A DNA stretch of 64,000 bases, from positions 124,001-188,000 of the forward strand of contig CALYLW010000984.1 in the NCBI GenBank assembly GCA_944989445.1. Reading direction: 5' to 3'. This document shows positions 1 through 64,000 of the stretch, piece after piece (positions within the stretch are counted from its first letter, which is position 1; every line of letters starts with the position of its first letter). The DNA is from Ampullaceana balthica (taxonomy: Eukaryota > Mollusca > Gastropoda > Lymnaeidae). The position numbers and the translations under genes are program-made. The notes beneath the pieces were generated by a model. That model did not search any database. It was not told the origin of the DNA and saw only the letters and a program-made list of their open reading frames with translations.

Positions 1-150
1 TTGGTGGGCGGGGAGGATAAGGTGGGGTTAGGTTTGGTGGGTGGGGAGGATAAGGTGGGGTTATGTTTGGTGGGCGGGGAGGATAAGGTGGGGTTAGGTT
101 TGGTGGGTGGGGAGGATAAGGTGGGGTTAGGTTTGGTGGGTGGGAGATAC
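1..150. repeat. G-rich 33-bp tandem repeat, cut by window edge
   Basis: About four and a half copies of a 33-bp unit built around GGTGGGCGGGGAGGATAAGG run into the left edge, so the array continues outside. Runs of G spaced by one or two bases could form G-quadruplexes on the plus strand. No coding signal was seen. Confidence 0.85.
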
Positions 151-2353
151 AAGGGGGTTTGACCATCCTTATGATCTTCGTTAATGTTTTCAATCTTTAA
201 TCTTTTCCTTTGTTTGTTATCCAAACCCATGGTCATGTCCCCACTTCTAAAATCCTCACACAAAAGAACTCACACACACCACCGTAATACCACTGGATCT
301 AGTTTGCTAACTTGGGTTCATCACAAGCCAACAGTTAAACTGAATTTCACCATCTAAACTTCTGTCAGACGTGACTTTAATATTATTAAATTGGTATACA
401 TACATTTTTAATTCTTTGTTTAAAAAACAACTATACAATCCACTGTACGATTCACTCTCACAACAACCAACCAATTATCGGGAATTCGAAATTTTGAATA
501 ATACTACATGCATATAAGTTATCGGGAATTTCTACGTTTGAATACTACTTGAAGGTTATAGGGAATTTAAAATTACGAATTTGACAAGTATTCTTACAGC
601 ACAAATGAATTCCTGTACATCTAACCTTTTAGCCAAAATTGCCCCTCTAACTGAAGACCCTATTGCTCTAAGTACTTAGGTCATATTTTTGTCAAATTCA
701 ATCTAAACATTGAACTTTTAACATGTGGTTAAAACCAATCTACCGTATCAATTTGAAAACAATGCACTGTAACTTGGTCCAATTTATTAATAGCCTAAAA
801 ATCAAAAAAGCTATTTTCAAAGAGACAAAAAATAATTTAAAACTTTATCATCTCATAATGTGTATTTTGTGACTTAAGTATTTTTAGCAATCAATTCTTC
901 AATTTTTCATTTTAAGAAGTAGCGTATCAAACCAAACATCTTCATATATGCATTATATTAAAAATATGCTAATTTGTTTTTGCATGTTAAATTAATGTTA
1001 TGCCTTGCAATGTTTATTCCTGACTACTGTTATACCCCCATATAACAGTGTGCCTGTTGCCATTAAGGATACATTATGTATTTGTGTAAAATATAACTGC
1101 TTAGCGTTATCTTCATACATATCATAATTACGTCAGCGTTACAGCAAACTGTTTATATGCTTTATGCAGTGTGTACATTTATTTAACGGACACATATTAT
1201 TATTTGTGTACTATATTTATGCTGGATCCCTCACAGATGTTAAACAAAAGAAATAAAACATGTTTTAAAATATTTCTTTTTTAATAGGAAATGGTTAATG
1301 TTGCTTTTTTTGTTTTTTGTTTTCATAATAGACTGTTCGCTGCATGAAATAGCAAGCTATATTTACGACTTTGAACGGTTTGATTTACAATAACTAATAA
1401 ATTGTTTCATAAATCAAAATAAAATGAAACTCAAATACGAATGAATGACACGATTAAAGCAAATTGATATTTTGTGTTGTGATAGCAGCCAAAGCGCTCT
1501 TGTGTTAGTATGTGTGTGTGTGTGTGTGTGTGTGTGGTGGGGGGAGGGGGGGTGATTAATGTTCATAAAAGTGTTTTTATGAAGATGAATATCTGTTAAC
1601 AAAGCTGTTATGGGGGAGATTTCAAATATTTAAACATGTTATCTGGTGAGCTCAAGTCCATAAAGCTGTATGTAGTGTGTGGGAGTAAAATCTCTTAAAG
1701 CTGTTGTGTGTTGATCAAATCTATATTAAAGTTGTTGTGTGCTGGATTTCGACTCCATAAAGCGCACGAAGCAATCTTCTAACGAATTCAAGCATATGAA
1801 AATTAGAATTCAGTTAATGGAGCACAACAATAAAAGTAATATGATTCTGTTAGCGCTTGTCCCAAAATATCTGTCACGATCTGTTAAACTTCAGTATCTG
1901 TTAAACCATGCATAACAAAAAATGCAAGGATGAAATTTCAGCATGTTTTTTTGTTCATTTTTGCAATGTATATGTCACTAATGAGAAATATCTTTCCGGT
2001 AGAGATAATGTAATTTTAATCTGCATTTTAGCGATGTAATAAAGAAATCTGATTTGATTTAAAAAAAATCTAAACTAAGGATGAATTTTGGTGCATTCCT
2101 GAATGTAATTTTGCATCAATCTTTACATTTACTTAATCGCAAAGCAACAATTAAAAACGCTAGTGAAAATTTTGTTTCCCTTATTATGCTAACATTTATG
2201 CCCGCCCTCTCTTGGTGGTTTCAGCATGTACTCATGTGGGTTTTTAATTGATTTTTTTTTATCAGTCGACGGTAGAAGAACTGATATGTGGTAAAAAAAA
2301 CAACAACAACAACCCAGTAAACTTGTTTATAAAGAAAAATAAAGTGTTACAAT
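151..2353. other. AT-rich non-coding stretch
   Basis: No exon-like open frame with good splice sites was found. It holds a GT dinucleotide tract at about 1509-1536, short degenerate direct repeats near 480-580 (variants of TATCGGGAATT) and repeated phrases resembling AAAGCTGTTGTGTG at 1660-1760. Confidence 0.5.
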
Positions 2354-3061
2354 TACCGTAATAAACTCGCATATATGGGGCCATCCATAAAGTACATCAT
2401 GCTATTTTTAACCATTTTAACTCCCCCCCCTCCCCGCTGTCACAAACTGTCACAAATCTAGGACCTCCCCCCCCCCTAAACTACGTCACACTTTCGAACA
2501 AAAAATATATTTTTAATTAACAAAAATTATTAAAATTTAATAGAAAACACCGTGACGTCACACATGGCTGGACACCCCCTCACCCCTGTCACAAACTGTC
2601 ACACTTTCTTACTCCCTCTCCCCACCTATGGAGCGTGACGTACTTTATATGGAAGGCCCATAAGCCGACCCCCTAAAACTGCTTTTTGCAAAAACCCGCA
2701 TATAAGCCGACCATACAATTGTTTAATTTTACTCCATATTTTTGTTGGTTCATAGAAGTATGTTACTTTAAAGATGTAAAATATTTACTTTTATGTTACA
2801 CACCAGTTTGCCTATCTTTTGGAATGGCATAAAAACGTTTTCTGCTCTTTCCACATTATTTGCTATGATAATATCTGAACCTCCGCTCATAAGTTGTGAA
2901 CAACTGATGATTAAAACAAGTATATGTTTAGGAAAAAAAATACATTTTAGTGTCTGTCCTTGTGTTCATTTTGTTTTATGCGCATATAAGCCGACCCCCT
3001 GATTTCAGTATTGTTTTTTTTTATAGTTCTAAACCCGGCTTATATGCCAGTAAATACGGTA
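2354..3061. mobile_element. MITE family A, interrupted by MITE B
   Basis: Terminal inverted repeats begin TACCGTAATAAACTCGCATA on the left and, read in reverse complement, TACCGTATTTACTGGCATAT on the right. The interior repeats the phrase CATATAAGCCGACCCCC. The left arm is split after CATATA by a second element at 2377-2659. The ends lie on TA, as expected for a Tc1/mariner-type non-autonomous element. The same termini occur at 11751 and 15824. Confidence 0.6.
2377..2659. mobile_element. MITE family B (GGGGCC-TCCATAAAGTAC ends)
   Basis: Imperfect terminal inverted repeats GGGGCCATCCATAAAGTAC and GTACTTTATATGGAAGGCCC bound a 283-bp element with CTGTCACAAACTGTCACA blocks and poly-C runs. It sits inside MITE A, so it is the younger insertion. 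A second copy starts at 63706. Confidence 0.65.
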
Positions 3062-3233
3062 CTTTGCTGATCCAAACATACATTATTTCACCCCTTTTTA
3101 TCCAATATTAAATATATATATATATATATATAAATAACTCCTCACAAACTCTCCTCTTCAACATTCAATGACTTCTAACGCCGCCTCTTTCATTTTTACT
3201 CCATGTTGTTAACCATACAATAACTGTATATCA

Positions 3234-3360
3234 GGGCTGGTAATATTTTTTTTAAAATATGTCCGATTAATCGAATTAATCAAATTGATCAAATTAATTT
3301 TAAGCGATTAAAAATTTTAACGATTGATCGATTAATTAATCGTTAATTTCCGCAGCCCTA
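3234..3360. mobile_element. hAT-like MITE with CAGGGCTG/CAGCCCTA ends
   Basis: The ends CAGGGCTG and CAGCCCTA are inverted and the interior is rich in ATTAATCG motifs. The eight bases on each side (CTGTATAT and GTTTATAT) match at six of eight positions, compatible with a decayed 8-bp hAT target duplication. Confidence 0.5.
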
Positions 3361-4025
3361 GTTTATATGCATCACACCAAACGTTCATCCCGCACCTTTT
3401 CATCATTGTTTAGCAAACAGACTCTTGTTATTTGGTCCCCCAAAAGTTTATTTCGGTAGTGCATCAATGTTTACTCACACAATGTATTTTAGCCCCCTTC
3501 ATTTGTTATATTTTTAATGAGTGTAATTTCTTTCCACTCTAATTTAAAAAAGGTCTCTATTGAAATAACCAAACCTGAGACGATCCATTACTGTATTCTC
3601 ATCCTGGGTTATAAGACTTTATGTCTCTAAAACCATACAACTTTTCCCCTGCCCGTACCGTACGGTGACAACTATATTAGTATCCCATGCTATTAACTCA
3701 ATTTCTTTAAATCACATATTATACAGATCAATCACTTCCCGCAAAGGAAATCAAAAGTTCAAATGCTATGATGAAATATGTTAAAATTGGAAACTTGGCT
3801 CAAATGATCATAGGTTGGACCATTAAAACTTTGGGAGAACGTTTCGAGCTTGTCTGTAGCTGATGGGCCATGGTTGGTGACAAACTTTCAGCTTGTTTAT
3901 TTATTTATTTATTATGGTTGTGTGTGGGGACAGATTATAGCTGGGGGAAAGGTTTACTCTCACCAGTGGAGAATCGGAAAATGTTCAGGAGAAAGTTCCA
4001 TAGGCTGGATCGTGTTGCTTTGGAG

Positions 4026-4410
4026 AAAGTTTCATATCTGACACTTTGATGAACGACTTTGTTTGGAGAAAGTTTCATATCTGACACTTTGATGAACGAC
4101 TTAGTTTGGAGAAAGTTTCATATCTGACACTTTGATGAACGACTTAGTTTGGAGAAAGTTTCATATCTGACACTTTGATGAACGACTTAGTTTGGAGAAA
4201 GTTTCATATCTGACTCTTTGATGAACGACTTAGTTTGGAGAAAGTTTCATATCTGACACTTTGATGAACGACTTAGTTTGGAGAAAGTTTCATATCTGAC
4301 ACTTTGATGAACGACTTAGTTTAGAGAAAGTTTCATATCTGAAACTTTGATGAACGACTTAGTTTGGAGAAAGTTTCATATCTGACACTTTGATGAACGA
4401 TTTAGTTCAT
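4026..4410. repeat. 43-bp minisatellite
   Basis: About nine copies of a 43-bp unit that includes GTTTCATATCTGACACTTTG and ATGAACGACTTAGTTTGG. Copies are nearly identical, indicating recent expansion. It lies just beyond the 3' end of the small minus-strand gene at 4584-6219 and might be in its 3' untranslated region. Confidence 0.9.
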
Positions 4411-4583
4411 CATCGGCTGTGCCGGGCGACGTTGCTTGGGAGATCGTTTCATTCAGACGAGCTCGGGGACTGGAAGAATATTTCAGCCAAATTTTCAGTA
4501 GATACAGTTACGCTGTATTTTACCTGTTACTGACATGCATTTAAATCCAACCCCTGGTCACGGGTGGACAGAGTGCCCCTGCG

Positions 4584-4691
4584 CTAGACTTGGGCCGTGT
4601 GTCTCGCTGACCAAATGAAGGCCACGACGACGAGGAAGGCTACGAATGTCGTGGTGGTGCCCAGTGTGATCAGCGGGATGCGCCGCATCAT
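4584..4691 (-). CDS. Small tail-anchored membrane protein, exon 2 (C-terminal, membrane segment)
   Basis: After the acceptor TCCCCTCAG the frame reads 35 codons and then TAG. It starts MMRRIPLITLG and continues with a hydrophobic run of about 20 residues (LITLGTTTTFVAFLVVVAFI), then W, SARH and a very short tail. A single C-terminal membrane helix preceded by R/K residues and followed by about 9 polar residues is the layout of a tail-anchored or type II protein. It joins in phase 0 to the exon at 5920-6219, giving a 135-residue protein. I do not recognise the family. The exon is inferred from splice sites and frame only. Confidence 0.55.
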   Translation of the reverse strand: MMRRIPLITLGTTTTFVAFLVVVAFIWSARHTAQV

Positions 4692-5919
4692 CTGAGGGGA
4701 TTGGAAATAATAACAAAATGATCATTGGAACGTCATGTGAGACCTTACAAAGTAAGGTCCTCTCATTAACCTAATATACTTCAAAGCTTTACTGCAGTGC
4801 GACTCGGTATAATTAATAAATAAAATAGACTAGGGGTCACCAAGCGTGTTTGACGGTGGGCCGAATAGCAGAAATAATGCCGAGCGCGGGCAGCATGAAC
4901 GTTTTGTGCAATACTTGCCAAACCAAACAAAGGCTCGCCAAAAAGAAGACGCAGAACTAAGATTAGCGTCTGTATTAGTCAGCGTTGAGCGGCGTGCAAC
5001 GCTTAACTAACGAACGCAACCGACATATTTATTTACCAAGAACATTTAATCAAAATGATGCACTCATACCAAGTGAATGGCAAATTTCACCAGCTTTAGA
5101 AACTGAACCTCAAAGAAAGTTGTTGATTCAACAAGTTTTCCTTCGGCTTGCTTCTCTTTAAACAAGAAAGTTGCTTACAAATGAATGAGCTCCAAATGTA
5201 GTTCATCTGACACATCATTGAGGTTAAAATGAAAGGATTGTGGTACAGGAAAAGGTCACGGTTAAGTCTGTTAACATTTGAGAAGTGTCTACAAAGTTGG
5301 CTTTTCATGTCAGGAAAATATTTAGAAGAAAATCAAGGTTGACATGTTAGACGATTGTCCTAAAAAAAACTCTTACACACATTTTCACGACTAGCTTACT
5401 GTGACTGTCAACATCTTCATCTAATCACACACAGGAAGACATCTTTCCCACCCCTACCCCCCCTCCTCCACACCCCCCGGGGCAAAGAGGGCTGAACCGT
5501 TTGCTGTTGCTGCCCTATCCCACGACAAAATACCCTGCAGTTGGACGAAAATGCAATATCATTCTTCGTACACTGCACCCATCTGTGCTGTTAACTCCTG
5601 GGAAATTCCCAAAATCGTGGGAATTTTTTGGGGGGCCAAATTAGGCAAATTTAAAGAAATGGGAATTTATGAGGATTTTGCCTTAAATGTTGGGAATATT
5701 TGAGATTGCTTCGCCAACAGAATTTAATGCATGTGGGAATTTATAGTCTAATTTGGGAATTTTTTTTACTCCTGCCTGGGAAAATGTGGCACCTTGAGTT
5801 AACGGCACTGGCACCCATACGACCTTTTTTTATAGACTGCGCCAACACCATCATTCCTGTGACACATGCAGTCTCCCCCCCCCCAAACTTGTAAAGAGAC
5901 CCAGCTCCCCACAACTTGC
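4692..5919 (-). other. GC-AG intron of the small membrane-protein gene
   Basis: The donor reads AAG|GCAAGT, the strong consensus expected when GC replaces GT, and the acceptor reads TCCCCTCAG. The 1,228-bp intron holds a decayed hAT-like end (AGGGGTCACCAA near 4832) and degenerate GGGAATTT repeats near 5590-5770. No coding sequence was seen inside. Confidence 0.45.
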
Positions 5920-6219
5920 CTTTCTTTGCCTCATCACTTCCTTGATGCATTTCGTGGTGGCCGACTCCACCGTGTCGCTCCTGCCGTCCACGTTGTCCTC
6001 CACCTCCGTGCCGCACGGGGGCGTCATCCCCGTCCCGTCGGTGTACGCCGTGTGGTAGTTGGAGCTCAAGGCGTCGTCCGTCACGTGCGCGGCGGTGGAG
6101 TCCATGCCGACCATCGCGATACGACCGCTCTGTATCGTCGTCCTCTGGGACTTGGCGGGCTCGCTGCTGGTGGCCGAGGATGTGCTTTGCGACCCGTTGG
6201 CGTCGGTCTTTCGGGACAT
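5920..6219 (-). CDS. Small tail-anchored membrane protein, exon 1 (cytosolic part)
   Basis: Exactly 100 codons from ATG (MSRKTDANGSQ) to the GC donor. The chain is hydrophilic and S/T/D-rich, has Cys near residues 69 and 91, and ends in a basic stretch (CIKEVMRQRK) that abuts the membrane helix of the next exon. There is no signal peptide, which fits a C-terminally anchored protein. I chose MSRK because a TTTAAATA box at 6338-6345 would place transcription start near 6310. A longer in-frame start (MFSLF, 6309) would then have almost no leader. The frame continues past 5920 to 5851 only if the intron is not removed. Function unknown. Confidence 0.55.
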
Positions 6220-6337
6220 GACTTCGGCGGGTGCAGTTGGTGAGAGGGGGGGGGGAGTTTTGGGAGGGGGGAGGTGGGGGCGGTACTGGTCTAGAAAAAG
6301 ACTAAACAATAAGGCGGCCGCGTAGGTCTAAGTCACT

Positions 6338-6345
6338 ATTTAAAG
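6338..6345 (-). promoter_or_regulatory. TATA-like box
   Basis: TTTAAATA on the minus strand lies about 120 bp before the MSRK start, next to an inverted GGCGAC/GTCGCC motif. It is placed by pattern only. Confidence 0.25.
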
Positions 6346-7480
6346 CCGGCGACTGCCAACAAATAATGCAGTCGTCGCCATCTTAGCTTTAGGGGAAGAG
6401 TGATGTTCAATGTCACCGGAAGTGATATTGCGTCATAAAAAATTGGGCTGGTGTAGAAACTTTTCGATTTATTCGTCAAGATTTTTTTTAATGGTTTTAT
6501 CACAATTTTAAGAGGCATTTGAATTTTAATTACAATTATTGATTTAAATGTGACCATCTTCTTTTTTTCCCCTTAAATTATTGTTTTCAATTTAAATTTA
6601 AAAATATTTTTCTACTCGAACTTTATTAGAAATCGAATTTTTTCGGGCTAGATTTTTCATTTATACATATTCAGCACAATTCATTTTTAAATTGTAAAAT
6701 ATTCAAAGGTCCGAAAAATAAGAAATTTTCAATAATAATTTGTAGTCCACATTTTTATTGCCCTCCGATCAGGCCCAGCTACAAAATCTTCAGATGTCTT
6801 CCCAATTCTCCGATTATTTGATGCCAGGCTTGAAAGCTTCAAATTTTAATTTTCCCCACAGGGATTAACTCGACTAATAGATCGAAACGCTGGACGAATT
6901 GCAATTGTCTTGGATCCAAAATCAACATCAACACCAACATCTCAACCAACACCAACATCAACAGTTCTTTCTGGCGTATTGTGGACCTCCATCATCTCAC
7001 TTGTGATCTGCTAACGACAACACAAATAACTTAGAAAATTCTTTCTTCCTACAATTCCATACGAATTTTATTTTTGGTCATCGTCGGCTCTTTTTGGTGG
7101 ATTACACTAGCTCGAAGAATAATTGCTCCTGGTGTGGATTAAACAACAACCTTCTAGCATGTTTAAAGCCACTACATACATGTCCATAGAAAAATGACCT
7201 AAAAGAGTTTAAGATGCTCAAGTTAGTGCACACACAGGTGTTTTCTTATTAAATAGGGTTTGAACGTCGGGTTGGGGGGAGTGTGCGTGGGTGTGGTAGG
7301 GGGGTGGGGGGGTGGTTTGTGGTGAGGGTGGAGAGTGGGTCGGTGTGTGGTCGGAGAGAGGAGATGTGTTATGTGTGTTGAAGTAGGGGCAGGTGGGTGT
7401 GTGTGTGTTGTGCTTGTTTGGGTGTTGGTGTGGACGTGGAGAGCGTTTGACTTGATTGATTGGAGGAGGGGAGGGGGGTT
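6346..7480. other. Non-coding stretch before the palindromic microsatellite
   Basis: AT-rich to about 7260, with repeated CAACACCAACATC phrases at 6925-6960, then G-rich with GGTGGGG and GTGTGTG runs to 7480. No supported gene. Confidence 0.4.
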
Positions 7481-7489
7481 GGTTGGGGT

Positions 7490-8781
7490 GCGGGAGGGAG
7501 GGAGGGAGGGAGGGAGGGAGGGGGGGCGGGAGGGAGGGCGGGAGGGCGGGCGAGGGCGGGAGGGAGGAAGGAACGGAGGACGGAAGGAAGGAAGGAAGGA
7601 AGGAAGGAAGGAAGGAAGGAAGGAAGGAAGGAAGGAAGGAAGGAAGGAAGGAAGGAAGGAAGGAAGGACAGGAAGGAAGGAAGGAAGGAAGGAAGGAAGG
7701 AAGGAAGGAAGGAAGGAAGGAAGGAAGGAAGGAAGGAAGGAAGGAAGGAAGGAAGGAAGGAAGGAAGGAAGGAAGGAAGGAAGGAAGGAAGGAAGGAAGG
7801 AAGGATGGAAGGAAGGAAGGAAGGAAGGAAGGAAGGAAGGAAGGAAGGAAGGAAGGAAGGAGGAAGGAAGGAAGGAAGGACGGAAGGAAGGAAGGAAGGA
7901 AGGAAGGAAGGAAGGAAGGAAGGAAGGAAGGAAGGAAGGAAGGAAGGAAGGAAGGAAGGAAGGAAGGAAGGAAGGAAGGAAGGAAGGAAGGAAGGAAGGA
8001 AGGAAGGAAGGAGGAAGGAAGGAAGGAAGGAGGAAGGAAGGAAGGAAGGAAGGAAGGAAGGAAGGAAGGACGGAAGGAAGGAAGGAAGGCCGGACGGAGG
8101 GCAGGCAGGCCGGACGGCGACAGGCAGCGGACGGAAGGCCGGGCCGGCAGGACGGAACCGGCCGGCGGAGGAGGGGCCGGCAGGCCGGACGGCCGGACGG
8201 CTTCGGCGGACGTGCCGGCAGGCCGGCCGGACGGCCGGCAGGCCGGCGGCCTTCCTTTCCTTCCTTCCTTCCTTCTTCCTTCCTTCCTTCCTTCCTTCTT
8301 TCCTTACTTCCTTCCTTCCTTTCCTTCCTTCTCCTTCCTTCCTTCCTTCACTTCCTTCTTCCTTCCTTCCTTACTTCTTCCTTCCTTCCTTTCCTTCCTT
8401 CCTTCCTTCTTCTTCCTTCACTTCCTTTCCTTCTTCTTCCTTCCTTCCTTCCTTCCTTCCTTCCTTCCTTCCTTCCTTCCTTCTTTCTTCCTTCCTTCCT
8501 TCCTTCCTTCTTCCTTCTTCCTTCCTTCCTTCCTTCCTTCCTTCCTTCCTTCCTTCCTTCCTTCCTTCCTTCCTTCCTTCCTTCCTTCCTTCCTTCCTTC
8601 CTTCCTTCCTTCCTTCCTTCCTTCCTTCCTTCCTTCCTTCCTTCCTTCCTTCCTTCCTTCCTTCCTTCCTTCCTTCCTTCCTTCCTTCCTTCCTTCCTTC
8701 CTTCCTTCCTTCCTTCCTTCCTTCCTTCCTTCCTTCTTCCTTCCTTCCTTCCTTCCTTTCTTTCTTTCTTTCTTTCTTTCT

Positions 8782-8815
<34 letters not shown>

Positions 8816-8826
8816 TTCCTTCCTTC

Positions 8827-8871
<45 letters not shown>

Positions 8872-8904
8872 TTCCTTCCTTCCTTCTTCTTTCTTTCTTT
8901 CTTT

Positions 8905-8941
<37 letters not shown>

Positions 8942-8970
8942 TTTCTTTCTTTCTTTCTTTCTTTCTATTC
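7490..8970. repeat. Giant inverted microsatellite: (GGAA)n, GC-rich hinge, (TTCC)n, (TTTC)n
   Basis: (GGGA)n passes into (GGAA)n over about 7560-8090, then a hinge of about 170 bp built from CCGGACGG/GGCAGG variants (8090-8250). This is followed by (TTCC)n over about 8250-8755, the reverse complement of the left arm, and (TTTC)n to about 8970. The arms can pair into a hairpin hundreds of bases long. Tetranucleotide periodicity leaves three plus-strand frames open for over 500 codons, but they encode only GRKE and SFLP-type repeats and are not genes. Confidence 0.95.
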
Positions 8971-8989
8971 TTTACTCGTTATTGGAAAT

Positions 8990-9515
8990 GAACTTTATAT
9001 CAGACCCCTAGTCGTTATGTTTATATCAGACCCCTAGTCGTTATGTTTATATCTGACCCCTAGTCGTTATGTTTATATCAGACCCCTAGTCGTTATGTTT
9101 ATATCGGGACCCCTAGTCGTTATGTTTATATCAGACCCCTAGTCGTTATGTTTATATCAGACCCCTAGTCGTTATGTTTATATCGGGACCCCTAGTCATT
9201 ATGTTTATATCGGACCCCTAGTCGTTATGTTTATATCAGACCCCTAGTCGTTATGTTTATATCAGACCCCTAGTCGTTATGTTTATATCGGACCCCTAGT
9301 CGTTATGTTTATATCGGACCCCTAGTCGTTATGTTTATATCAGACCCCTAGTCGTTATGTTTATATCAGACCCCTAGTCGTTATGTTTATATCGGACCCC
9401 TAGTCGTTATGTTTATATCGGACCCCTAGTCGTTATGTTTATATCAGACCCCTAGTCGTTATGTTTATATCAGACCCCTAGTCGTTATGTTTATATCAGA
9501 CACCTAGTCATTAGT
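8990..9515. repeat. 26-bp minisatellite
   Basis: About twenty copies of GTTTATATCAGACCCCTAGT followed by CGTTAT. Variants alternate CAGACCCC, CGGACCCC and CGGGACCCC in a partly ordered way, suggesting higher-order duplication. It directly abuts the microsatellite. Confidence 0.93.
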
Positions 9516-9923
9516 TTCTCGTCTACCTCACACGTACGAAGTCAATACAAGGGAGAATACTCTTTAAATAAAAGGAAATATGATTCTCCCCCCCCCCTAA
9601 GCCAATGTTATTAAGTTTGTTTTGCGATTGTTAAATTTTACTTCCAAGCCTGAACCTTCAATATTTAACTACATGTAGATTTGAAGAAACAACAGCAGGG
9701 TTATGATTTTTCTGTTGTATTGAACTATTATTATTGTCAAAATATCCTGTTTTAATTCAGAATTTCTTTGTTTTCATAAAGCTTCAGTTTAAGAAACGGC
9801 CATGCATAGGATATGTACATAACACTATACAAGTAATTTTTATACTTTTTTTCTTCTTATTTTCTTATTTTAGGCAGTTCTTTAGAGATAGGTTTTTTGT
9901 TGCACTAAAGTATATTAAAGTAT

Positions 9924-10211
9924 GGGGACGCGGTGGTCGAGTTGCAGCGCACTGGACTGTCATACCTATGGTCACGGGTTCGAATCCGTGTGAAGGCAAG
10001 GGTTTGTTCCCGGTGCCTAGGGCGTCCCTGAGTCACCCCGCTCTGAATGGGTACCTAACTACATGTAGTTAGGCGGCTGGGTAATGCGTGGAACCCACAA
10101 AGCCGTGGCCTGTGAACGCTGCATCACTTGCCAACAGATCATCTGTCATGGTCTGTGGACGCAACTATCTTCTGCATAGAAGGAGCGTCTGTATAGATAA
10201 GACAAGAAGAC
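9924..10211 (+). mobile_element. tRNA-derived SINE with LINE-like 3' tail
   Basis: The head GGGGACGCGGTGGTCGAGTT carries an A-box-like TGGTCGAGTTG (from 9934) and a perfect B box GGTTCGAATCC (9977-9987), the internal RNA polymerase III promoter. A central region follows, then a tail at 10157-10209 that includes GACGCAACTATCTTCTGCAT and ends near ATAAGACAAGAAG. The tail matches the 3' end of the LINE fragment at 45361-45414. Confidence 0.8.
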
Positions 10212-10453
10212 AAATCCAACTATTGTGTCTGTATAGTTATTTATTTTTGTTATTGCCAAAGTAAATTTAACAGAGATAGCTTGATTTGAACTTGTTGCGG
10301 CTCAAAATGATTTTAATGACAGTAGCTTTAGTGGTGAGCTGATTTCTTCATCTATTCAACATTCGAATAAGACAAAACTTTACTTGTACTCTGACCAAAA
10401 AATGGATGAAATGTAAGCACGATTAGTTTAGTGAGATATAAATTGATAATTAT
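10212..10453. other. AT-rich intergenic stretch
   Basis: Between the SINE and the likely poly(A) signal of the giant gene. No feature seen. Confidence 0.4.
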
Positions 10454-10459
10454 TTTATT
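10454..10459 (-). terminator. Candidate poly(A) signal of the giant gene
   Basis: AATAAA on the minus strand, about 350 bp after the TAA stop at 10811-10813. It is the first canonical hexamer I see downstream of the stop. Confidence 0.35.
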
Positions 10460-10810
10460 TTTTTAAAGTTGCATTTCAAGTCAGAAACTATACATTAATC
10501 AAAAGATAACATTAAACATTCCAAATAGTTTTTACTACCAACAGGCAGTTGTATTATCCCGTCACTAATTCATTTTACCTCCTTTCCGAGATATTCTACA
10601 TTTTAAAAAGAATACTAATTTGGCGATATCTCGAAATTAACATCTTTAAGCAATAAAACTGTTGAGGTAGAGTACAGAAAGATATATAAATAAAAATTAT
10701 GCTTGTTTTCTCCAAGTTCAACTCTAATAAAGTAATGCAATAATTGAAATCCTTTCTATTTATCCATCACTTGATAATTGGGGCATTTTGTGTTCTTTCT
10801 TGGGAGTTTT

Positions 10811-11676
10811 TTAATTTGCTACTTGAATAATGTTTCCCGAGTAGAAATGCCATCCGCTCAAAGCTGTCAAAAGTTCGTTGTTTGCAACGTCTTGCTTGAC
10901 TCCTGCTCCTTGATTCCGCATCGGGTTTCGGAAAGGAACAAATCCTCTGGTCAATACAGGTCGAAAAGCACGTCCTTTTGGGTGTTGAACTTGCGTTCTA
11001 TCAATTGGCTGGGTTGTTTTTCCTTTGTTCTCCGAGTGGTTTTGTTCAACCTCCGTTTGATCTACTGATAAGCTTTTGGGATTTTGTTTCGGGATATTCC
11101 CAGGCGTCTCTCTTGTATTTGTCTTCGCATGTTTTTTCGGGACGTTCCCCGATAATTCTTTTCCTTTTTTCCTTAAATACGTTGTCGGGACATTCTCTGA
11201 CAGTCCAGTTATTCTTTTCTTTAAGTGAGTCTGCGGGGTATTTTCTGAAAGTTCCGTTGTTTTATTGTTTATATGTATTTTTGGGATATTCCCTGTTACC
11301 TCTGTTGCGTTTTTTGAATGACTTTTCGGGTTATTCCACTTTGAAAGTTTTTTTAAAACATCCTCCAACTGTTTTTCCGTATCACTCTTAGAATGTTTGT
11401 TGAACATGTCATTCGGCTGGTGTGTTGGTCGAGGACTACTTTGCCAAACTCTTGGTTTTCGTTCGGGACCATTTACCCTCTGAAACAACTCTGGTTTTTT
11501 CCAAATTATCCCGTGTTGTGACACTTCAGGGATATTTCTGGTTGCAGTTTTAACAAATGTCCCGCAGCCGAGTTGCTGGGCCAGGTGACGAAATCTTTCT
11601 GGGATAGCTGAACAGTTTATTGGCATTTTCTGGAGACGTGCAGGCGAATTTTGTATTCCCTTCCTTTTCAGGTTTC
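10811..11676 (-). CDS. Giant repeat protein, exon 5 (basic C-terminal domain)
   Basis: The acceptor TTAATCATTCCAG opens a frame of 287 codons ending in TAA. The first residue completes the phase-1 codon left by the giant exon (G + GA = Gly). The segment is rich in K, N, T and P. It contains five degenerate 16-residue repeats with the core (E/G)LSGNVPKxH, for example TTELSENTPQTHLKKR and GKELSGNVPKKHAKTN. The last 60 residues are more complex, with several Arg and the hydrophobic end ALSGWHFYSGNIIQVAN. Several N-x-S/T sites are present. The net basic charge contrasts with the acidic giant exon. No membrane anchor was seen. Confidence 0.65.
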
Positions 11677-12143
11677 CTGGAATGATTAAGACGTGTGAAA
11701 AACGGACACTTTAGTCCTGCATGATCTTAAGCAAGTCATATCATTATGAGTACCGTATACACTCGTTCTATAGCCCGTTCATTCATAAGCCCGACACCCC
11801 GCCCCCCCCACTTTTGGAAGGGAAAAGTATTAAAAGTGTATAACCCGATCGCAAGCCGACCCCCCAAAAATAATAGGAAAGCTTTTTAAAAATGTTACAG
11901 ATTTTTTTAAAACTACAAGCTAAATCGGTCATTATGATTGTTTAAATTGTACTGCCTATCGTTGTCTTTCTGCTCTTTGTTAAGCAAGAGTTACCGGTAT
12001 TTAAAAAAAAATATTTGGTAAACAGTGACGAAAGCGCGTACATTAAAATCCGTGGCTGAAAACAAAATTTGTAAAACAATTTATTAAAACGTTCACAAAA
12101 ATAAATAAAATGATTAAATAAGGTAAATGCTGATATCTAATAA

Positions 12144-15100
12144 CTAGGGGCAAGTACCCGGCTTCGCCCGGGTTTAAAATAAGGTTTTCTGTAGAAGCGT
12201 ACACAACTGTTTACTTGCATGCTATAAAATGGTACATTTAACAGTGTATGTGCTGCATGGCTTAATTTCAAGGATGTCACCATCCTCATCTTTCACAATA
12301 ACAGTTTTGAGATCTTCAAATGAAATAGGTCCCCGAATATGGTGCAGCAGGAGGCGCATGTGAAATGCTTCTCTGTTGTGAGGATGCACAGTGTACACTC
12401 TTCCCAAGGCATTGTCTGTCACATATCCCGGGAAGTCTGCAAGAGGTATACCTTTTTTCGGATTTGCCAGACCTTTTGACTGGCATCCCAGCGAAAATGT
12501 CTAGGCACTTCAGAATACAGCAATGTTTTTGCAAGAGGATCTGTTTTGCAGAGATCAAAAAACGCTGTTAATGTAGTCTTTGTTGGAGTGTCTGTCAAAT
12601 GTGCTGTTGTCTGTCCTGGTTTATAGTATACTCCTTGGCCTCCTTCAAGATGTACTGCCAAGTGAACAACTGTTGGATACCTTTGATGGATGGGAAAGTT
12701 AAGCAGGCGCCACACTGCCTCACTGCTACTAATGTATCGTCCTTGTTGATAATTGGTAACCCCATCAAGCCTGTTCGGCATTTCATTTGCAACAGTAAAC
12801 ATGGCCACATCACTTCCCTTGGTAACATAATTGCAAATCTACTTGATGCTTGTGTTTCTATGACGTACATAGGTCATTCCATCCTGTGCATATTCATGCA
12901 TGTAACGGGGCCCTCCACTGAAGGATGAAGGCAGCACCACTAATTTGCCATGATTTTCAGAAGTCACATTGTTGTCATTCCTTACTGCCTCTAATAGTAC
13001 ACCATAGTCCTCAGCTCTAAGTTTTGTTTGGTTGAGTCTGATGAAACGCAATCTCTCATTCTCAACCTTAGCATACATATCCACTATGTATTGCTGGTAA
13101 AGGCGCGGGCATCTGAGGAGTGTATTAAATTCGTTGACTCTTTGCATCATGCGATATGCATAGTAGTCATTGCTTGTGGCCTTGTTTACATCTTTTATGT
13201 TCAAATCATAGCCATCTTCTCCTCTAACAAATAGCAGAGGATACTGAAGTGGATCATATGACCTGTGAGTGTCTTGAATCCTTTGAAGTGGCATTTGTGA
13301 GCAACTTCTTGAATGCAGCACAATGTCTCTACGATCACCTAGCTCTCCAGCAATCATGATGCCACTTCACTAACAGATGGTGCATTGAATCTGCCTTTGT
13401 GTTCCTTTAATGGTGCTTTGCCGGAAATTTTGATTTTGTAGTCCACTTGAGTGTTATCCATAATCTCAGCAGCCATTTTAATTGACCTCACATAGCTGTT
13501 ATGCTGATGCAGCATTCTTTGCAGTTTGAGGACAATGTTTCTGTCAACAGGACTGTCAAGCAAATCCAGTCGTCTTTGCACTTGCTCATCTTCTCCCAAG
13601 AAGTAAATCTGGAGATATTTGCTGTCTATAGCATTGACTGGATGAAGAGGTCCAGCATGGTGGTACACTTGGCCTTGGACCTTGAATGTTGGTGTCCACC
13701 CGTTATTCACGACAACATTAGACTTGAAGGAAGTCACGGCAAACATATTATTGAATAGTCTAATAAGTTTCACAAAGTCCTTTGATTGTGCAGTTTCACC
13801 ATTCAACAGAATGCACAATGGTTCTGGTGGCTTTAGAATTGGGGCAGTTTGACTTTACCACTGGAACAGCACATGCCTGGAGTTTCTTTGCTCAGCTGTT
13901 TCAGCTGCTCTGGGAACTCTGTGGCGGACCTGATCTGCCTGGATTTTATATATTTTTTTTTCGTATGTTATCATTGCGGGAGAGTACTCAACAACTTCCC
14001 AAAGTTTCATGCTCCTATTTACACGGGAAGTTGGATATTTAATGATTAGTCTGTTTTATATAGCTCATATTAGGAAAATACCTACATTTTGGCCCAAGGC
14101 CCCCTAGTGAGTAATAATTTTATATATTTTTTTCGCATGTTACCATCGCGCGAGGGTACTCAAAATCTTCCAAAAGTTTCATTCTTCTACTTACATGGTA
14201 ATTTGGAGAATTATTGATGAGTCAGTTTGATATATGAAAAAAAACTACATTCAGGCCTCTGACCACCCAGTGAGTGATAATTTTTATTAATGTTTCGCCA
14301 GTTACCATTTTGGGAGGGTATATAACAACTTCACAAAGTTTCATGCTTCTACCTACACAGGAAATAGGAGATTTAATGATGAGCCTGATTTATATAGCTC
14401 ATTTAAGAAAAAACTACGTTTGGGCCCCCGCCCACCCCCCTACCCAGTTAGTGATAACTTTATACTTTTTTCGACTGTTACCATTGCGGGAGGGTACTCA
14501 ACGACTTTCCAAATTTTCATGCTTCTACCTACTCGGGAATATGAGGAATTGGTGTTGATTCAGTTTTATATATCCCATATAAGGAAAAACCGGTTTTGGG
14601 GCACCCGGCCACCCATGAGTGGAAATGTTTACATTATTTTTCACCAATTATCGTCATAATAGTGTATTTGGCAAGTTCCCAAAAGTTTCATGCTTCTACA
14701 TTCACGGGAGGTTGGAGAATTAGTTTCGAGTCAGTTTTAAATATACGGAAAAAAAATACATTTTGGCCCCCGCCCCCAGTAAGTGATAATTTATATAATT
14801 CATTTTTCTGTTGTATGGGGTTTATTTGTTTTAAAGAAACATTTCGAAACGCAATGTTTGAGCTTAAAATGTGCCCTGCTGGTTTCGTTTAAGTTATGCA
14901 AAAAGTATAAACACAGTTGCTTAGCTACAGTGTTTATGCCACCCAGGGATGGACGATATTATTGACTCCTACCCTCGCCGATAAAAGGAAAAAGCTTGAT
15001 CGGACGACTGGATAAAATACATATAGAATATACAAAAAAGAAACAGTGTAAAGTAAAAAATATGTAATTTGCAAACAAATTTTATAAAAATATATACGTA

Positions 15101-15628
15101 ATCTTGTTAGAGGCGCAACATTAACAGACATAAAAATAAACCATTTCATAACATTTAGTTCACAACAAAAAACACACACACTCACTGATTCACACATGTG
15201 CACACAAATACTTAAACGCACACCCACAGCGGTATATAAACAATTAAAAATATAAATTAAAATAATCACTGCTCTTTTCACTTTGTTTCCTATTTACAAA
15301 TTAATATGAACTCAAACTATGACGTCACATCACATTATTTTATGGCAATAAACGCCATCTTGTTAATCTCGACACCAAAATGTTTAATATTTTACGTCTT
15401 AATTTTCAATAATTTTTATTTTATATAGCTCATATAGGGAAAAACTACATTTTGGGCCCCCAGCCCCCAGTATCTTATATATATGGAACGAAACCTGTTT
15501 AATAACCTTTCCGGTATAATTTTGTGTACGTGTACCAAATTTCACGTTATTTGGTTGTCTGGATCTTGAGTTATAAGGGAACAGACAGACGACGGACAGA
15601 CAACAAATGCGTCTTATATGTATATAGA
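12144..15628 (-). mobile_element. Degenerate Helitron (family 1)
   Basis: The minus-strand 5' end is A|TCTATATACATATAAGACGC at 15628. The 3' end has the hairpin CCCGG-GCGAAG-CCGGG followed by TACTTGCCCCTAG|T, ending at 12144. TC start, hairpin, CTAG end and insertion between A and T are the Helitron signature. Inside are broken Rep/helicase-protein fragments (12222-13940), about five tandem copies of a roughly 170-bp subrepeat (13950-14800; each has ACTCAACAACTTCCCAAAGT-like text) and AT-rich filler. A short relative lies at 60356-61052. Confidence 0.75.
12222..13940 (-). pseudogene. Helitron replicase fragments, frameshifted, catalytic core deleted
   Basis: In minus-strand order, frames recognisable as the Helitron protein are: a Cys-containing CCSSGKVKLP motif at about 13860; a stretch with VNAIDSKYLQIYFLGEDEQ (13354-13818); YDPLQYPLLFVRGEDGY and LPSSFSGGPRYMHEYAQDGM (12839-13357), the start of the Helitron-like N domain; then YISSSEAVWRLLNFPIHQ and the SEVPRHFRWD region (12419-12808); then RLLLHHIRGPISFEDLKTV (12222-12422). 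The segment that should hold the HUH nuclease motif is missing between the second and third pieces, at least three frame shifts occur, and the helicase part is absent. It cannot encode an active transposase. Confidence 0.75.
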
Positions 15629-16545
15629 TATATTATAGCTTCTGATAGAGCAGTCGAATCATGTAGAATGTAGAAAAGGACATTGATAATCTACAATAAC
15701 AACACCGATATGCAATATACATGCAGAAATCACCTATGACCCGCTCATAAGACGACCCCCCCCCCAACATTTCCCCCTAGATTTTGTCCAAAAAAGGTCG
15801 GCTTGCGAACGAGTATATACGGTATATTAGCAAATAAAAATAAGACACTTTAATTACATTGAGTTATAATATGTAATATTTTGGTACGTCTTGCACTTAA
15901 AGATCTAAATTTCTCATAGATCAAAAAAAGTGTTAAATCAGAGGCGTCTACGATTATGAGGTAATAAAAAATCATTGCTAATCAGATCATTGTAGGAAAT
16001 GAATCACATCCACCGTATGTTTTGGTTTGGGGGATGTAAAGATCTTTGGAACAACTATTAACTTAGAAATTCAAATATATAAAAAAATATTTTTAATAGG
16101 GATTAGCTGGGGATTTATCTCCAAAATAATATTTCGAGCTCCCCTTCTTTCTACACCATTTGCCCTGTGCACCAAAACTACTAATTAGACCATTCCATAT
16201 TCACAACCCGATATATCTAATGGAATTGATAAGAGAAAAACTGCCAGCCACTTTACTAAGATTTCAGCAATGTCCGTTGTGGAGGGTCGGGGTAGGTTAT
16301 TTGGTAACTTGATATCCAGACAGGTGAGAGTGATCGGCACACTTGGACATAAATTATGTTTTATTCAGTCGAAAGTAAAAATTGTTAAATTAATCGATCT
16401 GGGGAAATCAGAAATAATTAAATTTTATTTATTAAAATTATGAAACGTCCAATCATTTGTTTTAGAATGGTTAACACGGCACGTGAAAACTTTCTTGGCG
16501 GTGAATTGATATCGCTAAAGCCGTGTTAGTTAGCCCCCATACCAA

Positions 16546-16872
16546 TGTGTCACGTACCAGTTTGTTTTTATTCGCCCTCTGTACCTTATAAGTTTATGCT
16601 GTAGCAGTTTGACCATTATCGCTGTGTCCCGTACCAGTTTGTTTTTATTCCCCCCCCCCTCTGTACCTTATAAGTTTATGCTGTAGCAGTTTGACCATTA
16701 TCGCTGTGTCCCGTACCAGTTTGTTTTTATTCCCACCTCTGTACCTTATAAGTTTATGCTGTAGCAGTTTGACCATTATCGCTGTGTCCCGTACCAGTTT
16801 GTTTTTATTCCCCCCTCTGTACCTTATAAGTTTATGCTGTAGCAGTTTGACCATTATCGCTGTGTCCTGTAC
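16546..16872. repeat. About 78-bp tandem repeat beside the exon 4 donor
   Basis: About four copies of a unit with GTCCCGTACCAGTTTGTTTT, CTGTACCTTATAAGTTTATG and GTAGCAGTTTGACCATTATC. The unit length varies by a C-run. It lies within intron 4, starting some 15 bp past the giant exon's donor. Confidence 0.9.
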
Positions 16873-16887
16873 CAGATTGTCACTTAC

Positions 16888-19800
16888 CGGGCTGCCTTGG
16901 CCATTCAAATTTGTCAACAGATCTCGGTGTCATCAGATACGACCGAGTCACAGAGATCTTGTCAGGTGGTGCTGTCGTGAAATAACTTGACACAGAGAAC
17001 TTCTGGCTATTTTGTTTTGATGATGTCCCTGGATATTGAATTGTTGAAGCCTCAAGATATTGTGTTGATGATGTCTCTACATATTGAACTGATGTTTCAT
17101 CAAGATATTGTATCCATGATGTCTCTAGATATTCAATTGATGATTCCTCAAAATAAGGTATTAATGATGTCTCTAGATATTCAATTGACGATTCCTCAAG
17201 ATATTGTATTGATGATTCCTCTGGATATTGAATTATTGAGGTTTCGATATATTGAATTGATGTTTCCTCAAGATATTGTATCGATGATGTCTCTAGATAA
17301 TCAATTGATGATTCCTCAAAATATGGTATTAATGATGTCTCTAGATATTGAATTGATGATGTCTCTAGATATTCAATTGACGATTCTTCAAGATATTGTA
17401 TTGATGTTTCCTCAAGATATTGTATTGATGATGGCTCTATATATTGTATTGATGATGTCTCTAGATATTCAATTGACGATATCTCTGGATATTGAATTGA
17501 TGATATTTCTGGATATTGAATTGATGTTTCCTCAATATATTGTATTGATGTTTCCTCAAGATATTGTATTGATGATTCCTCAAGATATTGCATTGATGAT
17601 GTCTCTAGATATTCAATTGATGATATCTCTGGATATTGAATTGATGTTTCCTCACGATTTTGTATTGATGATTTCTCAAGATATTGTATTGATAATGGCT
17701 CTATATATTGTATTGATGATGTCACTAGATATTCAATTGATATTTCCTCAAGATATTGAATTGATATTTCCTCAAGATATTGAATTGATGATTCCTCTGG
17801 ATATTGTATTGATGATGGCTCTACATATTGTATTGATGATTCGTCAAGATATTGTATTGATGATTCCTCTGGATATTGAATTGATATTTCATCAAGATAT
17901 TGAATTGATATTTCCTCAAGATATTGTATTGATGATGTCTCTAGATAATGAATTGATATTTCCTCAAGATATTGAATTGATGATTCCTCTGGATATTGTA
18001 TTGATGATTCCTCAAGATATGGTATTGATGATTCCTCAAGATATTGTATTGATGATGGCTCTACATATTGTATTGATGATTCCTCAAGATATTGTATTGA
18101 TGATGGCTCTATATATTGTATTGATGATTCCTTAAAATATTGTATCGATAAAGTCTGTAGATATTCAATTGATGATATCTCTTGATATTGAATTGATGTT
18201 TCCTCACGATATTGTATTGATGATGTCTCTAGATATTGAATTGATATTTCCTCAAGATATTGAATTGAAGATTCCTCAAGATATTGAATTGAAGATTCCT
18301 CTGGATATTGTATTGATGATTCTTCAAGATATTGTATTGATGATGGCTCTACATATTGTATTGATGATTCCTCAAGATATTGTATTGATGATTCCTGTGG
18401 ATATTGAATTGATGTTTCCTCAAGATATTGTATTGATGATGTCTCTAGATTTTGAATTGATATTTCCTCAAGATATTGTATTGATAATTCCTCAAGATAT
18501 TGAATTGATATTTCCTCAAGATATTGTATTAATGATGTCTCTGGATATTGTATTGATGATTCCTCAAGATATTGTATTAATGATGTTTCTAGATATTGAA
18601 TTGATGATGTCTCTGGATATTGTATTGATGATTCCTCTGGATATTGTTTTGACGATGTCTCTAGATATTGAATTGATGATGTCTCTGGATATTGTATTGA
18701 TGATTCCTTAAAATATTGTATTGATGATGTCTCTTGATATTGAATTGATGATGTCTCTGGATATTGAATTGATGTTTCCTCAAGATATTGAATTGATGAT
18801 GTCTCTAGATATTGAATTGATGATGTCTCGAGATATTGAATTGATGATGTCTCGAGATATTGAATTGATGATACCTCAAGATATTGAATTGATATTTCCT
18901 CAAGATATTGAATTGATGATGTCTCTAGATATTGAATTGATGATACCTCAAGATAGTGTGCTGTTAATAATTGTGCATCTTGTATTTTACCTAAACTGGT
19001 AGCTTGTTTTGTAATTAAAGGGATGTCTTGTTCTCTATCAGCAGTTGTACTAACATCACTAACTAAAGATTTTGTCAATCCTGTTGCTGATTTCATTTCT
19101 TGTGCCGTAACTGGCATCGTCACCTCATATGTAAGAAAATTTGTGTCCAACTTTGTAAATGAAGTTTTGTCTTCTTCTATCAAAGATAAGGTAGGCCAGT
19201 CTGTAACGGATGTTTTGACTTCTTCTGTAACTGATGTTTTGAGGTCGTCATCAGTAGTAAAAAAGCTTATGCCTTTTTCGGTAACAAGAGATGTGTCTTG
19301 TTCTGTAACTGGTGAAGTGTCTTGTTCTGTAACTAGGGATGTGTCTTGTTCTGTAACTGGTGCTGTGTCTTTTACTGTCACATGCGATGTGTCTTGTTCT
19401 GTAACTGGTAACATGTCTTGTTCTGTAACTGGTGAAGTATCTTGTTCTGTAATTAGTGATGTGTCTTGTTCTGTAACTGGTGAAGTGTCTTGTTCTGTAA
19501 CTGGTGATGTGTCTTGTACTGTAACTGGTGATGTGTCTAGCTCTGTAACTGGTGATGTGTCTTGTTCTGTAACTGATGATGTGTCTTGTACTGTAACTGG
19601 TGATGTGTCTAGCTCTGTAACTGGTGATGTGTCTTGTTCTGTAACTGATGATGTGTCTTGTTCTATAACGGGTGATGTGTCTTGTTCTGTAACTGGTGAA
19701 GTGTCTTGTTCTGTAACTAGGGATGTGTCTTGTTCTGTAACTGGTGAAGTGTCTTGTTCTGTAACTAGCGATGTGTCTTGTTCTGTAACTGGTGAAGTGT

Positions 19801-22800
19801 CTTGTTCTGTAAATGGTGAAGTGTCTTGTTCTGTAACTAGGGATGTGTCTTGTTCTGTAACTGGTGAAGTGTCTTGTTCTGTAACTGGTGAAGTGTCTTG
19901 TTCTGTAACTGGTGATGTGTCTAGCTCTGTAACTGGTGATGTGTCTTGTTCTGTAACTGGTGATGTGTTCTGTTTTGTAATTAGTGAAGTGTCTTGTTCT
20001 TTAACTGGTGATGTGTCTAGCTCTGTAACTGGTGATGCGTCTATTTCTTTAAATGGTGATGTGTCTTGTTCTATAACGGGTGACGTGTCTTGTTCTGTAA
20101 CTGGTGATGTGTCTTGTTCTGTAAATTGTGATGTGTCGTGTTCTGTAACTGGTGATGTTTCTTGTTCTGTAACTGGTGATGTGTCTTGTTCTTTAAATGG
20201 TGATGTGTCTTGTTCTATAACTGGTGATGTTTCTTGTTCTGTAATTGGTGATGTGTCTTGTTCTGTAACTCGTGATGTGTCTTGTTCTTTAATTAGTGAA
20301 GTTTCTTGTTCTGTAACTGGTGATGTGTCTTGTACTGTAACTGGGGATGTGTCTAGCTCTGTAACTGGTGATGTGTCTAGTTCTGTAAATGGTGATGTGT
20401 CTTGTTCTATAACGTGTGATGTGTCTTGTTCTGTAACTGGTGATGTGTCTTGTTCTGTAAATTGTGATGTGTCATGTTCTGTAACTGGTGATGTGTCTTG
20501 TTCTGTAAATTGTGATGTTTCGTTTTCTGTAACTGGTAATGTGTCTTGTTCTGGAACTGGTGTTGTGTCTTGTTCTGTAACTGGTGATGTGTCTTGTTCT
20601 GTAACCAGTGACGTGTCTTGTTCTGTAATTATTGATGTGTCTTGTTCTGTAACTGGTGATGTGTCTTGTACTGTAACTGGTGATGTGTCGTGTTCTGTAA
20701 CTGATGATGTGTTTTGTTTTATAGGAAATGTTGTGCCTTGCTCTGTAACTGGTGATGTGTCTTGTTTTAGATCTAATTTTGTGTCTTGTTCTATTACGGT
20801 TGTTGTGTACATCATTGGGTCAGATCTTTTGTCTTGTTCAGTAATAGCTTTCGTTCCTTGTACTGTGAAAGCTGCCGTGTTCTCATCTGAAGCTAACATT
20901 GTGAACAGCTCTTTAACCGATGTTGTGTATAGTTTTGTAGCTGACGTGTTTTCTTTTATACTTACTGACGTATCGCGATCTTTAAATATTGTTATGTCTT
21001 CATCTGTACTAAAATAATCATTTTCTACAATTGTGTCATGTTCTCTAACTGATGTCTTATTTCGCGAGACTGATTTTATTTCTTCATTTTCTGATAACAA
21101 TGTGTTTCGCCTTGTATTAGACCAAGACTCTTGTTTAGTAACCGATTCCTCTTTTTCAGATGATATAAACGTATAATCAATCGGTATTGTTGCGACATCA
21201 CTTTGTATAGTTGTAACATTGTCTGGTGTGGCATGATAATATGCCATAGTCGTATTATCATAAGGTATTGTTGTTACATCATATGGTATTGTTTTAACAA
21301 CATCTGTTATAGTTGCAGCAGCATCTGGTAAAACTATACCATCTTTTGTTGTACTGGTCTCCTTATCTAGATGAAATGTATCTTTATCTGATACTGTCAT
21401 AGTCTGATCAGAAACATGTTTAATACTTTCTGTCACTGTTGTTGTATATACTTCTGGTATATTTGTGTCCTCATTTATGGTTGTTGAATTCCCATTTTGT
21501 TTAGTTTTAGAAATTTCAGGTATGTTGGATGCATCATGAATTAGTGACGATTTATCTTCAGCCGGTAGACTAATATCATCACCTGTTGTGGTGATATCGT
21601 CATCAGAATATTCATTTGTTGAATTAACAGGAGATATAATTGTATCATCATATGGATAAGTTGTATGGTCATCTCTTAAAGTTGTAGTATTCTCGACCAT
21701 TCCCCTTGTAAAGATTGATAACGTTGTGCTTGCATCTGTAATAGTCATACCCACATGGGGTATTGTTCTATCCAAATCTGGATCTTCGCTCACATCAGAT
21801 GTTATTGCAACTTCATGTGGTATAGTTCTACTCACATCTGGTGTAGGTGTACCCATATGTTGAATAGGTGTACCCACATCTGGTGTAGGTGTACCCGTAT
21901 GTTGAATAGGTGTACCCACATCTGGTGTAGGTGTACCCATATGTTGAATAGGTGTACCCACATCTGGTGTAGGTGTACCCATATGTTGAATAGGTGTACC
22001 CACATCTGGCGTAGGTGTACCCATATGTTGAATAGTTCTACCCACATCCTGTATTGTTGTGTCAACATCTGGAAAAGCTGTACCATTATATGGTCTTGTT
22101 GTATCCGCAAGTGATATATGTGTATCCAAATTGTGTATAGCTGTACCCAAATCTTGTTTTGTTGTATCCCCTACTACTGTAGTTGTATCCACATCTTTTA
22201 TAAATGTACCTATATATGGATAGGTTTTAACCACATCTGGGATCGTAGTATTCACAAGTTGTAAATATGTACTTTCACGTGGAACAACTTTATCAACACC
22301 TTTTGTTGCTTTATCTTCTAATCGTGTCTTTGTTTCCACAACTGGTAAACTTTCTAAACCTGTTCCACTTGTCCCAAAAACTGTCGTAGCTGTACCATAG
22401 TCTGATGTCGTCGTAACAACGAATTTTGTATTTTTATCCACATCTGCTATGCTGGTAGCCATCACTAATGTTGTTTTAACCAAATCTGACGTGGCTGTGT
22501 TCATAACTGGAGTGGCTATGTCAACATCTTGTATAGATGCTGTAGCTGTGTAAACATCTTGTTTAGTTACGTTTCTAAATGTTACAATAGAGTCAACATC
22601 CAGTATGGTTTTATCTATGTCTGATATAGATGTATTCACATATGGTTTTGTTTTATCCACAAATGGTGTACTTATATCCACGAATGGTATCGTTGTATCC
22701 GCACCTGAAATAGTTGTACCGACATCTGATATTGTTGTACCGACATCTGATATTGTTGTACCGACATCTGATATTGTTGTACCGACATCTGATATTGTTG

Positions 22801-25800
22801 TACCGACATCTGTTATGGTTGTACCGACATCTGATATTGTTGTAACGACATCTGATATTGTTGTACCGACATCTGATATTGTTGTACCGACATCTGATAT
22901 CGTTGTACCGACATCTGATATCGTTGTACCGACATCTGATATTGTTGTACCAACATCTGATATTGTTGTACCGACATCTGATATTGTTGTACCGACATCT
23001 GATATTGTTGTACCGACATCTGATATTGTTGTACCGACATCTGATATTGTTGTACCGACATCTGATATTGTTGTACCGACATCTGATATTGTTGTACCGA
23101 CATCTGATATTGTTGTACCGACATCTGATATTGTTGTACCGACATCTGATATTGTTGAAATCACGTCAGATGTAATTGTGTTTCCTTCTGGTTTAGATGA
23201 GTCTGAAAATGATTGAATTGCACAAATATCTGAAACAGCTGTTCTGAAATCTAAAAGAGGTTTGCCCTCGTTTGAAATAGTTGTATGCACAGCTGGTGTT
23301 CTTGTAGCCACGTCTGGTATGGTTGTATGCAAAGCTGGTGTTTCTAAAGCCTCGTCTGATATATCCACAAAAGTTGTACTTATATCCACGAATGGTATCG
23401 TTGTATCCGCACCTGAAATAGTTGTACCGACATCTGATATTGTTGTACCGACATCTGATATTGTTGTACCGACATCTGATATTGTTGTACCGACATCTGA
23501 TATTGTTGTACCGACATCTGATATGGTTGTACCGACATCTGATATTGTTGTAACGACATCTGATATTGTTGTACCGACATCTGATATTGTTGTACCGACA
23601 TCTGATATCGTTGTACCGACATCTGATATTGTTGTACCGACATCTGATATTGTTGTACCGACATCTGATATTGTTGTACCGACATCTGATATTGTTGTAC
23701 AGACATCTGATATTGTTGTACCGACATCTGATATTGTTGTACCGACATCTGATATTGTTGTACCGACATCAGATATTGTTGTACCGACATCTGATATTGT
23801 TGTACCGACATCTGATATTGTTGTACCGACATCTGATATTGTTGTACCGACATCTGATATTGTTGAAATCACGTCAGATGTAATTGTGTTTCCTTCTGGT
23901 TTAGATGAGTCTGAAAATGATTGAATTGCACAAATATCTGAAACAGCTGTTCTGAAATCTAAAAGAGGTTTGCCCTCGTCTGATATAGTTGTATGCACAG
24001 CTGGTGTTCTTGTAGCCACGTCTGGTATGGTTGTATGCAAAGCTGGTGTTTCTAAAGCCTCGTCTGATATATCCACAAAAGTTGTACTTATATCCACGAA
24101 TGGTATCGTTGTATCCGCACCTGAAATAGTTGTACCGACATCTGATATTGTTGTACCGACATCTGATATGGTTGTACCGACATCTGATATTGTTGTACCG
24201 ACATCTGATATTGTTGTACCGACATCTGATATTGTTGTACCGACATCTGATATTGTTGTACCGACATCTGATATTGTTGTACCGACATCTGATATTGTTG
24301 TACCGACATCTGATATCGTTGTACCGACATCTGATATTGTTGTACCGACATCTGATATTGTTGTACTGACATCTGATATTGTTGTACCGACATCTGATAT
24401 TGTTGTACAGACATCTGATATTGTTGTACCGACATCTGATATTGTTGTACCGACATCTGATATTGTTGTACCGACATCAGATATTGTTGTACCGACATCT
24501 GATATTGTTGTACCGACATCTGATATTGTTGTACCGACATCTGATATTGTTGTACCGACATCTAATATTGTTTTACCGACATCTGATATTGTTGTACCGA
24601 CATCTGATATTGTTGTACCGACATCTGATATTGCTGTACCGACATCTGATATTGTTGTACCGACATCTGATATCGTTGTACCGACATCTGATATTGTTGT
24701 ACCGACATCTGATATTGTTGTACCGACATCTGATATTGTTGTACCGACATCTGATATTGTTGTACCGACATCTGATATTGTTGTACAGACATCTGATATT
24801 TTTGTACCGACATCTGATATTGTTGTACCGACATCTGATATTGTTGTACCGACATCTGATATTGTTGAAATCACGTCAGATGTAATTGTGTTTCCTTCTG
24901 GTGTAGTTGAGTCTGAAAATGATTGAATTGCACAAATATCTGAAACAGCTGTTCTGAAATCTAAAAGAGGTTTGCCCTCGTCTGAAATAGTTGTATGCAC
25001 AGCTGGTGTTCTTGTAGCCACGTCTGGTATGGTTGTATGCAAAGCTGGTGTTTCTGAAGCCTCGTCTGATATAGCTGTGTACACAGCTGGTGTTTCTATA
25101 GCCACGTCAGATATAGTTGTATAATTAGCTGGTGTTTCTGTAGCCACGCCTGGTATAGATCTAGACACAGTTGGTGTTTCTGTAGCCACATCTGGTATAG
25201 TTGTATACAGAGCTATTGTTTCTTTAGCCACGTCTGGTAAAGTTGTATACTTAGCTATTGTTTCTGTAGGCAAATCAGGTATAGCTGTATACACATCTGG
25301 TGTTTCTGTAGCCACCTCTGGTAAAGTAGTATACGTAGCTGGTGTTCTGAGAGCAACGTCTGATACAGTTGTATAAATACCTGGTGTTTCTGTAGCCACA
25401 TCTGTTATAGTTACATATGCAGCTGTTGTTTTAGTACCACCTTCTGGTATAGTTGTATACAAAGTTGGTGTTTCAGTAGCCACTTCTGATATGGTTGTAA
25501 ACACAGCTGGTTTTTCTACGGCCACATCGGCTATAGTTGTATGCACAGTTTGTGTTCTTATAGCCACGTCTGGTATAGGTGTATGCACAGCATTTGTTTC
25601 AGTAGCCACGTCCTGTAAAGTAGTATACATAGCTGGTGTTCCGGTAGCCATGTTTGATATATTTGTATGCACAGTTGGTGTTTCAGTAGCCACGTCTCGT
25701 ATAGTCGTATAAATATATGGTGTTTCTGTACTCACATCTGGTATAGTTCTATACACAGCTGGTATTTCTGTAGCCTCGACTGTTATAGTTGTATACACAA

Positions 25801-28800
25801 GAGGTGTTCTAGTAGCGACGTCTGAAACAGCTGTATACGCAATTAGTGCTTCAGTAGTATGAACAGCAGTTGTTTCAGTAGCCACGTCCGGTAAAGTAGT
25901 ATACATAGCTGGTGTATCTGTAGCCACGTCAGGTATAGTTGTATACGCAGCTGGATTTTCTATGGCCTCGTCGACTATAGCTGTATGCTCAGCTGGTGCT
26001 TCTGTAGCCATGTCCGGTAAAGTAATATACATAGCTGGTGTTCTGGTAGCCATGTTTGATATAATTGTATGCACAGCTGGTGTTTCTGTAGCCAAGTCTG
26101 GTATCGTTGTATACATCGTTGATTTTTCTGTAGTCAAGTCTTGAATAGTTGTCTGTATATGCACAGCTGTTGTTCTTGTAACAACTTCAGGTATTGTTGT
26201 ATACACAGCTGTGTTTTCTATGGCCACGTCTCGTATAGTCGTATAAATATCGGGTGTTTCTGTACTGACATCTGGTATAGATGTATACACAGCTGGTGTT
26301 CTAGTGGCGATGCCTAAAATAGCTGTATACGCATTTGGTGCTTCTGTAGTCACGTCTGGTATAATTTTATGCACAGTAGGTGTTTCAGTAGCCACGTCCG
26401 GTTTAGTAGTATACATAGCTGGTGTTCTGAGAGCCACGTTTGATACAGTTGTATAAATACCTGGTGTTTCAGTAGCCACGTCTGATATGGTTGTAAACAC
26501 AACTGGTTTTTCTATGACCACGTCTGGTATAGTTGTATGCACAGCATTTGTTTCAGTAGCCACGTCCGGTACAGTAGTATACATAGCTGGTGTTCTTGTC
26601 GCCACTTCTGGTATAGTTGTATACACAGCTGGTGTTTCTGTAGGCACTTCTGGTATAGTCATTTGTAGAGCTGGTTTTCTTGTAGCCACGTCTGGTATAG
26701 TTGTATACGGAGCTCGAGTTTCTTTAATCACGTCTGATATAGTTGTATACGCAGCTGATCTTTCTATAGCCTCGTTTGGTGTAGTTGTATACACAGCTAT
26801 TGTTTCTGTAGTAATGACAGGTATATTTGTATACACAGCTATTTTTTCTGTAGCCCCTTCTTGAACAGCTGTAACCAAAGCTTGTAGCGTTGAATTCTTA
26901 TCTGTTAAGATTTCACGTACGCCTATAACAGATTTATCGGCATCAGATTCAATGTTAACAGTATGTGTTATTTTTTTATTTAATTCTGATAGAGGTGTAC
27001 TCACATCCGGTTTAGATGTATCTATTTTGGGTACAGCTGCAGTAACGAAATCTGGCGGCTTTGTATCATTAAACGGTGTTGACTGTGGTGTTCCACCATC
27101 AACTGGTGTTGTATGATATTCTGGTGTTGTATGATATACTGGTGTTGCATCTAGTGATACATCATCATCTGGTGTTTTATGATATACTGGTGTTGTATGA
27201 TATACTGGTGTTGTATGATATACTGGTGTTGTATGATATACCGGTGTTGTATGATATACTGGTGTTGTATGATACACTGGTGTTGTCTCTAGTGATATTC
27301 CATCAACTGATCTTTCAACATCTGCTTGAGTTGTTTCTGGAATTTTATAACCAAATGTTGTTTTATCATTAACTGGTGTTTTATCATTAACTGGTGTTTT
27401 ATCATTAACTGGTGTTTTATCACGAATTGGTGTTATCTCTGGTATTTTATCATACACGTGCGCTGCCTCCGGTATTGTATCATTAAATTGTGTTATGTCA
27501 TTAACTGGTGTTGTCTCTTGTGTCTTATAATCAACTGATGACGAATCGTCAACTGGTGTCTTATCACCATCAGGTGTTGTCTTCAGTGGTGTGCCATCAA
27601 ATGGTCTTTTGTCACTAACCTTTGGTGTTTTATCATACACTGGTGAAATCTCTGGTATTTTGTCAATAAATTGTAGTTTATCATGACTTAGTGCTGTAAA
27701 GTCAACTGGAGTTGTATCATCAACGTGATCGACTTGTGTTTGATCATCAAAGTGTGTGGTAGAATCTACTGGTGACGACTCTGGTCTTGTATCATTTATG
27801 GTTTTAGTATCATCTACTGCTGTCGTGTGATCTACTGGTGTCGTGTGATCTACTGGTGTCGTGTGATCTACTGGTGTCTTGTGATCTACTGCTGTCGTGT
27901 GATCTACTGGTGTCGTGTGATCTACTGGTGTCGCGTGATCTACGGGTGTCGCGTGATCTACTGGTGTCGCGTGATCTACTGGTGTCGCGTGATCTACTGG
28001 TGTCGCGTGATCTACTGGTGTCGCGTGATCTACTGGTGTCGTGTGATCTACTGGTGTCGTGTGATCTACTGGTGTCGTGTGATCTACTGGTGTCTTGTGA
28101 TCTACTGGTGTCTTGTGATCTACTGCTGTCGTGTGATCTACTGGTGTCGCGTGATCTACTGGTGTCGCGTGATCTACTGGTGTCGCGTGATCTACTGGTG
28201 TCGCGTGATCTACGGGTGTCGCGTGATCTACGGGTGTCGCGTGATCTACGGGTGTCGCGTGATCTACTGGTGTCGCGTGATCTACTGGTGTCGCTTGATC
28301 TACTGGTGTCGCGTGATCTACTGGTGTCGCGTGATCTACTGGTGTCGCGTGATCTACTGGTGTCGCGTGATCTACTGGTGTCGCGTGATCTACTGGTGTC
28401 TTGTGATCTACTGGTGTCGTGTGATCTACTGGTGTCGTGTGATCTACTGGTGTCGTGTGATCTACTGGTGTCGTGTGATCTACTGTTGTCGTGTGATCTA
28501 CTGGTGTCGTGTGATCTACTGGTGTCGTGTGATCTACTGGTGTCGTGTGATCTACTGCTGTCGTGTGATCTACTGGTGTCGTGTGATCTCCTGGTGTCGT
28601 GTGATCTACTGGTGTCGTGTGATCTACTGGTGTCGTGTGATCTACTGGTGTCGTGTGATCTACTGTTGTCGTGTGATCTACTGGTGTCGTGTGATCTACT
28701 GGTGTCGTGTGATCTACTGGTGTCGTGTGATCTACTGGTGTCGTGTGATCTACTGGTGTCGTGTGATCTACTGGTGTCGTGTGATCTACTGGTGTCGTGT

Positions 28801-31800
28801 GATCTACTGGTGTCTTGTGATCTACTGGTGTCGTGTGATCTACTGGTGTCGTGTGATCTACTGGTGTCGTGTGATCTACTGGTGTCTTGTGATCTACTGG
28901 TGTCGTGTGATCTACTGTTGTCGTGTGATCTACTGTTGTCGTGTGATCTACTGGTGTCGTGTGATCTACTGGTGTCGTGTGATCTACTGGTGTCGTGTGA
29001 TCTACTGGTGTCGTGTGATCTACTGGTGTCGTGTGATCTACTGGTGTCGTGTGATCTACTGGTGTCTTGTGATCTACTGGTGTCGTGTGATCTACTGGTG
29101 TCGTGTGATCTACTGGTGTCATGTGATCTACTGGTGTCTTGTGATCTACTGGTGTCGTGTGATCTACTGGTGTCGTGGGAGCTACGGGTGTCTTGTGATC
29201 TACTGGTGTCGCGTGATCTACTGGTGTCGTGTGATCTACTGGTGTCTTGTGATCTACTGGTGTCGTGTGATCTACTGGTGTCTTGTGATCTACTGGTGTC
29301 TTGTGATCTACTGGTGTCTTGTGATCTACTGGTGTCTTGTGATCTACTGGTGTCTTGTGATCTACTGGTGTCGTGTGATCTACTGGTGTCGTGTGATCTA
29401 CTGGTGTCGTGGGAGCTACTGGTGTCTTGTGATCTACTGGTGTCTTGTGATCTACTGGTGTCGTGTGATCTACTGGTGTCTTGTGATCTACTGGTGTCTT
29501 GTGATCTACTGGTGTCGTGTGATCTACTGGTGTCGTGTGATCTACTGGTGTCTTGTGATATACTGGTGTCTTGTGATCTACTGGTGTCTTGTGATCTACT
29601 GGTGTCGTGTGATCTACTGGTGTCTTTTGATCTACTGGTGTCGTGGGAGCTACTGGTGTCTTGTGATCTACTGGTGTCTTGTGATCTACTGGTGTCGTGT
29701 GATCTACTGGTGTCGTGTGATCTACTGGTGTCTTTTGATCTACTGGTGTCGTGGGAGCTACTGGTGTCTTGTGATCTACTGGTGTCGTGTGATCTACTGG
29801 TGTCGTGTGATCTACTGGTGTCTTGTGATCTACTGGTGTCGTGTGATCTACTGGTGTCTTGTGATCTACTGGTGTCGTGTGATCTACTGGTGTCTTGTGA
29901 TCTACTGGTGTCGTGTGATCTACTGGTGTCGCGTGATCTACTGGTGTCGTGTGATCTACTGGTGTCGTGTGATCTACTGGTGTCGTGTGATCTACTGGTG
30001 TCGTGTGATCTACTGGTGTCTTGTGATCTACTGGTGTCGCGTGATCTACTGGTGTCACGTGATCTACTGGTGTCGCGTGATCTATTGGTGTCGCGTGATC
30101 TACTGGTGTCGTGTGATCTACTGGTGTCGTGTGATCTACTGGTGTCTTGTGATCTACTGGTGTCGTGTGATCTACTGGTGTCGTGTGATCTATTGGTGTC
30201 GCGTGATCTACTGGTGTCGCGTGATCTACTGGTGTCGTGTGATCTACTGGTGTCTTGTGATCTACTGGTGTCGTGTGATCTACTGGTGTCGTGTGATCTA
30301 CTGGTGTCGTGTGATCTACTGGTGTCTTGTGATCTACTGGTGTCTTGTGATCTACTGGTGTCGCGTGATCTATTGGTGTCGCGTGATCTACTGGTGTCGT
30401 GTGATCTACTGGTGTCGTGTGATCTACTGGTGTCTTGTGATCTACTGGTGTCTTGTGATCTACTGGTGTCTTGTGATCTACTGGTGTCTTGTGATCTACT
30501 GGTGTCGTGTGATCTACTGGTGTCGTGTGATCTACTGGTGTCGTGTGATCTACTGGTGTCTTGTGATCTACTGGTGTCTTGTGATCTACTGGTGTCTTGT
30601 GATCTACTGGTGTCTTGTGATCTACTGGTGTCTTGTGATCTACTGGTGTCGTGTGATCTACTGCTGTCGTGTGATCTACTGCTGTCGTGTGATCTACTGC
30701 TGTCGTGTGATCTACTGGTGTCGTGTGATCTACTGGTGTCGTGTGATCTACTGCTGTCGTGTGATCTACTGGTGTCGTGTGATCTACTGGTGTCGTGTGA
30801 TCTACTGGTGTCTTGTGATCTACTGGTGTCGTGTGATCTACTGCTGTCGTGTGATCTACTGGTGTCGTGTGATCTACTGGTGTCGTGTGATCTACTGCTG
30901 TCGTGTGATCTACTGCTGTCGTGTGATCTACTGCTGTCGTGTGATCTACTGCTGTCGTGTGATCTACTGGTGTCGTGTGATCTACTGGTGTCGTGTGATC
31001 TACTGGTGTCGTGTGATCTACTGTTGTCGTGTGATCTACTGCTGTCGTGTGATCTACTGCTGTCGTGTGATCTACTGCTGTCGTGTGATCTACTGCTGTC
31101 GTGTGATCTACTGGTGTCGTGTGATCTACTGTTGTCGTGTGATCTACTGTAGTCTTGTGATCTACTGGTGTCGTGTGATCTACTGGTGTCGTGTGATCTA
31201 CTGGTGTCGTGTGATCTACTGGTGTCGTGTGATCTACTGATGTCTTGTGGTCTACTGGTGTCGTGTGATCTACTGGTGTCGTGTGATCTACTGGTGTCTT
31301 GTGATCTACTGGTGTCGTGTGATCTACTGGTGTCTTGTGATCTACTGGTGTCGTGGGAGCTACTGCTGTCGTGTGATCTACTGGTGTCGTGGGAGCTACG
31401 GGTGTCTTGTGATCTACTGGTGTCGCGTGATCTACTGGTGTCTTGTGATCTACTGGTGTCTTGTGATCTACTGGTGTCTTGTGATATACTGGTGTCTTGT
31501 GATCTACTGGTGTCTTGTGATATACTGGTGTCTTGTGATCTACTGGTGTCGCGTGATCTATTGGTGTCTTGTGATCTATTGGTGTCTTGTGATATACTGG
31601 TGTCTTGTGATCTACTGGTGTCGCGTGATCTATTGGTGTCTTGTGATCTACTGGTGTCTTGTGATATACTGGTGTCTTGTGATCTACTGGTGTCTTGTGA
31701 TATACTGGTGTCTTGTGATCTACTGGTGTCTTGTGATATACTGGTGTCTTGTGATCTACTGGTGTCTTGTGATCTACTGGTGTCTTGTGATCTATTGGTG

Positions 31801-34800
31801 TCTTGTGATCTACTGGTGTCTTGTGATATACTGGTGTCTTGTGATCTACTGGTGTCGCGTGATCTATTGGTGTCTTGTGATCTACTGGTGTCTTGTGATA
31901 TACTGGTGTCTTGTGATATACTGGTGTCTTGTGATATACTGGTGTCTTGTGATCTATTGGTGTCGCGTGATCTACTGGTGTCTTGTGATCTACTGGTGTC
32001 TTGTGATCTACTGGTGTCTTGTGATCTACTGGTGTCTTGTGATCTACTGGTGTCTTGTGATATACTGGTGTCGTGTGATCTACTGGTGTCGTGTGATCTA
32101 CTGGTGTCTTTTGATCTACTGGTGTCGTGGGAGCTACTGGTGTCTTGTGATCTACTGGTGTCTTGTGATCTACTGCTGTCGTGTGATCTACTGCTGTCGT
32201 GTGATCTACTGCTGTCGTGTGATCTACTGCTGTCGTGTGATCTACTGCTGTCGTGTGATCTACTGGTGTCGTGTGATCTACTGTTGTCGTGTGATCTACT
32301 GTAGTCTTGTGATCTACTGGTGTCGTGTGATCTACTGGTGTCGTGTGATCTACTGGTGTCGTGTGATCTACTGGTGTCGTGTGATCTACTGATGTCTTGT
32401 GGTCTACTGGTGTCGTGTGATCTACTGGTGTCGTGTGATCTACTGGTGTCTTGTGATCTACTGGTGTCGTGTGATCTACTGGTGTCTTGTGATCTACTGG
32501 TGTCGTGGGAGCTACTGCTGTCGTGTGATCTACTGGTGTCGTGGGAGCTACGGGTGTCTTGTGATCTACTGGTGTCGCGTGATCTACTGGTGTCTTGTGA
32601 TCTACTGGTGTCTTGTGATCTACTGGTGTCTTGTGATATACTGGTGTCTTGTGATCTACTGGTGTCTTGTGATATACTGGTGTCTTGTGATCTACTGGTG
32701 TCGCGTGATCTATTGGTGTCTTGTGATCTATTGGTGTCTTGTGATATACTGGTGTCTTGTGATCTACTGGTGTCGCGTGATCTATTGGTGTCTTGTGATC
32801 TACTGGTGTCTTGTGATATACTGGTGTCTTGTGATCTACTGGTGTCTTGTGATATACTGGTGTCTTGTGATCTACTGGTGTCTTGTGATATACTGGTGTC
32901 TTGTGATCTACTGGTGTCTTGTGATCTACTGGTGTCTTGTGATCTATTGGTGTCTTGTGATCTACTGGTGTCTTGTGATATACTGGTGTCTTGTGATCTA
33001 CTGGTGTCGCGTGATCTATTGGTGTCTTGTGATCTACTGGTGTCTTGTGATATACTGGTGTCTTGTGATATACTGGTGTCTTGTGATATACTGGTGTCTT
33101 GTGATCTATTGGTGTCGCGTGATCTACTGGTGTCTTGTGATCTACTGGTGTCTTGTGATCTACTGGTGTCTTGTGATCTACTGGTGTCTTGTGATCTACT
33201 GGTGTCTTGTGATATACTGGTGTCGTGTGATCTACTGGTGTCGTGTGATCTACTGGTGTCTTTTGATCTACTGGTGTCGTGGGAGCTACTGGTGTCTTGT
33301 GATCTACTGGTGTCTTGTGATCTACTGGTGTCGTGTGATCTACTGCTGTCGTGTGATCTACTGCTGTCGTGTGATCTACTGCTGTCGTGTGATCTACTGC
33401 TGTCGTGTGATCTACTGGTGTCGTGTGATCTACTGGTGTCGTGTGATCTACTGGTGTCGTGTGATCTACTGTTGTCGTGTGATCTACTGCTGTCGTGTGA
33501 TCTACTGCTGTCGTGTGATCTACTGCTGTCGTGTGATCTACTGCTGTCGTGTGATCTACTGGTGTCGTGTGATCTACTGTTGTCGTGTGATCTACTGTAG
33601 TCTTGTGATCTACTGGTGTCGTGTGATCTACTGGTGTCGTGTGATCTACTGGTGTCGTGTGATCTACTGGTGTCGTGTGATCTACTGGTGTCTTGTGATC
33701 TACTGGTGTCGCGTGATCTACTGGTGTCGCGTGATATACTGGTGTCGTGTGATCTACTGGTGTCGTGTGATCTACTGGTGTCGTGTGATCTACTGGTGTC
33801 GCGTGATCTACTGGTGTCGCGTGATCTACTGGTGTCTTGTGATCTACTGGTGTCTTGTGATCTACTGGTGTCTTGTGATCTACTGGTGTCGTGTGATCTA
33901 CTGCTGTCGTGTGATCTACTGGTGTCGTGTGATCTACTGGTGTCGTGTGATCTACTCGTGTCGTGTGATCTACTGTTGTCGTGTGATCTACTGTAGTCTT
34001 GTGATCTACTGGTGTCGTGTGATCTACTGGTGTCGTTTGATCTACTGGTGTCGTGTGATCTACTGGTGTCTTGTGATCTACTGGTGTCGCGTGATCTACT
34101 GGTGTCGTGTGATCTACTGGTGTCGTGTGATCTACTGGTGTCGTGTGATCTACTGGTGTCGTGTGATCTACTGGTGTCGTGTGATCTACTGGTGTCTTGT
34201 GGTCTACTGGTGTCGTGTGATCTACTGGTGTCGTGTGATCTACTGGTGTCGTGTGATCTACTGGTGTCTTGTGATCTACTGGTGTCGTGTGATCTACTGG
34301 TGTCGTGGGAGCTACGGGTGTCTTGTGATCTACTGGTGTCGCGTGATCTATTGGTGTCGCGTGATCTACTGGTGTCTTGTGATCTACTGGTGTCTTGTGA
34401 TCTACTGGTGTCTTGTGATATACTGGTGTCGTGTGATCTACTGGTGTCGTGTGATCTACTGGTGTCGTGTGATCTACTGGTGTCGTGGGAGCTACTGGTG
34501 TCTTGTGATCTACTGGTGTCTTGTGATCTACTGGTGTCGTGTGATCTACTGGTGTCGTGTGATCTACTGGTGTCGTGTGATCTACTGGTGTCGTGTGATC
34601 TACTGCTGTCGTGTGATCTACTGGTGTCGTGTGATCTACTGGTGTCGTGTGATCTACTGGTGTCGTGTGATCTACTGGTGTCGTGTGATCTACTGGTGTC
34701 GTGTGATCTACTGGTGTCGCGTGATCTACTGGTGTCGCGTGATCTACTGGTGTCGCGTGATCTACTGGTGTCGCGTGATCTACTGGTGTCGCGTGATCTA

Positions 34801-37800
34801 CTGGTGTCCCGTGATCAACTGGTGTCGCGTGATCTACTGGTGTCGCGTGATCTACTGGTGTCTTGTGATCTACTGGTGTCGTGTGATCTACTGCTGTCGT
34901 GTGATCTACTGGTGTCGTGTGATCTACTGGTGTCGTGTGATCTACTGGTGTCGTGTGATCTACTGGTGTCGTGGGAGCTACGGGTGTCTTTTGATCTACT
35001 GGTGTCGTGTGATCTATTGGTGTCGCGTGATCTACTGGTGTCTTGTGATCTACTGGTGTCGTGTGATCTACTGGTGTCGTGTGATCTACTGGTGTCGTGT
35101 GATCTACTGGTGTCTTGTGATCTACTGGTGTCTTGTGATCTATTGGTGTCGTGTGATCTACTGGTGTCTTGTGATCTACTGGTGTCGTGTGATCTACTGG
35201 TGTCGTGTGATCTACTGGTGTCGCGTGATCTACTGGTGTTGTCTCTGTGGTTTCGTCATTAACTGGTGTTGTCTTTGGAGATTTACTACCGATTGTTATA
35301 GCTTCATAAACAAGTGTTTCACCGTCAACTGTATTGACATCAATTGTAAAATCCGATGGTGTTGTATCTGTTGTTATATCATCAGCTGGTGTTATATCAT
35401 CATGTGGTGTTATATCTTCAAATGGTGTTTTCTCTGGTGTTTTATCATTTCTTTGCATTTTATCATCAAATGGTTTTTCGTCCCCGACTGTTGTATGATT
35501 AGCTGTTGTAAAACTATTTTCAGTTGTATCTGCTGTTTTACCATCAAACGGTGTTGTAAAATCGACTTCTGTTTTCTCTGGTGTTTTATAATCACCTGGT
35601 GTTGGATCATCAACTAGTTGTATATCATCATCATCATCTGTTGCTTTATCATTAACTTGTATTGTATCTTCAGCTGGTTTTGTCTCTGGCACTTTATAAA
35701 CAGCTTGGGTCGAAAAATCAAACTTTGTCTTCCCTGATGTTGTTTCATTAAATAGTCTTTTATCATCAGCTGGTGTTTTAATGTCAACTGTCGTCGTGCC
35801 ATCAGCTGGTGTTTTAATGTCAACTGTCGTCGTGCCATCAGCTGGTGTTTTAATGTCAACTGTCGTCGTGCCATCAGCTGGTGTTTTAATGTCAACTGTC
35901 GTCGTGCCATCAGCTGGTGTTTTAATGTCAACTGTCGTCGTGCCATCAGCTGGTGTTTTAATGTCAACTGTCGTCGTGCCATCAGCTGGTGTTTTAATGT
36001 CAACTGTCGTCGTGCCATCAGCTGGTGTTTTAATGTCAACTGTCGTCGTGCCATCAGCTGGTGTTTTAATGTCAACTGTCGACGTGCCATCAGCTGGTGT
36101 TTTAATGTCAACTGTCGTCGTGCCATCAGCTGGTGTTTTAATGTCAACTGTCGTCGTGCCATCAGCTGGTGTTTTAATGTCAACTGTCGTCGTGCCATCA
36201 GCTGGTGTTTTAATGTCAACTGTCGTCGTGCCATCAGCTGGTGTTTTAATGTCAACTGTCGTCGTGCCATCAGCTGGTGTTTTAATGTCAACTGTCGTCG
36301 TGCCATCAGCTGGTGTTTTAATGTCAACTGTCGTCGTGCCATCAGCTGGTGTTTTAATGTCAACTGTCGTCGTGCCATCAGCTGGTGTTTTAATGTCAAT
36401 TGTCGTCGCGCCATCAGCTGGTGTTTTAATGTCAACTGTCGTCGTGCCATCAGCTGGTGTTTTAATGTCAACTGTCGTCGTGCCATCAGCTGGTGTTTTA
36501 ATGTCAACTGTCGTCGTGCCATCAGCTGGTGTTTTAATGTCAACTGTCGTCGTGCCATCAGCTGGTGTTTTAATGTCAACTGTCGTCGTGCCATCAGCTG
36601 GTGTTTTAATGTCAACTGTCGACGTGCCATTAGCTGGTGTTTTAATGTCAACTGTCGACGTGTCATCAGCTGGTGTTTTAATGTCAACTGTCGTCGTGCC
36701 ATCAGCTGGTGTTTTAATGTCAAATGTCGTCGTGCCATCAGCTGGTGTTTTAATGTCAACTGTCGTCGTGCCATCAGCTGGTGTTTTAATGTCAACTGTC
36801 GTCGTGCCATCAGCTGGTGTTTTAATGTCAACTGTCGTCGTGCCATCAGCTGGTGTTTTAATGTCAACTGTCGTCGTGCCATCAGCTGGTGTTTTAATGT
36901 CAACTGTCGTCGTGCCATCAACTGGTGTTTTAATGTCAACTGTCGTCGTGCCATCAGCTGGTGTTTTAATGTCAACTGTCGTCGTGCCATCAGCTGGTGT
37001 TTTAATGTCAACTGTCGTCGTGCCATCAGCTGGTGTTTTAATGTCAACTGTCGTCGTGCCATCAGCTGGTGTTTTAATGTCAACTGTCGTCGTGCCATCA
37101 GCTGGTGTTTTAATGTCAACTGTCGTCGTGCCATCAGCTGGTGTTTTAATGTCAACTGTCGTCGTGCCATCAGCTGGTGTTTTAATGTCAACTGTCGTCG
37201 TGCCATCAGCTGGTGTTTTAATGTCAACTGTCGTCGTGCCATCAGCTGGTGTTTTAATGTCAACTGTCGACGTGCCATCAGCTGGTGTTTTAATGTCAAC
37301 TGTCGACGTGCCATCAGCTGGTGTTTTAATGTCAACTGTCGTCGTGCCATCAGCTGGTGTTTTAATGTCAACTGTCGTCGTGCCATCAGCTGGTGTTTTA
37401 ATGTCAACTGTCGTCGTGCCATCAGCTGGTGTTTTAATGTCAACTGTCGTCGTGCCATCAGCTGGTGTTTTAATGTCAACTGTCGTCATGCCATCAGCTG
37501 GTGTTTTAATGTCAACTGTCGTCGTGCCATCAGCTGGTGTTTTAATGTCAACTGTCGACGTGCCATCAGCTGGTGTTTTAATGTCAACTGTCGACGTGCC
37601 ATCAGCTGGTGTTTTAATGTCAACTGTCGTCGTGCCATCAGCTGGTGTTTTAATGTCAACTGTCGTGCCATCAGCTGGTGTTTTAATGTCAACTGTCGTC
37701 GTGCCATCAGCTGGTGTTTTGATGTCAACTGTCGTCGTGCCATCAGCTGGTGTTTTAATGTCAACTGTCGTCGTGCCATCAGCTGGTGTTTTCATGTCAA

Positions 37801-40800
37801 CTGTCGTCGTGCCATCAGCTGGTGTTTTGATGTCAACTGTCGTCGTGCCATCAGCTGGTGTTTTGATGTCAACTGTCGTCGTGCCATCAGCTGGTGTTTT
37901 GATGTCAACTGTCGTCGTGCCATCAGCTGGTGTTTTGATGTCAACTGTCGTCGTGCCATCAGCTGATGTTTTGATGTCAACTGTCGTCGTGCCATCAGCT
38001 GGTGTTTTGATGTCAACTGTCGTCGTGCCATCAGCTGGTGTTTTGATGTCAACTGTCGTCGTGCCATCAGCTGGTGTTTTGATGTCAACTGTCGTCGTGC
38101 CATCAGCTGGTGTTTTGATGTCAACTGTCGTCGTGCCATCAGCTGGTGTTTTGATGTCAACTGTCGTCGTGCCATCAGCTGGTGTTTTGATGTCAACTGT
38201 CGTCGTGCCATCAGCTGGTGTTTTGATGTCAACAGTCGTCGTGCCATCAGCTGGTGTTTTGATGTCAACTGTCGTCGTGCCATCAGCTGGTGTTTTGATG
38301 TCAACTGTCGTCGTGCCATCAGCTGGTGTTTTGATGTCAACTGTCGTCGTGCCATCAGCTGGTGTTGAATCATTTATTGGTGTTGTACATTCAACTGGTT
38401 GTGTCTCTGCTGTTATGTCATTGAATGTTGTTTGATCATCTACCGGTGTTTTATCACGAAATGGTGCTTTAAAATCAACTGTTGCCATTTCTGGTGTTTT
38501 ATCCTCAACCTTTTTGTCATCAAATGGTATTGTTGTACCAGCTATTGGTTTTGTCCCTGGTGTTGAATTATCAACTGGTGTTGCGTCATTAAATGGTGTT
38601 GCATCATTGAATGGTGTAGCATCGTCTACACGTTTGGTGACATTGATTGAAGTTACATCAACAACTTGCCTTGCGTCGTCAACTAGAACTGTATCCTCAG
38701 AAGATGTTTTATCAACTTGACCTGTCTCTGGTGTTTTATCGTTAAATGATATTCTATCATCAAGTTGTGTTGTATTATCAACTTGACCTGTCTCTGGTGT
38801 TTTATCGTTAAATGATATGCTATCATCAAGTGGTGTCGTATTATCAACTTGACCTGTCTCTGGTGTTTTATCGTTAAATGATATTCTATCATCAAGTGGT
38901 GTTGTATTATCAACTTGACCTGTCTCTGGTGTTTTATCGTTAAATGATATTCTATCATCAAGTGGTGTTGTATTATCAACTTGACCTGTCTCTGGTGTTT
39001 TATCGTTAAATGATATTCTATCATCAAGTGGTGTTGTATTATCAACTTGACCTGTCTCTGGTGTTTTATCGTTAAATGATATTCTATCATCAAGTGGTGT
39101 TGTATTATCAACTTGACCTGTCTCTGGTGTTTTATCGTTAAATGATATTCTATCATCAAGTGGTGTTGTATTATCAACTTGACCTGTCTCTGGTGTTTTA
39201 TCGTTAAATGATATTCTATCATCAAGTGGTGTTGTATTATCAACTTGACCTGTCTCTGGTGTTTTATCGTTAAATGATATTCTATCATCAAGTTGTGTTG
39301 TATTATCAACTGGTGTGCTTCCTGGTGTTGCATTAACAAATGATGCTTTATGATGAACTGGTGTGGTTTTATGGACTGGTGTTGCATTATTAACTTGTAT
39401 CATTGTATCATTTTGTATTGCTGAATACTCGTCATCACAGCCAATGCTATAATCATCGTGAATAGGTGTATGTCCTTTTGGCAGAGCTGTTGTTTCATCT
39501 TGAATAGTTGTATGTCCTTTTGGTAGAGCTGTTGTATCATTTTTAATAGTTGTATGTCCTTTTGGTAGAGCTGCTGTATCATTTTGGATTGTTGTATATC
39601 CTTTTGGTAGAGCTGCTGTATCATTTTGGATAGTTGTATGTACTTTAGATAGAGCTTTTGTATCATTTTGAATAGTTGTATGTCCTTTTGGTAAAGCTGC
39701 TGTATCATCTTGAATAGTTGTATGTCCTTTTGGTATAGCTGCTGTATCATTTTGAATTGTTGTATGTCCTTTAAGGAAAGCTGTTGTATCATCTTGAATA
39801 GTTGTATGTCCTTTTGGCAGAGCTGGTTTTTCATTTTGAATAGTTGTATGTCCTTTTGGTAGAATTGTTGAATCATTTTGAATAGTTGTATGTCCTGTTG
39901 GTAGAGCTTTTGTATCATTTTGAATAGTTGTATGTCCTTTTGGTAGAGCTGTTTGATTAATTTGAATAGATGTATGTACTTTAGGTAGAGCTTTTGTATC
40001 ATTTTGAATAGTTTTATATACTTTTGGCAGAGCTGCTGTATCCTTTTGAATAGTTGTATGTCCTTTTGGTAGCGCTATTGTATCATTTTGAATTGTATGT
40101 CCTTTTGGTAGAGCTGTTGTATAATTTTGAATTGTTGTATGTCCTTTTGGTAGAGCTGTTGTATCATTTTGAATTGTTGTATGTCCTTTTGGTAGAGCTG
40201 TTGTATCATCTTGAATAGTTGTATGTCCTTTTGGTAGAGCAACTGTATCATCTTTGAATTGTTGTATGTCCTTTTGGTAGAGCTGTTGTATCATCTTGAA
40301 TAGTTGTATGTACTTTTGATAGAGCTGCTGTATCATCTTGAATAGTTGTATGTCCTCTTGGCATAGCTGCTGTATCATTTTGAATTGTTGTATGTCCTTT
40401 TAGTATAGCTGTTGTATCATCTTGAATAGTTGTATGTCCTTTTGGCAGAGCTGTTGTTTCATCTTGAATAGTTGTATGTCCTTTTGGCAGAGCTGTTGTA
40501 TCATTTTGAATAGTTGTATGTCCTTTAGGTAGAGCTGTTTGATAGTTTTGAATAGTTGTATGTACTTTAGGTAGAGCTTTTGTTTCATTTTGACTAGTTG
40601 TATGTACTTTTGGTAGAGCTGCTGTATCATTTTGGATAGTTGTATGTACTGTTGGCAGAGCTGCTGTATCCTTTTGAATTGTTGTATGTCCTTTTGGTAG
40701 TGCTGTTGTATCATCTTGAATAGTTGTATGTCCTGTTGGTAGAGCTTTTGTATCATTTTGAATAGTTGTATGTCCTTTAGGTAGAGCTGTTTGATCGTTT

Positions 40801-42166
40801 TGAATAGTTGTATGTACTTTAGGTAGAGCTTTTGTATCATTTTGAATAGTTGTATGTACTTTTGGTAGAGCTGCTGTATCATTTTGGATAGTTGTATGTA
40901 CTGTTGGCAGAGCTGCTGTATCCTTTTGAATTGTTGTATGTCCTTTTGGTAGAGCTGTTGTATCATTTTGAATTGTATGGCCTTTTGGTAGAGCTGTTGT
41001 ATCATTTTGAATTTTTGTATGTCCTTTTGGTAGAGCTGTTGTATCATCTTGAATAGTTGCATGTACTTTTGGTAGAGCTGCTGTATCATCTTGAATAGTT
41101 GTATGTCCTTTTGGCAGAGCTGTTGTATCATCTTGAATTGTTGTATGTCCTTTTGGTAGAGATGTTGTATCATTTTGAATAGTTGTATATCCTTTTGGTA
41201 GAGCTGTTGAATAATTTTTAAGTATTGTATGTTCTTTTGGTAGAGCTGTTGTATAATTTTGAACCATTTGCACATATTTTGGTACAGCTGTTGTAATCTC
41301 ATCTTCCATGGTTGAATTAACATTTTGAATATCTGCAACATCGTGATCTTGAAATATTGAACTACTTTTTCTTGTGACATTTGAATCTTCAACTAACACT
41401 GGTATGTTATTGTTGGGAATTTCTCTTTCATCAACGCCTTGTGTTACTCTGTCCTGTTCTTTGATGCTGCCTTCTTCATGTATTATACTTGTGACTGGAG
41501 CCTGCATGTCGCTCTCTGTTACATGCTCTTGGTCTTGTTCAGCTCTGTTGTTTTGAAACATTCCAGAATCATCTTCACTTGGTCTCTCTACATTCTCTGA
41601 ATTTATTTGATTCACGTTTTGATTTGTTACAAACTGCACCATCACATGTGTCAACCTCTCATCCTCGTCATTTGTCGCTCGGTCTCCTTGGTCAATTTTT
41701 ACTTTGTTAAGCTGTCCTAAAGTCCCTGAAGTTTGTTCCGTAGTTTGAACATTTTCCAAAGTTTGTTTCGTCATATGACCATCTTCCACAGTTTGTTCCG
41801 CCGTTTGAACATCGTCCGAATTTAGTCCCTTCCGCCGAAAAGTGTCTGAAGTTTGTTCCTTTAGATTAAAATTGTTTGAAGAATCATGTATTTCATTTGT
41901 TTTGGCGTTATTCGAAGTTTTCGTCTTAACTGTCCCGTTAAGACTCTCATAAACCACGGATTCGGGTATTAATTCAGTTTTGTGAGGCTCTCTAAAGTCC
42001 TGGCCAACTGTGGGCTCTAGTTTTGAGGATGAATTCTGTTTCTGTGATGGAAGAGTTACTGTGGATGTTGTGACCCTATCGCTGCGTGTGTTTCCAGCAG
42101 TCGCGTCAGGATTTGGTCCGGTCATCTTGTTGTTTGTTGTCGTAAACAAATGCAATGTTGCCAGTG
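16888..42166 (-). CDS. Giant repeat protein, exon 4 (about 25.3 kb, ~8,425 codons)
   Basis: The acceptor TTATTCCCCAG precedes 42166, and an open frame runs from there to the donor at 16887, apart from one frame change near 40253. The first ~285 residues are non-repetitive, acidic and S/T/N-rich. At least nine tandem arrays then follow, separated by short unique linkers: 14-, 22-, 12-, 6-, 14-, 7-, 14-, 8- and 8-residue units. All units are multiples of three bases. Thr is dominant and Asp, Pro, Val, Ser and Glu are common. Cys is nearly absent (for example in SDICAIQ and PVECTTP). Extensive O-glycosylation is likely from composition but not shown. Long plus-strand frames across the arrays are periodicity artefacts. 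Confidence 0.85.
17010..18965 (-). repeat. 8-residue array SSIQYLEE in exon 4
   Basis: About 80 copies of a 24-bp unit encoding variants of SSIQYLEE (LEE, LET, PEE, VEP). The unit is unlike the Thr/Asp-rich arrays upstream: regular Tyr, Gln and paired Glu, with hydrophobic I/Y/L spacing. It is the last array before the C-terminal exon. Confidence 0.93.
19270..20790 (-). repeat. 8-residue array TSPVTEQD in exon 4
   Basis: About 63 copies of a 24-bp unit encoding DTSPVTEQ with substitutions at Pro and Val. It is bounded by unique linkers on both sides. Confidence 0.93.
20995..21835 (-). other. Non-repetitive linker of the giant protein
   Basis: About 280 residues without tandem repeats, including DYFSTDEDITIFKDRDTSV and many N-x-T sites. 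It is a better place to seek homology than the arrays. Confidence 0.7.
21835..22040 (-). repeat. 14-residue array GTPIQHMGTPTPDV in exon 4
   Basis: Five near-identical 42-bp units, one with a Met to Thr change. It is embedded in degenerate Asp/Thr-rich sequence (21690-22600). Confidence 0.9.
22690..24970 (-). repeat. 7-residue array GTTISDV in three higher-order blocks
   Basis: A 21-bp unit encoding GTTISDV repeats about 20 to 37 times per block. Three blocks each begin with a shared leader (EGKPLLDFRTAVSDICAIQS) and end with GADTTIPFVDIS. The two downstream blocks are offset by exactly 708 bp and the upstream block is 294 bp longer. This is duplication of whole blocks on top of unit amplification. 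Confidence 0.93.
25000..26870 (-). repeat. Degenerate 14-residue array AVYTTIPDVATETP
   Basis: About 44 diverged 42-bp units with Tyr or His after Val, and a conserved T-x-P or T-x-S plus DVAT core. It is far more diverged than its neighbours, so probably an older array. Confidence 0.85.
27105..27290 (-). repeat. Short TTPVYH array
   Basis: About nine 18-bp units encoding TTPVYH, with an interruption (DDDVSLDATP). It is related to the TTPVDH array by a single Asp to Tyr change. Nearby VNDKTP units (27370-27430) are a further variant. Confidence 0.85.
27815..35242 (-). repeat. 6-residue array TTPVDH, about 410 copies
   Basis: An 18-bp unit encoding (T/K/A)T(P/A/T)V(D/Y)H repeats over 7.4 kb, the largest array in the window. 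Variants cluster: KTPVYH near 31.4-33.2 kb, TTAVDH near 30.6-33.6 kb, and APTTPV at scattered points. This shows local segmental copying. A 1,152-bp duplication (64 units) is described under findings. Confidence 0.96.
35771..38366 (-). repeat. 12-residue array PADGTTTVDIKT, about 72 copies
   Basis: A highly uniform 36-bp unit. Rare changes include TTT to TST, one unit lacking a Thr codon (near 37665), and a silent third-base change that switches from one half of the array to the other near 37.7-37.8 kb (ATGTCAAC preceded by TTTTA or TTTTG), marking two expansion episodes. Confidence 0.96.
38705..39315 (-). repeat. 22-residue array with DKTPETGQVDNTTP core
   Basis: Nine 66-bp units. Each reads LDDRISFND followed by KTPETGQVDNTTP, with a few Gln or Ser variants at the array ends. 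The block shares the TPxxxxVD theme of neighbouring arrays. Confidence 0.94.
39458..41263 (-). repeat. 14-residue array DTTALPKGHTTIQN
   Basis: About 43 copies of a 42-bp unit with conserved ALPKGHTTIQ and variable T/A/K before it. This array holds the frame change. Unlike the other arrays it has regular Lys and His. Confidence 0.93.
40251..40255 (-). other. Single-base frameshift in exon 4
   Basis: Plus-strand TCATCTTTGAAT replaces the TCATCTTGAAT found in sister repeat units, an extra T at 40253-40255. Upstream the frame reads TTALPKGHTTIQ and then stops at 40248. Downstream the same motif resumes one frame over. The exon is 25,279 bp, one more than a multiple of three, while its boundaries are phase 1-1, so one surplus base is exactly what splicing also predicts. 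Confidence 0.9.
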
Positions 42167-42994
42167 CTGGGGAATAAAGTAATGTCATTTACTGTTTATA
42201 AATTCCTAATATTTTGATTGATTTTATTTATTTTTTCCTCGGCGAGATCTGCCCCTTGTTTTAAGAACTTTTGTTATTATTTTTTTTAAACAATATATGG
42301 AGGAAAAAAAAGAATCAAAATAATTCAATATAGTAATGTATTTTTAACGAAAACTATGTATTAGGCGCTGATCTTGATTTCAGCATCTCACTTTCTTATG
42401 ATTATTGGAAACAATGTATTTTTGCTACGAAAAAAAAAGCCATTTTATCTATTTATGTAATTCACCAGGACAAGCACAAGACGTGTGCAAATAAGCATGA
42501 CGAATTACCCTTGTTAGGGTCGACCAATCACTTTTTTGTATGGTTGGTAAGCGATGGTAGTAAAGGGTGGGGCGGGGGGCAGGTAACAACAACAGTGCGC
42601 ATGTCTTGAAACCAACAATGCGTCGGCGATTCCTCCGCCCCCCCCCCGACGTTCACTCGCGTTGTTTTCATTTCTTCGTACTGCTGTTTGTGTCCGTTGT
42701 CCCCCCCCCTATTCTTTGCACTATATATGAGCAAGTCTGCGGTGTATGCTACACCGTGGGTGGTATCTATTTTTCTTTATTTCTCCTTATCTACGACCAA
42801 GACTTTACGAATTAGCATGGAAAATGTTTTACTTCGATTCCAATCTATATTCCATACATGGATTGTAGATCATACCATGTCTTACGTCAGAGAAACACTG
42901 AAATGTATTTCCTTATCTACAGTCAACAGTAGCCAGTCTCATACATACCGGACTTAATGTCCTTATCTACAGTAGTAGCCAGTCTCATACTTAC
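42167..42994 (-). other. Intron 3 of the giant gene
   Basis: Donor CCA|GTAAGT at 42994 and acceptor TTATTCCCCAG at 42167. It contains the Helitron-like element at 42448-42770. Confidence 0.55.
42448..42770 (+). mobile_element. Short Helitron-like element (family 2, copy 1)
   Basis: Starts A|TCTATTTATGTAATTCACCA and ends with AGCAAGTCTGC, the hairpin GGTGTATGCTACACC, then GTGGGTGGTATCTAT. It shares GGGTCGACCAATCA and the GTGCGCATGTC region with the copy at 47353. The end is CTAT rather than CTAG, so it is decayed. Confidence 0.5.
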
Positions 42995-43036
42995 TGGACT
43001 CGTCTGCTTCGTCATACTCGGAGTAATCGACACCAG
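42995..43036 (-). CDS. Giant repeat protein, exon 3 (acidic)
   Basis: A 42-bp exon between acceptor TTCATTTTAACAG and donor CCA|GTAAGTATG. Phase 1-1, encoding (A)GVDYSEYDEADES, strongly acidic with two Tyr. Such Y/D/E clusters are candidates for Tyr sulfation, by inference only. Confidence 0.6.
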
Positions 43037-43339
43037 CTGTTAAAATGAAGAGTGCATATATTCATCAAAATTAATGCGTGAAAGAAGAATCCCGAAGCAG
43101 ATCTTGATGCATCTTTAGGTTAAATGATGATGGAATTTCAAAGGAAAGTTTGCTTTGGGGATCGATATTTTACAGCAAATTCAAATCTATTTTTTATTTA
43201 TGTTATATCCAATACAGCTAAACATCGAGGTCTTTAAATGCGATGTTTGATATTTGCACCAAAAATGAGAATGTTAGTGTACAGTGATATTTAATTATGC
43301 CGTATAAAAGACAAGGGATTATATAAATGATGAAATACA

Positions 43340-44262
43340 AGGAGATGTGCTGTGGATGAAGGGCGGGGAGATGTGCTGTGCTATGGATGAAGGGCGGGGA
43401 GATGTGCTGTGCTATGGATGAAGGGCGGGGAGATGTGCTGTGCTATGGATGAAGGGCGGGGAGATGTGCTGTGCTATTGATGAAGGGCGGGGAGATGTGC
43501 TGTGCTATGGATGAAGGGCGGGGAGATGTGCTGTGCTATGGATGAAGGGTGGGGAGATGTGCTGTGCTATGGATGAAGGGCGGGGAGATGTGCTGTGCTA
43601 TGGATGAAGGGCGGGGAGATGTGCTGTGCTATGGATGAAGGGCGGGGAGATGTGCTGTGCTATGGATGAAGGGCGGGGAGACATGATGTGCTATGGATGA
43701 AAGGCAGGGAGATGATATGTGCTATGAATGAAGGGCAGGGAGGCATTATGTGCTATGGATGAAGGGCGGGGAGACATTATGTGCTATGGATGAAGGGTGG
43801 TGAGACATTATGTGCGATGGATGAAGGGTGGGGAGACATTATGTGCTATGGATGAAGGGCGGGGAGACATTATGTGCTATGGATGAAGGGCAGGGAGATG
43901 ATATGTGCTATGAATGAAGGGCAGGGAGGCATTATGTGCTATGGATGAAGGGCGGGGAGACATTATGTGCTATGGATGAAGGGTGGGCAGACATTATGTG
44001 CGATGGATGAAGGGTGGGGAGACATTATGTGCTATGTATGACGGGCGGTGAGACATTATGTGCTATGTATGAAGGGCGGGGAGACATTATGTGCTATGGA
44101 TTAAGGGCGGGGAGACATTATGTGCTATGTATGACGGGCGGTGAGACATTATGTGCTATGTATGAAGGGCGGGGAGACATTATGTGCTATGGATGAAGGG
44201 CGGGGAGATGTGATGTGCTATGGATGAAGTGCAGGAACGCATGTTGTGCAATGGATGAAGGG
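43340..44262. repeat. 31-bp minisatellite with higher-order structure
   Basis: About thirty units of CTATGGATGAAGGGCGGGGA plus an 11-bp variable end, GATGTGCTGTG in the first third and GACATTATGTG later. A block of several units (43710-43850) is repeated at 43880-44030, and a 93-bp three-unit block is repeated at 44030-44190. Confidence 0.92.
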
Positions 44263-44589
44263 GGGGGGTAGAATTAGGTGTAAAAAGGAATGAAAGTTCT
44301 TGGGCATAAATTTTAAATTTATAAAAATATTTTAGACGGACATTCAGCACTTAGTGACCCCACCCACAGCCTCTACTTTCCAAATCTAAAATCGAAGATT
44401 AATGTCTTAATTTCCCCTTCCCGGGTTTATTTTATCTACACTCCTGTTACCAACATCATTGTCTTCTTCTGGGACACTGTTCAACCTAAATGTTTACAAC
44501 CCTGAAATCATATCTTGAAATAATGCAGTGGCGTACCAAGGGTTGGTAACGCCAGAGGCAGGTTAATAATATTGGCTATTCCCTCACAA

Positions 44590-45414
44590 TGATGAAATTT
44601 CGCAGTATGCTAGATGAATTGATAAAATGGTAAACTAACTGGAGTATGATTTTCCACCCAGAAAAGTGTCAACTGTTAAGAGTAACAAAGAAAAAGAAAC
44701 AAATAAATTCAAAATATTTCATTCATGGAAAGGAACTAACCCAAACTAAAGATGCAAAATACTTAGGAGTCATAATAAATGAGAAATTATCATGGAATCC
44801 CCATGTCAATGAAGTTATTAAAAAATCAAACAAAACCTTAGGCTTTATAAAAAGAAACTTTAACAAATGTAATAGAGATATAAAACTAAAATGCTACCTC
44901 ACTTTGGTGAGACCTGTACTAGAATATGCATCTTCTGTATGGGACCCATCCACCAAAGAAAACATTGATAAACTAAAGCAAATCCAAAAAAGAGCTGCCA
45001 GATTCATTACTGGAGAATATTCAAAACTGACAAGAATAACATCATTAGTTAAATCATTAAAACGTGAAACACTAGAGGATAGAAGAACCAAGAGTAAAGT
45101 AGTAATCATACATAAAGCAATTAATTCTAATTTAGAAATACAACACAAAGATAACTTAATACAACCCTCAGATAGACATAAGGATAAAAACACCTTTCTT
45201 ATTCCGTATGCAAGAACAAACACATACAAATTTTCATTCTTCCCGTCCGGAATTCGGGCGTGGAATGGGTTGCCTGAATAAACCAGGAAAGCCAACACTT
45301 TATCAACATTTAAAACTCTAATAAGAATGCAGGACTAAACACAAACCATAGATAAGCGTAGGACGCAATAATCTTCTGTATAGAAGGGGCGTCTGAAACA
45401 TATAAGATAAGAAG
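44590..45414 (+). mobile_element. 5'-truncated non-LTR retrotransposon (LINE), Jockey/CR1-like
   Basis: The element keeps only the end of the reverse transcriptase and a 3' tail. The tail (45361-45414) has GGACGCAATAATCTTCTG and ends ATAAGATAAGAAG, the same tail as the SINE at 10157-10209. It lies in intron 2, antisense to the giant gene. Confidence 0.75.
44646..45338 (+). pseudogene. LINE reverse transcriptase C-terminal fragment
   Basis: The frame contains KYLGVIINEKLSWNPHV, LVRPVLEYASSVWDP, QKRAARF and WNGLPE, the conserved thumb-side block of Jockey/CR1/L2-type reverse transcriptases. The upstream W*TNWSMIFHPEKC has an internal stop, and a second stop follows WNGLPE, after which the family sequence continues to TAA at 45336. 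The catalytic YxDD box is not present, being lost by 5' truncation. Inactive. Confidence 0.8.
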
Positions 45415-45746
45415 CTATTACTAAAGGTACAGCAGACGCCACTCTACGTCAATGAAGAGAAAATATAACAGATTTTTTTTCTTTCATCTTAAAAAGTAGG
45501 GCACGAAGGGTTAGATGCAGTTAACCGTAACTATCTTAAAAGTAAATACTGTTTGTCAATTGTGAATGATACTGACGACCTACATCCATCATTTTGTGGT
45601 AGAGTTTAGAAAAGGACATGAAAATCATGTGAACAAAATGTCTTTAGTTTGCAAATCATTCATTTTACCCCACCTATCGATGAGAATGAAATGAACAAAA
45701 CCAGTTTTCGCCTCTTTATATCAACAAAGCGCCTCAGACACGTTAC
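45415..45746. other. Intronic stretch without further features
   Basis: AT-rich part of intron 2 between the LINE tail and exon 2. Confidence 0.4.
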
Positions 45747-45803
45747 CTTGGATATCGTCTAAGTTGAGTTTCTCCTCAGGCTCAAAGACGAAACAGCTCA
45801 CTC
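45747..45803 (-). CDS. Giant repeat protein, exon 2
   Basis: A 57-bp exon between acceptor TTACCGTCTGCAG and donor CAAG|GTAACG, phase 1-1. It encodes GVSCFVFEPEEKLNLDDIQ. Joined to exon 1, the hydrophobic leader ends HGVSC, a plausible signal-peptidase site before the acidic FEPEEKLNLDD. Confidence 0.6.
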
Positions 45804-46278
45804 CTGCAGACGGTAAACGTAAACCTTTTAAATATTGGACTGGACAATTAAACGAAAGTCATCGCGAGCGAGGTCTTCTTGACTTTAACATTTTGATTTC
45901 AAGTCAGCGAAAAGTGCTACTTTTTTAATTTTATTGTTTTCACAGAGGATATTATGAATTAATTTACATATGAAGTATGTAGTTCTACAACATTTAAGTC
46001 TTTATTCCATTGAAAATATCCAGATTTAGTCAGTCTAAAAATTTGTGTCATTTTGTAATAATTTAAAACATAATGTTACTAATTAAAATTCCGTTGGCCA
46101 ATGAACGACACAAAAACTTTTCTTTATAGTATCCCGAGCCATTTTAGTTTTAAAGAAAATTGAATGCCTTCCAATGATATAGTCTTATTAAACGTTTTGA
46201 TGTAACCTAAAACTCCTCAAATGCCCTGCTTTAGAGTTTACTAGGTTTACAATTGAAATGACAGGTGAGGATTCTTAC

Positions 46279-46315
46279 CATGGATCAACAGGACTAGCGC
46301 CACGGTAATCCACAT
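46279..46315 (-). CDS. Giant repeat protein, exon 1 (signal peptide)
   Basis: ATG then 11 more codons, MWITVALVLLIH, and one base before the donor G|GTAAGA. The hydrophobic core followed by HGVSC from exon 2 forms a signal peptide of about 16 residues. It lies 475 bp upstream of exon 2. Confidence 0.6.
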
Positions 46316-46454
46316 CTTAGCTGACGATGGCGATGGTATCTGGGTGCCGGGTTAACTATGAAATACGGATTAGGAGCAGAGTGATTAGACATAAGTTTGG
46401 ATTGATTTCACACAATTTCACCGATTGCGGTGCACTATTCTGAAAAAGGTGCTG

Positions 46455-46472
46455 ATATTTATAATATATAAA
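46455..46472 (-). promoter_or_regulatory. Possible TATA region of the giant gene
   Basis: The minus strand reads TTTTATATATTATAAATA about 145 bp before the ATG of exon 1. It is AT-rich background in part, so the call is weak. Confidence 0.2.
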
Positions 46473-46669
46473 AGAACTTTTTAAATACTATTTAAAATAT
46501 GATTGCGTCATTTTGTCTAAAATACATTTATATAAGTCTTTTGCCTGGAAAGGAAGGCAAAAAGCAAGAGAGGCAAACCTATTGACGAGGGAAAGCAAAG
46601 CTGTTGTGCAGTGTCCATAAATAATTATTTGTCCAGTGGGAGAGAAAACACATGTCAAACATCAGGTTT

Positions 46670-46790
46670 GGGAAAAGCTCTTGCAGCAAAGCTCTTGGAG
46701 CAAAGCTCTTGGAGCAAAGCTCTTGGAGCAAAGCATTTGGAGCAGAGCTCTTGGAGCAAAGCTCTTGGAGCAACGCTCTTGTACAGAAGA
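46670..46790. repeat. 15-bp minisatellite AGCTCTTGGAGCAAA
   Basis: About eight units of AGCTCTTGGAGCAAA, followed by degenerate GCTCTT-containing sequence to about 47040. The unit contains the short palindrome GAGCTC in some copies. Confidence 0.85.
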
Positions 46791-47352
46791 AGCTACTCGC
46801 AACTCGGTTGTGAATATAAGTGGGTTGAGGAAAGAGGGGAGACTATGCAATGCCAAGGTTATACAATAGCTCTTATACAAGAGAGCTCATATTTACGTCC
46901 AGTGCAGGGCAAGGGTTTTGTCAAGGGGAGGCAATGCTCTTGGCAAGGGGAGAAAGAGCTCTTGCTAAGTGGAGGCAATTCTCTTCACAATGGCAGACAA
47001 TTCTCTTGAAGAGGGGATATAATGCTCTTTACAAGGGGATAAAAATCTGTTATCCCGAAGAGACAACACTTTTGTATAGGGCAGACACAGTGCTCTCCCC
47101 ACCACCCCACCCCCCCTTTTACTTTTACACACCAACCTCTCACAATAACTATACACATTAAATTTTTTAACAATAAAACTGCTTGTGAATTAAAATTTCT
47201 TTTTCCTTCATGTAAAATATTTAAACCTCGAATCCTAATATTTACAGGTATCAAGCATTTTCCAACCATTTATTAGCTCTTGACATGTTCTGCATATTTA
47301 AATTGTAAATGCCGGGGTAGTCAGCTGGTCCCATTCATTAACATTTTAACAA

Positions 47353-47919
47353 TCTATATATATAATTCATACCAGAACAAGATCAAGAGCGAGTAGTGTC
47401 CAAATGAGCATTACAAATGACCCTCACTGGGGTCGACCAATCAAGCGAAGTGGGTTCTAAAAAAAGGGGGGGCGGGCATGTTTCGAGACCAACAATGCTT
47501 CTTGCGTTCACTAGCGTTGTTCCTTCACAGAATAACATGTTGTTAGTAGTGTAGTGGTTATCACGTCTGCCTTACATGCGGGAGATACTGGATCCAAGGC
47601 TCAGCGGACACATATTTTTTTTTAATTTTTAAATATGTTTGTTTGTGTCAGTTCTTTTCCCCCTGTTCTGCAAACATAGCTGACCCTCGCTAGGGTCGGC
47701 CAATCACAGTTTATGGTTGACAAGCTAGGTTGGTGCAGGTAGCTAACCGCAGTGCGCATGTCTCGAGACCATCAATACGTCAGGAATGCGCCCCCCCCCT
47801 TACGTTCATTACCGTTGTTCTGATTTCTTCGTGCTGTAGTTTGTGTCCATTCTTTCCCCCCTTTCCTTGCACTATCTATGAGCAAGTCTGCGGCGTATGC
47901 TACGCCACGAGTGGTATCA
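47353..47919 (+). mobile_element. Helitron-like element (family 2, copy 2) with tRNA-like insert
   Basis: Starts A|TCTATATATATAATTCATAC and ends near the hairpin GCGGCGTATGCTACGCC at 47890-47906. It holds two copies of the GGGTCG(A/G)CCAATCA region and a tRNA-Val-like segment. The final CTAG is not preserved. Confidence 0.5.
47539..47611 (+). pseudogene. tRNA-Val-like pseudogene
   Basis: TAGTGTAGTGGTTATCACGT and CTGCCTTACATGCGG match the D-arm and anticodon arm of tRNA-Val (anticodon TAC). The T-arm is degraded (GATACTGGATCCAAGG instead of GGTTCGATCC), so it is not expected to be a functional tRNA. Confidence 0.6.
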
Positions 47920-48263
47920 TTAATATTATTTTTGAAACTCCGGGTATTCAGTGAGAACAATCTCAACAGATATTTGTTAAGTTTACGTTAATTTTAGTCA
48001 AACTAGGGGACAACACCTTTTTTACAACTGTATTTTACAACAACAAAAATTTGCAAACTTAGCTTTACTTTTTATTTTGCTTGAAAATATTGTTAATAAC
48101 AAAAAACCTTGCCTAAAAGTAGTAATATTGCGTATTGAAATATGACGATTTCCGGTAAAAACATTTTTTTACAAAACAAATTCAGCTATAGGATTTGTTA
48201 TCAAGAAACTCACATGTACAAAGCCTTTAAATTATGAACAGCGAAGTTAATCCGAACACTTAC

Positions 48264-48338
48264 TTTCGCCATGTTAAGAAACAGCAACAACACAAGATAC
48301 CAGGAACCATAACCCTGACACGGTTCTAATGTTTTCAT
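48264..48338 (-). CDS. Candidate first exon with signal-anchor leader
   Basis: ATG at 48338 opens 25 codons (MKTLEPCQGYGSWYLVLLLF, then LNMAK) up to the donor AAA|GTAAGTG, phase 0. The leader has a strong hydrophobic run. No partner exon was identified. Its phase does not fit exon 2 of the giant gene, so it is either a separate gene or a chance match. Confidence 0.35.
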
Positions 48339-48774
48339 GTTGTGAACACAAGTCCCGCTTCCATTGGTCCGTCTCGTCATGTTAGCAGCATGTGTATCAA
48401 CTCCGAATCCTGTGCTGTGACGTCAAGTAAGTAGATCTCACACGAATGGATGTGATGATGACGTGTCCAGCAGTGTCAACAACGGGGAATATCGGCTAAT
48501 AGTAATCGCAATGGATCTCAAACGATGAGTTACGGTAGCGAAGATGCAGTAATTATTTCCATCGCGATAGGGAACCGCGGAATCACTTTTTATTCATTTT
48601 TTTCTTCTTCAAAATTGCCATTTGGATGATCACATAAGAAACAGCATTTTTTAGTTTATTAGCGCAATTTTAAAATATCAAAATCATCATCCCCCTTAGT
48701 GTCAAAAACAAAACAAAAAAATTAGCAAATAATTTAATTCGAACATTTCAGAAATTGTGCGTGACAGCAGATGT

Positions 48775-48953
48775 CAGTGGTGTAGATAGGGGAGGGGGGT
48801 CCAAATTCAAAAGTCCTCCGGGCCACCTCTTGAGGGGGCCCCCAATGAGTATACATTATCTCATTCATGATGTCGAATGTCAAAATGCAGGGCCCCCAAA
48901 GAGGCCAAGCCCCCCCCCCACCATGGGCTCCCAAATCCCTAGCTAAGCCACTG
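48775..48953. mobile_element. hAT-like MITE (CAGTGGYKTAGMTAGGG ends)
   Basis: Left end CAGTGGTGTAGATAGGG and right end CCCTAGCTAAGCCACTG are inverted. Flanking eight bases GCAGATGT and GCAGATCT agree at seven of eight positions, as for a hAT target duplication. The interior is purine- and C-rich (GGGGCCCCCAA). Confidence 0.65.
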
Positions 48954-49629
48954 GCAGATCTCATCAACCCTTTCTCAATCGCTTAGAAAAAGCAGATATT
49001 TTATTTTTAGTGAAGTATCCCCAGACCGCCCCCTTCTTTCTACTTGGTGTGTAAGGGGCGCGTGCGTCTTAGTGTAACAGCAACTGACCCATCGTGAAGG
49101 CCGTTTAGAATGTTTCAATTATCACAGGACAATCAAATGATGGTGCCATGACCCACTAGCACATCGCTGAGAGTTATGGAAGCACGTGACCAACTGTCAC
49201 CTTGGGAGGACGTGCAGCTATGTGAGGTGAACGTCACGGGGAGGGCTGGCGTATGGGGTGAGGGAGGGTGGTTGTCCTCCTGGGTGGAAATATTCGTTAA
49301 AATATTTTGGTAAACGTGGTGTCTTCAGACAGCTGGAGAGATTGTATATACATATATATTTAATGGAATGAGTCTGGGAAATACCGGCCCATTGAACGTA
49401 CTGCATAGAGTGATTCAACAATTGTAAGCTGTCAAGACATTCCTTCACACTTATACGATGTTATGTGAGGCTACAATTAGGCAGAATGTTGAAGTCCGGG
49501 GGACGAGGTGAGGGGTAGATAGAGAGAAGGAAGGAAGGAAGAAAGTGAGAGGGCGAAATCAGGACTCGATGGAGATAGATTTAGATAGTTAGTAAGAGAG
49601 AGAAAGAAATAATCAATTCGGGAATACAG

Positions 49630-49630
<1 letters not shown>
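48954..49630. other. Non-coding stretch
   Basis: No exon with convincing splice sites; a G-rich patch lies near 49235-49280. Confidence 0.4.
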
Positions 49631-49718
<88 letters not shown>

Positions 49719-49722
49719 GAGG
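49631..49722. repeat. (GA)n microsatellite
   Basis: A nearly pure GA tract of about 80 bp with one G insertion and a few interruptions. The antisense frame reads SLSLSL repeats and is not a gene. Confidence 0.95.
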
Positions 49723-51460
49723 GAGAGAGAGACGGATTAAGATTAAGAAATGAGAAAGATATCGCACTAGTAGAAGAAAAAAAATCTTTTAAATTTTAAA
49801 AAACACACTATTAAAGCTATCATGACTTACTTCCAGCAGTGTGATTGAGTTTTAACATTTCAGCATATTACTTTTTTTTTAATGTTTAACATTTGAACAC
49901 GCACATACCGGATTAAATTTCTTTAATTTTGTTTTAAAAAAGATACCATTTTATTTCAGCTTGTTTTTTTCGTATCTACAGATGAAAACTTGAGACTAAT
50001 GCAACTGTCAGCCATTGCTCGGAGATTTTGTTGTTTGGAGGGGGGGGGTTAAGGGGGAATTAGCCCTGTAATCGATGAAAGGTCAATGTCAGTTCAAATC
50101 AAAATAAACCCGCTGACCCGCATATCTTTGACGCTGTCCAGTGAGATGACATGAGTGGTCGATGTGGTTTACAGACATCAACGTCCGTCTGGACTAAATG
50201 AATGAACACCGAGTCCCTTTTTTCTCCATTTGACCACCGGACATCATGACAATGATGGGTTTTAAATAATTCCATTTTAGTTACATTTATGTCACTGAGT
50301 TCAAACGAACACGTGCAGTTTTACAATAACGTTACATTCATTTCAGTAGTTTAAATCCACTGATGTAAAAAAATATGAACCAAGAAAGTTTGGTAAATTT
50401 TAGTTTTAGAGCAGGACTTGGGGGGGGGGATTTTCTACGATTGAGTAAGACTCTCTGTCTACCCGCATTAGATATCTGCAGAGTATCCTGGTGGCACGCT
50501 TTATTGAACTGTTTCTCCCGTATTGTCAGTCATGGAAAAATTGGCAAGGAAAGAGAGTGAACGCGAATCAATGTCAGGGTAATGTTCATAAAACAACAAC
50601 CTGTCACTTTATTTATGACATTTTGACATAAATGAGAGTGAAATGAAAAGCATAGAGCCCTTTATTAAGGCGATGAGTTTTATTGTGTTATATATAGGTA
50701 TAGCCTTGTCAGTTCTTCATATTCCAACATTCACAAACTGCATCTCTCTGTTCGGTCAAACAGTGAATGATCCAAACAATGGAAAGCCGCTTGGGAACTG
50801 TACAAATATTGGCATGCCGCTTGGGACCTGTACAAGTAAACAAAATGAAGACATCAACATTTACTTCATTTCTACAAGTTCAACAATTTAGAGAGTTTAA
50901 TAATGCTATCGCGAACACTTTAACGCTTTTAGATATCATTCTCAGCGTCGTTTAAAAAAAAATTAATTTACCTTCAATTTGCCGTACATTTAGTCTTAAA
51001 ATTTCTTTTAATCAATTTATGCGTGCAGATTACGAAAATTGTTCATACAGATTTTAATCCAGTCTCATGATTTAATTCTTCGTGCATTTCTCTCCCCTGG
51101 ACATTAGATAAAGCTTTTAGTAAGTTGTTCTATTTTACCACGTTTTTATTAACTCGCTTTCGTTGGGCATTGTTTGTTTGTCCAAGATTTTTTCAAATCT
51201 GCCAACGTAAAATTGAACCACTTCTGATGGTCCTAGAGATCTGAAAATTTTACCACAGATAGATCTTGGATGACAATGCATTGTATCAAAATTTCAGATC
51301 GATTAAATGTACCGTTATTAAATTATTGAACTTTTAAGTTTATCTATAGTCTATATAAAAGCATCTGTACCGTCGGCTTTTGTTGACATCCGTGAGTTCG
51401 CCCCGTGACCACATCACAATGTTTTTAAAACGTTGGGCGGGCGCTTGTGAGGTGTTTGGT
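49723..51460. other. Non-coding or intronic stretch
   Basis: Short frames only. A plus-strand 82-codon frame at 50643 has a hydrophobic start and a GKPLGNCTNIGMPLGTCT internal repeat, but no upstream or codon evidence. A TTACCGTTATTAAATTATTG phrase (about 51310) belongs to the dispersed repeat described at 55230. Confidence 0.4.
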
Positions 51461-51525
51461 AAAATAAATAGAGGTAAAAAAAATATTTTTAAAAACCAGG
51501 TTGTTATAAGTGGACTAAAAAGAAT

Positions 51526-51883
51526 AAAATAAATAGAAGTAAAAAAAAGATTTTAAAAAACCACGTTTTTAGAAGCGGACTAAACAGAAGAAAATAATTT
51601 AAAACTTGTAAGTTCAAGTACTTCGATTTAATATGACTAAAAACGTGGGGTGGGTGTTTGGTATAAAAATTAAAGATTTCTAATTTAGAAGGCAAAAGAG
51701 AGATCTATAAGTGAGAGAATGAGTGAACCGCATATGTTAAACCTCATAAGCGCCCGCCTCACATTTTTAGTCATATTAAATCGAAGTACTTGAACTTACA
51801 AGTTTTAAATTATTTTCTTCTTTTTAGTCCGCTTCTAAAAACGTGGTTTTTTAAAATCTTTTTTTTTACTTCTATTTATTTAA
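51526..51883. mobile_element. Foldback element, ~120-bp arms
   Basis: The arm at 51526-51645 and its near-perfect reverse complement at 51764-51883 share CTTGTAAGTTCAAGTACTTC in inverse orientation. The spacer is about 120 bp. A diverged half-copy of the outer arm lies at 51467-51522. Confidence 0.75.
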
Positions 51884-52145
51884 TACTATGCTGCGATCTA
51901 CTTTAAAAATCTTGATCTTTCTTCAACTTATGTTTGCTTCTTCCAAAACGACATGAGCGCATGCAGTTTTTTTTATTACTTTTGTTTATTGTTGTTTTTT
52001 TTTGGTGTTTTTTCCATAATTCATATATAAAGGAATATTGTAAAAAACGAAACTTTGACAGGTAAGACTTTGTGAAAAGGGAATATTGAAACTAGGCGCG
52101 ATAAAGAGTTTTTTCAATATTTTTTTCCAGCGTACCTCAGGTTAC

Positions 52146-52214
52146 CTTGGTCACAGCGCTACTGCCAACCGCCACCAGTGAAGTAGGTAACGTAGGAAGT
52201 TTGATGGGTGAAAC
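52146..52214 (-). CDS. Candidate internal exon
   Basis: The acceptor TCTTGTATTTTTACTGCAG and donor CCAAG|GTAACC enclose 69 bp. Only the phase-0 frame is open: VSPIKLPTLPTSLVAVGSSAVTK. The splice sites are strong but there is no recognisable domain. An overlapping plus-strand exon (52131-52186) is a weaker alternative. Confidence 0.35.
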
Positions 52215-52837
52215 CTGCAGTAAAAATACAAGAAACATTGCCAATATATAATGTCCGCTACACAAAAGAAAATGGTAACCGCCAAGAAATGAGCATTTTA
52301 AAACGTCTCTTTTAGAGCATCAAACCGATTTATGGCTGCCTTACATAGTTGTCTGAATTACGTTACTTATATAATGTGTATTTTTTTTTAACAACCGATT
52401 AAATCGCACCTATTATATTCGTTCCTTTTCAAGAGGTCAGAAATGCAAACGATTCATTAATAGTTGAATATTCACGTGACTTGACACATCGATTCTAAAC
52501 TTAGGCTAGGTCGTTGCTGGAGAAGTCGAGGTCATAAGAATTGTAGAATTTTGTCCTAAACAAAACTGCCTAGGACATCCTTTTATTTAAAAACATGTTC
52601 CATCATACAAACCAGAAGCAATAATCGTTGTACGTATATATGTATTCTTAATTTACTTGATGCAATCCTTCGTTCATGTCTTCCTTGAGATATGAACTGA
52701 AAATATGAAAACTTCGATACCTATATTCGCTGAAGTTTACATCGCTGCAGGAAGACAATATTATTCAACTGTTTATCACTAAGAGATGGGGTGGGTGAAG
52801 CTTGGAGTCTTTACTTGTGGCAATGACACCATAGGGG

Positions 52838-53170
52838 TGGATTCAAACAACGTGGTACAGACATGCAACAAAGTGGTAGCGGAGTGGATTCAAACAACGT
52901 GACACGGACATACAACAAAGATGGTAATGGTTTGGATTCAAACAACGTGGCATAGACATACGACAAAGATGGCAGTGGGGTGTATTCAAACAACGTGGAA
53001 CAGACATGCAACAAAGATGGTAATGGGTTGGATTCAAATAACGTGGCACAGACATACAACAAAGATGGTAGTGGGGTGGATTCAAACAACGTGACACGGA
53101 CATACAACAAAGATTGTAGTGGGGTGGATTCAAACATGGTGACACAAATATACAACAAAGATGGTAGTTG
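52838..53170. repeat. 48-bp minisatellite
   Basis: About seven units containing GGATTCAAACAACGTGGCAC and ACATACAACAAAGATGGTAG. The length is a multiple of three, so both strands show frames (GVDSNNVTRTYNKD on plus). It is not judged coding because variants include frame-independent changes and no flanking exon signals fit. Confidence 0.88.
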
Positions 53171-53225
53171 TTATTTCACTTCATTTAACGCCTAGACCAT
53201 GACTCCCAGTGAAAACATGGTTTAC

Positions 53226-53393
53226 CTTTTGATTACAATGGAAAGCAACGAGCACAATGGTATGTGACGTAGATAGAGTTCGTCTCCACATCTGCGCAGA
53301 ACACCCGCGCATTCCTTGAGATCCGTGCTACATCCGGTGATTTTTTCTCGTGTCGAAGGGCGGATATATATGGAGATATAAAATTCCATTTTT
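53226..53393 (-). CDS. Candidate internal exon, Cys-containing
   Basis: The acceptor GATTTCTATTCCAG and donor AAAAG|GTAAAC enclose 168 bp, open in one phase (1 nt + 55 codons + 2 nt) with four Cys in TGCSTDLKECAGVLRRCGDE and IPLCS. A second frame is also open almost to the donor, ending in TAA, so the reading is uncertain. Confidence 0.25.
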
Positions 53394-53405
53394 CTGGAAT
53401 AGAAA

Positions 53406-53869
53406 TCTATATATATAATTCTCTTCGTGGTCGGACCCTGCGAGGTAACAAGAAGCTGCATGTGCAACAGATACTAATTTTAGAAAGCAGCGCACCAAAC
53501 TACTGCACCAATGCATCAAAAGGTGTGCAAATTAAATATGCGCTGTAAAAAAATTATTATATGACTTCATAGTTTTCGCTGATATTTTAATTTTGTAAAA
53601 AGGGAACAATGTAAAAAGAGGATTTGATGATGGTTAATTATAACATCAAAAAACAAAGGGGGCGCCATAGGCGCCCTACAACCCTTATTATAAAATACTT
53701 TGTGTGCATTTCAGAAAGTTTAATATTTCGTATTGATCAAACAAGGACAAGTTAGTTGGGCTTTTAAAAAAGATCGGCGCCGTAGGCGCCCTAAAAAAGT
53801 GCATTAAAGGGGTAAAAAAAACTCTCCATGAGCAAGTCTGCGGCGTATGCTACGCCGCGGGGTGTCTAG
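53406..53869 (+). mobile_element. Helitron-like element (family 2, copy 3, best preserved)
   Basis: Starts A|TCTATATATATAATTC and ends with the perfect hairpin GCGGCGTATGCTACGCCGC, then GGGTGT, CTAG and T. The 464-bp element has two internal GGCGCC(A/G)TAGGCGCC palindromes (about 53660 and 53778) and no coding capacity. Confidence 0.65.
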
Positions 53870-54480
53870 TTTTAATAAAATGTTTTGTACACGTATAGAT
53901 GTATATGAATAAATAAAATACATTGACCAAACAGCATCTGAGGTCAGAGGTCATTAATATCTTTTTGTTAAAATCATCTGAAACTATCAAATTATAAAAA
54001 TCAATTTTTCCACAGTTAATGGTATTAAAATATTATAACCCCTTGTCTCAACGTAAAGTCTTATTGATTTGTTGTTGATCTGTTATTGATCTTTAAATGT
54101 GTAAGACATAAAGCCTATATCATACATTTATTTTCATCGCTAGGTGAGTCTTTTCGAGACTTGACTATTGGGTTCAACAGTTATTATAATTTTTTTCGTT
54201 TAAAACTATTGCGTTGATGCATTAAAAGTGCATGCAAAGCTACAATAAAAATAGAATAGAGTCTTTTTAATAATGCACAATTTTTCTTAACGATGTAAGC
54301 CATGAAATACGTCATCAATTTTTGCATTAACAGAAGCTTTGTCCTCACATGTCTATTTATAATTATTATGAACTTTTGTCTTAAGGTAACCTCAAGGGCA
54401 ACTGCTGAAATATCTTCTAAAGCAAATTGGCACTTTATGCTAACAAGAGGCTTTCAGAAAATGATCTGTACAGCATGAGA
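53870..54480. other. AT-rich non-coding stretch
   Basis: No supported feature. Confidence 0.4.
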
Positions 54481-54482
54481 AT

Positions 54483-54828
54483 AAAATGAACAAAAAAACT
54501 TTTTTTAAAAGAATGAGGCCCAGCTGCAGTGAGGAATGTAGAATCTCACATGAAAAAGCAGAAAATAATTTTTTAGTCACAAACTAAGCAGTCACACAGG
54601 GGGACTCAGAACTCCAAGTTTTATTGATATTTATTGTGATCGATTGTGGGATTTAATGTGAGATATAAAATTTGATCAACTAACACAAAAGTTCTGAGTC
54701 CCCCGTGTGACTACTTAGTTTGTGACTAAAAAATTATTTTCTGCTTTTTCATGCGAGATTCTACATTCCTCTCTGCAGCTGGGCCTCATTCTTTTAAAAA
54801 AGTTTTTTTGTTCATTTTATTTTCTACT
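54483..54828. mobile_element. Foldback element, ~130-bp arms
   Basis: The left arm begins AAAATGAACAAAAAAACTTT and continues through GAATGAGGCCCAGCTGCAG to GGGGGACTCAGAACT. The right arm is its reverse complement, ending AAGTTTTTTTGTTCATTTT. The spacer is about 75 bp. Arms differ at only a few bases. Confidence 0.8.
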
Positions 54829-55139
54829 TTTACGCGTTAACAAAAAATTTGTAAAACTTAATTTCATTTACGAAGTCCTGTTAAATGTCCTGTTAGCCAA
54901 GTTCATCTAGAGACGAAATTTGTGAGCAAAATTTGACATTTTCTATAAATATAAACTTACACATTCTTAACTCCTTTCCATATGTGCGCTGATCCACTTA
55001 GCAGAAAAAATATTTTTTTCACAACACATGGATTGTCTATATAAGAAATTCTATGATTTCGCTTGTTCTATCTGGAATGATTTTCTATACAATCTACACA
55101 TATCATATACACAACACGACCATGCATCACGCGAAGTGT

Positions 55140-57130
55140 GTCCTTTTTTTAAATCCCTTATATTAACTTCGCGGCAGTCTCATCATCTCATCATCTCATG
55201 GGCTGGGCGGGCGGAAAAAGAAAAGTAAAAAATGACCCACTTCCCGTAATTCGATCGAGCTAAAATTTGGCACACTGACCCGTCTGACCTAACAATGCAT
55301 CGTATCAAAATTTCAGATCGATCGAACGTACCGTAATTAAATTAATGCATTTTTAGTTTATCCTTATATGAGGTATGTAATTCAAATTCACGGTTTGTTA
55401 TTGTTTTTTTGCCACGTGAAAGTTTGAGCTGACGCATTGAGGCGACCCAACGAAGCGACGGGGTGCTTTTGTTTACATTTTACGTGTCACGCTGGACTCG
55501 GTCAAGCGAATCGGTGACCAGACTTTTCCCCTCTCCCCCTCCCACCCACCCCCCCCTAGGGTTATGAAGCAAACTTGAGTTAAGACAGATTCAGTCTGTA
55601 AATGTTTGAAAATAATCAATACTGTTAGTTATGTCTCATATATAAGGGATTTATAGTCAAAAACTTTGTTTTTACGGGTTTGTTTTATTAAATCCTTTAT
55701 ATTAACTCGTGGTGTCTGCGGCCGACCGACCGACCGACCGACCTTGTCGCCAAAACTTTTGATCGATTTTTAACCCACTTGCTCGCAAGATAGCGAGCTG
55801 AAATTTTGCAGGCAGTTTCATACCGATGATTAAAACAATGTATCAAAATTTCAGATCGATCGCATGTACCGTAATTAAATTATTGATTTTTTAGATTATT
55901 TTATTTATTCCTATGTATCATGCTATTTTTTGAGATAGAGCGTCGCGGTGCGTATTATATTGAACAACCTTTCTGTCGCGCAATAAGGTGCGTATTTTAT
56001 TGACAGCTCTTTTTATAAACATATTCCTGATCGGTGCGCATTTTATTAAACATGTTTTACGACACAATTGCAATTTTGTATTTCTGGATGGTCTGGCGCT
56101 GCGTATTATAATGAACATTCTTTTAATTACTTCTCGTACATAAAGGATTTATAGTCAAAAACTTGGTTTTTAAATCCCTTATATTAACTTCGCGGCCGTC
56201 TCTCTCTCTCTCTCTGTCTTGGGCTCGGCGGGCGGGCGGGCGGAAAAACAGAAGTCAAAAATGACCCACTTCCCATGATCCGATCGAACTGAAATTTGGC
56301 ACACGGACCCGTCTGACCTAACAATGCATCGTATCAAAATTTCAGATCGATCGAACGTACCGTAATTAAATTAATGCATTTTTAGTTTATCCTTATATGA
56401 GGTATGTAATTCAAAATTCACTGTTTGTTATTGTTTTTTTTCTGCCAGTTTCACGTGAGTTTGAGTTGACGCCGACCGTCGTGTTGACGCCGACCGTCGT
56501 GCCGACACCCCCTCACATCCCACCCCCATTTATTAAAGACAAGGGACATCACTCGGTGTCAGTCTGTAAATGTTTGAAAATAATCAATACTGTTAGTTAT
56601 GTCTCATATATAAGGGATTTATAGTCAAAAACTTTGTTTTTACGGGTTTGTTTTATTTACGGGTTTTTCTTATTACTTTTGTTTTTCCGCCCGACCGACC
56701 GCCTGCGAACCCAAGAGACGACGGTGAAGTTAATATAAGGGATTGAATTAGACAACCCCGTAAAAACAAAGGAAGTTAATATAAGGGATTAAATTAAACA
56801 AAACCCGTAAAAACAAAGTTTTTGACTATATGAGACATAACTAAAAAGTATGTATCATGCTTAAACGCGACAAACATTTACAGACTTGGATTGCCTTAAA
56901 TACCCTTTGTTGTAAAACGGAAAAAGTTTTGGTCACGGATGGTTGAACTTAACTCAGCGTGACGCGTAAAATGTCAACAAAAGCTTGCCGCTACATATAG
57001 AGATAAACTAAAAATGCATTAATGTAATTACTGTACATTGATCGATCTGAAAATTTAATAGCTTTATCCTCCCCACAATCCAAACCTACTGTGAAAATTT
57101 CAGCTCTCTAGCAAGTCAGAAAACGTGTTT
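55140..57130. repeat. Cluster of dispersed repeat copies, partly inverted
   Basis: Two copies (about 55240-55420 and 56275-56440) share AACAATGCATCGTATCAAAA, TTTCAGATCGATCGAACGTA and CCTTATATGAGGTATGTAAT. Partial copies lie at 51240-51330, 55790-55890 and, inverted, 57005-57120. A second phrase, AGTCAAAAACTTTGTTTTTA, occurs at 55650 and 56620 and inverted at 56800-56825. Its AAATCCCTTATATTAACTTC flank occurs at 55155 and 56170. Simple GGCGGGCGGGCGG and CCGACCGACC tracts adjoin. Confidence 0.6.
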
Positions 57131-57302
57131 ACGAGCGTTTTGAAAATTTGACGACAGAACCGGATGCGTTGAATCCGGAATCCTTCACGAGTTAATAGGA
57201 TAGGGGGCCTCAAAAATAGTTGTCAACGACTTGACAGGAAATGCTCCCTACATCTCCCACAATCTTCTCTTAACCACTTCCAAGGGAATCTGAATTCATT
57301 TA

Positions 57303-57690
57303 TGAAACATTCCCATGTAGCTGTCATGAAATGTTCCCAAGAACCTGTCATGAAATGTTCCCAAGAACCTGTCATGAAATGTTCCCAAGAACATGTCATG
57401 AAATGTTCCCAAGAACCTGTCATAAAATGTTCCCAAGAACCTGTCATGATATGTTCCCAAGAACCTGTCATGAAATGTTCCCAAGAACCTGTCATGATAT
57501 GTTCCCAAGAACCTGTCATGATATGTTCCCAAGAACCCGTCACAAAATGTTCCCAAGACCTTCATGACATGTTCCCAAGAACATGTCATGATATGTTCCC
57601 AAGAACCTGTCTTGACATGTTCCAAGAACCTGTATTGAAATATTTCCATTTACCGGTCACAGCGTGTTCTCAAGTTCCAACCACGTAATA
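57303..57690. repeat. 24-bp minisatellite
   Basis: About fifteen units of CCTGTCATGAAATGTTCCCA plus AGAA. A degenerate continuation with a roughly 22-bp unit (AATGTTCCCAAGTACCTGTG) runs to 58030. Frames on both strands are products of the periodicity. Confidence 0.92.
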
Positions 57691-58030
57691 TTTTTTTACA
57701 ACATGTAATAAAATGTTCCAAAATAACTGCCACCGAATGTTCCCAAGTATATCATATCGCAGAGTGTCCATTAGTACCTGTGACAATGTTCCCAATCACC
57801 TGTGACAATGTTCCCAAGTACCTGTGACAATGTTCCCAAGTACCTGTGACAATGTTCCCAAGTATATCATATCGCTATCGCAGAGTGTCCACAAGTAACT
57901 TCCACGAAATTTTCTCAATTGTCTGTCACAAAAAATTTCCAAGAACATGTCGCAATGTTTACCAGTACCTGTCACAATGTTTCCAAGTACCTGAAACAAT
58001 ATTTCCAAGTATCCGTCACAAAATGGGATG

Positions 58031-58600
58031 GACGTGAAGCCGACTGAAAATATTCTGTGACATAAATGGAAGGTACCGACAGGGGTTTATATTGAAGATG
58101 TCCGACGCTGTTGACCGGTCCACTTGGGAAAAACATGGGAAAGGGAGCGTGTAAAGTAATTCGAAGGGCGGGGCGGGGCTGGGGAGGAGATACTACCGAT
58201 GACGAGGAAATCGTCATCTTGCTCCGGACATGCCAGAGAATCGCCGTGTGTCATTGATCAATTATTCGCAGTAAATGAAAAGCTGGCCAGCGAGTGGTCA
58301 AAGAAGACCGCGTGAACAATTAAACCGCACAAATGGTTGGTCGGCTCGGCCCGGAAATCGTGATGAAAGAATCAAAGGCGGAGAGCAGAAGAAAAAATTG
58401 TTGGGTGATTGACCATTCATTGTCTGGAATAACTTGTTGCCTCGGAGTCAGTGTCTCCTTTGGTCCAAGTGGTCAAGTTGATCGGCTCTCGTTGTCATGG
58501 CGTGTCCCTAGCGGCCCTCGTTGAATTCATTTAAATAACAGCTCTTCAAACAAGTCCATTACAACTGCATCCCTACTGGCAAATCTCGCAATCTCCTTCG
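58031..58600. other. Non-coding stretch
   Basis: Less AT-rich than its surroundings, but no frame with fitting splice sites was identified. Confidence 0.35.
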
Positions 58601-58805
58601 TTCTCTCTCTCTCTCTTTCTCTCTCTCTATCTATCTATCCATCCATCCATCCATCCATCCATCCATCCATCCATCCATCCATCCATCCATCCATCCATCC
58701 ATCCATCCATCCATCCTTCCATCCATCCATCCATCCATCCATCCATCCATCCATCAATCCATCCATCCATCCATCCATCCATCCATCCGTCCCTCCGTCT
58801 CTCTT

Positions 58806-58839
<34 letters not shown>

Positions 58840-58960
58840 GATCGATCTATCCATCTATATATCTATATATCTATCTACCTATGTAATTTTATGTGTATAG
58901 GTATATCGGTCGGTCTGTCTGTCTGTCTGTCTGTCTATCTGTCTATCTATCTTTTTCTAG
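58600..58960. repeat. Compound microsatellite (TC)n-(ATCC)n-(GTCT)n-(ATCT)n
   Basis: A long CATC tract (58636-58790) is followed by GTCT (58803-58840), ATCT and a second GTCT block (58908-58945). Confidence 0.95.
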
Positions 58961-59269
58961 CTCTCCGTATCTCTCCATCACACATTCTTCTGTCGCTCTC
59001 GTACACAGCCTTTTCTCTCTATCTCATTTTAACTTGGGCTGTTTTAACTATTTCGTGATTCAAATTTGGAGTGACTCACAGAAGGACATTTATAATGTAT
59101 TTTAAATTTTTAACTTTGTATGGCTATGGATAACATGCCAATTTTTTTAAAAATTACAACTTTCTCGAAAATTCGAACTTTCTGTGGAAATTCATTTTGA
59201 TTCTAAAATTGTTTTTATACTTTTTCCCGTTCCTCTCTCACTTGTCTTTCCTGCTTGCAAGTTTGTGTG

Positions 59270-59385
<116 letters not shown>

Positions 59386-59633
59386 TTATAAGTTTGACTT
59401 ATGACTTTTTTTTTAAATTTTTAACTTTTTTATATATATTTTTTGTAATTGTGAATGGTAATGTAAAAATCTTAAGAAGGAAATTCGACAAAATTAATGT
59501 AAAGTCTCCCTATTTTACTCAATAACTGATAATACTTTAGATTTCTTTATATATGTAAACGTAGTCAGCAGTGTTGAATATTGAAATGATATTAAACTAA
59601 TATTTTTATTTGTTCTGAGGGCTTAACATTCAC

Positions 59634-59855
59634 CTCACGACAATTGTTCCTGATTTCTCCCCGTCCTCCGTTTGTTGGCCCCCAAATTGATTGACCTGGT
59701 CCACAAACCTCCACACGGGCAAGCGGCCAATCAGATCAGTTATGTAATGCACGGTCACCGAGTGGCGCCCAGATACCGGGTTGTGGTAGATTGCGCTCTT
59801 AATTTTCGTGCTCCCGCCACCGTTCTCATCTGACCTAAATAGCCCCTCTGCTGAC
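59634..59855 (-). CDS. Candidate internal exon (74 codons)
   Basis: The acceptor CTCGTCCATTAGTCTACAG and donor CGTGAG|GTGAAT enclose 222 bp, open in one phase: one base, 73 codons, two bases. The peptide is compositionally normal and complex, with ENGGGSTKIKSAIYHNPVSG, SVTVHYITDLIGRLPVWRF and QVNQFGGQQTEDGEKSG. It looks like part of a globular protein, but I do not recognise the family. It is the most protein-like isolated exon in the right flank. It shares phase (2-2) with the candidate at 53226-53393, so the two could join. Confidence 0.42.
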
Positions 59856-60355
59856 CTGTAGACTAATGGACGAGAGAAGAGATACACTTGGTCGAGTGTC
59901 CTCAATTATGCCGTCTTGTGTTTCGTAAAACCGCACGGCCGTCGACTCTGTTGGGCCTCTCTCTTGATGAACTTGTTAATCTGTGTTATCTCATTTCTCA
60001 CTTTATAAATTGGGGTCTCTTACATTCTGCGTCCAGCAGTTTTTGTCAGTCAGTGACGACGTAAAGGTGATGGGGCCGGGAGGGGTATCAAACATGTTTT
60101 TATGTTTTTTCAAAAAATTGACGCATGTGAAATTTTCATACTTTATAGAATACACTTGTATATAAACATATGGCACCCTATAGACAAAACACCATATAGT
60201 TTATATGTTACGCTATAAAGCATCCTATATATGGAACCCTTTATACGGCACCCTAAATATAGAATACTTCCAATAATTATTGATATCAAATATAGAGCAT
60301 TAAATACATTGCAATTAAATCATTTAAATAAAATCAGATGCTAAATATTATAATA
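59856..60355. other. Non-coding stretch
   Basis: AT-rich with degenerate CCTATATA/GGAACCCTATA phrases at 60170-60260; no gene. Confidence 0.4.
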
Positions 60356-61052
60356 CTAGGTGCAAGTACCCGGCTTTCCCGGCCCCCCCAGTTAGTGATA
60401 ATTTTATATTTTTTTCGACTGCTACCATCGCTGGAGGGTACTCAACAACTTTCCAAAGTTCAAGCTTCTACCTACAAAGAAAGATGAGGAATTAGTTTTG
60501 ATTCCGTTTTATATATCTCGTATTAGGAAAAAAAACGGTTTTGGGCCCCCGGCCACCCATGAGGGAAAATTTTTAAATTCTATTATCGTCATAATAGCGT
60601 ATTCAGCAAGTTCCCAAAGTTTCATGCTTCTACCGTCACGGGAAGTTGAAGAATTAGTGTTGAGTCAGTTTTAAATATAAGGAAAAAAAAATACATTAAG
60701 GCCCCCGGCCCCTAGTAAGAGATAATTTATATAATTTTTTTTACCTGTTACCATCGCCAAATGATACTTAACAACCACCGAAAGCTTCATGCTTCTACCT
60801 ACACGGGAAATAGGATATCTGTTTTTTTATTATTTTTTTATAAAGCTCATATAAGGAAACAACTCATTTTGAGCCCCCGGCCCCCAGTATCTTATATACA
60901 TGGAACGAAACCTGTTTAAGAACCTCTCACATGTAATTTTGTGTATGTGTACCAAATATCACGTTATTTGGTTGTCTGGATCTTGAGTTATTAGGGAACA
61001 GACAAACAGACAGACAGACAGACAACAAATGCGTCTTATATGTAAAAAGAGA
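60356..61052 (-). mobile_element. Short Helitron (family 1)
   Basis: The minus-strand 3' end has CCGGG-AAAG-CCGGG, then TACTTGCACCTAG|T. The 5' end is about 61050-61052, (A)TCTCTTTTTACATATAAGACGC. Ends and subrepeats match the Helitron at 12144-15628, but all protein sequence is missing, so it is non-autonomous. Confidence 0.7.
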
Positions 61053-61873
61053 TATATGAAACGTTATTTATGTTATTCTATTTATTTCATCCTATATAAG
61101 ACATTCTAATATGGAATCCTATTTATGATGTCACTTTTCCGTCGTCTCGAGACAATGTAATACCCATTGACATGTCGTCAAAAGTTTAGAAAACCAATCC
61201 TGTAAAGGTTTGCAGAATTTGTTCACTTCTCCCCGAAAACCGTGTCTCCAGATTAAATTTATCTTTCCCCTATGTTCCATTTTGTATTCTATTCTCTGTG
61301 TTGAATTAAAAGAAAATGTGTATGCATGTTCTCTCCCCTCTTACACAGTTGTTAGCTAAAAAATTTGATCAGCATTGATCAACAATTCGTTGGTTTCTAT
61401 GTTGGATTTCTCAGATCCCTTGTTTGTTAACGTCCTTAAATCGGAGCAGTCGGCTACATTTCAATAAGTCTCACCAGAATATTCTCTGGAGTTTGACTTT
61501 CTTTCGGTTATTTATAGCGTAAAAAATGAAATCGCCTTTAGTTAAGCACAGAAAAAAAGCTTCATATTTTGGAGCATTCCGGAAAGAAAGTCAATGCTGC
61601 TATTCTCATGACATCGAATGCGCTAACTGAATAATATTTTTTTTACTAGACTGTAGACATTCAGCTAGGCAACTGTGCATTATATATGTCCAAAAAAATG
61701 GTAAAACTTTTCTTTTTTTTTAGTTTGGGGGGGGGGTTTCAGAAGCTCAAGAATAAGCCAAGACTGCCCACAAATAACATGCAACTAGAAATTCAACACC
61801 GTGGGGCAAATGTAGACAAACATCGTATTTATTTACTTCTGGGGCTCAGTAAAACATGCTGCGGGTGTGGAAA
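61053..61873. other. AT-rich non-coding stretch
   Basis: No supported gene. A 63-codon plus-strand frame at 61686 lacks support. Confidence 0.4.
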
Positions 61874-62011
61874 CTAATGTAAGATGTTGGAGATTATAGT
61901 TTTTGGTTGAATGACCTTGAGAAGACCCCATGACCGAAGCTGTGTATCACCCAACCACGTGTTCAGCAGAGCTATCTTCTTATAGAGTCGTTGATTACTT
62001 CTTCCTTTGTG
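61874..62011 (-). CDS. Candidate terminal exon
   Basis: The very strong acceptor GTTTTTGTTTTCTTTACAG is followed by a single open phase-0 frame of 45 codons and TAG, starting HKGRSNQRLYKKIALLNTWL. The other two frames stop early. If real, it ends a minus-strand gene whose earlier exons lie beyond 62011, perhaps outside the window. Confidence 0.28.
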   Translation of the reverse strand, partial: HKGRSNQRLYKKIALLNTWLGDTQLRSWGLLKVIQPKTIISNILH

Positions 62012-62243
62012 CTGTAAAGAAAACAAAAACAAAAACGACATTTTTTGTATCTAAATTTTTGGACCTTCTTTTAAATTAAAATTTCAATGAAATCCTTATT
62101 TAAATCTTAACTTAACATATGTCAACACATATTAAGGTATTTTAATTTTTTTCATTACTGTTCAGATGCGTCACTAGGGTTGGTGTCACCCAGTGCGGTA
62201 GCTCATTCTGTCACCACCACACGACTTAGGGCCCACTTAGGGG

Positions 62244-63701
62244 TAGGGGTCTACCGATATATCGGCTGGCCGATATATCGGCACCGATATCTGGATATCG
62301 GCAATATCGGTATCGGTAGCATGTAAAGGTCCCGATATTGACGTCACCGATAATTCATAATAAGTGACATTTTGACCCCCCAAAAAAACGGAAACAAAAA
62401 GCTATCATTTAGATTTACAATATCTCGACAAATTAATATATCGACCCCGATACCGGTATTGTTATAGTCAAACGAGTCCTAGTATTAATATGTGCAGCCA
62501 CGATACTGTGTGCCATGTGCTGTGACATTGTTTAGGTATCGGCCGATTTTCGTATACTCAGAAATACTGTGTAACTAGTGCCGATGCCAAGTATACCGTA
62601 ATTGCTCTAATAAATGTATAACATGTAAACATTTTGTTCACGTAATTGCTCTAATACTAACAGCAAAGATGCACGCAGAATCGCAAATGTCTAAAACATT
62701 TCGTTTCGTATGGAATAACAAAATGTACCGTGTGCAGACTTGCTGTCATTGGCAACCATTCAACCTTCAACCTCATTTCACTTATTACTATTACTTTTTT
62801 CTCATTGTTTCATTCATAAAAGGTGGCCGTGTGCAAAAGCCATAAAACTATTGGTTAGAATTAATAATTATGAGTCAAGGTTGAAGTTTCAAAAGGACTT
62901 CCTAATTTTGCTTGTACATTTTTATAAAGGACGGTTCGTTTTGTTATGAGTCCTTTGTAGGTCATGATCTGGAACTTGTAAACACATCGGAAACTTCGTT
63001 TCGGGGAGAAAAAAATCGGTAATATCGGCAAAACTGGATATCGGTAGACCCCTTAATTATTAAAATATAAATAATTACGAGTAATAAATTTAAGAATGCC
63101 GTCATCAAATATGACCGCTGTTATTTTTGTCCTAACAAATACTCATATCGGCACTCATATCGGAAAAAAATATCGGTAATATCGGCAAAACTGGATATCG
63201 GTAGACCCCTTAATTATAAATATAAATAATTACTAGTGAGAAATATAATAATGACGTCAACAAATATGACCGCTGTTATTTATGTCCTAAAAATACTCAT
63301 ATCGGCACTCATATTAGTCATATCGGAAAAAAATATCGGTAATATCGGCGAAAATGCATGTCGGTAGTCCCCTAATATAAAAGATAAATAATTAGGAGTG
63401 ATAAATTTAAGAATGATGTCATCAAATATGACCGCTGGTTTTTGTCCTAACAAATACCCTATCGGCACTCATATCGGAAAAAAATATCGGTAATATCGGC
63501 AAAAATGCATATCGGTAGTCCCCTAATATAAAAGTAAAAAATAAATAATTACGAGTGATAAATTTAAGAATGACGTCATCAAATATTACCGCTGGTTTTT
63601 GTCCGAACAAATACTCATATCGGCACTCATATCGGCAAAAAAAAATATCGGTAATATCGGTATCGGCAATATCGGCAAAAAGGCATATCGGTAGACCCCT
63701 A
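62244..63701. mobile_element. hAT-like non-autonomous element with internal tandem copies
   Basis: Inverted ends TAGGGGTCTACCGATAT and ATATCGGTAGACCCCTA are flanked by the perfect 8-bp duplication CTTAGGGG (62236-62243 and 63702-63709). The right part holds about four tandem copies of a 150-170 bp unit with AATATCGGCAAAA and ATGACGTCATCAAATAT. The left part has dense CCGATATC/GATATCGG motifs. No transposase frame was seen. Confidence 0.8.
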
Positions 63702-63705
63702 CTTA

Positions 63706-63840
63706 GGGGCCGTCCATAAAGTACGTCACGCTATTTTTGACCATTTTGACCCCCCCCCTGTCACAAACTGTCACAAATCTCTGGACCCCCCCCCCTAAAG
63801 TACGTCACACTTTCGAAAAAATTTTTTAATTAACACCTAA
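63706..63840. mobile_element. MITE family B copy, one end only
   Basis: GGGGCCGTCCATAAAGTACG and the CTGTCACAAACTGTCACA block match the element at 2377-2659. The other terminus is missing or diverged. The hAT-like element inserted exactly at its GGGG end. Confidence 0.6.
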
Positions 63841-64000
63841 TTAAAATATTTAATTTAATACTTAAATTACACTTCACCATTAAACTGTATTAAAATATAA
63901 ACTTTCCAATTAAAAGTAGGGATGTACCAGATTCAAAATTTTGAAATCCGGCCGGAGCTGAATTTGGCTGGATTTATGAAGTGAAATCCGGCTGGCGCCG
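63840..64000. other. AT-rich end with a partial repeat
   Basis: The last 80 bp carry repeated AAATCCGGC(C/T)GG phrases, probably the start of another repeat cut by the window edge. Confidence 0.4.

Follow-up and report, generated by a model that had tools for sequence, protein, structure and literature searches.

A Predicted Five-Exon Gene with a 25-kb Tandem-Array Exon in the Snail Ampullaceana balthica, with a Giant and Possibly Mucin-Type Product

The gel-forming mucins MUC2, MUC5AC and MUC5B have VWD domains and Cys-rich ends. Gel-forming mucins are described as following an A-B-A scheme, and the sugars and repeats of mucins make them difficult targets for proteomics and transcriptomics, as is said of snail mucus (PMC10475054, excerpt). 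In the membrane-tethered human mucins MUC4, MUC12 and MUC16, the repeat domain lies in a single giant coding exon; the MUC4 VNTR exon reaches 27,843 bp, and the predicted MUC12 protein reaches 23,080 aa (PMC13345508, excerpt). Drosophila PTS-repeat mucins are defined by S+T content and repeats, with mucin-like proteins of 300 to 23,000 aa; six of the mucins and three of the mucin-related proteins lack conserved domains (PMC2515642, excerpt). Here, a giant repeat gene is described from a 64,000-nucleotide stretch of the Ampullaceana balthica genome (the window), in which a five-exon gene at 46315 to 10811, with predicted splicing, is likely.

46279 to 46315, minus strand: exon 1, with ATG, MWITVALVLLIH and the signal-peptide core (phase 1 donor ATG/GTAAGA)
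45747 to 45803, minus strand: exon 2, completing the signal peptide; the mature protein starts acidic
42995 to 43036, minus strand: exon 3, GVDYSEYDEADES, a short acidic peptide with Tyr
16888 to 42166, minus strand: exon 4, 25,279 nt, with nine arrays and nine linkers
12842 to 13366, minus strand: Helitron_like_N fragment inside intron 4, outside the product (PF14214, E 4.5e-23)
10811 to 11676, minus strand: exon 5, the basic C-terminal part, 288 residues including a shared Gly codon, with a TAA stop

Joined from 46315 to 10811, the five exons would encode about 8,758 residues (946 kDa), close to the roughly 8,760 estimated in an earlier note on this DNA, whose exon ends and phase 1 junctions also agree with ours, each in its local frame. 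The consensus splice sites claimed there scored well with splice matrices: all four donors fall within the top 0.03 to 1.91% of 3,090 GT dinucleotides on the window's minus strand (exon 1, top 0.65%; the exon 4 donor CCG/GTAAGTG, best of all), and the four acceptors rank in the top 1.07 to 1.63% of 4,225 AG. Its signal-peptide exon and two small upstream exons correspond to a chain that ranks first among five possible chains in the 4.3 kb upstream of exon 4; with thresholds chosen after this chain had been seen, an equally good one was found at none of 150 random contig anchors, 142 of which had no chain at all. Hydropathy in the signal region peaks at 3.18 over eight residues, and the -3/-1 rule for signal-peptide cleavage places the predicted cut after ...HGVSC, within exon 2. 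The giant product is accordingly described below as predicted to be secreted.

Exon 4 is dominated by nine tandem arrays (R1 to R9), which make up 77% of the product (6,723 of 8,742 mature residues).

41264 to 42166, minus strand: linker 1, the N-terminal non-array part of exon 4, including a short 30-nt array at 41729-41817
39452 to 41263, minus strand: R1, 42-nt (14-residue) array LPKGHTTIQNDTTA, with a frame break inside
40248 to 40256, minus strand: the sole frame break seen, within R1, where one 42-nt unit has a base more (+1) than the units beside it
38705 to 39311, minus strand: R2, 66-nt (22-residue) array VDNTTPLDDRISFNDKTPETGQ, 9 units
35764 to 38366, minus strand: R3, 36-nt (12-residue) array PADGTTTVDIKT, 71 matched units
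27812 to 35239, minus strand: R4, 18-nt (6-residue) array TPVDHT/K/A, 412 matched units
24979 to 26855, minus strand: R5, 42-nt (14-residue) array PAVYTTIPDVATET
22688 to 24867, minus strand: R6, 21-nt (7-residue) array GTTISDV, in three blocks
21815 to 22048, minus strand: R7, 42-nt (14-residue) array GTPTPDVGTPIQHM
20767 to 21814, minus strand: linker 8, the longest array-free stretch
19290 to 20766, minus strand: R8, 24-nt (8-residue) acidic array EQDTSPVT, 60 matched units
17017 to 18955, minus strand: R9, 24-nt (8-residue) acidic, Tyr-rich array SSIQYLEE, 80 matched units

"Nearly unbroken", as the frame of over 25 kb had been called, is fair wording, except that the one +1 break divides it into two open reading frames of 646 codons (40251-42188) and 7,839 codons (16883-40399). 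The frame is conserved across the array-free parts of the giant exon (16 TRF-free stretches, each at least 30 nt), which hold no stop in 1,468 codons; the other frames of the same stretches hold 92 and 183 stops (minus) and 102, 33 and 83 (plus), and 2,000 base shuffles gave a mean of 104 stops and a minimum of 75. Nine array sets were compared (799 matched units, with R7 left out and R1 split at the frame break); units keep one phase within every set, and pN/pS is below 1 in seven of them. It is 1.06 in downstream R1 and, by units, 6.75 in R4, so that R4 has no purifying signal, albeit from 26 unit types only; positive selection in R4 was considered and dropped, as its 412 units represent a few amplified variants.

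Compared with MUC2, MUC5AC and MUC5B, the product is likewise very large and likely secreted, with a Thr-rich central part; it has no A-type ends, since only 10 of 8,742 mature residues are Cys and the scanned pieces hold no mucin domain. It shares the single giant repeat exon with MUC4, MUC12 and MUC16, which are membrane-tethered (PMC13345508, excerpt), whereas no membrane span was seen in the whole mature chain (highest 19-residue hydropathy, 1.03). That exons this long are rare and typical of mucins and giant matrix proteins, as the earlier note put it, stands as to length, but among mucins the length is unexceptional, the exons of MUC4 and MUC12 being able to exceed 25,279 nt. Drosophila mucins resemble the product by description only, and here there are nine arrays of three periods, a C-terminal exon that is basic and a block rich in His and Asp.

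The whole product is 21.9% T, 5.6% S and 9.0% P, with 15.6% D+E, 6.2% K+R and 5.8% H; the polyampholyte recognized previously is thus an acidic one. If a mucin domain is defined more strictly, by 100-residue windows with S+T 40% and P 5%, 0 of 8,742 residues qualify, and the S+T content (27.5%) is low for a mucin. R6 and R9 are Pro-poor, and R9 is unlike a mucin domain (Glu/Tyr/Leu/Ile-rich; T, 5.3%; P, 3.7%). With windows of S+T 25% and P 5% over 100 residues, 7,197 of 8,742 residues are included. A published mucin rule asks for S+T above 25%, the presence of Pro, at least four repeats and PTS repeats over more than one third of the length, and the Lang rule, as quoted there, for S+T 20% and P 5% (PMC2515642, excerpt); the overall S+T and P, the nine arrays and their share of the chain all lie within these limits.

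On balance, we think it probable that this likely secreted giant product acts as a domain-free, acidic, mucin-type gel polymer. Glycosylation and gel formation are what we infer from composition and repeats: a probably disordered, probably O-glycosylated chain would be packed in acid granules and swell outside, much as polyanionic mucins are condensed by Ca2+ and then swell (PMC2978103, excerpt). The 6- and 7-residue units would space both Thr, as sugar sites, and Asp evenly along the chain. Because the computed charge of R4 flips from +2.9 per 100 residues at pH 5.5 to -9.3 at pH 8.2, we propose that this TPVDHT block collapses in the granule and repels itself outside; the pH and metal response of such a block is testable. 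R8 and R9 are the most acidic arrays (about -20 and -19 per 100 residues at pH 8.2), and exon 5, found basic as claimed earlier (computed +9 per 100 residues), adjoins them in the chain and carries a 16-residue self-repeat and two Cys. Acidic R8/R9 and basic exon 5 could pair chains, or tie them with Ca2+, standing in for the disulphide domains of vertebrate gel mucins.

The Pfam scan covered exon 5, the stretch from linker 1 through upstream R1, a portion of linker 5, R7 together with linkers 7 and 8, and everything from R8 to the exon 4 end. In these parts, no network-forming domain was seen, nor any VWD, C8, CysD, cystine-knot, SEA or known matrix domain. R8 matched Gp5_trimer_C (PF22178) at 33.9 bits (cut-off, 30.9), with no stretch passing alone, and DUF2345 weakly. 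Both families are spike beta-helices with short repeats, so that a folded rather than disordered R8, such as an octad spike beta-helix, is possible. Other weak Pfam matches fell below cut-off and were taken as repeat artefacts, and the sole PDB sequence match of R8, a ribosomal uL4 chain (E 9.6e-5), was read as low complexity. TPVDHT was considered for a beta-solenoid on account of the hexapeptide motif of such folds; a weak, single-sequence model of 330 aa across R3, linker 4 and R4 (pLDDT 40) gave no confident solenoid, with strands only in the first 58 residues (the R3 end). Exon 5, modelled likewise, reached pLDDT 50 with a few helices, and the chain is probably disordered.

The lack of any recognized family, as first reported, was upheld in the unique parts tested: there was no acceptable Pfam match for exon 5 or linkers 1, 5 (part), 7 and 8, no PDB sequence match for exon 5, and, in the search of linkers and exon 5 suggested earlier, no relative of exon 5, linker 1 or linker 8 among 5.8 billion proteins. 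A single copy each of linker 1 and exon 5 turned up in the assembly (1.1 billion bases), and the 240-residue N-terminal part of linker 1 has no other match at E 0.001. The next best match of linker 8 was 30% identical (E 6.3e-5, C2889); weak matches of the R6-R7 plus linker 7, linker 8 and exon 5 queries lay elsewhere (best E 1.6e-5, C343, and 1.9e-5, C86), with another at E 0.216 on C1203. These were judged low-complexity rather than paralogues, the inspected C343 and C1203 stretches being minisatellites open in several frames; inspection covered these two, as distinct from C86, C2889, C3, C97 (4,266-codon frame), C397 and others. Open minisatellites also occur beside a haemocyanin exon. Rfam (gathering scores) and a tRNA scan gave no matches, and six unit peptides did not occur in the literature searched. 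Since these searches found no relative, the sequence may be fast-evolving or lineage-bound.

Of the roles named earlier (mucus, cuticle, adhesive or shell matrix), we prefer a mucus-type gel, although sequence alone cannot choose among mucus, adhesive and shell. In our estimate it is rather doubtful that the product is instead a matrix protein that bears load or is associated with mineral, as in shell, a byssus-like thread, an egg capsule or an adhesive; in such a protein, Zn2+, Cu2+ or Ca2+ would be bound by the His/Asp block, and Tyr-rich R9 (Tyr, 12.2%) would be cross-linked. R4 is 2,479 residues long and counts 392 His (15.8%) and 376 Asp; in His content it comes near the His-rich ends of mussel preCol, which span 20 to 100 residues at about 20 mol% His (PMC6477608, excerpt), and mollusc-type haemocyanin domains are present in the genome. 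High His in a mollusc extracellular protein is the common trait; here, the repeats are 6-residue D-H units in a far longer block, metal binding is putative, and neither RGD nor five G-X-Y triplets in succession occur in the product. The absence of known matrix domains from the scanned parts and the agreement of S+T and P with mucin rules also argue against a matrix role.

Very unlikely is a broken or null allele, in which the +1 break is real and the product comprises only about the first 684 residues. The upstream frame does reach a TGA at 40250-40248, and neither linker 1 nor exon 5 was found a second time in the assembly, where it could have served for comparison; against this, the 8,422 other exon 4 codons contain no stop, and a long-dead gene would be expected to hold stops within linkers. 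An assembly error may account for the one slip among the arrays (20.2 kb), because a 26-bp satellite of the same contig (C984:195500-211400) shows eight irregular gaps in 16 kb, every one off by one base, some possibly copies of a single event; a young mutation is the other candidate. An antizyme-like +1 shift at the TGA-T is formally possible and needless, as the unit there is just one base longer.

Extremely unlikely is an untranscribed satellite open by accident, which the earlier note had named as a refuting outcome: open minisatellites are common here, but the array-free stretches are stop-free in one frame only, 11 of 12 irregular gaps inside arrays have lengths divisible by three (0 of 8 for the satellite control), and splice sites and a signal chain flank the frame. 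Openness of the arrays themselves was discarded as coding evidence, since the same-contig satellite is open in three minus frames (5,300 codons each). In a genome rich in minisatellites, the comparison provides a worked method for telling arrays that code from satellites that just happen to be open.

Array units sort into three period families of 6, 7 and 8 residues, the last resting on period only; 8 of 10 within-family unit pairs reached 0.026 or less in codon shuffles, against 1 of 26 pairs drawn from different families. The gene probably grew as these few short units were re-amplified time and again, a possible route made visible by an entire giant repeat gene on a single contig. A bolder version of the mucin-type reading, which we hold to be unlikely, is a lineage-restricted giant block-copolymer mucin gelling without disulphide domains, in which three mother units gave nine blocks of graded charge, Thr spacing has outlasted the other features of the unit where linkers decayed, the 392-His D-H block is a pH/metal switch, and the basic tail ties chains via acidic blocks. 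In array-free linkers, Thr-Thr spacing of 7 stands out (z 4.4; 0 of 1,000 shuffles), as does Asp at T+4 (z 5.8). A spacing of 6 (z 5.6 in linkers) came mostly from short arrays left inside them, and spacing 7 alone was retained because spacing 6 drops to z 2.0 on array-free stretches (21 of 1,000 shuffles). Linker 1 (z 0.6 and 1.2) lacks the spacing signal, as does linker 9 (z -1.4); spacing 7 comes mainly from linkers 7 and 8, and these at least look like decayed older units.

The genome containing the window (C984:124001-188000) comprised 1.097 Gb in 3,363 contigs; the haemocyanin domain PF14830 had 35 matches in it and 0 in 14 control genomes. One haemocyanin exon of the genome matched 12 distinct solved haemocyanin sequences, which are those of molluscs. 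Both results make a molluscan origin of the genome very probable. The gene under study has five minus-strand exons (46315 down to 10811), all ends of which were exactly as proposed in an earlier note, and their joining gave a product of about 8,758 residues (946 kDa), in line with the ~8,760 residues put forward there. Splice donors and acceptors ranked high (exon 4 donor, 1st of 3,090), and no chain equal to the upstream signal-peptide exon chain was found at 150 random anchors, using splice-site matrices, with thresholds fixed after the chain had been seen. On balance, we lean towards a likely five-exon gene for a predicted secreted, mucin-type gel polymer that would be packed at acid pH and swell outside.

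Many minisatellites in the genome are open by accident, and one on the same contig is a natural control against taking open arrays for genes:
C984:195500-211400 (loci L016-L018), open in three minus frames: 26-bp-unit array, 608 matched units
This 16-kb control satellite had 0 stops over 5,300 codons in each of those frames, so the 7,839-codon frame of exon 4 (16888-42166) alone carries little weight. A further minisatellite, at C193:833330-836500, was open for >500 codons; it immediately follows an exon for a haemocyanin domain and may be intronic.

Four lines of coding evidence count more than openness: stop-free array-free parts, gap phase, unit ratios, and the splice sites with the signal chain. 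Array-free (TRF-free) stretches of exon 4 had 0 stops in 1,468 codons of the coding frame, 33 to 183 stops in each of the other five frames, and at least 75 in every one of 2,000 base shuffles. The main arrays had units of 18, 21, 24, 36, 42 or 66 nt, and 11 of 12 irregular gaps in exon 4 arrays (0 of 8 in the control satellite) were multiples of three, the sole exception being a frame break. Non-synonymous/synonymous unit differences per site were <1 in 7 of 9 array sets, with exceptions of 1.06 (downstream part of R1) and 6.75 (R4); selection was set aside as a reading of the latter because units within sets are not independent of one another and the 412 R4 units comprise only 26 types. At the frame break (40248-40256), one 42-nt R1 unit exceeds the adjacent units by a single base, and the upstream frame stops there. 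It was the one single-base irregularity in 20,220 nt of exon 4 arrays, against about ten expected from the control satellite rate (8 in ~16 kb, some possibly copies of one event), which fits frame constraint combined with a single event, either an assembly slip or a recent mutation. The genome yielded no further copy of linker 1 or exon 5 for comparison.

From N to C terminus, the nine arrays of exon 4 have units of 14 (R1), 22 (R2), 12 (R3), 6 (R4), 14 (R5), 7 (R6), 14 (R7), 8 (R8), and 8 (R9) residues. In-frame cyclic comparison of unit consensuses with codon shuffles suggests families with a 6-residue theme (R2-R3-R4), a 7-residue theme (R1-R5-R6-R7), and an 8-residue period (R8-R9, grouped by period only). 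With families set after the periods were seen, 8 of 10 within-family pairs (R1-R6 and R8-R9 failing) and 1 of 26 between-family pairs (R7-R9) were at 0.026 or less.

Thr-Thr spacing was higher when short arrays stayed in the linkers, and array-free figures (1,468 residues) were used. Spacing 7 was in excess (60 versus 38.4 expected; z 4.4; 0 of 1,000 shuffles), spacing 6 weakly so (49 versus 38.8; z 2.0; 21 of 1,000 shuffles), and spacings 2 to 4 were in deficit (z −2.9 to −4.6). An excess was also seen for Asp at T+4 (z 5.8) and, to a smaller extent, for Pro at T+1 (z 2.7). Among seven stretches of at least 80 residues, linkers 7 (z 3.9) and 8 (z 2.1) carried the spacing-7 excess, and the other five were unremarkable (z −1.4 to 1.4). 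Because linkers 7 and 8 carry this spacing, at least the linkers adjoining 7-residue arrays seem to be T-x-x-x-D units that have decayed. A separate 16-residue self-repeat was present in exon 5 (10811-11676; z 6.5).

The product contained 21.9% Thr, 5.6% Ser, 9.0% Pro, 15.6% Asp+Glu, 6.2% Lys+Arg, and 5.8% His, with 70 N-glycosylation sequons, 10 Cys in the mature chain, and no membrane span found. This composition agrees with Drosophila mucin rules (PMC2515642) and falls short of the stricter 40% S+T rule; the product was filed as a mucin-like protein, neither a gel-forming nor a tethered mucin. Charges per 100 residues, computed from simple pKa, were +2.9 at pH 5.5 and −9.3 at pH 8.2 for R4, and −20.1 (R8), −18.8 (R9), and +9.0 (exon 5) at pH 8.2. 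Polyanionic mucins condensed by Ca2+ are described in PMC2978103. The main rival to the mucin-type polymer is a metal-bound structural gel or thread, favored by 15.8% His in R4, close to that of mussel preCol ends (PMC6477608). That the product is a lineage-restricted giant block-copolymer mucin, gelling without disulphide domains through a His/Asp switch with a basic tail tying chains, seems rather unlikely.

Two single-sequence folds gave pLDDTs of 50 and 40, as would be expected for a disordered chain, such models being weak evidence. R8 (19290-20766) matched Gp5_trimer_C, a Pfam phage spike beta-helix family (33.9 bits; cut-off, 30.9), which at face value counts against full disorder; no stretch passes alone, so this is likely a repeat effect.

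Human mucins as a rule carry giant VNTR exons (PMC13345508; MUC4 exon, up to 27,843 bp; MUC12, predicted up to 23,080 residues); the size of this gene is therefore no novelty. The earlier note recognized no family, and our search, limited by length classes and perhaps by its mollusc coverage, likewise gave no protein relative at E 1 for exon 5 (329 word-sharing candidates), linker 8 (1,925), or the first 310 residues encoded by exon 4 (1,453). Exon 5 had no PDB match, and neither it nor linker 1 had other genome matches at E 0.001; linker 8 had faint ones (best, 30% identical; E 6.3e-5; stops inside). Elsewhere on the contig, a 290-codon ORF with degenerate GPILGLRSKEGSYSSPHD repeats (C984:218504-219373, minus) is possibly a second repetitive gene. 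Frames of 4,266 codons (C97:1522495-1523289) and up to 1,497 codons (C397:261002-269230) showed weak likeness to R6, each possibly a giant gene or an open satellite.

Helitron remains lie in intron 4 (12422-13854, minus), where ORFs beside the following domain had no Pfam match at 0.01:
12842-13366, minus: Helitron_like_N (Pfam E 4.5e-23)
A 78-bp array (16546-16880) lies in the same intron, a few bases past the exon 4 donor. Intron 2 holds a 215-codon ORF (44634-45278, plus), reverse transcriptase-like as judged by eye and with no Pfam match at 0.01. At 7492-8965, a long stretch of GGGA/AGGA and, after it, one of CCTT form an inverted purine-pyrimidine repeat of ~1.5 kb.
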